A stretch of 64,000 nt of DNA, from positions 682,001-746,000 of the forward strand of contig JAOTON010002229.1 of the NCBI GenBank assembly GCA_034440635.1, read 5' to 3'. Every line of letters begins with the position of its first letter. Position 1 is the stretch's first letter. The position numbers were made by a program, and so were the translations under genes. The notes under the pieces are model-generated. The model searched no databases. It saw only the letters and a program-made list of their open reading frames with translations, and was not told where the DNA came from. This DNA comes from Lepas anatifera (lineage: Eukaryota > Arthropoda > Thecostraca > Lepadidae). Of the stretch, positions 1 through 64,000 are shown piece by piece.

Positions 1-1302
1 CCCAACAAGCATATTCAAATATCTAACTTGTGTAATGATCTCATACTCATGTTTATCCAGCGCTTTCGATACCGCACACTGCACAAGCGCGTAGTCCATA
101 TATCCACCCACGTGCGCACGTCTCCTACACCTGTCCTCCCTCACCCCACCAGCAAACACGACCATCAACATTCTCAGCGCTACACATGTCGACCCCTCCC
201 CACCGAGGCTTCTGCTCGGCGTCAGAGATGCCCAGCGTGACCTCTCTAACCTCTGTGCCCGCAGGCAAGCGACACCCAGCGGATGGCGGCCGCTGATTGG
301 TGGAACCGCGTTCACTTGCATTGTGAGAAGATCAGCAGAAATGTTTCCATGCAATTGAGAAAGCCTTAAACCATTGACCAAAAGATGTATTAACACTATA
401 TTTAAAGAAAAATCCTAGCGACAATTTTCCCTCTATTGGCTTGATTATCTGCTCTACCATCCGGGGCTGCTCTTCGGTACAGGTGGGGCGGCGGCGGAGT
501 CAGCACCATGGCTAACCGACGGTCAGGTTCGCTCGGCTGAGCATGGAGAGGGGTGGGGCGCGGCTCGAAAGTAACCGAGGGAAAGGGGAGAGCGACGTAT
601 GTATGTATGTACATAAAACTAAACTTAGCCGTTGGATGAGAGAGTGGGAACTTATAAAGAACGCTGCCGAAGCACAACCAGATAGTATCCCACAACAGGG
701 TACCACGTGCTACTTTTCTCCGTGTTGGATGGTGAAAAGATACAAGACGTAGTTCGGGACTCAAAGTATGATCGATGTTTTAGTGTATTTCACCTTTTGA
801 AAAATCACTGAGGAATTTCTAAAGTTAATAGGGGTGCCCAGATTCGAAAACTGTCAATTACGACAGCGTGAAGAGAACCATTGTCTTATAAATACTGCAC
901 TACAGCCCCCTTAAACACATGCTACCAAGTTGCACTGCTTAATATAAAAAGTACTAGGAGACCAGGCATTCCACGTCCAGATTTAGAAATCCACACCCCA
1001 GCCCTGGATGAAATTTTAAAGCTTGGTTTGGCTTGGCACTGAATATCTACCTGAAAACATGCTCTTAAAGAATTGAATATTTTTCAAAACAAATGTAGAA
1101 TAAGTGAAAGTGGAGGAACGATATATTGTTAGAGCTTTAATTAACAGTTAGAGCTTTAGCCGAGTGGGAACACCCATTTAGCGGTATGGGCAACAATCAC
1201 TCAAGAAGCTACAGCATCAACATAAAAGCTAGCATTATTATGATAATTAGTTTCATGACTGGAGATCTCTTCTCGACCCAGGGGGCCCTGGGTAGGTCAA
1301 CG
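1..1302. other. Flank with no recognised gene
   Basis: Mixed-composition DNA downstream of VPS45. Short open frames exist but none resembles a known protein or shows plausible exon boundaries. Confidence 0.5.
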
Positions 1303-1397
1303 CTGGCACGGTAATACAAGCTCCATGCAAAGCCTATGGGAGACTCAAAATCCAGGGGGTCCTGACCCCCCAACCCCCCCAGGATTTCCACCCATGA
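1303..1397 (+). repeat. Short interspersed repeat, copy 1 of 3
   Basis: About 95 bp beginning CTGGCACGGTAATACAAGC and continuing through a GGGAGAC...AAAATCCAGG core into a C-rich stretch. Clearly related copies lie at 2195-2293 (same strand) and 48745-48843 (opposite strand). No terminal inverted repeats or target duplication were identified, so the class is unknown. Confidence 0.75.
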
Positions 1398-2194
1398 TTA
1401 GTTTCCTGACCACTTCAAGTTCAGCCCAGAGAGTTCTCCTCAATGTACGAGAGATACTGTGATGTCGACACTTCCGGCTGTTTCTCAAATAGCCTTCCTC
1501 CACGCGTGTTCCGCTGAATATTTCATCAATAAATTTCGGGCTGATATTTTGTATGAGCCGTCATGATCTAAATTAGGGTAGATGAAAGAAACAAACGCTA
1601 TTACTATGTGGAAGACAGTCCCTCAAACCGCCCGATACCACACACAAAACTGCGTTCTGTTTTGTCTGTATCCGAGCCGCTGTTTATGTCGTTACTAAGT
1701 GTTTCATAAATGCTATCATTTAACTCCGTCAATAAATCCTAACTAAATAGTTATACTTGCAAAACATCCGAACGTGGTCACTAAAAATACATCAAGGATT
1801 TCTAACAAATTTTAGGGTATATGACAAAAAACATCATACATATGTATATATTGCTCGCAAGATATAATGGCCAGTTGAGCCCTGGCAAGTTTTTTAGATT
1901 TCGATTAGATATTTCGGAAAAGTTTAATGGTATTTTCAATAGGCTTGTGTAAAGTTGAAGCACAGGACATTAAGCGCGGGTGGCGGGGGGGGGCGTGAGG
2001 GGGGACGGAGGTGGGGCATTTTGTGTTTGTGGGTAGCCGGGGGAGTTTGGTGACTAAGGGACCTAGACGGGTTTTTTGGGGCCGGGGGGTATGGGCGGGT
2101 GGTCCGGGTTGTAGGGGGCCCCTGGTTTAGATTGAGGGGGGGTGGGTGGCCGCGTTTTGGCCCGGGCCGTGGAGGGCGGGGCGGGGGGTTAAAA
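1398..2194. other. No gene; contains a G-rich strand-biased tract
   Basis: No coding signal. Positions 1975-2190 are strongly G-rich on the plus strand with several runs of six or more G. Confidence 0.5.
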
Positions 2195-2293
2195 CTGGCA
2201 CGGCAACACAAGCCCTATACAAAGCCGATGGAAGACCCAAAATCCGGGGGGATATTGACCTCCCGATTCCCCCTTTCCGATCTCCACTCACGC
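2195..2293 (+). repeat. Short interspersed repeat, copy 2 of 3
   Basis: Related to the copy at 1303-1397: CTGGCACGGCAACACAAGCC, then the AAAATCCGGGGG core and a C-rich end. Confidence 0.75.
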
Positions 2294-3069
2294 ATTTAAC
2301 ATGCGAAAGAAATTGATGACATTCACTGGTGATATGTTTGTCTATACACCAGCACAATTGTATCATATTCCTTTAGAATGAATACAAAACACTGGTTTGT
2401 TCCACAAGGCCGAATTTCTCACGGGATACATATATAACACTGGCGGTTCCGTCGGTTGCCACGCACCTCAGAGGTCGTTGTGCGTGTTCTTTTGTTTTCA
2501 CTTGACACGTCCACGCTGCTTTGCGCTTTTCCTGTCACAATGACGACACCCTTTGCGAGGGTTTCCTCTCCGGTGTCGATTTGTTTCTGCTTGACGCGAT
2601 CCACTTAGCTGTAAGTATTTTGCCAATGAACCTGCCTCACGTCTGATGTCACTCGGGGTGGATCCACTTATTCGGGTCTCGCGCGCAGTGGAGGGGGTCC
2701 TACAGTGCCCCCCACTTATTTTTCCGAGGTGGCCGGAGAGCCGTTCACCACCAGAAACTGCTACTTGGCTACGTTTGAGAGAATTAATGAGTGCATTGAT
2801 TAATGAAAGATTTTTTTAATAGGTTAGTTCATTTCTTATATACGGGTCATTTTATGCAAAATCGTTCAAAAAGTTTATTCATAGTCTCCGATTTCGATGA
2901 AATTTAGTGGAGAGATTTCTTAGTGGATATATAGTGGATAGATTCTTTGCGCCCTACCATCTATGACCCTGGTATGCCTTTAGCTTATTACCGTCTTTTT
3001 CGCGCATAATCGTGGCATTTCCAAATAGATCTTGGCATGGCAAATATTTGACATTTATAACCTCGTTTG
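2294..3069. other. No recognised feature
   Basis: No supported gene or repeat boundary was found. Confidence 0.4.
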
Positions 3070-3595
3070 ACCTTAAAGATATTGACCTAGGGGTCATTCC
3101 ACCATAAATCGACCAAGGCAAAAACCCTACTATTTTTATTTCCTCCAAAATTGGTATATGGGGGCTCACAAGGGCGTAGAATCCACCTATGTTACCAAAA
3201 AAATTATTTAAAAATTGGTTTGAGAGAAATGGCCTCCGGCAATTTCTGAAGGTCATTACACAGGCATTGATTAGAATGCCTATAGCTCCAAAATTTTTCA
3301 AGTGATTTCTAAAAAAATTGATAGTTTTAGGATTTAAATTCTACGGGCAACATTTTAGCTGTCTTCAATTTTAAATTCAAACAAAAAATTTTTAGTGACA
3401 TCATGACCTAGTTTTATAACAGTGACCTTGAACCGGAGTACAGTGAAATTCAAAAATTCTCTTGAAAGTGTTTTGAATATCGTAGTAGTCTTTCATAAAA
3501 TGGCTTTCGAAATGCATATACTACTTTTAGCTTCATATATATAACACTAGGTGTCACCGTGGAGCTATGCTATCGTAACTCATGTTCTAATTAAC
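3070..3595 (+). repeat. Interspersed repeat, inverted partner of 9735-10255
   Basis: The stretch starting at the GACCTAGGGGTCATTCCACC motif and ending near the CTATCGTAACTCA motif matches the reverse complement of 9735-10255 along most of its length with indels. By eye it is roughly two-thirds identical. It has AGGTCA-type half-sites and no coding potential. Probably an old non-autonomous element. Confidence 0.75.
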
Positions 3596-4051
3596 TTGCA
3601 ACTTTAAAATAAAAACATTTAAAGAAGCAAAATCTAGCAGTCAACCTAGAGTTGAAAAATTTTAACACAAGCACAGGAATAGAGGGTTCGACTCCCCTAT
3701 TTTGAATTTACATTATTGTCCCTTTGGGAATGAACTTAGCTGTTGTAAATGTCATGCATGATTGTTTGGATAATTGTACATCTTTTGAAAATAAATGTGT
3801 TCCCTTCACATTGAATCTCTGAACTATGATGTCATTTCCAGAAGCATTTAACCCGTGCCCCACCGGAGGTCCGGCGCCACCTTCGCCCCACTGGGGGGCC
3901 ATCAATGCCCCCTAACTCCGAAAATATAGAAGTTAGCGCAAAGCTGCAAAAGACATTAGAAAGCTCATGTGAATTCAGTAGGATTTTACTAACACGTCTA
4001 AGCGCTCAGGTCTGTGTTTTGACTTCCAGAGGTCAAGTTATGTCACAATAG

Positions 4052-6370
4052 CATGCACCTACAAATGACCGACTGGACACCGATGTTCGAGTGCCACGAG
4101 ATTGACACTGAGTGGGAGATGTTTCGTTTAATATTTTTGCAACAACTTGACCTAGTCGCGCCTGTTCGTAGTTTCAAAAGTAGAGTCTGCAAATGTATGA
4201 CGCCACCACTAAGTGCTCAAACACATCAGCTGATACAGCGCCGTGGCATCGCATTAGTCTGTAACGACAGGGATAGATATAAGCAGATAAATAGAGAGTA
4301 CAGAGCAGCGATCCGTGCCGACACATACGCTTATTACCAACGTGAAATCAACGCAGGCGGGAAGCACCGACTTTGGCACATTTTGAAACCTGTAATCGGA
4401 CGTAAGAGGGCGCAAGGGGAGACACTGAACGTTACACCCGACGCGTCGAACGACTATTATGTATCAATAGGCCCCATCACAGCAGCGAGTGTGCCAGCTC
4501 CCACTGCCGCTGTTCCGGTACGCCTACCGAGAGTATCCACCAGCTCATTCAAAGTGCATCCCATTGAATTTCAGACTTTGCAAGCGACTGTGCAGACGAT
4601 GAAAGCTTCCACATCCTTAGGAAATGACGGGCTGAGCATTGCAATGTTCCAAAAATTATTTCCGGGTCTCGGCTATTCACTACTCGATTTAGTTAACACC
4701 AGTCTCACCACCGGCCAAATTCCTTCAGCATGGAAATATGCTTTGGTCACAACAATTCCCAAAGGCAAAGTTTCAGATGATCCAGCCCAAACCCGACCTA
4801 TCTCCATTCTTCCGGCAATTATGAAATTAGTAGAACGTATTGTTCAGGTACAAACAATAGAATATCTGGAAACAAGTCATCATTTGGCAAATTCTCAGCA
4901 CGGTTATCGAAAACTACATTCAGCAGAGACGGCACTACATGTAGTGACCGACCAGGCTCTCAGGAGAATGGATAGGGGTGAAATTTCTATTTTGGTCTTG
5001 TTGGATCTCTCAAAATGCTTTGACGTTGTGGCCCATGGCAAACTGCTAGAAAAGCTCACTCTTTACGGAATCGAAAATGAATGGTTCAAAAATTATCTCG
5101 CTGGTCACACTCAACAAGTTCTAATTCGCACCGAAAACGGGAACGAAACAGTTTTCAAGTCGAAATCCAAAAACAATCTGCTCGGAATTTTCCAGCGGGG
5201 AAGTTTGTCCTGCATTCTATACATGCTCTTCGCCAACGACCTCGGCCTTTATGTGCAGGACAACGTAACTGTAGTGCAGTTTGCCGACGATACCCAGGTA
5301 CTCGTCACAGGACACAAAAATGACATCCAGGGACTTATTGAGCGGATGGAGTGCGCGCTCTCATCAATTTTCCAGTGGTTTTGCCACAATGGCATGAAGG
5401 TAAATGCCAATAAGACACAGAAGGTCATGCTCGGAACTCCAGCAATGCTCAGAACGCTAGCAAGCATCAGCATTCAGTTTTGCGGAAAAACAATAAACGA
5501 TTCCAAAGTCGTCAAAAATTTGGGCGTAATGATCGACAGACGTCTTAGCTTTGAGGCACATATCAATTCGGTTTACAGTAGATGCACGGGTATATTAATT
5601 GCTTTGAGCCACACACAACATGTAATACCGAGACGTGCTAGTTCAAGCTTTGTACAGGCTTTAGTGCTATCCATAGAACGGTACTGTCTGTCCGTGTATG
5701 GCGCGTGTGGTGCTAGCCAGACCCGCCGCATACAGAAGGTTATCAACTTCTGCGCGCGTGTGACGAGCGGCCGTAGACGCAGTAATCACGTGGCGGATGT
5801 TATTCGTGAGTTGCGCTGGATGCGAGCTGATCAGCTAATCGAGTACCACATAGTCTGTGCACTACACTCGGCTGTAACCACCGGCACGCCGGCGTACATC
5901 GCAGAAACCATCGCAGCAGCTGCCAACGTCCTTCACGAGCACGACACGCGCCGGTCGCAAAATCTCACCCTGCCGCGAATTAGAACTGAAGCAGGCCGGA
6001 GAAGACTCAACTACCGAGGAGTTCAGATGTATAACGAGCTGAACATTAATGGGACTCTGCCGTTTCGTGCCGCAGTGAGAGCTATTTTATTGTCACGGTG
6101 ATAGCGATTCTTCTTAACACATGTCATTCCATGGTTAGGCTTTTAAGTGTCTCGCTACGTCTAGGGCTTTTATTTTATTTTCCAGGTATTTGTTTTAGGA
6201 AAATTTACTGTTTTTATGTCCCTAAGCTTGTTGATAGATTTCCTTACGAATGCGTGAATGACGGTGTGATGAGTCTTGTACCCACTTTTAGATTTCGTTT
6301 TAAAAAACTTGACGTGTCGAGTGAAAAACCATGTTGAATGGATCTCAGACAAAATAAACTACTACTACTT
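4052..6370 (+). mobile_element. 5'-truncated CR1-like non-LTR retrotransposon
   Basis: The insertion is flanked by CAATAG at 4046-4051 and again at 6371-6376, a 6-bp target duplication inside a family II TTAA element. It starts abruptly inside ORF2, so there is no endonuclease domain. After the ORF there is a roughly 260-bp 3' UTR ending in AATAAA and a short ACT/CTA-type repeat tail (6358-6370), as is usual for CR1/jockey-like elements. Confidence 0.88.
4053..6101 (+). CDS. Reverse transcriptase ORF2 fragment of a CR1-like retrotransposon (682 codons)
   Basis: This open frame encodes the reverse transcriptase and C-terminal part of a non-LTR retrotransposon polyprotein, which would copy element RNA at a nicked target. 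Motifs in order: RPIS (residues 249-252), HGYR (283-286), DLSKCFD (318-324) and the catalytic box FADD (410-413, in place of the usual YADD). The turn motif normally reading QGS is altered to QRGS (381-384) and the following stretch is atypical. This suggests an inactive enzyme even though the frame has no stop. The N-terminal endonuclease is absent, and the first ATG lies one base inside the insertion boundary, so this start is unlikely to be natural. Spliced host use is not suggested. Confidence 0.92.
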   Translation: MHLQMTDWTPMFECHEIDTEWEMFRLIFLQQLDLVAPVRSFKSRVCKCMTPPLSAQTHQLIQRRGIALVCNDRDRYKQINREYRAAIRADTYAYYQREINAGGKHRLWHILKPVIGRKRAQGETLNVTPDASNDYYVSIGPITAASVPAPTAAVPVRLPRVSTSSFKVHPIEFQTLQATVQTMKASTSLGNDGLSIAMFQKLFPGLGYSLLDLVNTSLTTGQIPSAWKYALVTTIPKGKVSDDPAQTRPISILPAIMKLVERIVQVQTIEYLETSHHLANSQHGYRKLHSAETALHVVTDQALRRMDRGEISILVLLDLSKCFDVVAHGKLLEKLTLYGIENEWFKNYLAGHTQQVLIRTENGNETVFKSKSKNNLLGIFQRGSLSCILYMLFANDLGLYVQDNVTVVQFADDTQVLVTGHKNDIQGLIERMECALSSIFQWFCHNGMKVNANKTQKVMLGTPAMLRTLASISIQFCGKTINDSKVVKNLGVMIDRRLSFEAHINSVYSRCTGILIALSHTQHVIPRRASSSFVQALVLSIERYCLSVYGACGASQTRRIQKVINFCARVTSGRRRSNHVADVIRELRWMRADQLIEYHIVCALHSAVTTGTPAYIAETIAAAANVLHEHDTRRSQNLTLPRIRTEAGRRRLNYRGVQMYNELNINGTLPFRAAVRAILLSR

Positions 6371-7201
6371 CAATAGGCTGTTTCCAGTAAAACATGCAAT
6401 CCTTAAGAAGCCTGAGCATAGCTCTCACGCCATTAGAGCTATTGAGATCTAGCAAAACTCATTTGGCACGAAAATGCCAGGACTTCCTCCGCTATGTGGA
6501 ACATAAAGTCCTCCCGCCATTGGTTTGACCTCCAAAGGGTACCTCGTGACTTAATATGACCTGAGGTCTCGAAAGGTGAGAAAGTGATTGTGTTGTATAT
6601 GAAATGAAAACTAGTGACGAGACATATACGATGACCTTCGATTTAGTGTTGCAGCTTAATTAGGTCAAAATTTATCGTCAAAATTCTGTTTTAGATCTCT
6701 GGTGACCTCTGATGATCTCAAATAGGCCAAAGGGCAATATCGCCTCTGGGATCCATGAAAGGGTGTCCAAGAACGCTTGTCTGAGCAAACTGAGCATTTG
6801 CGACTATGTTCTGACTCTTAGCTCATAAGACAGCTTTTCCCATGATTTTTCTATGGAAGAGATTACCTGGTGACCTGACCTCAGGTCCCCAAATCGAAAA
6901 ATCCCAAAGATAAACTTTGTAGACTCCGGAGGGGTCATGAAGTGTCGAAAGTTTTAAATCGATCGGCTTAGAAATATAGCTATGGTAGAGCTCAAAAGCT
7001 TAAGTTAGGTGACCTTGGTTGACCTCGCCTGGTGACCTGACCTAGGGTGACCCGGGGTAATAAATTTCAGGGATGATGGGAAAGTAATGGGGTCAGAGGA
7101 AAACCTTCAACCACGGTGCTTCCCCTCGCTGTTTTTCTGTTGTTCCGAAAAAAACTTAGGGGGACCACCGATTTTATTATTCTAGGTGGGGCGAGGGTTA
7201 A

Positions 7202-7514
7202 GGAAGATTTTTTTTTGGGAGAGGGGCTTTGTGTTGCATTCCCCCGGAAGTAGCTTAAATTTAAAACATGGTATGACCTTAGTTCGGCTTTTATAGCCTT
7301 TGGTAATCTCATGGGGCATTTTCAAACGTGTTTAAACTTGCCCTATGGTAATGTCGGAGTGAATTTTGCTCAGCATACTCATTATTTTAGCTTGTTTATA
7401 ATAAAGAAGTTTTAGGCAGTAAACACACATCATGGGTGATTTTTAGTGGTGCATTGCAATGCATGGGACTGGTTCAGAGCTCAAAAGTACTCCTTAGAAG
7501 TGAAAATAACTAGT
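7202..7514. other. No recognised feature
   Basis: Short unassigned stretch between a TTAA element and a tandem repeat. Confidence 0.4.
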
Positions 7515-8115
7515 TCAAGTGTCCACATCATTTAAATGGACTATTCACAAGCCATTCTGAATCATTTACGCCAAATTAATGAGTTTCTAATCATCTGTAA
7601 GTGCTTACACCTCCCTCAAGGTCAAATTATTTCAAAGATCGAAAAAGTCAAATCCGTATTGAAAGAAAAACTTCTTGTTCAGTGTCTTTTTCATGCCAAT
7701 TGACTATTTGTAAGAAATTTTGCATCATTTACGCCAAATGTTTGCTTCATCATCTGTTATTGCTTACCCTTCATTCAAGGTCAAATAATGTCAAATTTTA
7801 AAAAAGGTCAAGCCCATATAACATGCAACCAACTAGTTTAGTGTCCATATCATTCAAATTCACTATTCATAAACCATTATGCATCATTTACGCCAAGTTT
7901 GCCACTTTATCTGTTATTGCTTACCCCTTTCCAGGTAAAATAAGGTCACAGGTCGAAAAAGGTCAGGTCCGTATCGGACGCAACTCAAATAATTCGGCGT
8001 TCATCTCATTTAGAAATACCGAATTGAAACACGCATCTGTAGTCTTTATTCGACACATATTTATCACTGAGGTCACGCAAGGTCAAATCAAGGTCATTGA
8101 ATGTCAAAAAGGTCA
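7515..8115 (+). repeat. Tandem repeat of about 160 bp, 3-4 diverged copies
   Basis: Copies begin near 7519, 7682, 7841 and 7997 (spacing 156-163 bp). Each opens with a GTGTCCATATC-like box, then (in the first three) CATCATTTACGCCAA, CATCTGTTATTGCTTAC and an AAGGTCAAAT box. The array runs up to the TTAA of the next element, so it may be a satellite fragment or part of a larger repeat. Confidence 0.75.
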
Positions 8116-9318
8116 TTAACCCTTGCCCCGGTGGCGGGTACGAGCCACCTTCGCCCTGGTGGGGGGGGCTAAAAAGACCCCCATGATCTCAAAAACTAAG
8201 AGAGCTAGAAAAAAGCGCAAAACGGCAATCGAAAGCTCTTCGAAAATGATATCGAAAATACTTCAGTCATTTTTCTTGTCAGGTCAATATCAAGGTCACC
8301 AGAGGTCAAAACAGGTCAAAATCGCTAATATGATGTGTACTAAGAAAACCTCATATATCTCAGAAACTATGACAGCTAGAAACATTTTTCTAACACCATT
8401 CGAAAGCTCTTGAGATTCGCGTTCATCCCAGTGACATTCATTTTCGTGTCAGGTCAACGCCTAGGGAGCTACAGGTCACTAAATATTGGGCATATTCTTG
8501 GGAATGTCCATAGCCACCCATGCATAAGGGCGTTTACTTTTTCGCTAATAGCTTCCAAACCAAACAAGATACAGCCATAGTTTATGCACCATTGCAATCC
8601 TCTCGTCAATACGAATCGAATGATATATGATATTGCTATGCCAGGTCAAATTTAAGAATTTGACCTGACCCAGGTCAACGGTCTGACCCAACTTGACCTG
8701 GTATAGTCATGATGTATATCATTTGACTTCCAGTGACTATACAAACACTTTGGTGACAAAATAAAAGTTTTATCTTATCTTATTCAAATTTTATAGAGAA
8801 AAACACCAAAAAATGTTTATTTGACCTAAGGTGACCTTTTAAAGGTCATAAGTCAAAAATTTTGGCATCAGCTTCAGAAATGGGCTAAGAGCAAGTCGCA
8901 ACCGATGCGTTGAAGTTGATTCCATCCATACTTACTGAGAAAAGCTCATTTCGTGATTTTCCCCATGTATTGACAATGGGGAGGTCATGCTCTGCACATG
9001 ACCTTAGGTCACCAATATCAAAAATCCCGGAACAAATGTTGTAGCTCCTGGTGGGCCCAATATGTGGTATGAGTTTCAACTTGATCGATTAAACCTTCTT
9101 TTAGTTATGCGGTCCTAAGTATTTTTTGAGGTGAGGTCACTTCACCTGGCCTGATGATCTGACCTGATATGACCTTGAGCCAAAATTTTCAGGAAATATG
9201 TAAACATGATGAAGAAACAGCTAGACTAAGTTTGGCGGCGCTGCGCGCCGCCGTTTTTTGGTCACTTCGGAAAAACCCGACGGGGGTCTAAAAAGACCCC
9301 CACCCGGGCGAAGGTTAA
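8116..9318 (+). mobile_element. TTAA element, family I (piggyBac-type MITE), copy 1
   Basis: Body 8120-9314 (1195 bp) between TTAA at 8116-8119 and 9315-9318. The terminal repeats TTAACCCTTGCCCCGGTGG and TTAACCTTCGCCCGGGTGG match at 16 of 19 positions. A subterminal hairpin with arms GGGGGTCT and loop AAAA lies at 9284-9303. No transposase is encoded. I count about 19 AGGTCA or TGACCT hexamers in the body, where roughly one would be expected. A nearly identical inverted copy is at 22519-23722. Confidence 0.9.
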
Positions 9319-9734
9319 AGGTCTAACCTCATAAAGGTGATCCTCGAACGCTGGAAAAACATAGCCTGGGCTAGTTCATGAGCAAATGCTGCAAAATAAC
9401 GATGGGAGACAGGACCATTCACGTGAAAACGGGTACAGGCGCCCAAATGATTGCAACATGCCTCCACTCCTGAGTTCATAACTATGTGACCTTGAAGGGT
9501 AAGAACAATTATTTGCAAGATGTCCGCAATGAACGCGTCAGAGGCTATACAACATTTCAAGACACTAACTTAAGAAGCTCGTTTTCAATTCTTGAAAAAC
9601 CTGAGGGGGTTTCAACACCCCCCTTTGTACGTGTAAGGGTTAACACCCCCTATGGCGTTGACGGGAACGAAATTGGTTGAAAAATCCATGGCGCCCCTCT
9701 TAAATTCGGACGTTCCGTCGTCACTGGCCGTGAG
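9319..9734. other. Probable orphan end of another TTAA element
   Basis: Positions 9589-9641 carry GAAAAACCTGAGGGGG, a G/C-armed hairpin and then ...GGGTTAA, the same end architecture as the other TTAA families here. The matching left end was not found. The rest is unassigned. Confidence 0.5.
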
Positions 9735-10255
9735 TTACGATGGTACAGCTCCATAGTGGCGCCTAGTGTCATGTTTCGGAAGTAAGAAGTAGTATATTTA
9801 GTGCGAAAGCCATATTTTTATTACTTTACCCAAAAGAGTATTTTCAAAGGTAAAAATGCTTTAACACGAATTTATAGATTTCACTGTACTGCGGGTCAAG
9901 GTCACCGTTCAAAAACTAGGTCACGAGATCATAACGTCAATTTTGCAGAAATATAAAATCGAAGATAGCCAACTTTAACTATGCTAAATGGTGAACAAAA
10001 ATGTAAAACATCGTTACAATCATTAAAAAATGGCAGGACTATAGGCTTTCAAAACAATGCCTACATGGTGACCCTTGAAAAATGCTGGAGGTTATATCTG
10101 CAATACCAAATTTTCAAATAATTTTTTGGACGCCATGGTTAGATTCTACATCTTTGAAACCCCCTTGACACCAATTTCGGAAAGAATCAAAAATAGAAGG
10201 CTTTTATTTTTCGAAATGTTTGGTCGATTTATGGTGGAATGACCCCTAGGTCAAT
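9735..10255 (-). repeat. Interspersed repeat, inverted partner of 3070-3595
   Basis: The reverse complement of this stretch aligns with 3070-3595, sharing the TGACCTAGGGGTCATTCCAC box at one end and the TCGTAACTCA box at the other. Non-coding. Confidence 0.75.
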
Positions 10256-11934
10256 GAAAATTGGCTGTGATGTAGATCACCAAAGACCCCACCCACCCAC
10301 CAAGCGGCGTTTTTCTACGCCTCTTAGTTTACGAAATCTTAGGGGCCTACCAGGCCCCCTCCAGTGCGCGTTAGTTCCAGACCCCTATCCCGTGTAGGTG
10401 TTAAGAAAATACATAGGTAGGAAATATACGAAGACCCAGCTGAATTTTTGCACAACATTCACTAAACTTTTATGATCTTGTAAGGTAGGTAACACGCCAC
10501 ATCTCATTACATGATACAACTCACCCAAATAGTGAGGTGAGTTGAAACGACTTAAATGAGTTAATGTGTCATTCCATTGACGGTCTGTCTGATTTGGCAC
10601 TTTGTCAGCAGACAATCGAAGATTTTAGCTGTCCGCAGTTCTAAAAATATCATGCCCGTTGTCCTTAGTTATCGTACAATTCGGCTCAGAGTCAAAGCTC
10701 GTACAACCCACCACACTTCCCGACATGCGCATTGCATGCATTCATACCACTTCTGTGTAAACAGAATACTGTTTAAACACTGTTAAACACTGTAATGTTC
10801 TGTTTAAAATTAACTGTTTAAAAATAATTAGTTATATTATTTTCAAAGCTATTTTAGACCCCACTCGCACGTGAAAGCGTGTGTCAAAATTTTAGCAACA
10901 GACGCTAACACGCAACGGATACTTTTCACAGGGTTACTCCTGGCTACTATGATTTGGAATAATAAGATGCTACATGAAGGGTCCACCGTTGGACCACTCG
11001 GTTACGTAAATATTTGTGTCAGAACGAGGAGGGATAGAGTTCGGCCTCATTTCTGATATCCAGGATTGAGGAACGCTGCCAAACCCGCCCCCACGCCAGT
11101 CCTTGGGTGCCCGTCGGCGGGAGACTGGGTCAGTGAGAAGGCGGCAGACCGTCAACTGGTTGGAGCGGGTCCGAACCGTCAGCTGTCCCTGCCTGTCAGC
11201 GCCGCCTGCACATTGGCGCGTTCGTTGAAACTCTCCCGCATTGCGACAGAAGGCGTATTCCTGCTGCCACTCTCCTATATTTCCCGTCCGACCCGCGCTA
11301 AGTCACGTACTTAGCCAGAGTTCCAGAGTTCATGACGCGTCATTTGTGGTAGTGGCTCTGGGGAGCGACTCTTTGGGTGTCGGCACGACTTCGCATGGAA
11401 AACGCTGCTTTTGACAGCTGGATCGAACCTGTGTAAAACTGAGGTCTTAATTGTCTGGAACGAACAGGGAAAATGTACGGATATCACGGGCCGCAACAAT
11501 TAGCCCATCAAACGCAGACGCCGCGAGTTCAGACCAAACGTTACTAAACTTGGTGGAAATTAAGGAGGCAAAGAACAGTACGGAACACAATACTGCAGAA
11601 AAAGACCGGGTTGGCCTCCTCCGCATTTAATGTAGGTGCCCGTGCAAGTTCTGGCGCGCTCACAGGTGGCTCCAGGAATTCCGATGAAATTCGGGCGCCA
11701 TTTGGGTCAGGAGGGGGTGTCAGGGGGCGAGGTTTCAGGGGGCGTCGGGGCAGTTCCAGGAGGAGCGCGGGGGCACCTGGTGGTTCGACAGGAGTAAGTA
11801 CTGTCCATTGCACCCCTGGATCTGCTTGTGGGTGCACAGCAGAAGATTCTAAACAGCAAGCGCAGTCGCTGCAAAAGATGAGGCAAGGAGTCTGCCCATT
11901 CTCGACGAGCCTAGACTGTTTTTCTACATCAAGT
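10256..11934. other. No recognised gene
   Basis: A hairpin GGGGCCTACCAGGCCCC near 10341-10357 resembles the subterminal hairpins of the TTAA elements. A GC-rich open frame at 11611-12000 has low complexity and no recognisable domain. Nothing else was supported. Confidence 0.4.
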
Positions 11935-12235
11935 ACTCATTCTGGGGCGACTGGTCACTACATAGCTGACGTCACTACAAGACGACTGATCACTGGCTGA
12001 CGTCACCCTGGGACGACTGATCACTCACAACGTCACCCTGATGCCATTGATCACTAGCTGATGTCACCCTGAGGCGACCGACCACTAACCAATATCACCT
12101 CGAGGCGAATGATCGCTAGCTGATATCATCCTGAGGCGATTGATCACTAGCTGATGTCACCCTGAGGCGACAAAACACCACCTGACATCACCCTTAGGCG
12201 ACTAGTCACTAGTTCATGTCACCTTGAGGAGGTTC
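11935..12235 (+). repeat. Minisatellite, about 31-bp unit, roughly nine copies
   Basis: Degenerate copies of a unit containing GATCACTAGCTGATGTCACC and CTGAGGCGA repeat with visible point changes. The array ends just before a SINE. Confidence 0.8.
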
Positions 12236-12245
12236 ACGAGCTGAC

Positions 12246-12456
12246 GAAGTAGCGGTGAGGGGCGCGGTAGTGGAGTGGTCAGCGTAGCTGTCTGCCACGC
12301 AGCCGACCCGGGTTCAAGGCCCGGAGGCTTCCCTGCACAAGGAGCAAGCTGGCTCCCGAGAAACCCTTCCAACAGGGAAAGAGTTGGCGACGCCATATGA
12401 CCCTGGCAGTTGGTGCGTCGATAAGCCCCAAAAATTATTATAGAAGTAGCGGTGAG
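12246..12456 (+). mobile_element. tRNA-derived SINE with 14-bp target duplication
   Basis: GAAGTAGCGGTGAG at 12246-12259 is repeated exactly at 12443-12456, bracketing a 183-bp body. The head contains pol III-like boxes: A box TGGAGTGGTCAGCG (about 12271-12284) and B box GGGTTCAAGGCCC (about 12310-12322). The tail ends in an A/T-rich ATTATTATA-type run. The intact duplication indicates a fairly recent insertion. Confidence 0.9.
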
Positions 12457-13374
12457 CCGGCCATTTTCACTGAGTCACGCGTGCATACCAGTTGGTATGC
12501 GTCATGCGAGAAACCGGAGACCAGTCACCGTCGTACCTGAATTAAAGTTGGTAGAAATGTATGTGCTCAGCTGGCTCGGTAGATGGCCGGATGAGAATAT
12601 ACCATCCACTCCCCACACACAGACAGTCAGGCGTGACTCCCACAGCTAGGGCAGCCAGCAGCTTGTCTCCGCTGTCCTTCCATGCACGGCAGAGTATCTG
12701 GGCGCAGCGGCTGCGCACTTCCCAGCTAATGCCACCGTCAGACGCTGTCTGCACTGCCAAACCGGATGCGGAATGCAAATGCTCTTAGATGAATAAAGAA
12801 ACAACGCTGCTAAGCATCCGCAGATTTCCGCAGCTCGCTTGCCTTTTATAAGAATTGGCTCGGCACCGCGCCGTGAGCCAGACTTGAAACCCCGCGGACA
12901 CATGGCATTCGGTTACAACATTGTGTGATACTTGTGTACAAATCAAGTCCCTGGAACACAGCAATGTGCATCTTGGGAAGGGTAGCTGTAGTGTCGCCCA
13001 ATGAACCCCCCGGTGAAATTCAGGGGGTGACATTGAGCAATGCGCTTCCTGCTACTCCCCTCTCCCCGTACGAGGGATACCCCGCATGAGGACAGAAGTG
13101 GTCAACTACGCTGCCCAAGATCCACCGGACCAACCTTGTGACTGTGTCACGGGCTGCCCAGCACAACCAGAGTTCTCTCAGGCAACTTTTAGTCATGTAT
13201 GCCCACCTAAAGAAAACCAAACCGTAACAGAAACTACATTATAGGGAACAGTCATTTCTTTTATTTCCGAGAGCTCATATCAGCGTCGCCCAGATGTTTT
13301 TAGCACAACACGATAAGGTCAGTCCTCATTAGGCAGCAACCAGCCCGCAGGTAATCATATCCAAGGTGGCAGTC
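12457..13374. other. No recognised feature
   Basis: No coding or repeat signal that I can support. Confidence 0.4.
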
Positions 13375-13605
13375 AGCGGCATAAACAGACGATAGCAGGT
13401 CCGACACAAACAGACGACAGCAGGTCCAACACAAACGGACGACAGCAGGTCCGACACAAACGGACAACAGCAGGTCCAACACAAACGGACGACAGCTGGT
13501 CCGACACAAACGGACGACAGCAGGTCCAACACAAACAGACGATAGCTGGTCCGATACAAACGGACGACATCAGGTCGGACACAAACACACGACAGCAAGT
13601 CTTGA
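13375..13605 (+). repeat. Minisatellite, 25-bp unit, about nine copies
   Basis: The unit GGACGACAGCAGGTCCGACA plus CAAAC repeats with scattered substitutions. It is stop-poor in several minus-strand frames, which creates long spurious open frames. Confidence 0.85.
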
Positions 13606-14168
13606 CTGGAATCCCATTCACTGTAGCCGACGGCTCCGCTCTCGGCAGCCTCAGTACCTATAGCAACATAACACAGACTGAAGGCAACACCATCAGCCAA
13701 GCAAAAACCGAGCCTTCAGATGCGCGGAATGACGGTATCGGTAGCACGGAATGGTTCAAAGGCGAAAAACGCGCCGTACTTATTGAATTTCTGCTCCAGA
13801 AAAAGTGCGTATCCGTCGTTCCACGTCTCGTTATCCGGCACAAAATCGGCTGTTTTTAGGTTGAGTGTGTGAGATGAGATACGAGCCAGCCCTGTTGCCA
13901 GACGTCCAATCACCGGTTGTGCAGTCCGCGCCACCTGGCGTCCGACCACGGCAGCGGGGAAACCGAGCGATCCGCCCCCGCAGCCTACCAACTTCTCACC
14001 GCCGATGTGACGGGCTGACAGTCGAGTTTTCACGCTCAGACAAGTTGGAGGCTTCCGTTGGAGGGCGAACCCAACTTTGGCGGCGGCCGTCAGAGAGCTC
14101 GTTTGGGGAATGCAGCCGTAATGGCTGTAATGGAGCATCGAAGCGGCTGACACCGCCTGCCGCCGGCT
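13606..14168 (-). other. Unassigned minus-strand open frame between two minisatellites
   Basis: A minus-strand frame stays open through this non-repetitive island and ends in a stop near 13716-13718. It includes the stretch ETWNDGYALFLEQKFNKYGA and looks compositionally like coding sequence. I recognise no family. It could be a terminal exon of an unknown gene downstream of VPS45 or chance; the upstream part of the frame is repeat sequence and should not be counted. Confidence 0.25.
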
Positions 14169-14515
14169 GACGTCCACGCACGGGGCAAACACACCACAGT
14201 CCCGTCCACGCACGAGGCAAATCACACCACAGTCCCGTCCACGCACGGGGCAAACACACCACAGTCCCGTCCACGCACGGGGCAAACACACCACAGTCCC
14301 GTCCACGCACGGGGCAAACACACCACAGTCCCGTCCACGCACGGGGCAAACACACCACGTCACAGTATCGTCCACGCACGGGGCAAACACACCACGTCAC
14401 AGTATCGTCCACGCACGGGGCAAACACACCACGTCACAGTATCGTCCACGCACGGGGCAAACACACCACGTCACAGTATCGTCCACGCATGGGGTAAACA
14501 CACCAGTCAGTCCTT
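14169..14515 (+). repeat. Minisatellite, 32-bp unit and a 37-bp variant
   Basis: Copies of GTCCACGCACGGGGCAAACA plus CACCACAGTCCC. The later copies carry an insert giving CACGTCACAGTATC. Roughly ten copies in all. Confidence 0.85.
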
Positions 14516-14519
14516 ACCG

Positions 14520-14715
14520 GCGGTAGGTGAGCACGGCCGGGTCACCGACTCACCAGTTGTAACTGATCTGTCGTACGTACGCCATACAAACCGCGTGGAC
14601 TGGGCTACCGGACTCACCAGTTGTAACTGATCTGTCGTACGGAATCCATACATACCGCGTGGACTGGGCTACCGGACTCACCAGTTGTAACTGATCTGTC
14701 GTACGTACGCCATAT
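14520..14715 (+). repeat. Tandem repeat, about 69-bp unit, about three copies
   Basis: The block ACTCACCAGTTGTAACTGAT, CTGTCGTACG and CCGCGTGGACTGGGCTACCG recurs at about 14549, 14612 and 14677. Confidence 0.8.
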
Positions 14716-15773
14716 GCACCGGGCAGGCTAGGTTACAGCTGGTAATACAGAACAGACAGCCCTGAGAAGAACGATCACACTTCAGCACAAAAAAATAGCG
14801 ATGATTCCAACTCAGTAGTGACGCTTGGTATGTTTTGCATTCCTTGGAGTCAGGAAAACCTCGGAAAAACAAACATTATGATGAATTTAGCTTGTTTAAT
14901 GAAGTCGCTGCTCGTCGGCGGAGATATTCTGGGCATAAGACATGGTGTGTCACCCGCAAATAACGACAGATGAACAAAACACCTGCAGAATGAATATAAT
15001 CACATACAATCCACCATTTCCTCCTTTGCGACAAAGCTCAAAGTATCATGATCCTCCCACAAGCATCAACAGCACGCGAAACTCCCGTCAACCGGCGAGG
15101 GATCAGATGCACACCCATCAAACACCTGTCCAAGCAAGATGCACAGAGATCCGGCTCAGGCGTAGATGCAGCCGGACTTCACGTATCGGGAGACCAAGGG
15201 ATCATACAAAGATAAAAACTCATATAAGTTTATAATGGCGGAATTTATATATAGCATTTCTAGTGCACGGTACACGAAGACGAGCCTTCAGACCAGTCAG
15301 GGACAAAGCAAGTCGCTACCGGAGCCGAAGGTATCTCGTTCGTGATTCGAAGAACTTATGGGAAAAACTTGTGAATGGAACTCGTAATTCTAGTCCATAT
15401 TTCTTACATTCCGTTTCTTTGGCAACACCACACATTACTTTTTGCAGCACGTTATCATACACAAAAGCACACCAACGCAAGTTTTATATTCTGAAATCTC
15501 CAAGTCTAAGTATCAAAGCACAGAAGCCTCCGCCAAATCTTACAATAAATACCCAAATGAGATGGCCGGCGAATCCTCGCGGACCATAGCGTCAAGCAAG
15601 CTGTGCCTTGTGGTTTGTCCCAAACAAGACGTGGTTGTCATTACTTTGCTACATTCACGTCTTGTATGTTGACGCACTCCTCTACTAAGAAACTGTTTCC
15701 CATTCTTCCGACACCCGGCCAGTTCTGACAGCGGCGCGATGCGAGCAGTCCCGGTGCATGCCTCCAGACATGT
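14716..15773. other. Probable VPS45 3' UTR and downstream flank; no further features
   Basis: This stretch follows the VPS45 stop on the minus strand. No canonical AATAAA was found on that strand here. No other gene was recognised. Confidence 0.4.
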
Positions 15774-15975
15774 TCAGCTGCGCGTGCTGCGAGCCAGGCT
15801 GGCGTGGGTAAGCTGCGTGGCGGCGGCCACCTCCTCCAGGAAGGAGGCCGTGTTGTGCACGCTGGTTCCGCCCAGAAGCACCCGCACGCCCGGCGTGCTG
15901 CTGTTGATGTGGTGGACCGCCTGAGACTCCTCGTAGGTGACGCCTCCCACTATGAAGACTAGCACCTCGGTGGGT
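15774..15975 (-). CDS. VPS45: VPS45 exon 11 (terminal) with stop codon
   Basis: 202 nt including TGA. It completes the split Arg codon, then encodes [36 protein letters not shown] and [11 protein letters not shown], ending LARSTRS. Acceptor ACTGCCCGCAG. The C-terminus is a few residues shorter than in human VPS45 but equally basic and serine-rich. Confidence 0.95.
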
Positions 15976-18900
15976 CTGCGGGCAGTGAACGGCTGTGTCA
16001 GCCCAGTGCCCGCCAGCGGCGGCACACGCGCGCGGTAGACACTGAGGACTGTGTGTAGAGACAGAGGACTGTGGGCTGGACTATGTACAGAGACAGATAA
16101 CTGTGGACTGGACTGTGTCCGGCACACACGAACGGTAGAGACAGGGGCGTGTGGACTGGACTATGTGCAGAGACACAGACTGGACTATGCGCAGAGGCAC
16201 AGACTGGACTATGTGCAGAGACATAGACTGAACTATGTGCAGAGACAGAGGACTGTGGACTGGATTGTGTGCGGCACACACGCACGGTAGAGGCAGGGGC
16301 CTGTGGGCTGGACTATGTGCAGAGACATAGACTGGACTATGTGCAGAGACACAGACTGAACTATGTGCAGAGACAGAGGACTGTGTGCAGATACAGAGGC
16401 CTGTGAACTGGACTCTGACAGTGCAGAGACAGAGGACTATGGAATGGACTGAGTGCGCGCCCACGTGCGGTAGAGAACTCTGCAGCAGCGACTGGTCCAG
16501 GGCCTGGCGCCGGTGCCGGGAGCACAGACGGATCGTCAGCGGACAACGCTCGGGCTTCGGCACCATATCTATGTAGCCCCACCTAGGCGAAATGCAAACA
16601 AGAGCCGCGTTGTCACGAGCGGAAATATTGCCCAGCCCGGGACTGGTCAATACGCGCGGTGTCAAGGTTCAATTTTCCGGGGGTAATCTGGAAGATAAGG
16701 CTACAGCACGAATAGCCTTCGTCTTCTTTCCGACTCATTTTTCTTTTCCAACTCCGATTGGTTTGTCTGCCAAGCGCACCAAGCAACAAGACCAGTGGAG
16801 TGGGAGTTAAGCACAACACTGGATTTGATCTTCTAAATAGATGGAAGTTGAATCCAAAAGAAAACAACAGCTATTCGTGGTGTACAGTGTTGTATACAGC
16901 TTGCCCCGGCAAAGTCAGTCCTGGCAACGTGCCCGTTGGCCAACTTCGTCTAACCGTGGGAATGGCTGTCAATGCCACTGCGTGAAAACGGGACTAAGAT
17001 CGTGTAAAATTACTATATTTGTTCATAACAACCCATACTTTGGTCCCTCGCTTAAAAGACATGTTGATCAGGAAAATAAAATATAATGTAGCACTTCGCA
17101 TAACATGCTTCTACCAGCATTTTTCACATCCCCGCTCCTCTAATGGCCCTTACAACTTCTCTATGACAGCCTAGACAGACGCTGCGCTCGGTCTGCCCTC
17201 TTCACTTTTGACCTCTGACCCTAGCCTGACGGGTTGGCTGTATACACCTTTGCTGAAGTAGGAATGGGTGGTCTGCTGTGGTAGGAGTGGTTGGTCTGCT
17301 GTGGTAGGAGTGGGTGGTCTGCTGTGGTAGGAGTGGGTGATCTGCTGTTGTAGGAGTGGGTGGTCTGCTGTGGTAGGAGTGGGTGGTCTGCTGTAGTAGG
17401 AGTGGGTGGTCTGCTGTGGTAGGAGTGGGTGGTCTGCTGTGGTAGGAGTGGGTGATCTGCTGTTGTAGGAGTGGGTGGTCTGCTGTGGTAGGAGTGGGTG
17501 GTCTGCTGTAGTAGGAGTGGGTGGTCTGCTGTGGTAGGAGTGGGTGGTCTGCTGTGGTAGGAGTGGGTGGTCTGCTGTGGTATGAGTGGGTGGTCTGCTG
17601 TGGTAGGAGTGGGTGGTCTGCTGTGGTAGGAGTGGGTGGTCTGCTGTGGTAGGAGTGGGTGATCTGCTGTTGTAGGAGTGGGTGATCTGCTGTTGTAGGA
17701 GTGGGTGGTCTGCTGTTGTAGGAGTGGGTGGTCTGCTGTGGTAGGAGTGGGTGGTCTGCTGTAGTAGGAGTGGGTGGTCTGCTGTGGTAGGAGTGGGTGG
17801 TCTGCTGTGGTAGGAGTGGGTGGTCTGCTGTGGTAGGAGTGGGTGGTCTGCTGTGGTAGGAGTGGGTGGTCTGCTGTGGTAGGAGTGGGTGGTCTGCTGT
17901 GGTATGAGTGGGTGGTCTGCTGTGGTAGGAGTGGGTGGTCTGCTGTGGTGGGGGTGAGTGGTCTGCTGTGGTAGGAGTGGGTGGTCTGCTGTGGTAGGAG
18001 TGGGTGGTCTGCTGTGGTAGGAGTGGGTGATCTGCTGTTGTAGGAGTGGGTGATCTGCTGTTGTAGGAGTGAGTGGTCTGCTGTGGTAGGAGTGGGTGGT
18101 CTGCTGTGGTAGGAGTGGGTGGTCTGCTGTGGTAGGAGTGGGTGGTCTGCTATGGTAGGAGTGGGTGGTCTGCTGTGGTAGGAGTGGGTGGTCTGCTGTG
18201 GTAGGAGTGGGTGGTCTGCTATGGTAGGAGTGGGTGGTCTGCTGTGGTAGGAGTGGGTGGTCTGCTGTGGTAGGAGTGGGTGGTCTGCTGTGGTAGGAGT
18301 GGGTGGTCTGCTGTGGTATGAGTGGGTGGTCTGCTGTGGTGGGGGTGGGTGGTCTGCTGTGGTAGGAGTGAGTGGTCTGCTGTGGTAGGAGTGGGTGGTC
18401 TGCTGTGGTAGGAGTGGGTGGTCTGCTGTGGTAGGGAAGGTTGCTCTGTTGTGGTAGAGGAGGCGGTCTACCATGATAGAGTTCGGTGGTGCCGGAGCTC
18501 ACCTGAACGGTTGGCTGTATCCTCCACTGCTGTGGTAGGAGTGAGTGGTCTGCTGTGGTAGGAGTGGGTGGTCTGCTGTGGTGGGGGTGGGTGGTCTGCT
18601 GTGGTAGGATTGGGTGGTCTGCTGTGGTAAGAGTGGGTGGTCTGCTGTTGTAGGAGTGGGTGGTCTGCTGTGGTAGGAGTGGGTGGTCTGCTGTGGTAGG
18701 AGTGGGTGGTCTGCTGTGGTAGGGAAGGTTGCTCTGTTGTGGTAGAGGAGGCGGTCTACCATGATAGAGTTCGGTGGTGCCGGAGCTCACCTGAACGGTT
18801 GGCTGTATCCTCCACTGCTGTGGTAGGGGTAGGTGGTCTCCCGCAGTCGACCTTTCAGTAAATCATCCAGCACCCGCGCCAATAGCGGCTTATGCTGGGT

Positions 18901-21900
18901 GTAGATGTTGTCGACGCCTTTCACCCCCTGAAATCGTCCAGGAGGCGTTCCAGCCACACAGTGCTACCAATGTGGGCCCGTTGGCCGCCGGTGAGGTAGC
19001 CCGCTGTGGCGTCCCGCTGCTGCACCCGCCCCGCTACTGCTACTTCAGCCCCGCTACTGCTACTCTCAGCCCCATTACTGCTACCGCGTACAGTGTCGAA
19101 CCGAAATCCACAGAGGAACGTCAGCGGTCGACTTTACAATGTTTGACTCGATTGGCTTCTCAACAGTGACTTTAAAATGTTTCCTCTGCTGAGTTTAAAA
19201 GGCTCGCTTAAAAACATTTCCCCTCAACGGCTTTAAAGTGCTTCACTCCTAGAAGGTTACTACATATTGTTTCCCAATCCAAACAGTAACTGTTGCATAC
19301 ATATTCCAGATATCTTCAATTCGTACCAAGTGATCTAGGAGAATGAATACGATTTCATATTCAAATTCAAAACAGCATACCTCGCGCCTGCATTTGAAGG
19401 GCGTGACTCCTGCAATAACGCGAGGCCTGGGTGCCAAGCCCCGGCTGACATTTCAGGTCGCACGATTGCGCCGCTCGGCGCGGAAGGAGCTGCTTATGCA
19501 AGCTGGCTCCATTAAGTCAGGACGACGGAGACGGATTTAAAGTCATCCGAAGTGAAAACAGTTGCAGATGATTCGCGCAAGCAGTCCGGACACTTAGCTA
19601 CTTAGCGAAGACAGATAAGGTGTCGTTTAAAGGTCAAACTATTAATTGTCTAATTGAATTGCCATCGCTGTTCAACTCCCTGTCTAAGCCAGTAAAACCA
19701 GCTGAATAATTGGCTTCGCCAGATTGCCATTTGCGACTTATTCGAGCCATCAGGGGCTGCATTTACAGTTTGCATTGCTAAGTTATATAAACCGCACTCC
19801 ACCGGCATCGGGAGGCAACTTTAGTTTCACATGGTACAGACACACATGATGAACATTGATTTCACTGGTACCGGATCAAAAGTTCGGCCACCTAGTATGA
19901 CACTGGGACCGCGGCGTGACCTCCATGCCACCAAATAATTTATTTTTCACTAGGGCAGCACATAAATATCCAAAGCGCGTTAAGAGCGGCATCGGGTTGA
20001 GTAATCGTTGTCAAATATTGAGGCTTGGACCCGGTCAGTCTGGTACGCCGCCTTTTCCGGGCGCGATGGGGTTCTATGCCTCCGTGTCTGGGTCTGCTCC
20101 CACACCACATCACCGGGCGGGTGCTTACCTTGAAGAAGCGTTTGGTGACGGCCACGGGGTCAGATTCTCCGAAGAGATCACTGCCACGGGAGCGCGCGCC
20201 GCCGTAGTCCAGCATCGGGTACACCAGCTGAAACCACACCACAGCTCGTGTGGCAGCCGTACAACGCTGTCGCCCACTGGAACACTGGTTGACAGCCTCA
20301 ACTCCGACACCGCACACTCTTCAGCTGCAGCCTCAACTCAGACACCGCACACTCTCTGGCTACGACCCCAGCTCAGACGCCACACACTCTCGGCCGGAGG
20401 CCCCAGCTCAGACGCCACACACTCTCGGTCACAAGCCCAAGCTCAGACCCCTTACACTCGCGGTCGGAGGTCCCATCTCAGACACCACACACTCTCTGGC
20501 TACGACCCCAGTTCAGACGCTACACGCTCTCGGCCAGAGGCCCCAGCTCAGACGCTACACACTCTCGGTCACAAGCCCCAGCTCAGACGCCACACACTCT
20601 CGGTCACAAGCCCCAGCTCAGACGCCACACACTCTCGGTCAGAGGCCCCAGCTCAGACGCCACACACTCTCGGTCACAAGCCCCAGCTCAGACGCCACAC
20701 ACTCTCGGTCACAAGCCCCAGCTCAGACGCCACACACTCTCGGTCACAAGCCCCAGCTCCGACGCCACACACTCTCGGTCACAAGCCCCAGCTCAGACGC
20801 CACACACTCTCAGCCAGAGGCCCCAGCTCAGACGCCACACTCTCGGTCAGAGGCCCCTGGTCAGACGCCACACACTGTCGGTCAGAGGCCCCAGCTCAGA
20901 CGCCACACACTCTCGGTCACAAGCCCCAGCTCAGACGCCACACACTCTCGGTCACAAGCCCCAGCTCAGACGCCACACACTCTCGGTCAGAGGCCCCAGC
21001 TCAGACACCACACACTCTCCGGCAGAGGCCCCAGTTCAGACGCCACACACTCTCGGTCACAGGCCCCAGCTCAGACGCCACACACTCTCCGTCACAAGCC
21101 CCAGCTCAGACGCCACACACTCTCCAGAACAGGCCCCAGCTCAGACGCCACACACTCTCGGTCACAAGCCCCAGCTCAGACGCCACACACTCTCGATCAG
21201 AGTTCCCAGCTCAGACGCCACACACTCTCCAAAACAGGCCCCAGCTCAGACGCCACACACTCTCGGCCAGAGGTCTCAGCTCAGAAATCGCGCACTTTCC
21301 GACAGCGGTCTCAGCTCAGAAATCGCGCACATTCCGACAGCGGTCTCAGCTCGGAAATCGCGCTCTCCGACAGCGGTCTCATCTCAGAAATCGCATACTC
21401 TGACAGCGGTCTCAGCTCAGAAATCGCACACTCTCCGACAGCGGTCTCAGCTCAGAAATCGCACACTCTCTGACAGCGGTCTCAGCTCAGAAATCGCACA
21501 CTCTCCGACAGCGGTCTCAGCTCAGAAATCGCACACTCTCCGACAGCGGTCTCAGCTCAGAAATCGCACACTCTCCGACAGCGGTCTCAGCTCAGAAATC
21601 GCGCTCTCCGACAGCGGTCTCAGCTCAGAAATCGCACACTTCCCGACTACTGACAGGCTCGACAATAGCAGTGCGGCAATCAATGATATAGGGCTGTGCA
21701 AACAGCAACCGACACGTACATACATGCCGGACAAGGATACGACGGTCACGCCCAGCCGAGAGCTCTCATGAATAATTGAGACGTGTCTGGATGCGACTAT
21801 TTCAGCTGCCGGGTCCAGGGCACACGCGCGCCCGTCCAGCGCCGGACCGGCACTCGGAGGTCGTTGAGGCTGATGTCAACAATGGAGCCGGTGTGAGACA

Positions 21901-24900
21901 ACACAGTGTGAGACAACACAATGGGGACGCGCACGCAAGCGTGAGGCATTCGCGGGCGTTTGCTTTCGGAACACGGCCGGGCGCGACTCAGGAGCATTAT
22001 CCGCGCGCTGAAGGGGGTTCTGAAGTGTTCCTCCCCTCCAACCGTTTCTCCCAGGTGGCTGAAGAACAATTTGCGGCTAAAAACGCTACTTGGCAACTCT
22101 TGATAGAATTGATCAATGCGTCGACTGGTATAAGTATTTTTAGGTCTGCGAGTGATTTTTTCCTTTTAGGCTTTGAAATTGGACCTATATTTTGAGATCA
22201 CAGCAACGAGTTCGTACCAGGTCAACTGCATCGTAGATTGAGTGGTAAAGTTATGTTGTAATAAAATCGGGATCAATTCTCAAGGTAACCCTATATGAAG
22301 GTTACCGTGAATGGGGTACCCTACGATTTATGTCCTCTAAGAACTGTTGGATTAACCAAATCAGCCAGACCCTTTCTTTCCATTTGTTTTAGGTCTGCGG
22401 CGCAAATTGTTTCAAAGCTGTAGTCAACATATTCCAAAGCCCGGTTTGTTTGGATGTCTTAAATGTATCATGGCTTATGGCTTATCTTACGATAAACCAT
22501 AAACATATCCATCATACTTTAACCTTCGCCCGGGTGGGGGGTCTTTTTAGACCCCCTCGGGTTTTTCAGAAGCGACCAAAAAACGGCGGCGCGCAGCGCC
22601 GCCAAACTTGGTCTAGCTGTTCCTTCATCATTTTTACATCTTTCCTGAAAATTTTGGCTCAAGGTCATATCAGGTCAGGTCACCAGGCCAGGTGAAGTGA
22701 CCTCACCTAAAAAATACTTAGGACCGCATAACTAAAAGAAGGACGAATCGATCAAGTTGAAACTCATACCACATATTGGGCCCACCTGGAGCTACAACAT
22801 TTGTTCCGGGATTTTTGATATTGGTGACCTAAGGTCATGTGCGGAGCATGACCTCCCCATTGCCAATACATTGAGAAAATCACGAAATGAGCTTTTCTCA
22901 GTAAGTATGGATGGAATCAACCTCAAGTATCGGTTGCGACTTGCTCTTAGCCCATTTCTGAAGCTGATGCCAAAATTTTTGACTTGTGACCTTTAAAAGG
23001 TCACCTTAGGTCAAACAAGCATTTTTGGGGGTTTTTGTCTATAAATTTTGAATAAACTAAGATAGAACTTTTATTTTGTCACCGAAGTGTTTGTAAAGTC
23101 ACTGGAAGTCAAATGATATACATCATGACTATACCAGGTCAAGTTGGGTCAGACCGTTGACCTGGGTCAGGTCAAATTCTTAAATTTGATCTGGCATGAC
23201 AATATTATATATCATTCGATTCGTATTGACGAGAGTATTGCAATGGTGCATAAACTATGGCTGTATCTTGTTTGGTTTGGAAGCTATTAGCGAAAAAGTA
23301 AACGCCCTTATGCATTGGTGGCTATAGACATTCCCAAGAATATGCCCAATATTCAGTGACCTGTAGCTCCCTAGGCTTTGACCTGACACGAAAATGAATG
23401 CCAATGTAATGAAAGCGCATCTCAAGAGCTTTTGAATGGTGTTTAAAAAAATGTTTCTAGCTATCATAGTTTCTGAGATATATGGGGTTTTCTTAGTACA
23501 CCTCATATTAGCGATTTTGACCTATTTTGACCTCTGGTGACCTTGATATTGACCTGACAAGAAAAATGACTGAAGTATTTTCGATATCATTTTTCGAAGA
23601 GCTTTCGATTGCCGTTTTGCGCTTTTTTCTAGCTATCTTAGTTTTTGAGATCGTGGAGGTCTTTTTTAGCCCCCCCCACCAGGACGAAGGTGGCTCGTAC
23701 CCGCCACCGGGGCAAGGGTTAACAACGCCTATAGGCACCAACACTATATTTAACATAAAAATAAATCAACAGTGAGGGCCTCTACAAGTCAATATCAACT
23801 CTATAACTAACGGCACCTTTAAATAAATTAATAAGACAAAAAATACTATTCCTCTCTGTGGAATTACGAGACATGGACCTAGGTTACTTCAAAAACCTGT
23901 TTTTATTCGAAAATTTAAGTCAGCCATACAATTTGGTGGGCGGCGAATATACTATTTTTATGTTGGCTGGCGTCGTATTTCCAGGGACGTCAGCGTTCAG
24001 CAGTATGCATTTTTCTCTATATGTGACTATTACCGAACGCGTTAACAGAAAGTGGTTAGTTTAGAGGCACAGAGCTTAAAGCGTTACGGCGAGGATCAGA
24101 GCCCCCGATGATCCCCCGCTGGTTTTACCGAAATCCGAGATATAGGATGTTATTTTCAAACGTTGATATATTACGGAGTGCTAAGGCGAGGACCATGATT
24201 ATAAGGTGTCAATGTGTTTACTGGTCTGCCTCGTCGAATCCTGCATGCGGAATACACGGATTATATACTCGGACACAGCTCTTCATCAGAATTAGGCAGG
24301 TAAAACCAGAAATTCTTAGTCAAAGTTATTCTTATTCATGCCGGCCCGGTAGCTCAGTTGCTAGAGCGTTGGGCTCCGGCCCGCTGCTCAGAAGCATGCA
24401 GTGGCAGTGCATGTCCAGGCTTGGGATCGGTTCCCCTGAGACGCTCCGGCGCTCAATAGTTTGCCCGACGTACAGGTCGGCTGGCAACTGACTGGTGAGA
24501 GGGTGACCTGAGCGGGGCGGCCGTCCCTGTGCTTTGTGGGACGTTAAACTTTGGCTTCTAAATTAACCCTCCATTGAGGGAGTTGCTCGTTCGGGTGGTG
24601 GGGTCGGGGTCTCCGTGACAAGTTCCCTTGATGAATTTAGTGAGACTTCGACTCCAGCAGCCTTACCAGGAACAACTTGAACAAAATCAATAAAAAGTGT
24701 AGCAAGAGCTCGAATTGAGCTTCATGCAAATGCCTTTCAGGTAGAATTAATTCTTAAAAATTGAGGTATTCGAGCTACACTATGACTAAAAGTTTCTGAT
24801 TTTACCTACCTCATTCTGATGAAGGGCTGTGCCCAAATAAACAACCCAAGTGCATTTCACACCCAGGATTCGAGAAGGCAGGCCAGTAAACACCTTATCA

Positions 24901-27900
24901 ACTATGTAGTATGTTATTGTGTAATGTTGCAATGTTGCGAAATGTTGGCACACAACTAGGCCTTACGTAATCCCAAGTGTTATTTTCGGCCACATGTTCA
25001 ACCTCACTATTCTCCCATGGACTGAAAACGCAGGACACTCGAAGATAAGGAGTTTGAAAGAACGTGGAAAACTAAAATCGATGACGGAATGTTTTCTTGA
25101 AAAGTGTGAGACACCACTGGATTAGTCGCACATGACATTCGACACTCGGCATGTTGCTGAAGATAAATGGACCGCGCCGGGGCTTCCTGTGCCGCTCTGT
25201 CCGTGTAATAGACCGGAGTTGGAATTCCAGTCTGTCCGTGTCAGGATCCTGAAATTGCTTTCACGCAAGGTGGAGCGTTGGGCCAAAATCCCCAAATAAG
25301 GCCAAAATCCCCAAATAAGGCCAAAATCCCCAAATAAGGCTAAAATCCCCCGCTTTCTCAACATGCCCCATTTTTGTCATTTAGTATTTCCAGCCTTACA
25401 AGTCCATCACAGCCGTTTCCTGGACCTGTTTATTGCTTCTTACCAAACCAATGTTTTTTTAGGATAATACTTTGCTTTAGGACTGTATTTATGTGCCTTT
25501 ATAATACAAGCAACAACACCAGTTTTTTTTGTCTGACAGTAGATGAGAATATCTGCTGTAGAATGGCAGTGAAGAATCATCATTCTGCTACCTCCTAGAG
25601 GAAGAAAAACATTCTGATGCTCCACAATTATAGGTACCTCATATATAGATAGGATCTCATAACCCTGAATCTCTAACCCATTAACATAGAACTAGGAAGC
25701 TACATCATTTCTAATGTTTATATATAAAATGCATTATTTGGCCCTGATGCCATGGTAAATAACCAACCAGATAAAATAGATATCAAACGGCGTCTTTCCC
25801 GCATTAGATGCTCGCCTTTCAATCAGCCGAGACGTAGGTTGGGTTCTGGGACGCCCCTGCTCAGCAAAGGCAGTTGATCTGATTCCGGAAGCAAGTGCCC
25901 TGAGTAGTCAAGTATTGGTGGTAAGACCGGAGGCGGCGCCCAGAGAAGAACCCAAGGTTGGGTGAAATGTGCGCCAGGAGGCGATCGAGTAGTTTGCCCA
26001 GAATCTGTAAGGCGCGAGGCGCAGGAGGGCCAGGGCACTTGACGGAAGGAATCAATCGAGCTCAATGACCACCCTTGCTGAGCATGTCGACAGCTTAGAA
26101 CCCAGCCAACGATCTCAGTCGCTTATGATACATTGCGCTTTTTGAAGGGGATGGGGCAAAATTGGCTGAATGGGGGTGGGTGCTCGAATCCCTTCTACTT
26201 GGACGTTTTTTTTTAGAACAAAAGAGGGGTGGTGATTGCGTTACCTTTGCACGCACGTTCTTCTTTTTTGGATTTACCCAGCGCAGGTTTTTTTCTGAAC
26301 AGTTGAGCAGCATTGGAAGGAAGGGTAGACAAAAGGGAGGGCCTCGTATATTTTCAAGTAGAGTTAAAGGGGGACATGTGACTTTCGCAAAAAAATAATA
26401 TGACTGTTTTTCGTACATGACTGAAGTGACGAGGGTAGTTTTAAGGACCAATGTGTTCTCACGAGGAGGACTGCTCAAACGCTCAGATCGCACTCTGGCT
26501 GGGGAGGAAATATTAACAGAGAAATTCTGACGCTATAGTGGGGATGAGGGAGCTAAAAAAATTGGCCGCCCACGCGGAGGCATGACCTACTCACTTATAT
26601 GATGACTCGAATTGACCCGCCTCATAGAGAGCAAGCTGTATTTAACATCGCCGGGACAGCCTCTGCTCCCAAAATAAATATTTGTTTGTTGTGTGGGCTC
26701 TAAAGAAAGAGAGGACCCATTACACCTCCAGAAAACCTTCCTCGCTTTTCCCATGTCACCGCTGGCGTTTTTTTTCTGTGGGTTTTATGTTTCAGTTTGT
26801 GGCAGGCCGGGATTGTTTTGTTTTATACGAAGTTTTTGGTTCTTATGTTGTTATCGTCGTTGTTGTGTATGCGGGAGTAGTATTGGCATTTGAGATCAGC
26901 GAGAGGACGCAATCAGGCAATATATCACATCAATGGTGGTTGGGGATTATGCTCATACGGTTTGGGTATTCAGTGTGATAATTTAAATGCATATTATACC
27001 GGTTTTCATGCCCGAGAGTCCTCTGCCAAGTGAGGCCAAAACCACTCCCTGGTGAGCCCTAAATAATTCTGAAAAATATACGTTTTCCACTTAAAATTGT
27101 GAATTTTAAGACACTAGTCCGTGTATTCCGTGACACCGGACTTGGAATTCCAGTCTGTCCGTGTAATGGACTTGAGTGGGACCGACCAGTCTGTCTGTGT
27201 AATGGACCAGAGTTGGAATTCCGGCCTGTCCGAGTAATGGACTGTAGAGTGACCGACCGATCTGTCCGTGTAATGGACTGAAGTGGGACCGACCGATCTG
27301 TCCGTGTAATGGACTGGAGGGACAGACCGATCTGTCCGTGTAATGGACTGGAGGGACCGACCGATCTGTCCGTGTAATGGACTGGAGGGACCGACCGATC
27401 TGTCCGTGTAATGAACTGGAGGGACCGACCGATCTGTCCGTGTAATGAACTGGAGGGACCGACCGATCTGTCCGTGTAATGAACTGGAGGGACCGACCGA
27501 TCTGTCCGTATAATGAACTGGGGGACCGACCGATCTGTCCGTGTAATGAACTGGAGGGACCGACCGATCTGTCCGTATAATGAACTGGAGGGACCGACCG
27601 ATCTGTCCGTGTAATGGACTGGAGGGACCGACCGATCTGTCCGTGTAATGGACTGGAGGGACCGACTGTGTCACACTGACTCACCAGATTGGCTGGATAG
27701 CCAATAAGAACACTGTCTGATACGGAGGACACAGACGACAATTTCCGGTACTTAACTACATCAGGGAGAACATTGGATCACGTTCCCAGATCATATTAAG
27801 ATTTATCACGGTAAATCTGGTTAACAAAGAAGTATGTTGTGTAAAAGGTCTCCCAAAACTATTCGAGCTCAATCTGAATTACCAGTAAGCAAAAAAATAT

Positions 27901-27918
27901 CCTCTCTCCCTGTCTCTG

Positions 27919-28011
<93 letters not shown>

Positions 28012-31000
28012 GGGGAGATATAAAAGAAAATCTCTCCAATACATAAAACAGTATTTAGGCGGGCTTGAAACCCGTGAAACAAGTGGGCTGTTCACATCTC
28101 AATATGCCCACATTCGTCCGTCGCTATCTTCAATAACAGACAGATGAAACCAACAACAGAACTACAGTCAGGCAGTTAGCAATCGCCCAAACACCGTCGT
28201 TTCAATTTCGCGCCGGCGTGGACCATCACTGAAAAGCTGCTGAGCAATGTTGAGCTTCCGTCCGAAGGCGTTGTTTGACATTTCGCGTCGCTGTAGCCCA
28301 TTGCAGATTGGTGCCGTCGGCGCCACCAATGTGTTGTCGACCTTAATACAGGACTCGAAAATATACACAGACTTGCTCCATAGGATTCTCGTTGAACAAA
28401 TGCGATCAGCTAGAATGATCAAGGCCATGCTCTGAGCGTCTGAAGGGGCGACCGCAGTTTCTTCAAACTGCTCAGGTTCGAGTCTAGTCACTGCTGGTCG
28501 TGCTGTTCATTTACGGTTTCCCGGCCAAAATTCAAACTAAGTCCTTACTCCGCTCGTCACTTGACCTAGTGGTGTCAAACCGCCTACACCGCAAGTTTTT
28601 AAATTACTCCCAGACGACCCAGATAACCTTGCTCGGGAGCCGGGAGTCCTGGAAACCAAATTTTAGATCACATCAATGCCTACTTTTACGAAGGAGCCCC
28701 AGAAAATATATTTCCGGTCAGGAACGCAGTCAAAACTACAATGTTGGGGCACATCACAGAGTATACGATGCGATGGTTCGGCTCAACGAACAGTTGTCAT
28801 TTGATGCTCACGCAGACTTCCCAGTCAGCCAGCCAATAGGAAAGCATGGATTATTGATCTCTACAGACCGGTTGATCAGCGGATGGTTGGTTGGTTATTT
28901 GGGTTTAGTGGGCGCACCAACCTCGTGAGGCCATATAGCGTTCGGTTGATCAGCGGGGGGACTGAGGATTGGACCCAAACCAGCAGCTTATCTTGGTAGG
29001 GTCAGATTGGTTCTAGAATGTGATCGTGCAATCTAAGAGGAACCAGAACCACCCATCTCGGAAGACCTGGAAAACTCGGCAGAAGTGTATAAAATGGTTA
29101 GCTGCCTACAAGCTCACGTCCCGGTCATATTCGCTTTAACAGGGACAGCGAGATCTCAACGCCACCACTCTCATGCTAAGACGGCTCCAAGACGAGCCTG
29201 TTTCATTTACACATTCGCACGGCTATTGTTGACTCCACCAGCTGCTTGGAGATGTTCTCCTACATGTTCCCCAGGCGGGATCAGGGAAAAGGAGGGACAC
29301 AGCATCGGTTGCTCGAAGTACCACTCACAGGGGGGAGGGACGTGGAGGGGAAGGCGTGTTCTGCCGAGCGGTTTGCTCTAGAACGAGACATGATTTTCCA
29401 CCCAGCCATATTTGTTGCGCTCTCACTTTATCCCCGAGAAATGCGTGTGTGGAGCCTTCCAGCTGTTTTTTGTCGCCCTAGTTTACTACGTTTTAAGACT
29501 ATTCTGCATATTCTTAAGCGGACACGTAAGTACAATCGCATACATGTATGCTATAGTCAATAATGTTTAAATTATAGCATGGAGCATGGCCCACTTGTTT
29601 CACGGGTTTCAAGCTGATCTGAATTTAATGTTCTGTCTTGCAGGTGTTTTTTTATATTTTATATGTGTATTCATTAACACGCGCATTGACTGGGGTCTGA
29701 GCCACCTTCGCTTTGACGGGGGCGGGTACACGCCCCACCTAAGATCTCGAGTACCACGGTAGGTAGCGAAAAACGGTAAACGGCGTTGGGTAGCCCATCC
29801 ACTTCTCCATCGAAAATATTTGAACCATTTTTGAGTCAGGTCACATTTAAGGTCACAAGAGGTCAAAACATGCCGTCATAGGGATAACATGTAAATGAAG
29901 GTTTTCGGCCATTACATCTGAACAAGTAAAGATAGAGCAAAACGAATTAAACTACATGAATCCTCGCAGAAAGCCGAATCAAATGATCTATGATTTGACC
30001 TTGCTAGGTCAACTCCAGGATTTGACGTCAGGTCAAGGTCAAATTACATAGAATGCGTATCATTAAAACCGCAAAGACAAGGCCAGTCTAATGCAGCTAA
30101 AATAAACGCTCTATCACTATCCGTTACTGAGTTATTCAGTCAAAACCATTTTTCCCATGTATTTTCAATGGAGAGGCCATGGCTCGTACCCAACCTTAGG
30201 TGATCTATATAAAAAATACCGGAACATATTTCAGAAAACTCGGTGGGCCCATTATGTGATGAGTTTCAATCGGATAAGTTCACCTTGTTCCGATTTATGT
30301 TATCTTAAAAAATTTGAGGTCAGGTCACTTGGCCCTGTACTGGTGACCTGACCTGAGATGACCTAACCTTTAAATTTTGAAAGAAGTTGTAAAAATGATG
30401 AGAGAAACGATATGCACGTACGGCGGCGCTACACACCACCGTTTTTTGCTATCTCCGAAAAACCTGAGGGGAGGGGCGGGTACCCGCCCCCGTTAATGCG
30501 CGTGTTAACCCTCGCCCCACCGGGGCCATCGATGGCCTCCCCTAAGATTTTTTCGGGATAGCAGAAAAACGACCAGGCGCAGCACCGCGGTTGAGGGCTC
30601 TATCTCTCACCCCATCATTTTCCACCATCCCTAAAATGTTTTGCCCCAGGTCACCTAAGGTCAGGTCACCAAGCGAGATCAACCAAGGTCACCTCACTTC
30701 AACTTTTGAGATCTATAAGAGCTACATTCTCGGTCGATTGATTTGAAACTTTCGACATTTCATGACCCCTCCAGGGTCTACATCATGTATATCCGGGATT
30801 TTTCGATTTCGTGGCCTGATGTCAGGTCACGAGGTGGCCTCTCCCATTGAAAAAGCATGGGGAAAAGCTGTCTTATCATCTACAAGTCACAAAAACGATT
30901 GAAAATGCTCAGCTTGCTCAGAAAAGCGTACTTGGGCACCCTTTCACGGGTCCCAGGGGCGATATTTGCTCTTTGACCTCTCCAAGGTCACCAGGGGTCA

Positions 31001-34000
31001 AAACAGCATTTGGACAATAACCTTTGATCTAATTAAGCTAGAGCGCTGAATCAAACGCCATCTTGTATGTCTCATCATTGGCTTTCGTTTGATATAAGGC
31101 AAGGTCACTTTCTGACCTTTCGTGACCTCAGGTCATATTAGGTCACGAGGTGACCTCTGAAGGTCAAACCACTGGCAGGAGGTCATTACGTTCCACAAAG
31201 TGGAAAAAGGTCAGGCATTTTCCTATCAAATGTACTTTACCAGATCTCAACAGCAGCTCTAATGGCATAAGAGTTATGCCCAGTTTGCTTAAGCATTGCA
31301 TATTTGAGTGAAAATGGCCTACCGTGACCTAAATTGACCTCTGGAGGTGAAACCATTGGCCTGAGCGCTTAAACATGCCAAGTAATTTCTTACTGAATTC
31401 ACGCGAACTTTCTAATGCACTTTGCATATTTTTGCTAAGCCCCATATTTTCGGAGTTAGAGGGGGCCATCGATGGCTCCCGGTGGGGCGAAGGCGGCACC
31501 AGATCCCCGGTGGGGCGCGGGTTAAGGGAGAGGGTAAGGGAACACAGTACCGCAGGAAGGACCACGTTAGGCCCGCCACAGAGCCACGGTGGACGCATGC
31601 TGATGGCAGCCACTTTCGTTCGCCGTTCGCTTCGCTTACTTCTGACACTCGCCCGTGTCATAAAAACAACAACGGGGTCCAAACCTACGGGTTAACTGTG
31701 CGGCTCAGCCCCACGGCACGGCTGAGGACCTCCGGAAAATACAATGCTGGACATTGTTTTTTAAGCTGGCTTGCAAATTTGTAGTTACAAAACACTAAGA
31801 AGCCTATGAACCTCCCTTTGCAGGCTCCGTTGGCGATATTTTGTCACAAGCTGTCATAAAAAGCTCCGTAATATATAGAACAAATCACTTTCATGCCTAT
31901 TTGGGCCGGTGACCTTTTCACGGTCATCTTTGATCAGTCACTTTACTTCCACCTGATGTATACTTGAAAGGCATTTTCACGCTGAACTGGACATCATTCA
32001 TCATTTGAAGGCCCATTGGAGATAAATGATTACAAACATACACAATAAATTCGGAAATATGCTGGTATGATAACTAACGACATCACATTGCCCAAAATAT
32101 ACAGCATTTTCTTGGAAAGACAAGACAACTGCCAACCCAGCAACGTAACAGCGCATACCGCAATTCTATTGTGATCAGTATGGAATCATGAGAAGACACA
32201 GTGCTCAAATAATGCACATTTGCACGCACTGAGTCATTTTACGACCAGGAATATTAACCAAACCCAGACACTACATTTTTGGCTGTTCCGGCTAAAACAA
32301 GCACGTTGGCTTACACTGCGCCATTCTATCACACTCTTCTCCAAAGTCAGGACTGGCGCCACTTAGCTCGCTATGTGCAGGAGGATGCAAACATGGCTCC
32401 GGATAGCGATAGGTCAAACGGCAAATGGTGGTGACCCGGCCCGCGCAGCCACTCGGGCGCGACCACGGGCCAGTGGTCTGCCCACCTATCGCTACCCATC
32501 CGCAGCCATAGGAATGTAGCGCCCGTAAGGACAGTAAACACAACGACGCACTGCCGGTACAAGCGGCGTCAAACAGCCCGCGTGGACTTATCAGCAACGG
32601 CGCTCCCGTCCCAGCTGGTTGAAAACAAGTTCACCTTCTCTATTTATTTGGATAACGCCGACCTTATCCCGGGCCCGGCGGAGGCGGAGACCAGAATTTA
32701 CTTTGGCGAGGATAAGGATGCCCAAGGCCACGCTGAGCCTATTATTGCAAGCTTCAAAGACAATGGAATACGAGCCAGTCGAGATCAAACGTGCATGTTT
32801 CTTTGATTCTGGTCTTCTTTCTTTGCGATCGCAAGCAATATTACAGAACGAGCCCAAAATGAAGAGTTCACAAACTGATACCGCGGTCCCATAGCGCTCC
32901 ATCAGTACCTTGGTACGAAAAAAACATATCATTTCCAGTTTTAAGCAGTGGAGAGGGGATCGAGCACTTAACACAGCACAAATGCTAGAATAAACACCTG
33001 ACACGCACTCCATGCCTCGACAGAGGCCTGGTACAGTGAGTCTGACAACAGCAAAAATAAACACGTCTCGGAACCGCCAACCCAATCGCCCAAGCAGGTA
33101 TCTACAATTGTATGCACTAATCAGCAGTTCAGCCTGCCCCACCGGCTCGCACGGGCCCGACCACCTGCGTGTACCTGCTAGCCCAGGGTATTCCACCTGC
33201 ATGTACTAGTGCCACCTGCAAGCACTAGTCTGACCACCTGCAAGACTAGTCTGACCACCTGCATGTACTAGTCTGACCACCTGCAAGCACTAGTCTGACC
33301 ACCTGCATGTACAAGTCTGACCACCTGCAAGCACTAGTCTGACCACCTGAATGTAGCAGTCTGTCCACCTGTAAGTGATTGTCGGACTGCGTGTCACACC
33401 TGTCAGTACTAGTCAGTCCAACGTGTCTCACCAATATGTACTCGTGAATCCAGTGAGCCATCACCTGTGCATATTTGTGAGTCCGGCGTGTGCCACGTGT
33501 ATGTACTTCAACCCAGCATAAGCCACCTGCAAGTATTTGTCGGCACCGCGTGCCCCACCTGTCAGTACCAGTCAACCCAACGTATCTTGCCTATATGTAC
33601 TTGTCCGTCCCGCGTATCCCACGTGCAGGTACTAGTCAGCCCCGCGTGTCCCACCTGTATGTATTTGTTAGTCCCGCGTGCCTCACCTGTATATACTTGT
33701 CGTCGACCCCGCGCCGCTTCAGCGTGTCCACCAGCCGGTTGATGTCGTTGTTGGCGTGCGTCTCGTACCGCAGGGCGTACAGCAGCACCAGCCGCACGGC
33801 GTCCAGCTGCTGCGTCTTCTCCGAGCTCAGCAGCCGGTAGATCCGCTGAGGGAGGCCCAGGGCGTTAGCACCCAGCACACGTCGGCCGGTCACGTCCGTC
33901 CCCAGTGCAGAGCCGGCCACACCGCCGCGCTTCACTTGTACTGCAGCTGTGTAAAGTGGGGCTCAGCGGTCACCTGAGCCGTCCGTGTGCTGTGTGATAG

Positions 34001-34772
34001 AGCGTGAGGCTAAGGTGGAATGGAAATTACGAGAAATTGAAAGACAAGCTTCCTGGTGCATTTATAGACGCTACAGTTGGACTGGTTTCTGTGCTGTCAA
34101 GATCAATCACTCGCATACCATGGCGAATTTCATTAGCAGGAACCGGGAATATTGAAGCCAAGCAGAGAAAGAGCTGCTCATAAGCTGGAGCGCACAGTTT
34201 TGCAGGCATTTAGTCTGTCCACGCTGAGACCACCCACCGACAAGCGCCCCATATGAATGCACCAGACTAGATTCTCAGGATCACAGCACGTCCGTGCTCC
34301 CCATGACACCTTAGCATAATGCCGCGTCACGCGACAGCCTGGTTCCTCAGGGTGGCGGCCAGACCAGCCAGGACCCGGACCTTAAAACATGAGGCCGACA
34401 CAACGGTGTCGCGGCTCCAGCGGCCAAATATGTGCTCCGCGGTAAACTCCGCCTGAAATTGGTCCTCTAGGTGCCGTACGATGCATTATAGCTGGCCGCT
34501 TCACGCTTATCTGGCTAGTAAACGTGGTCGCCGGAGCGGGGTATTATGGTCTTGATTGGTGGCGACATCGGCGGCATTGCTACATGGCGGATCCATACAA
34601 TGCGGCTGGTAAAAACATGGTCAAAGCCAGCCCAAGGTTACGCTAAAGACAAAATACGGCAATGACGCAATATGAACAAAATTCAATGGCAGAACGTAAA
34701 TGTATTTACCATAGGTTTTGATGCACCCTTGTTTTTATAAGAGTGCATCGAACTTAGCGTCTATCTCAGCGT

Positions 34773-34852
<80 letters not shown>

Positions 34853-37800
34853 TTCTTTAATAAGTTGGCATCTTTATGGACCTGTAAGTTCTACAAACCC
34901 TCGTCAACTCTCTAACAGAGCAGCAGCTTCTACCACCACTATGCCCTTGACGCAACTATTTCAAACATGTGCGTTGCAGGTGATTCAGCTGCAAATTAAT
35001 CGTGCAACACCACAACTCAGCACACACGATCGGATGCCCAGTTAGTGCTAAGCGTTTTTAGTTGGGGGTGGCTATTAGCGTTTCCTATTTATCTTGAGAC
35101 AAGTATCGGCGTCTTGGAAAACACCAAGGTAGAGAGCGTAGGAGTGAGGTCAGAACAAGTGGGAACACTTCGACGTCGGTACCGCCTCATGATTACGACG
35201 CCTCGTGTGCTTTATTTTGGCCCCTGGTGGCACATTCCTGGAACTAACGACACCCAAGATGATGGTATAACGATTCGCGCGTAAATTTGGTGCACCCCGG
35301 CACTTCCGCACGGACGAACAACCAAACGTTTTCGTGCTGCTGCGAGGGTGTAGTGGCAACTGGCTTCAGGGCGACCAACTTCTTTTATTCCAAATTCAAA
35401 AGATTAAGCTACGAATGCAGACGATATGGAACGCTACGCGGACTATAAAGCGACACCAAGAAACCCAAATTTGCGAGGAAATCGTTGACGACCAGCCGTG
35501 AAGTGGCAATGGTGCGTAGCCAGATAATCAAAATTCCCCATCACAGCAGTACACAAAGGAAGCAATCGCAAGCGCAAGGTCTGCACTTTCTACTAAGGCT
35601 AATAAAACTGCTTAAAAAACAACAGTTCTATTTGAAATCGTCAGAGATTAGGCACCTTTACTTTCCGTTCAGACTTGAGAAAGAAAGCGACCAGGTCATG
35701 ACGAGAAGATACAAGAGATGTCGTCCTTCCGTTTTCGTGTTACAAACAAGTATTAGCATGATACACGAACTCACACGTTTCCAAATGTGTTGCTGGGGTC
35801 TCATCACGGTGACATTTTGAATGCGGAGCCAGCTCTATTCGTTTGATGAAACCAATCCGAAAACGAGACCAATGGAGACCTTGTTGTGAATGGGTCAATG
35901 GCTCAGCTCAGGTGGCTTCTCCAACAAAGAGGGTTATGCAAGAGGTGGGGGGGGGGTACAGAGTCCGCGTCCTCCGTAACGATTGGAGGAGATAGCTGTT
36001 TGTAGCACCGAAACAGTGCTGCAAAATGTGTCGGCCTCTGTTGGGGAAGAAAAAATATCCCACGGCCTAAAGTGAACCAATTGGTCATACGACTTCCACA
36101 CATTGTAGCCTAAGCGGGTCGTCCATACGCTACATAACGCAAATTTTCCATTTCTGAAACCCCTCTCCCCATGTAGCGTTTCTTACGTCCATGTGTAACG
36201 CTTGATAACGCTATGGCTAACTCCCCCACTCTCTTAGTGTTACGTACATTATGGACGGCCCCAAAGAGCTTAGACAAACCATAGAAACCCAAAACATACT
36301 TTCATCGTGGACAATGTTCTTCGGATTTAGCAAATGAAAGTCGCACCCCACAATTAAGCTTTCACTTAACACTGCCGAAATCCTAAACCAAAAACGGCTC
36401 TGGATTTGGGGGAGGCTGAGTGAGCTTGGAGGAGTTCGGAGACGCTACGGGAGCGCACCCAGCCCTTCGCGAGTTTCTTTTTACATTTCCAAAGCCACAT
36501 CAGAGGCCTGAAGAGAGTATACAGCGAGAAAGTAGATTTGTCCATAAGCGTCCGGGCCGGAGCTGTCTATTTTTACCGCACGTCTACTCAGCTCTGCTTT
36601 ATCGGCCGCGGTAACGCCTCGGAGCTGTCTTCACTAACACTTCTCGTAGATACTCTACTCTCGATTCCCCATAAATCGCAGCGCCCACCAGCACGCCCGG
36701 CCGCGGCAGAAGCCAATACAGCCGGGCCCCAGACCAGCGCACGAGTGAACCTCGCACCAGCAGCTGACACGAGCACGCACCACTAAAGCTACTGAATATT
36801 CGATGTCGCAAGTGCCCGGCGCGGCAGTTTCATGACACGTGGCAATGGTACCCACTGCTCATACATGATATTCGAGTGCTGCTTCGGCTTAAGTACTTAG
36901 GGCGGATTCGGCAAATTGGGTTCCGGCTGGGGGCAGGCAGGAAAATGATGCTTCTGTCACGCAGATTTAGCTCGTACAAAGAACCATGACCCATTACTCG
37001 CCTCAGAGTACAAGGTGTGAAACATTTTAATATCACAGCTTCAGAAACATGCAAAGACCTTTAAACCAAATTTGAATAGTTAGCTGACTGAACAATCCCC
37101 TTTATCAAATGTAAACCAGCTCCCGAAAATAATGAAACTTTTCCGTAACATATGCTGCGTATTTTTCAAGCCACCTCCAGTCGTATCTCCCTCCACCCTG
37201 GAGCTGAGAACGCGTTCATAATTGGGTGATTTTGCTTCCTGGAACTGACAAAAACGCAGACAGACATACCATCCGAATGTTGAAAAAAACATAGAGTCGA
37301 AAGCGAACATCTGTGATTGCAGAAAGTACCCACCAGTTCACCTGGTGGCGTCACTGGACCAGGGCACACTTAACCCGGCCAGTCACTGCACCGGAGTACT
37401 CTTACCTGGCCTAGTAAGTGGACCACGGCACACTTCCAGGAATAGTGACTGCACCAGAACACACTTGCCTGGGCAAGCCACTTCCCAGCGACACGCCCAC
37501 CTGGGCAGCTCCCTGTCCCGCGATACACCCACCTGGGCAGTTCCCTGCCCCTGCCCGGCGCACACTCACCTGGGCGGTTCCCTGCCCCGCGATACACCCA
37601 CCTGGGCAGTTCCCTGCCCCTGTCCCGCGATACACCCACCTGGGCCGTTCCCTGCCCCTGCCCGGCGACACACTCACCTGGGCAGTTCCCTGCCCGGTGG
37701 AACACCCACCTGGGCAGTTCCCTGCCCGGCGGCACACCCACCTGGACAGTTCCCTGCCCGGCGGCACACCCACCTGGGCTGTTCCCTGCTCGGCGACACA

Positions 37801-40800
37801 CCCACCTGGACTTTCCCGCCGGCGACACACCCACCTGGGCAGTTCCCTGCCCGGCGACACACCCACCTGGAGACTCTGCTGGTGTTCGTCGTGACAGGCC
37901 AGCTCCTGCTCGGTCTCAGAGACGTCGAGCAGCGCGCGCCGGCCCACCAGCCGCGACAGCTCGCCCACCACCGTCACGTGTTTGGCCACCGTGCCGGACA
38001 TCTTCTTAAACTGCGGGTACATCTCCACAAACTGCTTCATGTCGGCGATGGTCTCTACCTTCTTCTGGCTCTGCAACTTCTGCTGGTACTCGTCCATCAG
38101 GCCCTTGATGGTCTGGCCGATCTCACCGAAGTTGGAGAACAGGTTCTGGCGAGGCACACATCTTTTGCCGCCGTTTAAAGACCCTGCCCGCCTCAGAACT
38201 TCACTGGATCGCTCAAGGCTCGAACCAAAAGCAGGCGCATAAGGGGTCACCCGGCAATTCCTGGACTATACGAATTTGCCGTGATGGGCACCAATCCCCT
38301 CCCCACTCACCCCCCACCCCGGTTTGGGCAGACAAATATAACTATATCAATTATACTCTCAGCCTACAGCCTGTGGCTGAATATCACACGCATTACCCTT
38401 ACACAGACCAATTGCGTGTTTTTGGCAAGTTAGAGGTTTGGTTTCGATCTCAGGTACCCACCATCGCGGGTATTACAGGTCGGATAGTGGTGAAGAACAT
38501 CAGATGGTTTTCGCTTCGGATTTTACGACATTCAAACTCCACGGTACATACGTGGCGAAGAAGGGGAAATGGGGGGTGAGCTAGGCTCGGGATTAGTCAG
38601 AACGCCAGTCTGCTCCGTGGTAAACTCGATCTCTCTGGATTGACCCTTTACATCATCATAAGGTGTTCAGTGATCTACCTGAACGTGCACGCTAGCCAAC
38701 TGCGCCATCCAGACCCCGAGACGAGTTCGTGTGAGCCTTACCAAAGCACTGATCCCAAAAGGTGAGCTTGCCAAACTCTGGATAAACTTCCTGAGAAATA
38801 CGACAGCTACTCATCCATAAGACACGGTGCGTGTGTCCCGGCGCAGCGTACCTCGGCGTAGAAGTCGTCGTGTTCTGCGGACATGACGACCTCCTTCAGC
38901 TCGGACGGTACATTGGGAACGTCGGCCAAGTTAACCCGGTTGTTGGTGATTGTCAGCAGCTCGTGCATCATGGCCTGGTAGGTCCACTGCAGGAAAGATT
39001 CTGGTAAATACCTAAGCAGCAGTGTATTTACCATGTACCCACAGCTCTGGGATAGGGCTGGTGGGGAGGATCACGTTTCGAATAAACAGGCCAACGCGCA
39101 TATGCACCGTCAATGGCTGCACGATGGGAAAGAGGAAGTTATATAGCGCAATAAGTGTTTTATAAATGAACAAATGTATGATGTATGAAGCAGCTATTGC
39201 ACCACATAACTTCCCCTTTCCCATATGCACGGTCAAATAATGTATCATGTATAAAAAGTACGGAAAACTAACTGGTATATAAAAAAACATCCATTGATAC
39301 ACTATAGAACTAGCATTTCACAACCTAGAAATAATCAGTAAACACAGAAACTGACGCTAACTGATAGCATGGCCGACAAAACGCGGGACTTGTTCGGCAC
39401 AAGCCGTCAGGTACACTCGGTGTAGTTCAACCCGGCCAGTTCGTCACTCAGGGGGTCTCGCACCTGATTAAGGAGCGGCGTGATACTGTCGTCTCGCCGG
39501 TCCAGAATCAGCAGCAGCGGTGGAGGGTCCACCCGGCGAAAGCTGAACAGTGTCGCCTCTTTGGTAAACGACAGCTGAAACGTCCCAGGTAGCCACGTCA
39601 CCGCGCGCAGAACGGTCATGTTGAGTGCATGAGCATGTCACCGTGCACAGAACGGTCATGATGGGGATGCGCGGGTCACGTCATCATCCACAGAACGGCC
39701 ATGACAATAGCACTAAGCCCACGAAGAATGTATGTCGCGAGTTTCCACCTTGGAGAGCAACAATCTCTTATTAACAAATGCACCCAACGATGCAGTGAAA
39801 ACAATATTTACCACACATCTATCTGAACAGACATTCCAGCATCTGAGCCATGGACTCACCCGCACGCCCTCGGCGAGTTTTCGCGCCATTTCTGAGGAGC
39901 TCTGGTATCGGATGACGGGGCACTTTTTCAGAGATAGGAGCACCGCCGCCAGGCCCTGAGTGGCGCGCACCAGACCCGGCTGCGTCCAGGCCAGTCCTGC
40001 GACAGCCCCGGCACCGACCGTCACACAACAGACATCTGCCCCCCCACTCTGCAACAGACATCTGCCGCGCGCTCAAACCTATGACAGCCCCAGCAACGAC
40101 CGTCACACAACAGACATCTGCCGCCCGCCCCACCCTGCGACAGACATCTGCCGCCCGCCCCACCCTATGACAGCCCCAGCACCGACCGTCACACAACAGA
40201 CATCTGCCGCCCGCCCTCCCCGCCCTCTGACAGCCCCAGCACCAACCGTCACACAACAGACATCTGCCGCCCGCACCTCCGACAGCCCCAGCACCAACCG
40301 TCACACAACAGACATCTGCCGCCCGCCCCACCCTGCGACAGACATCTGCCGCCCGCCCCACCCTGCGACAGCCCCAGCACCAACCATCACACAACAGACA
40401 TCTGCCGCCCGCCAGCCCCAGCACCGACCGTCACACAACAGACATCTGCCGCCCGCCCCACCCTGCGACAGACATCTGCCGCCCGCCCCACCCTGCGACA
40501 GCCCCAGCACCAACCGTCACACAACAGACATCTGCCGCCTGCCCCGCCCTGCGACAGACATCTGCCGCCCGCCAGCCCCAGCACCGACCGCCACACAACA
40601 GACATCTGCCGCCCGCCCCACTCTGCGACAGACATCTGCCGCCCGCCCCGCCCTGTGACAGCCCCAGCACCGACCGTCACACAACAGACATCTGCCGCCC
40701 GCCCCACCCTGCGACAGACATCTGCCGCCCGCCCCACCCTGCGACAGCCCCAGCACCAACCGTCACACAACAGACATCTGCCGCCTGCCCCGCCCTGCGA

Positions 40801-41526
40801 CAGACATCTGCCGCCCGCCAGCCCCAGCACCGACCGCCACACATACAGACATCTGCCGCCCGGCCCACCCTGCGACAGCCCCAGCACCAACCATCACACA
40901 ACAGACATCTGCCGCCCGCCCCCCCTTGACAGCCCCAGCACCGACCGTCACACAACAGACATCTGCCGCCCGCACCGTCCTCCGACAGTCCCAGCACCAA
41001 CCGTACACAACAGACATCTGCCGCCCGCCCCGCCCTGCGACAGACATCTGCCGCCCGCCCCGCCATCTGACAGCCCCAGCACCAACCGTCACACAACAGA
41101 CATCTACCGCCTGCCCCGCCCTGCGACAGACACCTGCCGCCCGCCCCACCCTGCGACAGACATCTGCCGCCCGCCCCGCCCTGTGACAGACATCTGCCGC
41201 CCGCCCCGCCATCTGACAGCCCCAGCACCAACCGTCACAAAACAGACATCTGCCGCCTGCCCCGCCCTGCGACAGACACCGGCCGCCCGCCCCGCCCTGT
41301 GACAGACATCTGCCGCGCACCCACGTCACACAGCAGGCATCTGCCGCGCGCTCAAACCTGCGACGGCCCCAGTACCGGCTGTCACACACAGACATCTTAC
41401 GCCCGCTCCAATGCTCTCTCGCCCTCTGTTGCATCGCCAGTTTATTCTAGCATTCAGTTCCTTAAAAACATGATTCCTTCAGCAGTAGGGCAACGATTAG
41501 TTGAGACAGAATGTGTGTGTGTATGA

Positions 41527-41582
<56 letters not shown>

Positions 41583-44500
41583 TGTGATAGAAATGAATAC
41601 ACGAATAGACGAATGTATTAACACTTAAACCAACACAGCAGGCAGATGAACGCGTTTCGACAAAAATTGTCTTCTTCAACATCTATGGTAGGAGGGATAA
41701 GGAACCCGTCATCAAGACATTCAGCAGTTTCATCGTTTGGATTTTTGTGCAAAATTATCGTGCGATAGAAATATAAAGGCACCGTTTTTGAGGATATTCC
41801 AATAATGCTTCTTGAATTATTCTAAAATGTATACAAGCAAGCTTCGATATGAGACAATCTAGCCTTATCACTTGTTTTAAATAATGTTCTATTTTTATTT
41901 TATCATCATTATTGTTTTTGTTATTATTATATAAAACTTTTTCTCTCTCTTTACTTAACCAACTCCTAATACAGCCGCAGATTTTGCTCATTTCATGAAG
42001 CCTGGCCTAAGATTAAAAGTATCATTTTTAGCTATATGTGCTGCTTCTGTAGCTTTCCTATTATCTTTGTTTTTACAAACTGCTATAATTTTAGCTCTAT
42101 CCCAGTTTGGTAGATGATTTGTTTTCATGGAATGTATGACAAATGCACTGAATTCTGAGTTGTTTCGAAGGTCTCTTCTATGTTCTTTTAATCCTGTTTT
42201 TAGACCCCGTCCTGTTTCACCTATGTACGACTTCTTACGACCCGCACGGCACCTGGTACACTACACTTTTTGGATCTGAGTCATCTGATCTTTCTTTTTC
42301 GCTAAGATGCTACTAAGTTTTTACCGGAACAAAATGCTACTTTGCAACCCGTTTCTTCAAGTTTGTTTGCAATAATTTCAGCTGGTTTGGAGTAAGGTAT
42401 CGTAACACATCGTATCTGTTCCTTTTTGTTGGATTTCGCGGATCGTTTTCTTATATCTAGAGCTTTCTTTTCATATTAACCCTCGCCCCACCGGGGGGGG
42501 CATCGATGGCCCCCTAAGGTTTTTCCGGGATAGCAGAAAAACAACGAGGCGCAGCACCGCGGTTGAGGGCTCTACCTCTCACTGCATCATTTTACCATCA
42601 TTCCTGAAATTTTTACCCCGGGTCACCCAAGGTCAGGTCACCAGACGAGGTCAACCAAGGTCACCTCACTTCACTTTTAGAGCTCTGTAAGAGCTACATT
42701 TCAAAGTCGATCGATTTGAAACTTCCTACACTTCATGAACCCTCCAGGGTCTACAAGGTGTATATCCAGGATTTTTCGATTTCGTGACCTGAGGTCAGGT
42801 CACGAGGCGACCTCTCCCATTGGAAAAGCATGGGGAAAAGCTATTTCATGATATAAAAGCCACAAAAATGATTGCAAATACTCAGACTGCTCAGAACAAC
42901 GTTTTTGGACACCCTTTCACGGATCCCAGGGGTCATATTTGCCCTTTGACTTTTCCAAGGTCATCCAAGGTCACCAGAGATCAAAAACAGTATTTTGACA
43001 ATAACTTTTGACCTAATTGAGCTAGAGCGGTGAAACAAACACCATCGCGTTTGTCTTGTCACTGGCTTTCATTTGATATACGGCAAGGTCACTTTTTGAC
43101 CTTTCGTGACCTCAGGTCATATTAGGTCACGAGGTGACCTCTGGAGGTCAAACCACTGGCGGGAGGTCTTTACGTTCCACATAGCGGAAAAGTACTGGCA
43201 ATTTGCTATCAAATGTACTTTACCAGGCCTCAATAGCTCTAATGACATAAGAGTTATGCCCAGTTGGCTTAATCATTGCATATTTGAGTGAAAATAGCCG
43301 ATCTTGACCTAATTTGACCTCTGGAGGTCAAGCCATTGACCTGAGCACTAAAACATGCGAAGTAATTTCTTACTGAATTCACGCGACCTTTCTATTGCAC
43401 TTTGCAGATTTGCGCTAACGCCCATATTTTCGGAGTTAGAGGGGGGGCCATCGATGGCCCCCTCCCCGTGGGGCGAAGGTGGCGCGACCCCCGGTGGGGC
43501 GCGGGTTAATCAGAAATCCTCTCGGATATTTTAGCTTCGTGAACGAGGTCATAATATGTTCTATCTCTTCTTGCAGGTATTCATCACTACAAATACGGAA
43601 GGCCCTAAGAAAAATCCTAATACCATCTCGCTTCCCCTATCACTGTGACCTGAGTAATAATGTACATAGCATTCCTTGTTCGTTGGCTTTCGATATACTT
43701 TGAATTTAACTTGGCACTCCTAACAATCTCTGTGTCAAGGAAGCTAGAGTTCTCTGATGTTCTTTTCAATGGTGAACTGGATTTTCGGATCAACTGAGTT
43801 TAGTTGATTGAGTTTAGTTTCTAAGTCCATATCATTGGGGACTACAACTAATATGTCATCGACATATCGAGCCCAGATCACATTTGACCCCATTATCTCT
43901 GGGTAATGATGTTTTCAAGCCATTCCATGTATAGGCATGCAGCAACTGGGCTCAACGGTGAACCCATCGCAAGACCACTGTGTTGGAAGTACTCATCCGA
44001 GTTGAAAGTGAAACCACCAAAATTCATGCACATTTTTAGCAATTTTAAATAGTCTTGTTTTGGCAAGGGCAGTTGGTCAGGGTTCATGTTCTTTGTTACG
44101 GATTCGATAGCTTTCATTGCCCCTCTACTGAAACGTTCGTAAATAATGATTTAACATCAAAACTGGCTAGAAACTTATCTGGAAATCGATGTCCTTAATT
44201 TTCATCATGGGTCATCAGTATTCTGTAGGATGCGTCAGCGACGCACCTACAGAATACTGATGACCTCATGATGAATTAGGACATCATTTTCAGATAAGTT
44301 TCTAGCCAGTTTTGATGTTAAATCTTTTTACGAACGTTTCGGTAGAGGGGCAATGAAGCTATCGAATCCGTACGACATGAACCTGACCCTGCCTACCAAA
44401 ATAAGACTATTTAAAATTGCTAAAGATGTGCATGAATTTTGGTTTTCTTTCCTCGGATGGTACTCCACACGTGGTCTTGCGATGGGTTACCGTTGAGCGT

Positions 44501-46587
44501 TGCTGCATGCCTATACATGGAATGGCTTGAAACATCATTACAGGATAATGGGGTCAATGTGATCTGGGCTCGATATGTCGATGACTTTGTTGTAGTCTGT
44601 ATGGACTTAGAAGCAAACTCAATCAACAAACTGTTGATCCGAAATCCAGTTCCCATTGAAAGTCGGACTCTAGCTTTCTTGCACGGATTGTTGAGTGCCG
44701 AGTTATTCAAGATATCAGCCAACGAACAAGGAATGCTATGTCTTTACGTCCGTGATGGTGGGAGGGTGTTAGTTTTTCTAGGGCCTCTTTTGTAGTGATG
44801 AATACCTGCAGAAGAGATAGACATATTATGACCTCGTTCACGAAGCTAAAATATCCGAGAGGATTTCTGATTAATATGAGAAAGCTCTAGATATAAGAAA
44901 ACGATCCGCGAAATCCAACAAAAGGAACAGATACGATGTGTTACGATACCTTCTCCAAACCATCTGAAATTATTGCAAACAAACTTGAAGAAACGGGTTG
45001 CAAAGTAGCATTTTGTTCGGTAAAAACTTAGTAGCATCTTAGCGAAAAGTAAGATCAGATGACTCAGATCCAAAAGTGTAGTGTACCAGGTGCCGTGCGG
45101 GTCGGTACGAAGTCGTACATAGGTGAAACAGGACGGGGTCTAAAAACAAGATTAAAAGAACATAGAAGAGACCTTCGAAACAACTCAGAATTCAGTGCAT
45201 TTGTCATACATTCCATGAAAACAAATCATCTCCAAACTGGGATAGAGCTAAAATTATAGCAGTTTGTAAAAACAAAGATAATAGGAAAGCTACAGAAGCA
45301 GCACATATAGCTAAAAATGATACTTTTAATCTTAGGCCAGGCTTCATGAAATGGGCAAAATCTGCGGCTGTATTAGGAGTTGGTTAAGTAAAGAGAGAGA
45401 AAAAGTTTTATATAATAATAACAAAAACAATAATGATGATAAAATAAAAATAGAACATTATTTAAAACAAGTGATAAGGCTAGATTGTCTCATATCGAAG
45501 CTTGCTTGTATACATTTTAGAATAATTCAAGAAGCATTATTGGAATATCCTCAAAAACGGTGCCTTTATATTTCTATCGCACGATAATTTTGCAAAATCC
45601 AAACGATGAAACTGCTGAATGTCTTGATGACGGGTTCCTTATCCTCCTACCATAGATGCTGAAGAAGACAATTTTTGTCGAAACGCGTTCATCGCCTGCT
45701 GTGTTGGTTTAAGTATTAATATCTGTCAACCACTGTTATAGACGAATGTATGTGTGCACGGAAACATAAAAAACATCTGAGGTCCGAATCAGTCACTCAT
45801 CATGGTACAATTTCGACTCCGAAAGCTTAAGTCAAGTAAATCTTCCAACTCTCATCGCTCAGGCACGAATGTGGACGAGCTGGGACTCTAAGCCTTTGCA
45901 GAGTTGGGTTTTGTTCTGTGGCACCTATGTGCTTCTCTCACTATTGCTGCTACTACGCACACTGGACGGCGCACGCTTTCAACGTTTAACCTACGTCCTA
46001 ACTGCATCGGAGCAGAAAACACAAGTATCACTCTGGAGCATTGAGAATTATCAAAGTCAACAAACATTTATGGAAATTGAGCTAAATAGCCCCTCAAATC
46101 ATTTTGATATGTGTCAGTTCAAAACTCAATTGCGCACTCTCAATTTCTGAACTATATTGCGCCCTTTTTACTTTCGAGTTTTCCTGTTTCTCGCGTTTTG
46201 CATGTGTTTTTTACGTATCTCACTTTTCCGTTTTGATAATTAACTTTCCCATCAGGTCTCTATCTCTACTTTTTACAAACAGAATTGTCAATTTAATGTG
46301 TTTATCGTGGCATGGAGCTATATGAACAGCAGAATTACCCTGGTGACGGGATGAGCCTGTTGACGGGTCATGGGGCGGATTCAGCGGAAATACCAGGGGG
46401 CACGCGCCTCCGATGCAGGTCAGCTTTGCCCGAACTAACCAGATACCCCACCGAATTGCAGTCCCTGAGCATGGGCGGATCTAAAATTACCAATCCATGG
46501 AAATCTGCGATTCTTTTTGATTCTTTAACCAATTAAAGTAGAAAAAATGATATTCCTCGTCTATAACATTAAAATCCAATAACAGCA

Positions 46588-46675
<88 letters not shown>

Positions 46676-49600
46676 TTGGATAATGGGCTGTTGGATTCTT
46701 CCGATTGCATGGTGTTTCCTTCAGACCTGGTGGCAGTGTAACGTTTTTAAAACAGTTTAGAAAGCGACGAAACAACTGTTCTGCGCTTCATTCTTCCCGA
46801 CATCGCGCCATTTCCCCGTCAACGCCCACACTTACAGTTGTAAATACCACTGAGGCTAACTTTGCGTCCTGAGGCGTGCTCGGAGCAAATTCAGAGTGAA
46901 ATAAGACCTTAACTTTGCAGGCTGCAACACTGTCGCACCGTTTCAGAGCGAACATTTTCCGTCGTAGTGGGCTATCATTGGAGACGGCAAGGTATGTCGG
47001 CATCGGTTTCTGATTTGGGGATTCGGACAAGTGTCTCATTCCTTCAAAGGGTGGGAGGAGTTACAAACTCAGACCTCGCCAGCGAAGGCAAAATATAACT
47101 GGGGTCTAATTGTTTATGCTTATGAATATAGTCTTAAACATCTCGTAGATTAGTGCTAACCATCTCCTAGATGTGGTTATCGAACGATGGTTATTATACG
47201 CTTGCAATAACTACCCACGGTTTTTATTTCATCTAACTGCTTTGATAATGTTCGTTCACGTGCTGGTGTCAGTTTTCAAATAAAGGCTGAAGAATATATT
47301 TTCAACAAACGTATTCCGAGACCTTGACTGCAATCCCCACTGCTGACACAAGAAAGGAAAGGCAACAGCATTGATACCAGGCAAGTGTATTTTGTCAATG
47401 CCCATCTCCTTCTTTCATCAGCGATCATCTTCAGGTCAAGGTCACGGCGTCTGGGGTATAGGGAGCGGTAGACATATCTACAAACCGCACGGATCTTATT
47501 CATGTTTAGAAACATATGACCATGGTTTTATTGTTGATCTGAATAATTTGAGACGTGTTTTCTTACGAACTGGTGTTAGTTTTTTTAACCCATTAACGCC
47601 CAGCGGGTCATTTTTGTCCTCTGACTTTGACAGGCTGCAGAATCGGTACCAGTGAAGTGATCTTCATGTTTATGATATGTATGTGTGTTTCAGAGCGTGG
47701 GCAAGCTATACAAATGCATTTGAAATTCTTAGGTTTTTATAGGACGATTTTGGTGGAACTTATTTTGGCGAGGTTTTGGTCAACGTGAGATAGCTTTGCA
47801 AATTGTGTTTCTCACAATAGCATATGGAAAGCCGAAAACAATTTGTATGATTGACATTAAGCTAAGACCACTAGGAGTCAGATGGTGAAGAAACAGTAAG
47901 ATTTTCTTGAACGGCTTTGCCATGAGACATCGTCAAATATGAAGCGGACAAAAATGACCCGCTGGGCGTTGCGGACATCTTCGGGCCGCTGAAAAGGAAG
48001 AAAAGGATGTGTCCTGTCCTCCCGTCTGGTGGGTTAGGTGCATAATGTTACCTAGAGGAAATGGAGGCATTGTGGGTCCTGCCAATTCAGGGTTGCCAGT
48101 TTAGAGACTTTTCATCAAATCTGAAGATTTTTAGTGCAATGTCGATACCTTTGGAAACTTTGGAGTTCATGAAATGCTTCCCAACGTTTTCGGGGTCTGT
48201 CTTATTTTTGGAATTATTATCAAATATTTCTAACGAAAACATGCAAGACAGTTTCAGTATTTTCTGAACGCGTTGTCAAAGACAATTTTCAGGGTTTTGA
48301 AAACTTAAAGAAACATTAGCATGACTTTACTGTTAAACTAGCAGAGCCTTTTCTTTTCCTCTTGATGGATTGTATGTAGTGGATAGAGAGGATAGGGAAC
48401 AGTGGCGGATTGAAGACTTCATTGGGTGTGGGGGGAGGGGGTTAGGGGTCTCGAGCATCCCCCGCATCGCCTCGGAACAGCCCTCAGTTATGCATTTACT
48501 ATAGGCACACTGACATTTCGGTGGGAGGGGGGCTTGAGCCTTCCTAGCCCCCTTTTGTGTCCACCACTGATTGAAAGCCAATGACCAGCTAACAAAATGA
48601 GTTGGGAATTATCGCGGCCGCCGCGCTGGTTTGTTGTGACGAGATGGTGCAGTTTAAAAGAGGCGAAAGCATGGGAAGTTCTATAACTTCTGTCTAAAAC
48701 GCAATTAGCACTGTTGCGGCTTGGTTCTGGTCAAGTGAAACTACCATGAGTGAGCATCCCGGAGGTTAGGGGGAGGGGTCAAGACCCGCCTGGATTTTTG
48801 GTCTCCCACAGACTTTGTCTAGGGCTTGGATTGCATTGCCAGTGTTAAACCATCCAGAACCCATCCTGGATCGAGAAGAAAAATCAAGCCTTGGAGACAT
48901 AAATATATCGAAAGCATAGTTGTTAGCAATGCCACAGATCAAATGTTTTTTAGGAAAAGAAGCAAAATAAGTTGTTTTAAATGCGCAAGATAGCAGAGCG
49001 CATCAGGTGCATATCATGAGTATGCCATCACAAAATACATTAGTCATGAGGATGAAAAAGACGATGCGCTGACCGGCGTTACAATGACCAACGGCGTGCC
49101 TGGAAATGTGGAGGTTCACATTAATGCAACTATTGAACGCGCTCCTTGCTCCAAAGAAAAGTTGGAAAGATGGAAATGGACCCGTTTGGAGATTTCGAGA
49201 TTAGTCAAGCTAATGTACACCGCGTAGGGGGAGATATCGGATTGAATTTTCAAAACTTTTCATCTGTATGCTGAATATTACGATTAAGTACTCGTTGAAA
49301 GCTCAGTGAGCGTCAGTCACGAAGTCTGGGAGACGGAGGAGGAAGGGGGAAGGGACAAAAGAAATGGTTTCCCAAAACCTTTGATATTCACCTGATATTC
49401 TTAATATTACTATGCTATTCTATACTAAGATATTCTTAAAATACTGTGATTTTAACAATTTTAGTCCATCCCCCGCAAATCATCAGTCTAGGTTAGCCGC
49501 TGTTGTATACTATTTGCAAATATGCGACTAGTGTTGTCTATAATTAAACCTGGAGAGCATAAAATGTCTAAACATTTAACCATGACCAATATGCAAGAGG

Positions 49601-52600
49601 AAATAAAAACACTTCACAAAACTGCAGTAAAAGCGATGCGCATCCGGCCGCTGAGTGCGGTGACTGCGCCGCCCAGGAGCCGGCCGCGTCGTGCCAGCCG
49701 ATGTCCCAAACGCCCAGCGGGTCATTTTTGTCCGGTGTCATATCTCAGAATCTAAAAGCGGTATCGGTTTAAAACTTTAGGAACATCTTATTTGGCATAT
49801 TTTAAACATAGGAACACATTTGTTTCGCCAATCTGAAAGCTGGAGGTAGGTGCGGGCGTTAATGGGTTAATGCGCGCTGGAGACCATATTTTTAAGTTAA
49901 TTCTATATTAAGTACAAGCTTATGCCATCAAATGAAAACATTTCTAAAGTGTCAAAGATCAGCTCATCCCAAGTTTTTTGTTACATAATGTTATTTATTT
50001 ACCTTTATTTTCACTGATATAGAAAATAAAGGTAAATATAGAATAAACTGCTGCACGGCAGTCAAATTGCCGGAGGCTATAACTCAAGTGCTATATCTAG
50101 CGACCTAAAAATGCCACCAGCGTGTTCTGGAGGGTCGATAGCTCTATGGGTAAAGTTAGATACTTGGGGCTGTACTGAAATGTGGGATGCCCATTTTGCG
50201 TGGTGCAGCCAGTCCAATGTATTTCAATAGCGACATGTCTCAGGTAACGGAAAAGGCAACAACAAAAAAAACCGAATTGAAAAAGGGATATAATGGTCAA
50301 TAAGAAGATAAGAAACGTAAAAAAGCAATAACAAAGAGACAACCCAATTGTTCAATTGATAAAGCGGTGAATTCTGGCCCACTGCTCAGGAAACCATGTG
50401 CTAGTTGAGAATTAGGACAGATTCCCCTGGGAAGCTCTGGCGTTCAGCGTTTACCCCTCGTATGTCTGAATCAGAGACGGCGGATTCCATTTTCGAGAAG
50501 TGGTGCAAGATTTTCTGGAGGGGGCGCCTTCCTCCCCAGGGGGCGCCATCATCTCTTGGGGGGCGCCTTTGCTATCCAATGGCGTTCTGCAGAAACTCTT
50601 TGGACTCGGCGTGCGAGGCCACGTGGGGTGGTTTATTTCTAATATTCCGAAAAATAGGTATTTTAGATTTCGCGTAAACTCAGTCGTATCGGATGGGCAT
50701 CAGCAACAGAGTAGCATAGCCCAGGATTCTGCGATATTCATAGCCTTGTTTGCAGTTATGACCAATGATATTGCAGACACTTCCCGCAAACATACGTCAC
50801 GTGTTTTTCGTTGAAGACTTCACAATATGTGTGACAGTGTCTACTACAGCAGCTGCGCAGAGGCGGCTGCAGCTTGGCCTTGACATATTGCAGCAATGGA
50901 TCACACGCAATGGACTGAAATTTTCAAGTTCAAGGACATAGTGCGTGCACTTTTATAATAGACATTGAGACTGAATACCCGATTCTGTAAACTCGCGGAA
51001 ATCCGAGCGACGTTGTAGCAGAAACCAGATTTATCAAGCTCACACTCGATAAGCTTTCATATGTGCCACACCTGAAGGATTTCCGCAAAAAAACGTTTCG
51101 ATACGCTGAAAATACTGAAGGTGTTGACGAGGATGAGATACCGTGCAGATAGAGAAATGTTTCTCATGCTATACACGTTATACGCTTATCGCCTATATAT
51201 ACGTTATGCGCACGTTATACGCTCATTGTTATACGCTACGTTATAAGCTTCTTATGCTGTATAGATCACTTATTCGTCCGAAGATCGAGTACGGCTGTGT
51301 CAGAGCCGCATGACGAAATCCATGGAGCGAAGCGGATTGAGATTTCTCAAGAGGCTCTATTCTGGCCGTTTGGCGGTTCTGACAGTTGATACCAGGGCTC
51401 TGCAATTGTGTAGGGTGATTGCCCTTTTACGCTAGACGCCCAAACTAAGGCCCCGAATTTAAATTCAAAATAGTTTTTGAGAAATTTTGGAACAAATGTT
51501 TTCAATTTTGCATTTTTATCATTTTTATTTCTTAAGCGACGAACTTGAAATCTGCCTCCTTTTGAATAAGCAACAAGGCCACCTAAGAAAAAAAGTTCGA
51601 ACTGGTCCGACAATATTTATTACGCCAAAACGCAGTATTTCTAGTACAAGCAAAAAGATATTGAAATTTGACAGCCGACTTGTAAGCTCGAAATGTCAGA
51701 AGGCACGCTTCAGTTAGTTTAAAGACAGCGACGTGGAGGCAGCTACGTCAATTTTCTTGTGCTTAGGCATAGTTTCCAGTGGAAAACGTAAAATTCTGAC
51801 CTAGTTTTTACCATTTTGCCGGAAGACTACATTTTTGCTCATTTCATTTAAATCTTAATCTCTCGCGATCTAATGCGCCGATTTGACTTTTCATTTCAAA
51901 TAATGAAAGAACATTGCTTCCGCCTGATAATATTCGGAGATGGATATCGAGATAATAAAATTCATTGTCTTATATGTATTAATATAATTTTAGTAGAAAA
52001 CCTTCTATTTGCAGCTTTTCGGTTCAGAGCATATGTCATTCACAAGCTCAGAATTGACATGGCTGAATAGGAAAATTAATTGTAGTCATTCAATTCATTT
52101 ACACTACCCACTTATCTCCAACGGCTTTCGAGTAATTCGTCCGAAAGGGTATTTCAAGGAGCTAAATTTCTCGGAACATGTTTGCTTCTCACCATGGTTT
52201 CAAGTCCTCAAAATGAATGGAAGTGGATGCAATTTGGCATAAAGCTAGCTTAGGGTCCTGGGTAGCCGATACAAGTGATTCTAGGCGAATCTAATGTTTG
52301 GTTCGTCTTCTAGAAGCAGCTTTATACCATGCCTTTTCTGTACGAACACAACACCCGGCGCCACGATCACGGCATCGTTTCGATTGCGTGATACCGGCCA
52401 GTGACCTCCTGACGGGTCACAGGTGTAGGGTTAGTGGGAGTCGGTACTGTGTGGCGCAGTGGACTAGTGGTTAGAGGTCCTGTCTCGTGATGAGGAGTGC
52501 GCGGGTCGAATCCGGGGTTGACTGCGGGATATTTACTATTTATTTCAAAGAAAAGAATGATGGCACTGACCTACAGGCTTATGAAGAGATACATTGAGAA

Positions 52601-55600
52601 AGAAATATGGTTGATTTCAGCACATTGTCATGCGGCTCTCCTGCGCCGGTGGGGGGTTGCGTATGAGGCCACTCCTTAGTCCGCGAAAAAGATTATCGAT
52701 ATGTCCGTCATCTCGCTATCAGAATAGTAACAGGAGCGTTCCAAGCTTCACCCATAATAAGCATGCCAGTGGAAATTAGTGAAATACCGCTACAAATGCG
52801 CAGTAAGATACTCGCTTTGCATTAAGCCATTAAAAGGAATGTGGCACCTTTAGAACGTGATTTTAACTGAGATAGCCAAGTTGTAAAGCAAATCGGAAAA
52901 CCAGGTGCTCTATATATCATTTGTCTTCGAACTCGATTTTTCCGTAGAAAAAAACTAAAACCTACCCGAAATGTACCTCTCATGTACCTCTCGCCAGGCG
53001 GCCATTGTTGTGAGCTGCTGGTGTGACGACATATGCTGACATCACGATGAGCATCAGCCAATCGAAGCCCTTGAAGTGTTTCGAGTATGGTAGTGGTTGC
53101 CAGATCATGACATCATCCAGAGGCAGATATTTATTCATTTTTCTAGAGGAGTATTTTAAAAATAAAAGCATTGAGCTTGTTGTACATTTTTTAGAGAAAT
53201 CATGAGTGGTTTCATTATTTTCGGCTAAAAGTACGCCTATTTACACAAAATTCCAGGATTTTACCAAGGTGCCACGTTCCCTTTAAAATAAGTCACCAAC
53301 ACGCCCCACATACCAAACATTTTTTTGGCGACGCCTACCTCAGTCAGATAGACAGTGGCTCGCGTTTTGCAACCCGTCACCAGGGAGTGAGAGTCTGTGC
53401 CTGGCTGGCACAGGCTGGTATCGACAGCAATCCCGTCGAACCACATGGAGCAGCTGTTATTGAACCATAGCTCATCTCGACAGTTAACACGAACACAACC
53501 TACGCCAACAAAGCAAAAATTTGCCTCCTGAACCGACGCGCCAGTATTTTATGAACTTGCTTGCGGAGCCGTTCGAAAACCATGTCTGTTTCTATATAGA
53601 CGGTTGCAAAAGAAAGTGACAATGGCACAGGGCGTGCATTTGTTGGTGACGATGTTGAGAAGTTTTCTAGTTTGCCTTACGAAGGATCCATTTTTACTTC
53701 AGAGCTGTACTCCATTTTTTTGCTGTTTGGACCAGGTGTCTAAGCTGATGGTGAGGAAGTTTGCGATTTTTACCGATTCGCTGTCTTATCTGCAGACATT
53801 GAAGCCATTTTATTTCTATAATGCGTCGTCACCTTGGCAGGCCATGCTGAAGATGACTGGATCTTCTGTGTGCACTGATTAGTCCAGTAGGAAGACACAG
53901 GCAGTTTGGATGGCTACCATCTCAGCCTGAAAACTCGAGCAGAGCGAGCCTGCTGGTCGCCTGAGCTCATGCTGGGCTCTGTCTGGTGACTCGATGAAGA
54001 CCCAGCTCCCCCGCTCGTGACCCCTCTGTGCACTGACCCGTCGGTCCACACCCATGTGGCACATTGAGTCAGGGGAAGCGAGGTGGGGGAGAGCTACTCG
54101 CTTCTTCCGGACAGGTGGCGCTCCTGATGTCAGTGGGCCCACGTCTAGTTGAAATGTGACTCACTCTCCTGATAACCACAGTGGAAGACGTCGAGGAAGG
54201 AAAGACTCGATGGGGAGGGAGATGCCTGCTTGATCCTACATGTCTTTGCCCACCTGCCGCCACCCGGTCACCGAGGAGAGTCGAGAGGGCGCTGTCGCCT
54301 CCGCACGTCTTCACAGAGGGTCTTCAGGCGGCAGGGTATGGAATTTCACCAGCAGTCGGGTCGCGAGCACCCTCCTTCTGGCCGCTACGCGGGGAGTCTT
54401 AACTCGGCTGGGAGTGGAGTGGGTGCATCCTGTGATGATACGTGCCGACGCTCTCATTTTGCGTTCCAGCAGCTCGACATGAAATGGCGGTGTGGCGTGG
54501 AGCCACGCTGCGGCCGCTTACTCCATCGCTCCTCTCACGTAGCCAGTAGCGACGGTTCGGAGGTGCTGTTCGTGCAGCCCCCAGTTGCAGCCGGACAGTT
54601 GACGTAGGTGGGAGATGCGGGGGTGGACCTTCTCCCACAGTCTCTTACAGTGTGGACCGAAATGGAGGAGCCGATCGATGGTGACGCCAAGTAGCTGTAG
54701 GGTGTCTCCAGCAGTGACAGACTTCCCGTCGACCTTAAAATTGAAGGGATCGGCGTCTCTGGCCCACTGGGACATCACCAGTACTTGGATCTTGGCTCCT
54801 GATACCACCATTTTGTGCTGTCGGGTCCACTTCATGAGGGTGCCAGCAGCAGCTTTATTGCGCCCGGTCCTTGGCGACTTGGATGTTGTTGCCCGTGCAG
54901 AGAGCCGCCGTATCATCGGCGTACATGTAGGGAGCATCCGGGAACCGCGCAGAGTGCGTCTACCAGCCGAGCCGCCCATACAAAATAAAACTGGCGATAA
55001 GACACTTCCTTACGGCAGGCCAGTTCGAACATGCGCTCACTGGAAAGCACACCATTTAGTTCCACCTGGACTCTTCGGTCCCGGAGTCACTGCCAAATCC
55101 AGGCCACCGTGCAATTTGACAGCCCCATCTACAGCAGGCGAACGCGTAGCAGGTGGTGGTCCACTACGTCGTACGCGTGCGCGAAATCAAACGCGACGAG
55201 GACGTATTTCTGCGCGGTCTGTCCATCGGGAGGGCGGCTGTGTCTCGATTTGGGCATGCACAGTGCACGCTCACCTCTTCTCTTAAATGAGTCCTGAACT
55301 TGACCTGAAGGCGATGGTTGATGGTACCTATAAGTGGATGGTCAGTGACAAAATATACTCGTTTTATCAATCTGAATGGTCTTTTCACTTCGATCTGAAC
55401 ACTGCACATGATCATTAAACGCGCAAATTACAGCCAATAAACGAAAAAAAGGTATCAATTTATCAAGAGAGTACTTGGACACGTTGAAACTGTTTTCTTT
55501 TTATTCTAGTAGGGCCCATTTATGTCACAAATCACACATGCCTATGGCATGATCTATTTCAGCATTCAATCACATGGCTACCGAAATTCTCTTAACACCT

Positions 55601-58600
55601 CCGAAATTTCACGCACAAGAGCAATTCTCCCATGCTGATGAATTGAAGAATATAGATAAAGGTCGATGGAAAATGCCCACATACTTCATTCTGTGTTTAT
55701 CTTAACGTTTCAACTTCCCTTATATCTCCTTGAGTCTGCCATCTGGTTCAAACATTATTTTTAGGAGCAATTAATAATGTGGGTTAAAGTCCGGTTTGTG
55801 TTTCCTACAACTTAAAGCTTTTCCGCTGAGGTAATTTTCTTGGACAGCGCACAGGCCAGGTTCACACTCGCTGCGATTATTTTCAATGTCCTCTCACCAT
55901 TATCTTACGAATCTTGGCCACGTGGAAAGGCAAAATGATGCTTATCATATTTGATATTAAAATAAACTTAACCTCTCTTCACTAATAGAAAAATCCTCAG
56001 ATATATACCTTTATGTTCAGCTGTTGCATCTTCCCAAGTGTCTTGAATTTCTCCATGACCTAGTGGTAGTTACAGATTTTTCAAGAGGTGCCGAAAAAAG
56101 TGTGGACTGAACTGTTTAGCAATTCATTGTTTCAAATATCACGCCAAATAGGCATCTTGCTTGGCTGGTACAAACTGTTATGGCTGGGAGAGGGTGGGAT
56201 AGGACGTTGTTAAAAATACGATCCACGAAAATGACGGCAACCGAAAACCGAACACCATAGGCGCCCTTTGGGTGAAAAGTTGATGGTAAAGTGCCCACTT
56301 TGAGGCTCCGCGTTCCCCCCCACCTTACTAAAATTCTAGATCCGCCCATACGCGGATCCAGGGGGCAAAGGAGAGGGGCAGATGCAGCCCCCGATCGATC
56401 CTCGGCGCCCCCTGAAATGGTCACGGCGCCCCCTGAAAGGTTGATGGCACTCGCCTGAAGTGGCGCTTCCCGCTCTCCCCCAGGATGCGAAAATCGGTGC
56501 TCACCGATAGGATTTTACGCCCACCTGGTAGGTTTTTCCGGTCAAAAGTGGCGCCCCCTGCTCCGGATGGCGCCCCCGGGAAGGTGCTCCCCTCCGATTG
56601 GCAATCCTGGATCTGCCTATGGATCCGTCACTGTTCAAGAGCAAACAATTCACAGAAAAAGCAGGAAGATATCAAATGTTAGCGGGGAGTGGTGCGGCCA
56701 AGATAATTGATGATGCTAACAAATTGTTTAGTTATGTGGATAAAATAATTGGGTCGCCACACGGGATTGGAAGGGGACTCCTGTCTTCTTATGAGATGGG
56801 CAGTGTGTTAAAAATATATCGTCAAGTCAATATCAAATTATCAACATTTAGTTTTATACAGTGCACTGTTCACTGCAGTGATACAAGAGTGCTCTGTCCT
56901 TTTTCTGTGGGTTTATGACACCCGGTAGGGTTCGTTTTAGCCTCAAATATGGCTTATGTGGTATTTATTTGGCCATTTGGCCGCTCCGGTTGCTCGGTTG
57001 GTAGAGCGTCGGGCTCAGGCCCGCTGCTGAGAAGCATGCAGTGGCAGTGCATGTCCAGGCTTGAGATCGGTTCCCCTGAGACGCTCCGGCGCTCAATCGT
57101 TTGCCCGACGTAGGTCGGCTGGCAACTGACTGATGAGATGATGACCTGAGCGAGGCGGCCATCCCTGTGCTTTGTGGGAGGTTAAACTTTGGCTTCTAAA
57201 TCAACCCTTCATTGTGGGCGTTACTCGTTCGGGTGGTGGGGTCGGGGTCTCCGTGACAAGTCCCTTGAGGACTTTAATGAGACTCAGACTCCAACAGCCG
57301 TACTGGGAAGAACTTGGACGAAATTTATAAAAAACAAGATTTTTTAGTGCAAATACAATTTGAACCTTTTGGCCTTTTCGCAAACCCGGTTTGGCCTTTT
57401 TCCGTTGAAAAAATCCCGCAGTCCTGGGCAGCATCTCTAATCTTTAGAATATGGAATAACAAAAAATAGGAGACATCTTTTTAACACTAGCACGTCTAAA
57501 TTTTATTAACGCCCCCTCCAAATGGGGGTTTGATCCCCCGAAGACATTATAATGGCCAGCACAAGAAAATCTCTACCGTCCCCCCCTCCACTGAGTTTTC
57601 CTTAAAAAATGTTCCGCTGTCCTTTCCAGGGGGCGCCTTTCCTATCCATGGGTGCTTATTCTTTCCAGAGGGGGCGCCTTTGCTCTCGGGGGGGCGCCTT
57701 TTGCTATCCAGGGATGCCTGTGCTAACCAGGGGGTGCATATGATATCAAGGGGCGCCGTGGATCTTCGGAGGCGTCTCTGCTGTCCAGGAGGCGCCTGCG
57801 CTATCCAGGAGCACCTATGCTATCCAGATCCTTGCATATTATGATCCTCCAGATCCTATGCAGAGACCCGGATCCTTTACTCAGGGGGCGGGGGCCGCCT
57901 TTTGCTGTCCAGGGGTGCCTGTGCTAACCAGGGGCGCATATGCTATCCCGGGGTGCCGTTGCTCTTCTTTAGGGGCGTCTCTGCCGTCCAGGGGTGCCTA
58001 TGCTATCCAGAGGGTGTGTTCTGTCCATGGGGCGCTTTTTGGTATCAAAGGGCGTATTTGCTGTTTTGGGGGCGCCTATCCTATCCAGAGGGCGCCCCTG
58101 CTGTCCAGGGAGCACGATTGCTATTAAAGGGAGCTTATGATATCCAGAGGGGTGCCTTTGCTCTATGGGGAGGGGGCGCCTCTTAGTGTACAGGAGTGCC
58201 TGTGCTAACCAGAGGGCGCCTATGCTATTCAGGGGCGTCGTTACTCCTCAATTGGGGGTGCCTTTTTCTGTCCAGGGGCGCCTCTGCTGTCTAGAGGTCG
58301 CCTTTGCTATCCAGAGGGGCGCTTTTACTCAAGGGGGTGGGCACCTTTTGCTGTCCAGGGTGCAGCTTTGATGTCAGGGGGTGCCATTCATATTTGAAAG
58401 TGTATTTTATTTTACACAGAGGGTACTACCCCCTTCAGACAGGCGATGTGTCTGATTTTCTCTTGACCGGCCGGGGGCGCCGGCAAAATGCGGGGGTGCC
58501 ACCCAAATCCGTGAGGGCCTCCCCGTACGAGGTCAAAACCAGGTGTGCAAAAATATACTATTGTACACCATCATTTTTTCAAGGTGTGCAACTGCACACC

Positions 58601-61600
58601 CTGTCCTGCGGAATCCGCCGTCCCTGCCGCCGTTGTTTTCGGGAGGGGGGTTTCTCTCTTATCTCTCCAGGGGGCGCCTTTCTTATCAAAGGGCGCCTAT
58701 GTTGTCCAGGGGGCGCCTTTTCTCTGCGGGGGGGCGCCTTTTGCTGTCAAGGGGTACCTGTGCTAACCAGGGGGCGCATGTGATATCTAGGGGCGCCGTT
58801 TCTCTTCTTCGGAGGCGCCTCAGCTGTCCAGGAGGCGCCTACGCTTTTCAAGGGCGCCTATGCTATCCAGAGGGGCGCCATTACTCAAGGGAGGGGGCGC
58901 CTTTTGCTTTCCAGGGCGCAGTTTTGATGTCAAGGTGCGTCATTCATGTATGAAAATGTCTTTTTCACAGAGGATCCTACCTCTTCAGGTAGGCGGTAAT
59001 GAGGCTTGATTTTCTCTGACCGGCCGGGGGGCGCCGGCTGAGGCCTGGGGGGGGGGCGCCTCCTGGACAAAGCCAAAACAAGTGGTGCAAAAAGATACTT
59101 TTGCACCACTTGAAAAAATCGAGTGGTGCAACTGCACCACTTGCACCCTGGAATCCGCCGTCCCTGTGTCTGATGGTAACAGTCTAGTGAGATGGTCACC
59201 TGAGTGGGGTGGCAGTCCCTGTGTTTCATGACCGCTAAACACTGGCTTAAAAATTAGCCCATCATTGCAGGAATTGCCCGTTCGGATGGCTGGCTCGGGG
59301 TCTCCCAGTCAAGTTCATTGATTACTTGAGTGAGGCTACGATCCCAAACCCCAAACTCGCATAAACTTGGACAAAATGTATAAAGAATTTCGCACCATAT
59401 TTTGTTATACCACGATCGATGCACTGATGCTGCTAAAGAACTCCGTTCGGACAGAAACGCCATCTAACGGGCGTCACAGGCAGCTGAAGTTATGCGCCCC
59501 ACGACTCGGAGGCAGCACTGTCGTATCAAGCCTCACCACAAAATAACCTGTTAACCCTATTTCCGTCAGGCTCCCGGCTACCCCTATTTCCGGCAGGGGG
59601 GGCAATATCGGCCCCCCTAAGATCTCGTAATCTAACCGGCCGATTTTGAAAATTCAAAATGCCATAGATTCCTCTGCTGCTAAACTGTATTTTGAAAAAA
59701 AGAAAATTTCAAAATTTTTATTTTTTAGGAGAAGGTCATGCAAAATATACAATTTTTGTGTATTTTTTAGATTTTCCATAACCCTTGTCTCTGTTGAACG
59801 ATTTTCACAAAACTAGTTCAGATTTACAAATAATTGACCCAAAATTTTCATATACTCGAGTTACGCAAAAATTCGAAATTCAATGGCAGTTCCAGGACCA
59901 GGACTATGAGGGGAAATATATACAACCTAAAAAAGTTTTTGTTACGCGGATTAGAAGCCGTCATATACTGCTTGGCATCTTTGACACATAAAAAAATGAG
60001 AAAAAAAGTGAAAAACTCATCAGGGGCGGATGCAGTAAGGTAAAACAGTGGGGTAAAATACATACCAACAATATGCGAATGGTATGCATGAGTATATTAG
60101 TCCCTCAACTAGTTGAAATTTAATTTCTGATAATTTTTACCCTCCCATGGCAGCTCTGGGAAAGGGGGTGACATAGGCGGATCAAGGACTCGTCGTGGGG
60201 GGTGGGGGTGATTGGAAACACATTTTCAATATACAACGATATTGAGTCGCGGCGGTGATACTGGCTGGGAATATACATTTTGAAAATGTGTAGTGACTGG
60301 ACACGCCTCTGGTAATCTAGAATTGGGTTATAACTATTTTGAATTTTCATATACCCAATTGTATTCGCCCTGACACGGCTGTAAGCAGTCTTCTCACTCA
60401 CTAACGTTTAGTCCTTCTTGATAACATTCCCCCAATTTTGAACTGCTGTAACCGCCCCTGATGAATACAAATAGTGACAATTGTGAATGCACTATCATCT
60501 CACATAAAAAATGATATAATAAAACCATATAACTGGTATCAGGATCAGCAGAGACGGCTTCCTTTTACAAAAAACCCATCGCATACGATAATAATTGGTT
60601 TGTGGATAGAACCTCCCCAAAAACCCAGCCATAGCTCCGCCCCTGGTAAATATATAATCTTGAAAATTTCAGAAAACCTGCCTGTATTAGTTTTAGGAAA
60701 AGTCAGGAAGTTTCAAAGTTCTATCGCAAGCCGTTTCGGAGATATTCTCGAAAAACCTGAAGGGGGGCAATATTAGCCCCCCCTGCCGGAAATAGGGTTA
60801 AACAGGGATTGTACTGCACCATACAGTTAGCCACGCGGCTTTAAAATATGCATCAGGGAAAAAGCAGGCAGACACAAAATAGTTGGCGGACTATGCCCAC
60901 TGAAGTTGGTACAGATAATGTGACACCTTTGTGCAATTTCCGACTGGAGTGGTTTTAGAGGTATTTTTATTGAAAATTAATTCGGCCTTTTATCGGCTGA
61001 ATAGACTACAAGGCCTGCTATTTCCTTTCATTTAATTTTTCAATTCCCAGAGGTAAGAAGTATCCATATCCACGTGTCCTGAAACAAAATACAACGAATG
61101 CCACCACGAATACGAATAGAAATGGAAAGTTTCTAGCAAAAAAATATACTTCTGTTAGGACCCAAAGTGACACAAATAAATCAATGTTATTTTACTGATA
61201 AATTAGAAACATATTTCACATTTAAAACCAAAAATTGACAAAGTTATACGCATCATAGCCAACAGTACCAATGTCACGTTTAGCACGTAGGTTTAGAGGC
61301 CGAAGCAAAAAATGTGCCCGCGGCAACGGGGCTTAAGCATTACAGGTGGCATTATCGATGTCACCTCATACCACGTGACCATTCACAGAGAACGAAGTTG
61401 ATACGGGATTACTATTAATCCGCGAACGTTGAGTTCTGGAACAAATGAAACATCGTCCGTGGTTTCTAAGCATGCTCTATCACATGGCTAGAGCATGTGA
61501 TAGAGCATGTCGGCTCAATTCAAATTTCATTATGAAGGTGCCTCATTCTCTTTAACACGAGTGCGGGCAGTGCACTTTTGCGCAAATCAGGGTTACCCAA

Positions 61601-64000
61601 CTTGGACAGCAATCGGAGATGATCACACCAAAATACCTACCCTGACTACTAGTGGGTAAGCCAAGATGCAAGGTACCCACCCTGGCAGCAAGTGGGTAAG
61701 CCAAGGTGGAAGATGCTCACCCTGGCTGCAGCTGGGCATGCCCAGGTGGAAGAGGTGCGGCCCGGCGGCCAGGTAGTCGGCGTACAGCTCCTGCATGTCC
61801 CGCACCAACTCGTGCTCGTCCGCCTCCGCCAGCTGCTTCACGTCAGACTTGGCCAGCACGTTACTGAAGTCTGCCGCAACACAGCGTCAGACATTACTGA
61901 AGTCAGCCGTAACACAGCGTCAGACGTTACTGAAGCCAGCCGTAACACAGCGTCAGACGTTACTAAAGTCTGCCGTAACACAGCGTCAGACGTTTCTGTT
62001 GTCTCCGTAACACAGCGTCAGACGTTACTGAAGTCTGCCGTAACACAGCGTCAGACATTACTGAAGTCTGCCGTAACACAGCGTCAGACATTACTGACGT
62101 TTCCGTTACAAGGCGTCAGAAATTACTGACGTCTGCCGTAACACAGCGTCAGACATTACTGACGTTTCCGTTACAAGGCGTCAGACATTACTGAAGTCTG
62201 CCGCAACACAGCGAAAGCGTCAGACATTAGCTGTAAACAGACAAGTTAGCTGTAACACAGGACAAACGTGTCAGAAACTGCTCTAGTTAGCCGTAACACA
62301 GGACACACGCGGCAGACATCTCTCAAGTCAGTCGTGACACAGGACACTCGCGTCAGACGTCTCTCAAGTTAGCCGTAACACAAGGCACTCGTGTCAGATA
62401 TAATTGAAGCTAGCCGTAACACAGAGTACACGTAATTAGCCAAATTGTATTAAGGCGTTACCTGCGCGTTTTATAACACGCCTCAATTTCCTAATTCCTC
62501 ATAAATCTTAACCTTTACACGTAACAAGGGTAAACCTCACCATTGGTTCCCAAATTTGATTTCAATTTTTTTCTCAGAACCACAGGATAGCGCCCATTTA
62601 AAAAAATCTAACAATATTTTCACTAGAATATGTGATGTCACGACTTCACGGCACAACACATCAGGACTAAGCTTTCTTCTACTACTTTCTCTGATTCTCT
62701 TCTCAGCTGAATAAAAAACTAGTAGTGAATCGTGGAGAACACACCTTGCAAACGATTTGTCAGAAAGGTGTGAAATAGGGGACCTGTGGGCCTGAGCGCG
62801 TAAAATAAGCACACTGCTATCTAAGGGGAAAGCGGAAAAGGAAACCACACCTAATGGCAGCCCAGGTCCCGAATTTATTTCAAAAAGACTACTCAGCAAC
62901 ATTAAAAATGGAATATCTAGTGAGCAAAAAAAAAACTGGATGAGACGCAACGCTGCTATATCACTGTCTTTCCTCCTCCTTGTGCCGGGTTTTCCTACTC
63001 TAAATGCAGCTCAACGTTATCGGTACGCAGGCCCGAGTTGGGTTTCACTACCCAAACAGAACAGAAGCAGGGTAAAGCTAGCAGTCCTCACAGATGTAGT
63101 AGTAGCCGTAGCGGGGCCGGCGGAGCTCGCGCGCCAGCCTGGCCACGTTGTGTTTGGTGGGCCGGACGAACACGATGGCCTTGAGGTGGCGCTGCACGTC
63201 CGGGGGCATGTCGCCGTCCAGCCGCTCGAACAGGTACACCTCGTGCTGCAGCATCTCCGACTGGGCGAACACCACGCTCACGATGCCGATCTGCGGAGAA
63301 CTGGCAGTCAGGGCGGCAGCAATAATGCGTTAGGACGAGGTTTCTGGGGATCACACACGGCAGCCATTAAGCAAACAAAACATGTTATATCAGGCTTGGA
63401 CAAGATTATTTTTAACAGCGTTAGTTTCATTATGTTAGTGGGCCACACCACTCCGCGCTATTGTTTATTTGCTTCCTGTCTAAACCTCAATTTAGTAATT
63501 TGTCTCGTCGTAGCCCCATCAAAGGTGTAGGAGAATTAGTATATTGCAACATTAAAATACGGACCCGATCAATAGCTCAGCCTAATGGGTGGACAAATGG
63601 CCGCAGAGCGATTCGGTGCGCTGGAGGTGCATGTTTTGCCACACATGGACGACAACAATTTCAAACTGGGTATAACGTTGGTATCGGTATCACCGCAGCC
63701 ACAGTAAGCATATGGCGTGGCTGTAAAACATAATACATCTTTCACATGCCTCAGCTCCGGCTTCTGCGCTGGGTCGTACTGAGACAAGGCCCAAGAAAGC
63801 CCCAAGCACAAGTTGACAGTCACTTGAGCACTTGCAAGTTTAAGCCTCACAAAAAAGCCAGAAGTTTTTCCACTAATGGACTTTTGTTGCGGTTTTATCC
63901 CAATAAGGATGGCACAGGAAATAGGACTTACCGTTTCCTTATCTACCATGAGAACTTTCATGCCAGGTCCACTGTCTTCAATCATCTTCAATATATACTT
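15774..64000 (-). CDS. VPS45: VPS45 gene, SM-family vesicle-trafficking protein (11 coding exons seen, 5' end cut by window)
   Basis: Conceptual splicing of 63932-64000, 63092-63290, 61721-61870, 39860-39996, 39464-39574, 38852-38986, 37867-38145, 33687-33845, 20129-20227, 18791-18927 and 15774-15975 (minus strand) gives 1677 nt: 558 codons and a TGA. Every intron is GT-AG and every phase agrees. The product aligns end to end with animal VPS45 (human 570 aa). Diagnostic stretches include [73 protein letters not shown] and [19 protein letters not shown]45 is a cytosolic SM protein that binds syntaxin-16/Tlg2-type SNAREs and supports endosome/TGN fusion (family knowledge). The residues equivalent to human T224 and E238, both mutated in congenital neutropenia, are unchanged here. 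No frameshift or stop is seen, so the gene looks functional. About 8 N-terminal residues lie beyond the right edge. Promoter and polyadenylation site were not identified. Confidence 0.96.
16030..16445 (+). repeat. Minisatellite, about 24-bp core unit, in VPS45 intron 10
   Basis: Variable copies of ACTGGACTATGTGCAGAGAC plus interspersed longer units with GTGTGCGGCACACACG. It starts about 55 bp upstream of the exon 11 acceptor but does not copy it. Confidence 0.85.
16446..17228. other. VPS45 intron 10 sequence, no recognised feature
   Basis: No exon-like alignment or repeat family was identified. Confidence 0.4.
17229..18833 (-). repeat. 23-bp minisatellite derived from the VPS45 exon 10 end
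   Basis: About 55-60 copies of TGCTGTGGTAGGAGTGGGTG plus GTC (plus strand). The coding sequence at the end of exon 10 (18824-18846) differs from this unit at only 2 of 23 positions. A block of about 120 bp holding the exon end and its GTGAGC donor is present at 18709-18833 (the real junction) and again 288 bp away at 18421-18545. A degenerate exon-end copy bounds the far side at 17229-17268. Because 23 is not a multiple of 3 and the unit lacks stops, a 539-codon minus-strand frame runs through the array; it is not continuous with the VPS45 frame. Confidence 0.92.
18791..18927 (-). CDS. VPS45: VPS45 exon 10
   Basis: 137 nt (phase 0 in, phase 2 out). It encodes [40 protein letters not shown] and YSQPF plus two bases of an Arg codon. 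Acceptor CGATTTCAG, donor TTCAG|GTGAGC. The last quarter (ETTYPYHS) is nearly identical at DNA level to the unit of the 23-bp array that fills the following intron. The family alignment is weaker after YPY, where other VPS45 proteins have a different short linker. Confidence 0.93.
18928..20128. other. VPS45 intron 9, no recognised feature
   Basis: Apart from a short CCGCTACTGCTACT repeat near 19030-19085, nothing was recognised. Confidence 0.4.
20129..20227 (-). CDS. VPS45: VPS45 exon 9
   Basis: 99 nt in phase 0, encoding [20 protein letters not shown] and [13 protein letters not shown]. Acceptor TGGTTTCAG, donor AAG|GTAAGC. The preceding intron (20228-33686, 13.5 kb) is the second largest. 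A 35-bp array begins about 60 bp upstream of the acceptor. Confidence 0.95.
20290..21650 (+). repeat. 35-bp minisatellite with two subfamilies, in VPS45 intron 8
   Basis: From about 20340 to 21275 the unit is CCCCAGCTCAGACGCCACAC plus ACTCTCGGTCACAAG. From about 21275 to 21645 it is CTCAGCTCAGAAATCGCACA plus CTCTCCGACAGCGGT. Both are 35 bp and share the CAGCTCAGA core, so one array split into two homogenised blocks. The whole starts about 60 bp upstream of the exon 9 acceptor. The unit contains GTGTGGCGTCTGAGCTGG on the minus strand, loosely like the acceptor GTGTGGTTTCAGCTGG. Long plus-strand open frames here are repeat artefacts. Confidence 0.9.
21651..22518. other. VPS45 intron 8, no recognised feature
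   Basis: No supported gene or repeat. Confidence 0.4.
22519..23722 (-). mobile_element. TTAA element, family I, copy 2 (inverted)
   Basis: Body 22523-23718 (1196 bp) between TTAA at 22519-22522 and 23719-23722. It is the reverse complement of 8120-9314 at roughly 95% identity by eye, with the same terminal repeats, hairpin (GGGGGTCT arms, 22541-22560) and AGGTCA half-sites. Non-coding. Confidence 0.92.
23723..24340. other. No recognised feature
   Basis: Intronic sequence without a supported element. Confidence 0.4.
24341..24700 (+). mobile_element. tRNA-headed SINE, family S1, full-length copy
   Basis: The head GGTAGCTCAGTTGCTAGAGC is tRNA-like (A box) and GGGATCGGTTCCCCT resembles a B box region. 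A long unrelated body follows, ending CAAAATCAATAAAAAG. The sequence matches 56981-57335 along its whole length, and partial copies lie at 50349-50470 and 59166-59386. Confidence 0.88.
24701..27109. other. VPS45 intron 8, no gene; minor repeats
   Basis: About 3.5 copies of a 19-bp GGCCAAAATCCCCAAATAA unit lie at 25281-25350. A stray pair of units related to the 27.1-kb array lies at about 25195-25255 (CTGTCCGTGTAATAGACCGG). Open frames at 25823-26065 and 26682-26978 have no recognisable domain. Confidence 0.45.
27110..27670 (+). repeat. 34-bp minisatellite in VPS45 intron 8
   Basis: About 16 copies of GACCGACCGATCTGTCCGTG plus TAATGGACTGGAGG. The left end copies are more diverged (GGAATTCCAGTCTGTCCGTG). 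Two minus-strand frames remain open through it, but only because the unit lacks stops. Confidence 0.9.
27921..28009 (+). repeat. (CT)n microsatellite
   Basis: About 45 CT units with a single interrupting G near 27955. Confidence 0.97.
28010..29673. other. VPS45 intron 8, no recognised feature
   Basis: Open frames here (for example 28500-28928) do not resemble known proteins. Confidence 0.4.
29674..30508 (+). mobile_element. TTAA element, family III
   Basis: Body 29678-30504 (827 bp) between TTAA at 29674-29677 and 30505-30508. Terminal repeats TTAACACGCGCATTGACTGG and TTAACACGCGCATTAACGGG match at 18 of 20. Subterminal palindromes: GGGGGCGGGTACACGCCCC on the left and GGGGCGGGTACCCGCCCC on the right. 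The internal motif GAAAAACCTGAGGGG lies next to the right hairpin. Non-coding, with AGGTCA half-sites. It shares its right TTAA with the next element. Confidence 0.85.
30505..31525 (+). mobile_element. TTAA element, family II, copy 2
   Basis: Body 30509-31521 (1013 bp) between TTAA at 30505-30508 and 31522-31525. The ends read TTAACCCTCGCCCCACCGGG and TTAACCCGCGCCCCACCGGG (19 of 20). GGGGCCATCGATGGC palindromes sit just inside each end. It is rich in AGGTCA/TGACCT and aligns along its length with 42480-43505. Confidence 0.9.
31526..33164. other. VPS45 intron 8, no recognised feature
   Basis: No exon-like or repeat alignment supported. Confidence 0.4.
33165..33700 (-). repeat. Minisatellite copying the exon 8 donor junction
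   Basis: Next to exon 8 the unit is about 32 bp. On the minus strand the real junction reads GACAAGTATATACAG|GTGAG and the next copy reads AACAAATACATACAG|GTGGG, each followed by CACGCGGG. Copies decay with distance. From about 33190 to 33360 they become a 22-bp unit CTGACCACCTGCAAGCACTA plus GT. Confidence 0.88.
33687..33845 (-). CDS. VPS45: VPS45 exon 8
   Basis: 159 nt in phase 0, encoding [29 protein letters not shown] and ending GVDDKYIQ. Acceptor GCCTCCCTCAG, donor ACAG|GTGAGG. Tandem copies of the exon end plus donor follow in the intron. Confidence 0.95.
33846..34777. other. VPS45 intron 7, no recognised feature
   Basis: No supported gene or element. Confidence 0.4.
34778..34851 (+). 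repeat. (TA)n microsatellite
   Basis: Uninterrupted TA dinucleotides, about 37 units. Confidence 0.97.
34852..36115. other. VPS45 intron 7, no recognised feature
   Basis: No supported gene or element. Confidence 0.4.
36116..36262. mobile_element. Short MITE with GGGTCGTCCATA-type inverted ends
   Basis: The left end GGGTCGTCCATACGCTACAT and the reverse complement of the right end, GGGGCCGTCCATAATGTACG, are clearly related, spanning 147 bp. The GGGNCCGTCCATAA...TACGTAAC end type recurs in animal DNA transposon MITEs; I do not assign a superfamily. No clear target duplication. Confidence 0.65.
36263..37489. other. VPS45 intron 7, no recognised feature
   Basis: From about 37371 the sequence begins to resemble decayed copies of the adjacent 32-bp array; otherwise nothing was recognised. 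Confidence 0.4.
37490..37870 (-). repeat. 32-bp minisatellite copying the exon 7 donor junction
   Basis: On the minus strand the unit is CCAGGTGGGTGTGTCGCCGG plus GCAGGGAACTGC. The first CCAG|GTGGGT is the real exon 7 donor (37861-37870), and about eleven more copies of the same donor-like string follow. Some units carry a CGCGGGACAGG-type insert. Confidence 0.92.
37867..38145 (-). CDS. VPS45: VPS45 exon 7
   Basis: 279 nt in phase 0, the longest exon. It encodes [20 protein letters not shown], the [19 protein letters not shown] motif, [12 protein letters not shown] and ends DEHQQSLQ. Acceptor CCTCGCCAG, donor CCAG|GTGGGT. The donor is reiterated about a dozen times downstream as a 32-bp tandem repeat. 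Confidence 0.96.
38146..38620. other. VPS45 intron 6, no recognised feature
   Basis: Nothing supported before the tRNA-like segment. Confidence 0.4.
38625..38720 (-). mobile_element. Possible tRNA-like SINE head
   Basis: On the minus strand GGATGGCGCAGTTGGCTAGC resembles a pol III A box, and GGGTCAATCC about 45 bp later resembles a B box. No tail or duplication was identified. Confidence 0.45.
38852..38986 (-). CDS. VPS45: VPS45 exon 6
   Basis: 135 nt in phase 0, starting [18 protein letters not shown] and ending EHDDFYAE. Acceptor TTTCCTGCAG, donor GAG|GTACGC. It continues SM domain 2 directly from exon 5. Confidence 0.95.
38987..39463. other. VPS45 intron 5, no recognised feature
   Basis: A/T-rich intronic sequence. 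Confidence 0.4.
39464..39574 (-). CDS. VPS45: VPS45 exon 5
   Basis: 111 nt in phase 0, encoding [14 protein letters not shown]...[14 protein letters not shown] and SITPLLNQ, a hallmark stretch of SM proteins. Acceptor ACGTTTCAG, donor CAG|GTGCGA, which is weaker than the other donors. Confidence 0.95.
39585..39712 (-). repeat. Three diverged tandem copies upstream of exon 5
   Basis: CATGACCGTTCTGTGCACGG followed by a TGAC(A/G)TG box occurs three times at roughly 45-bp spacing. It ends about 10 bp from the exon 5 acceptor and does not include it. Confidence 0.65.
39860..39996 (-). CDS. VPS45: VPS45 exon 4
   Basis: 137 nt (phase 1 in, phase 0 out) encoding [20 protein letters not shown] through [10 protein letters not shown]. 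The acceptor CTGTCGCAG|G is the first copy of a long intronic tandem array. The donor is CGG|GTGAGT. The upstream intron, 21.7 kb, is the largest of the gene. Confidence 0.95.
39991..41420 (-). repeat. Compound minisatellite copying the exon 4 acceptor
   Basis: On the minus strand the intron end GGTGCCGGGGCTGTCGCAG|G is reiterated as GGTGCTGGGGCTGTCGCAGG in most long units (about 56 bp, roughly 17-18 copies). These alternate with a 30-bp unit, GCAGATGTCTGTCGCAGGGT plus GGGGCGGGCG, which also ends in CTGTCGCAGG. The array thus holds dozens of acceptor-like sites. Long open frames on both strands are artefacts of the repeat. Confidence 0.92.
41528..41582 (+). repeat. (TA)n microsatellite beside a Penelope-like element
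   Basis: Perfect TA run directly next to the 3' end of the left Penelope arm. Confidence 0.96.
41600..44237 (-). mobile_element. Penelope-like element, left arm of an inverted pair
   Basis: Read on the minus strand this arm has the tail of a reverse transcriptase ([20 protein letters not shown], then YVDD at 43855-43866) followed by a GIY-YIG endonuclease ([20 protein letters not shown], about 42245-41990). That order is diagnostic of endonuclease-bearing Penelope-like retroelements. The endonuclease frame is intact through the conserved HLPNWD stretch but hits TGA where the right arm has TGG. The RT N-terminal part is missing. A TTAA element is inserted at 42476-43509. Confidence 0.9.
42476..43509 (+). 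mobile_element. TTAA element, family II, copy 3, inserted in the Penelope arm
   Basis: Body 42480-43505 (1026 bp) between TTAA at 42476-42479 and 43506-43509. Ends are TTAACCCTCGCCCCACCGGG and TTAACCCGCGCCCCACCGGG. Subterminal palindrome GGGGGCCATCGATGGCCCCC. The other Penelope arm retains the uninterrupted target (CATATTAATCAGAAATCC, reverse complement of about 44864-44881), which has a single TTAA. This shows precise TTAA insertion with target duplication. Confidence 0.96.
44200..44275. repeat. Centre of the Penelope palindrome (hairpin)
   Basis: TCATCAGTATTCTGTAGG on the left pairs with CCTACAGAATACTGATGA on the right. Next comes a bulged A (44230), then TGCGTC pairing with GACGCA around the three-base loop AGC (44237-44239). 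It is the symmetry axis of the two arms. Confidence 0.92.
44239..45722 (+). mobile_element. Penelope-like element, right arm of an inverted pair
   Basis: Reverse-complement copy of the left arm, 5' end to 5' end. It carries an RT fragment with YVDD at 44573-44584 and a GIY-YIG endonuclease ([20 protein letters not shown], 45107-45165 region). The endonuclease has lost one base near 45233 within the conserved HLPNWD codons, shifting the frame; after it the frame continues to a stop at 45385-45387. The [16 protein letters not shown] stretch is also damaged. The 3' terminal 400 bp is nearly identical to the left arm. Confidence 0.9.
45659..45684 (+). ncRNA. Hammerhead-ribozyme-like core at the Penelope 3' end
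   Basis: CTGAAGA, then a short hairpin GACAA/TTGTC, then GAAAC fits the catalytic core pattern CUGANGA - stem II - GAAA. The left arm has TTGAAGA at the equivalent place. Penelope-like elements are known to carry hammerhead motifs. Stem III (GCG...CGC) is weak, so activity is doubtful. Confidence 0.4.
45723..46591. other. VPS45 intron 3, no recognised feature
   Basis: No supported element. Confidence 0.4.
46592..46674 (+). repeat. (TA)n microsatellite
   Basis: Perfect TA run of about 41 units. Confidence 0.97.
46675..47584. other. VPS45 intron 3, no recognised feature
   Basis: No supported element. Confidence 0.4.
47585..47974 (+). mobile_element. TTAA element, CCCATTAACGCCC family, copy 1
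   Basis: Starts TTAACCCATTAACGCCCAGC at 47585 and runs into GGGTCATTTTTGTCC. The inverted end GGACAAAAATGACCCGCTGG plus GCGTT lies at 47951-47975, but its terminal TTAA has decayed. About 390 bp, non-coding. Confidence 0.75.
47975..49704. other. VPS45 intron 3, no gene; two short repeats inside
   Basis: 48401-48569 is bounded by CAGTGGCGGA and its rough inverse TCCACCACTG, suggesting a hAT-like MITE without a clear target duplication. 48745-48843 is listed separately. Nothing else was recognised. Confidence 0.45.
48745..48843 (-). repeat. Short interspersed repeat, copy 3 of 3
   Basis: The reverse complement reads CACTGGCAATGCAATCCAAG, GGGAGACCAAAAATCCAGG and a C-rich end, matching 1303-1397 and 2195-2293. 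Confidence 0.72.
49705..49870 (+). mobile_element. TTAA element, CCCATTAACGCCC family, short copy 2
   Basis: Left part AACGCCCAGCGGGTCATTTT matches copy 1; the right end, read inward, is TTAACCCATTAACGCCCGCA with TTAA at 49867-49870. The left TTAA is missing. It could instead be the right end of one 2.3-kb element beginning at 47585. Confidence 0.65.
49871..50348. other. VPS45 intron 3, no recognised feature
   Basis: A small inverted repeat, TTTACCTTTATTTTC with GAAAATAAAGGTAAA, lies at 49999-50036. Otherwise nothing was recognised. Confidence 0.45.
50349..50470 (+). mobile_element. SINE family S1, diverged head fragment
   Basis: TTGTTCAATTGATAAAGCGG, GGCCCACTGCTCAG and GATTCCCCTGGGAAGCTCTG align with the first 120 bp of the SINE at 24341. 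Confidence 0.7.
50514..50585 (+). repeat. GGCGCC-repeat fragment
   Basis: Three spaced GGGGCGCC units, including GGGGCGCCTTTGCTATCC, the signature of the large array at 57.6-59.1 kb. It abuts a reverse transcriptase relic. Confidence 0.8.
50586..51335 (+). pseudogene. Jockey-like reverse transcriptase relic (RT core)
   Basis: Translation gives [40 protein letters not shown] and then, after a frame change, [27 protein letters not shown] and [15 protein letters not shown]. These are the order and spacing of a jockey-type RT palm-thumb region. Stops and frameshifts throughout show it is dead. The C-terminal and RNase H remnants continue at 52670 and 53560. Confidence 0.82.
51336..52448. other. 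Sequence interrupting the jockey-like relic
   Basis: About 1.3 kb (with the SINE-like piece below) separates the RT core from its C-terminal part. No coding signal; no terminal repeats identified. Confidence 0.45.
52449..52560 (+). mobile_element. tRNA-like SINE head
   Basis: GGCGCAGTGGACTAGTGGTT (A-box region) and GGGTCGAATCC (B box) about 42 bp later have tRNA-like spacing. The 3' end is undefined. Confidence 0.65.
52670..52825 (+). pseudogene. Jockey-like relic, post-RT C-terminal piece
   Basis: Encodes [20 protein letters not shown], then [20 protein letters not shown], the conserved region between RT and RNase H in jockey-type elements (ALRI.TGAF..SP...L..E....PL..R). Same strand as 50586-51335. 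Confidence 0.75.
52826..53559. other. No recognised feature
   Basis: Unassigned sequence between relic fragments. Confidence 0.4.
53560..53871 (+). pseudogene. Jockey-like relic, RNase H domain
   Basis: Across frame changes it reads [29 protein letters not shown] and [16 protein letters not shown]. These are the catalytic-region motifs of a retrotransposon RNase H (D..., E in SELYSI, D in FTDSLS). It continues the relic at 52670. Confidence 0.8.
53872..55285 (-). pseudogene. Second non-LTR retrotransposon relic, RT to RNase H, opposite strand
   Basis: On the minus strand: [39 protein letters not shown] (near 54920), [33 protein letters not shown] and then an RNase H piece GVFIESPD...[13 protein letters not shown]. 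Several frameshifts and stops. GC-rich codon use differs from the A/T-richer plus-strand relic, so this is a different family. It meets the plus-strand relic end to end at about 53.87 kb. Confidence 0.85.
55286..56394. other. VPS45 intron 3, no recognised feature
   Basis: No supported element. Confidence 0.4.
56395..56590 (+). repeat. GGCGCC-repeat, opposite-phase fragment
   Basis: Units of CGGCGCCCCCTGAAA and GTGGCGCCCCCTGCTCC recur. Related in composition to the main field at 57.6 kb. Confidence 0.7.
56591..56980. other. No recognised feature
   Basis: Unassigned sequence before a SINE. Confidence 0.4.
56981..57335 (+). mobile_element. tRNA-headed SINE, family S1, full-length copy
   Basis: Matches 24341-24700 almost throughout: TTGCTCGGTTGGTAGAGCG (A box), GAGATCGGTTCCCCTGAGAC and the TTCGGGTGGTGGGGTCGGGG body. 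The 3' end is GAACTTGGACGAAATTTATA. It sits within the GGCGCC-rich region. Confidence 0.9.
57505..58440 (+). repeat. GGCGCC-repeat field, block 1
   Basis: About 35-40 diverged units of roughly 22-24 bp, consensus GGGGCGCCTTTGCTATCCAG. Individual units vary (TGTGCTAACC, TATGATATC, TCTGCTGTCC), and their order recurs later in the block and again at 58660-58925, so this is a higher-order repeat. Confidence 0.85.
58660..59065 (+). repeat. GGCGCC-repeat field, block 2
   Basis: The unit order of block 1 repeats (TTTGCTGTC, GTGCTAACC, GTGATATC, TCTTCGGAGG, CAGCTGTCC, TATGCTATCC, ATTACTCAAGG, TTTGCTTTCC). The ends of both blocks are followed by a CTTCAG, TGACCGGCCGGG and GGCGCCGGC region, marking duplication of a longer segment. 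Confidence 0.82.
59166..59386 (+). mobile_element. SINE family S1, 5'-truncated copy
   Basis: Begins within the body of the SINE (GTGTCTGATGGTAAC) and runs through TTCGGATGGCTGGCTCGGGG to ACTTGGACAAAATGTATAAA, aligning with the 3' half of 56981-57335. Confidence 0.75.
59551..60801 (+). mobile_element. TTAA element, family IV
   Basis: Body 59555-60797 (1243 bp) between TTAA at 59551-59554 and 60798-60801. Ends TTAACCCTATTTCCGTCAGG and TTAACCCTATTTCCGGCAGG (19 of 20); the terminal motif occurs twice at the left end. Hairpins GGGGGGCAATATCGGCCCCC and GGGGGGCAATATTAGCCCCC follow. GAAAAACCTGAAGGGG lies beside the right one. A smaller inverted-ended segment, 60021-60460 (TCAGGGGCGG ends), is nested inside. 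Confidence 0.88.
60802..61629. other. VPS45 intron 3, no recognised feature
   Basis: A short inverted pair GCATGCTCTATCACATG and GATAGAGCATG occurs near 61469-61510. Nothing else is supported. Confidence 0.4.
61635..61754 (-). repeat. 40-bp tandem triplication of the exon 3 donor junction
   Basis: Three copies in exact 40-bp register. The first is the real end of exon 3 (CAGCTGCAGCCAGG|GTGAGC). The next two lie in the intron (CTTGCTGCCAGG|GTGGGT and CTAGTAGTCAGG|GTAGGT), so GT starts fall at 61720, 61680 and 61640. Each intronic copy also retains exon-like sequence (CTTGGCTTACCCA for CTGGGCATGCCCA). Confidence 0.9.
61721..61870 (-). CDS. VPS45: VPS45 exon 3
   Basis: 150 nt, phase 1 to phase 1, encoding [19 protein letters not shown] through [15 protein letters not shown]. 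The acceptor is GCGGCAG|ACTTCAG and the donor CAGG|GTGAGC. Both junctions are embedded in tandem repeats that copy them (33 bp upstream, 40 bp downstream; see the repeat entries). Confidence 0.95.
61853..62440 (-). repeat. 33-bp minisatellite copying the exon 3 acceptor
   Basis: On the minus strand the unit is CTGTGTTACGGCAGACTTCA plus GTAACGTCTGACG. The real acceptor and first exon bases read GGCAG|ACTTCAGTAACGT, so each of about 11 units reproduces acceptor and about 13 exon bases. Beyond 62225 the units become longer and degenerate (CCGTAACACAGGACAC...). Confidence 0.92.
62441..63091. other. VPS45 intron 2, no recognised feature
   Basis: No supported element between the array and exon 2. 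Confidence 0.4.
63092..63290 (-). CDS. VPS45: VPS45 exon 2
   Basis: The acceptor TTCTCCGCAG is followed by [14 protein letters not shown] and the exon ends ...[10 protein letters not shown] plus one base at donor GTGAGG. Length is 199 nt (phase 0 in, phase 1 out). It covers the start of SM domain 1, including the conserved YLFER and [10 protein letters not shown] stretches. No tandem repeat touches either junction. Confidence 0.95.
63291..63931. other. VPS45 intron 1, no recognised feature
   Basis: 641 bp, no repeats recognised. Confidence 0.5.
63932..64000 (-). CDS. VPS45: VPS45 exon 1 (partial, 5' end outside window)
   Basis: This exon encodes [20 protein letters not shown] plus KET, matching the N-terminus of VPS45 from about residue 9. 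It ends in phase 0 at a strong donor (ACG|GTAAGT). The initiator codon should lie about 24 nt past the window edge, unless a further exon precedes. Confidence 0.93.

Follow-up and report, generated by a model that had tools for sequence, protein, structure and literature searches.

Minisatellites at exon-intron boundaries of VPS45 and of other genes in the barnacle Lepas anatifera

Minisatellites that extend over exon-intron boundaries have been described in amphioxus under the name of mirages. They were reported for Adh3 (Canestro et al. 2002, as cited in PMC3087553), for the globin genes BflGb6 and BflGb9 (PMC3087553), and for PGBD5 and troponin C (PMC3902484). According to the passages of PMC3087553 and PMC3902484 that deal with them, their units measure about 10-160 bp, 5' as well as 3' boundaries are affected, and splice signals occur in many copies. 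The same passages report that the repeat number differs between haplotypes, that Adh3 shows somatic instability and that regular splicing is undisturbed, and they call the mechanism unclear. A cephalochordate host is the setting of the cases published there and not a part of the definition, and these passages hold no placement test. Two further systems are related. In segmentally duplicated human genes, minisatellite-sized repeats with a mean unit of 30 bp and a variable number are located at exon-intron boundaries; in the sections of PMC2812944 that describe them, they are exonic or associated with new introns and are backed by transcripts. The Rogers model, as cited in PMC3087553, derives intron gain from the duplication of proto-splice sites, i.e., from a tandem duplication that copies splice signals.

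Among the open-access papers listed for barnacles and crustaceans and for the phenomenon in general, no arthropod case was recognised by title or abstract start. The terms "tandem repeat", "intron" and "minisatellite" are absent from the main text of the barnacle genome paper PMC11331182, and the main text of a second one, PMC8917513, has no word starting with "tandem" or "satellite"; the annotated repeats are described there as nearly all simple or low-complexity.

Here, we describe arrays of this kind from a barnacle, that is, from an arthropod and not a cephalochordate. They correspond to mirages in that they span boundaries (5 of 20 junctions in VPS45 and 11 of 156 in three further gene families), carry splice signals in their copies and affect both donors and acceptors. 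Somatic instability and normal splicing are amphioxus reports; on the side of the barnacle, the sequence of VPS45 shows an intact frame and a conserved length of the protein. In contrast to the human repeats, they are intronic and leave the coding frame of the exon unchanged, and unlike the outcome of the Rogers model they show no new intron. A further difference from the amphioxus work is that array positions were tested against placement at random and with matched GC, the genes having been selected blind to repeats. This is a known kind of feature, found here in a new and distant host and with evidence that exon edges are favoured.

The window, by which we mean the whole stretch of 64,000 bases that was analysed, is part of an assembly of 1.04 Gb (1,044 Mb). 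VPS45 was located by tblastn with a human VPS45 sequence as the query, and its exons were assembled by the GT-AG rule and the reading frame. On the minus strand, 11 exons fall into the window, which gives 10 introns and 20 junctions (Table 1). All 10 introns are GT-AG, and the open frame comprises 558 amino acids with the stop at 15774. The product aligns with one gap to residues 9-565 of two barnacle proteins. Among the best 120 matches of the protein search, these proteins of Amphibalanus amphitrite (85%) and Pollicipes pollicipes (84%) are the nearest relatives, and the remaining 118 reach at most 65% identity, one Branchiostoma protein 61%. Aligned directly, the identities to the two barnacle proteins are 85.5% and 83.5%, and those two share 86.4% with each other. 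An amphioxus source, which the published mirages had suggested, was rejected on the result of the protein search. A Sec1 family profile search of the assembly gave matches on six contigs, which suggests that this family is present as one haplotype.

Table 1. VPS45 exons and neighbouring tandem arrays (positions within the window)
Feature	Position	Strand	Remarks
Exon 1 (truncated at window edge)	63932..64000	-	donor without array
Exon 2	63092..63290	-	both junctions without array
Exon 3	61721..61870	-	array at acceptor and at donor
Exon 4	39860..39996	-	GT-AG and frame
Exon 5	39464..39574	-	both junctions without array
Exon 6	38852..38986	-	both junctions without array
Exon 7	37867..38145	-	GT-AG and frame
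Exon 8	33687..33845	-	GT-AG and frame
Exon 9	20129..20227	-	GT-AG and frame
Exon 10	18791..18927	-	bases 26-49 upstream of donor resemble 23-bp array unit
Exon 11, including stop codon	15774..15975	-	GT-AG and frame
Array spanning exon 3 acceptor	61861..62424	-	33-bp units, about 41-bp distally; 10 exon bases
Array spanning exon 3 donor	61633..61753	-	40-bp units, 3 copies; 33 exon bases
Higher-order array ending at exon 4 acceptor	39996..41397	-	mixed 30/56/86/146-bp periods; 1 exon base
Array from exon 7 donor	37484..37870	-	32-bp units; 4 exon bases
Array from exon 8 donor	33193..33701	-	about 32-bp, then 22-bp units; 15 exon bases
Array near exon 9 acceptor	20330..21647	-	35-bp units; 65-102 bp away (by strand of TRF run); exon copy not above control
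Array after exon 10	17251..18745	-	23-bp units; begins 45 bp inside intron; one second-order copy, copy donor at 18503
Array near exon 11 acceptor	16035..16414	-	59 bp away; exon copy not above control

Tandem arrays were called with TRF at a period of at least 10. The initial annotation had claimed arrays at six of the twenty VPS45 junctions, with a unit that includes the splice site, usually together with exon bases, and with the real junction as the outermost copy. Five of these six hold as described: TRF arrays span the acceptor and the donor of exon 3, the acceptor of exon 4 and the donors of exons 7 and 8. Exon bases are included as claimed, with a slight share at exons 4 and 7. At the exon 7 donor, for example, the junction reads CTCCAG/GTGGGTGTG and the array units carry CCAG/GTGGGTGT. 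The position of the real junction at the outermost copy agrees with the reading frame and with the alignment of all 558 residues to the two barnacle proteins, and the unit sizes found by TRF are close to those first given. The sixth junction, the exon 10 donor, differs, and its unit lacks the donor. With this one exception the earlier observation is right, and it is more general than was claimed.

As a check independent of TRF, 24-base probes over each of the 20 junctions were compared with the adjacent intron. Copies with at least 18 of 24 bases were found at five junctions (acceptors of exons 3 and 4, donors of exons 7, 8 and 10), the best score at the exon 3 donor was 17, and the remaining 14 junctions scored 11-15. 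Random placement of the VPS45 arrays with at most 20 exon bases of overlap gave 0.20 spanned junctions on average and never more than 3 in any of 5000 trials; with 35-50 exon bases allowed, 0.43-0.58 junctions were spanned. Nine VPS45 arrays measure at least 150 bp. Four of them span a junction, and the number of those that span or lie nearby is still four within 20 bp, five within 45 bp and seven within 65 bp.

The repeated unit at exon 10 excludes the splice site, because it matches exon bases further upstream, with 2 mismatches over 24 aligned bases, and the donor is copied just once. This single recurrence lies 288 bp deeper in the intron, within an exact copy of 168 bp that comprises 37 exon and 131 intron bases. 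It is the best example for a conveyor model, in which the exon edge is copied repeatedly and the youngest unit lies beside the exon. As a general model the conveyor was rejected, since similarity to the real junction unit shows no consistent gradient with distance: of 13 ranked arrays, 9 have a negative rho, and p < 0.05 is reached in one. The lack of a similarity gradient may fit a single seed with subsequent internal turnover and is no proof of it; with nine of 13 values negative, repeated copying of the exon edge may also play a part.

For a wider sample, exons of the Sec1, CCT chaperonin and kinesin families were taken from Pfam matches in the assembly, blind to repeats; the adaptin and myosin families lie outside this junction sample. 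DNA was fetched for a part of these exons, mostly with short introns. Kinesin regions were restricted to compact genes, and deep introns are therefore under-sampled. To call junctions, we used the reading frame, the continuity of the Pfam match and splice-site scores, which gave confident introns for 78 of 95 exon pairs; the other 17, without a confident junction call, were left out. Three of the 82 first-pass junctions, located near arrays, switched status at the score threshold on the second pass: CCT C112 (spanning) and the first intron of CCT C1578 (array 7 bp from the acceptor) fell below it, and the third intron of CCT C1578 (spanning) rose above it. One kinesin twin, C480, is included in the count of spanned junctions, in the coverage, in the null for 29 arrays and in the GC counts, and is excluded from the tests on arrays of at least 150 bp and from the GC-matched, decoy and exon-match tests. 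The adaptin pair C1055/C1407 was picked for its differing intron lengths and is outside all junction counts; C1407 is among the 13 ranked arrays.

In these three families, arrays span 11 of 156 junctions (5 of 82 in the first pass over 41 introns) and overlap 6-49 exon bases, about equally at donors (6) and acceptors (5). The 78 introns are touched by 29 arrays, for which random placement yields 2.0-4.2 spanned junctions (p <= 0.001); the expectation varies with how much exon overlap is permitted. The junction signal is strongest for large arrays. Among the 15 arrays of at least 150 bp (without C480), 8 span a junction; together with those up to 20 bp away the count is 11, and with those up to 45 bp away it is 13, compared to 2.4, 3.4 and 4.5 under random placement (p = 0.0005 for spanning, p = 0.00025 for 45 bp). 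For introns below 1 kb in the three families, the excess of spanning falls short of significance (5 observed, 2.65 expected; p = 0.09). The recurrence at junctions that the initial annotation had postulated is beyond chance against a shuffled null, both in VPS45 and in the 78 introns selected blind to repeats.

The junction as the peak of arrays was considered as well, and the coverage profile is against it. In Sec1, CCT and kinesin genes, arrays cover 7.4% at 0-10 intron bases from the exon, 11-12% at 40-200, 22% at 300-500, 15% at 500-1000 and 3% beyond 1 kb; the respective values for VPS45 are 25%, 32-41%, 47%, 35% and 9%. Arrays are exon-proximal, with a maximum that is not at the junction. 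Several large arrays begin 5-65 bp from it, most of them without an exon copy above the foreign-exon control described below.

The base composition changes along the same axis. Exons have a GC content of 0.61-0.62, array-free intron sequence 0.45-0.46 and intron sequence within 50 bp of junctions 0.56-0.58. Weighted by length, arrays have a GC content of 0.58-0.64 in VPS45 and of 0.62-0.64 in the three families. When the seeds of the 15 large arrays are placed with matched GC, 3.7 (spanning), 5.9 (within 20 bp) and 6.8 (within 45 bp) are expected, compared to the 8, 11 and 13 observed (p = 0.007, 0.0005 and 0.0001). For VPS45, four of nine arrays span a junction where 0.43 are expected (p = 0.0003). 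Composition accounts for a part of the junction bias and not for all of it, because the GC-matched null is higher than the random one yet below the observed values.

The origin of the copied bases was assessed by comparing the intron part of each array with its own exon end and with 154-172 foreign exon ends. In 9 of 31 arrays of at least 75 bp, the own exon end fits better than every foreign one, a count in which the margin is thin for two (kinesin C1508 and VPS45 intron 2) and in which an exon match is partly expected, as an array that spans a junction necessarily includes exon bases. The acceptor and donor of exon 3 and the donor of exon 10 represent VPS45 among the arrays above the control. 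For the other 22, including the exon 4 acceptor and the donors of exons 7 and 8, the exon copy is not above the foreign-exon control. The exon is the likely source of copied bases, because the conserved protein holds its sequence in place. An array that follows a kinesin exon reads SLAAEQSFIPYRWAHWA repeatedly in the exon frame; IPYR belongs to a conserved stretch of the kinesin motor.

Both units that were compared with the assembly are private. With very common words skipped, the exon 3 acceptor unit matched its own array only within the 1.04 Gb, and a unit shared by two kinesin copies (C1057 and C480) had matches on these two contigs only. The claim that the arrays arose independently fits these results, since units differ and the exon 3 acceptor unit is confined to its own array.

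The two kinesin copies show an identity of 97.1% across an alignment of 3910 bases. They differ at both junctions of one exon: a 30-bp unit at its acceptor is present in 15 copies in C1057 and in 21 copies in C480, and a 51-bp unit at its donor (35 exon and 16 intron bases) in 12 and 19 copies, respectively. Unmatched ends aside, the gaps of at least 10 bp comprise three within arrays (90, 88 and 357 bp, the last one being 7 x 51) and one of 12 bp elsewhere. The pair (L033, L034/L049) represents either two haplotypes or a recent gene duplicate. In the adaptin pair (L050, L051), the repeat stretches measure about 0.44 and 1.4 kb, and the acceptor array of C1407 overlaps 43 exon bases. Such near-identical pairs on separate contigs, for which the sequences suggest retained haplotypes or recent duplicates, are of use for measuring array change.

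Taken as a whole, the arrays of VPS45 and of the kinesin, CCT and Sec1 genes are probably minisatellites of the mirage type that were seeded at the exon edge and then turned over. A short tandem duplication with units of about 20-90 bp would arise over or beside the exon edge and would place a copy of the splice site, often along with a few exon bases, in the intron. Such copies would then grow or shrink by slippage or unequal exchange, in the fashion of minisatellites; with the exon fixed by its coding sequence, the true splice site would come to lie outermost and the array on the intron side. This picture would be completed by a single seeding event for each array, a modest preference of mutation for exon edges and a splicing process that ignores decoys. 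The initial proposal of recurrent duplications that start at the junction is about half right. Its recurrence is supported, by an anchoring beyond chance that survives the GC-matched control and by repeat numbers that vary between near-identical copies; the junction is not a coverage peak, and repair at transcription-linked breaks, named there as an example, would be a candidate cause at most. The best-supported contributor to the bias is the GC-rich exon edge within a GC-poor intron background. A rather unlikely reading goes further and dispenses with any junction-specific process: seeding would occur wherever sequence is GC-rich, seeds inside exons would be purged by selection, and seeds at the edge would survive as the intron side tolerates them. 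An array GC content near that of exons and far above array-free intron, the raised intron GC within 50 bp of junctions, a near-junction expectation that GC matching lifts from 4.5 to 6.8 of 15, and the coverage profile without a junction peak are all in agreement with it, but 13 of 15 large arrays and four of nine in VPS45 exceed what it predicts (p = 0.0001 and p = 0.0003). At the other extreme, exon edges might be true mutational hot spots for minisatellite birth in some lineages, separately in barnacles and cephalochordates, with most large intronic minisatellites within a few dozen bases of splice sites, driving intron growth and the supply of decoys. We put this wider claim forward tentatively, and doubt it somewhat more than we believe it.

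Explanations in which the arrays serve a purpose, record an intron gain or do not exist in the genome fare worse. It is quite improbable that the arrays are under selection, with the exon ends and splice sites that are copied into introns acting as splicing enhancers or as a source of alternative isoforms. The decoy sites with which the introns had been said to be filled are present as candidate sites, as judged by splice-site scoring, and among the 15 spanned junctions (8 donors, 7 acceptors; C480 left out) there are 12 at which one decoy or more scores at or above the real site, as a selected function might have it. The exon 4 acceptor array holds 65 decoy AGs, 7 of them at or above the real acceptor, and the exon 7 donor array 41 decoy GTs, 10 of them at or above the real donor; in the exon 8 donor array no decoy reaches the score of the real donor. 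The decoy donors of one kinesin also leave the frame open across the stretch translated. Against selection, the idea that copies offset weak splice sites was rejected, as spanned junctions are not weaker (p = 0.24 for the 8 donors and p = 0.65 for the 7 acceptors, both small samples), and in-frame selection of units was likewise rejected, as lengths are multiples of three in 5 of 15 cases, as by chance. In addition, the three units closest to VPS45 exon 3 at its acceptor read FSNV and then a stop codon in the exon frame, and near-identical gene copies differ in repeat number. Splice-site strength, unit length and frame thus give no sign of a function, as far as these can be judged from sequence. 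The authors of the amphioxus globin study proposed (in the relevant passage of PMC3087553) that an intron is created when an exon segment bearing splice-like signals is duplicated in tandem, and the copies could be the remains of such a birth; this is hardly credible here, as each VPS45 array occupies one end of an intron that is ordinary in other respects and often long (21.7 kb and 13.5 kb) and as the units at the two ends of exon 3 are unrelated to each other. Tandem arrays are also prone to mis-assembly, but units inside an array differ from one another, the same arrays occur on two separate contigs with different repeat numbers, and VPS45 reads through intact, which leaves an assembly artefact with a negligible probability.

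If it is true that exon edges seed minisatellites, splice junctions would be mutation-prone as well as selected, and introns would grow for an immediate, local reason. With a second, unrelated lineage, comparisons can address the question: several barnacle genomes have been published (Pollicipes and Capitulum are examples), and near-identical pairs of gene copies already show array change. For gene-finders, the arrays are a warning, because many decoys score equal to true sites.

Further repeats are found in the window. An array of 34-bp units in 15 copies (27135-27666) lies deep in VPS45 intron 8, more than 6 kb from both exons, and is a clear exception to the anchoring at junctions. Intron 3 contains a cluster of degenerate 19-21-bp repeats (57620-58754) with a core like CTATCCAGGGGGCGCC. 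Past the VPS45 stop, minisatellites with units of 31, 25 and 32-64 bp are located at 11965-12229, 13383-13601 and 14171-14714, at no definable junction. A second gene downstream of VPS45 that would account for the arrays at 11.9-14.7 kb was considered: 10 of the 202 open stretches of at least 80 amino acids in the window were compared with Pfam, 6 of these 10 within 1-15.7 kb, and the sole match was a reverse transcriptase, so that a gene may still be present there. This match belongs to an open frame of 692 amino acids on the plus strand (4023-6098) with an RVT_1 domain (E = 9.6e-26), i.e., to a retroelement downstream of VPS45.
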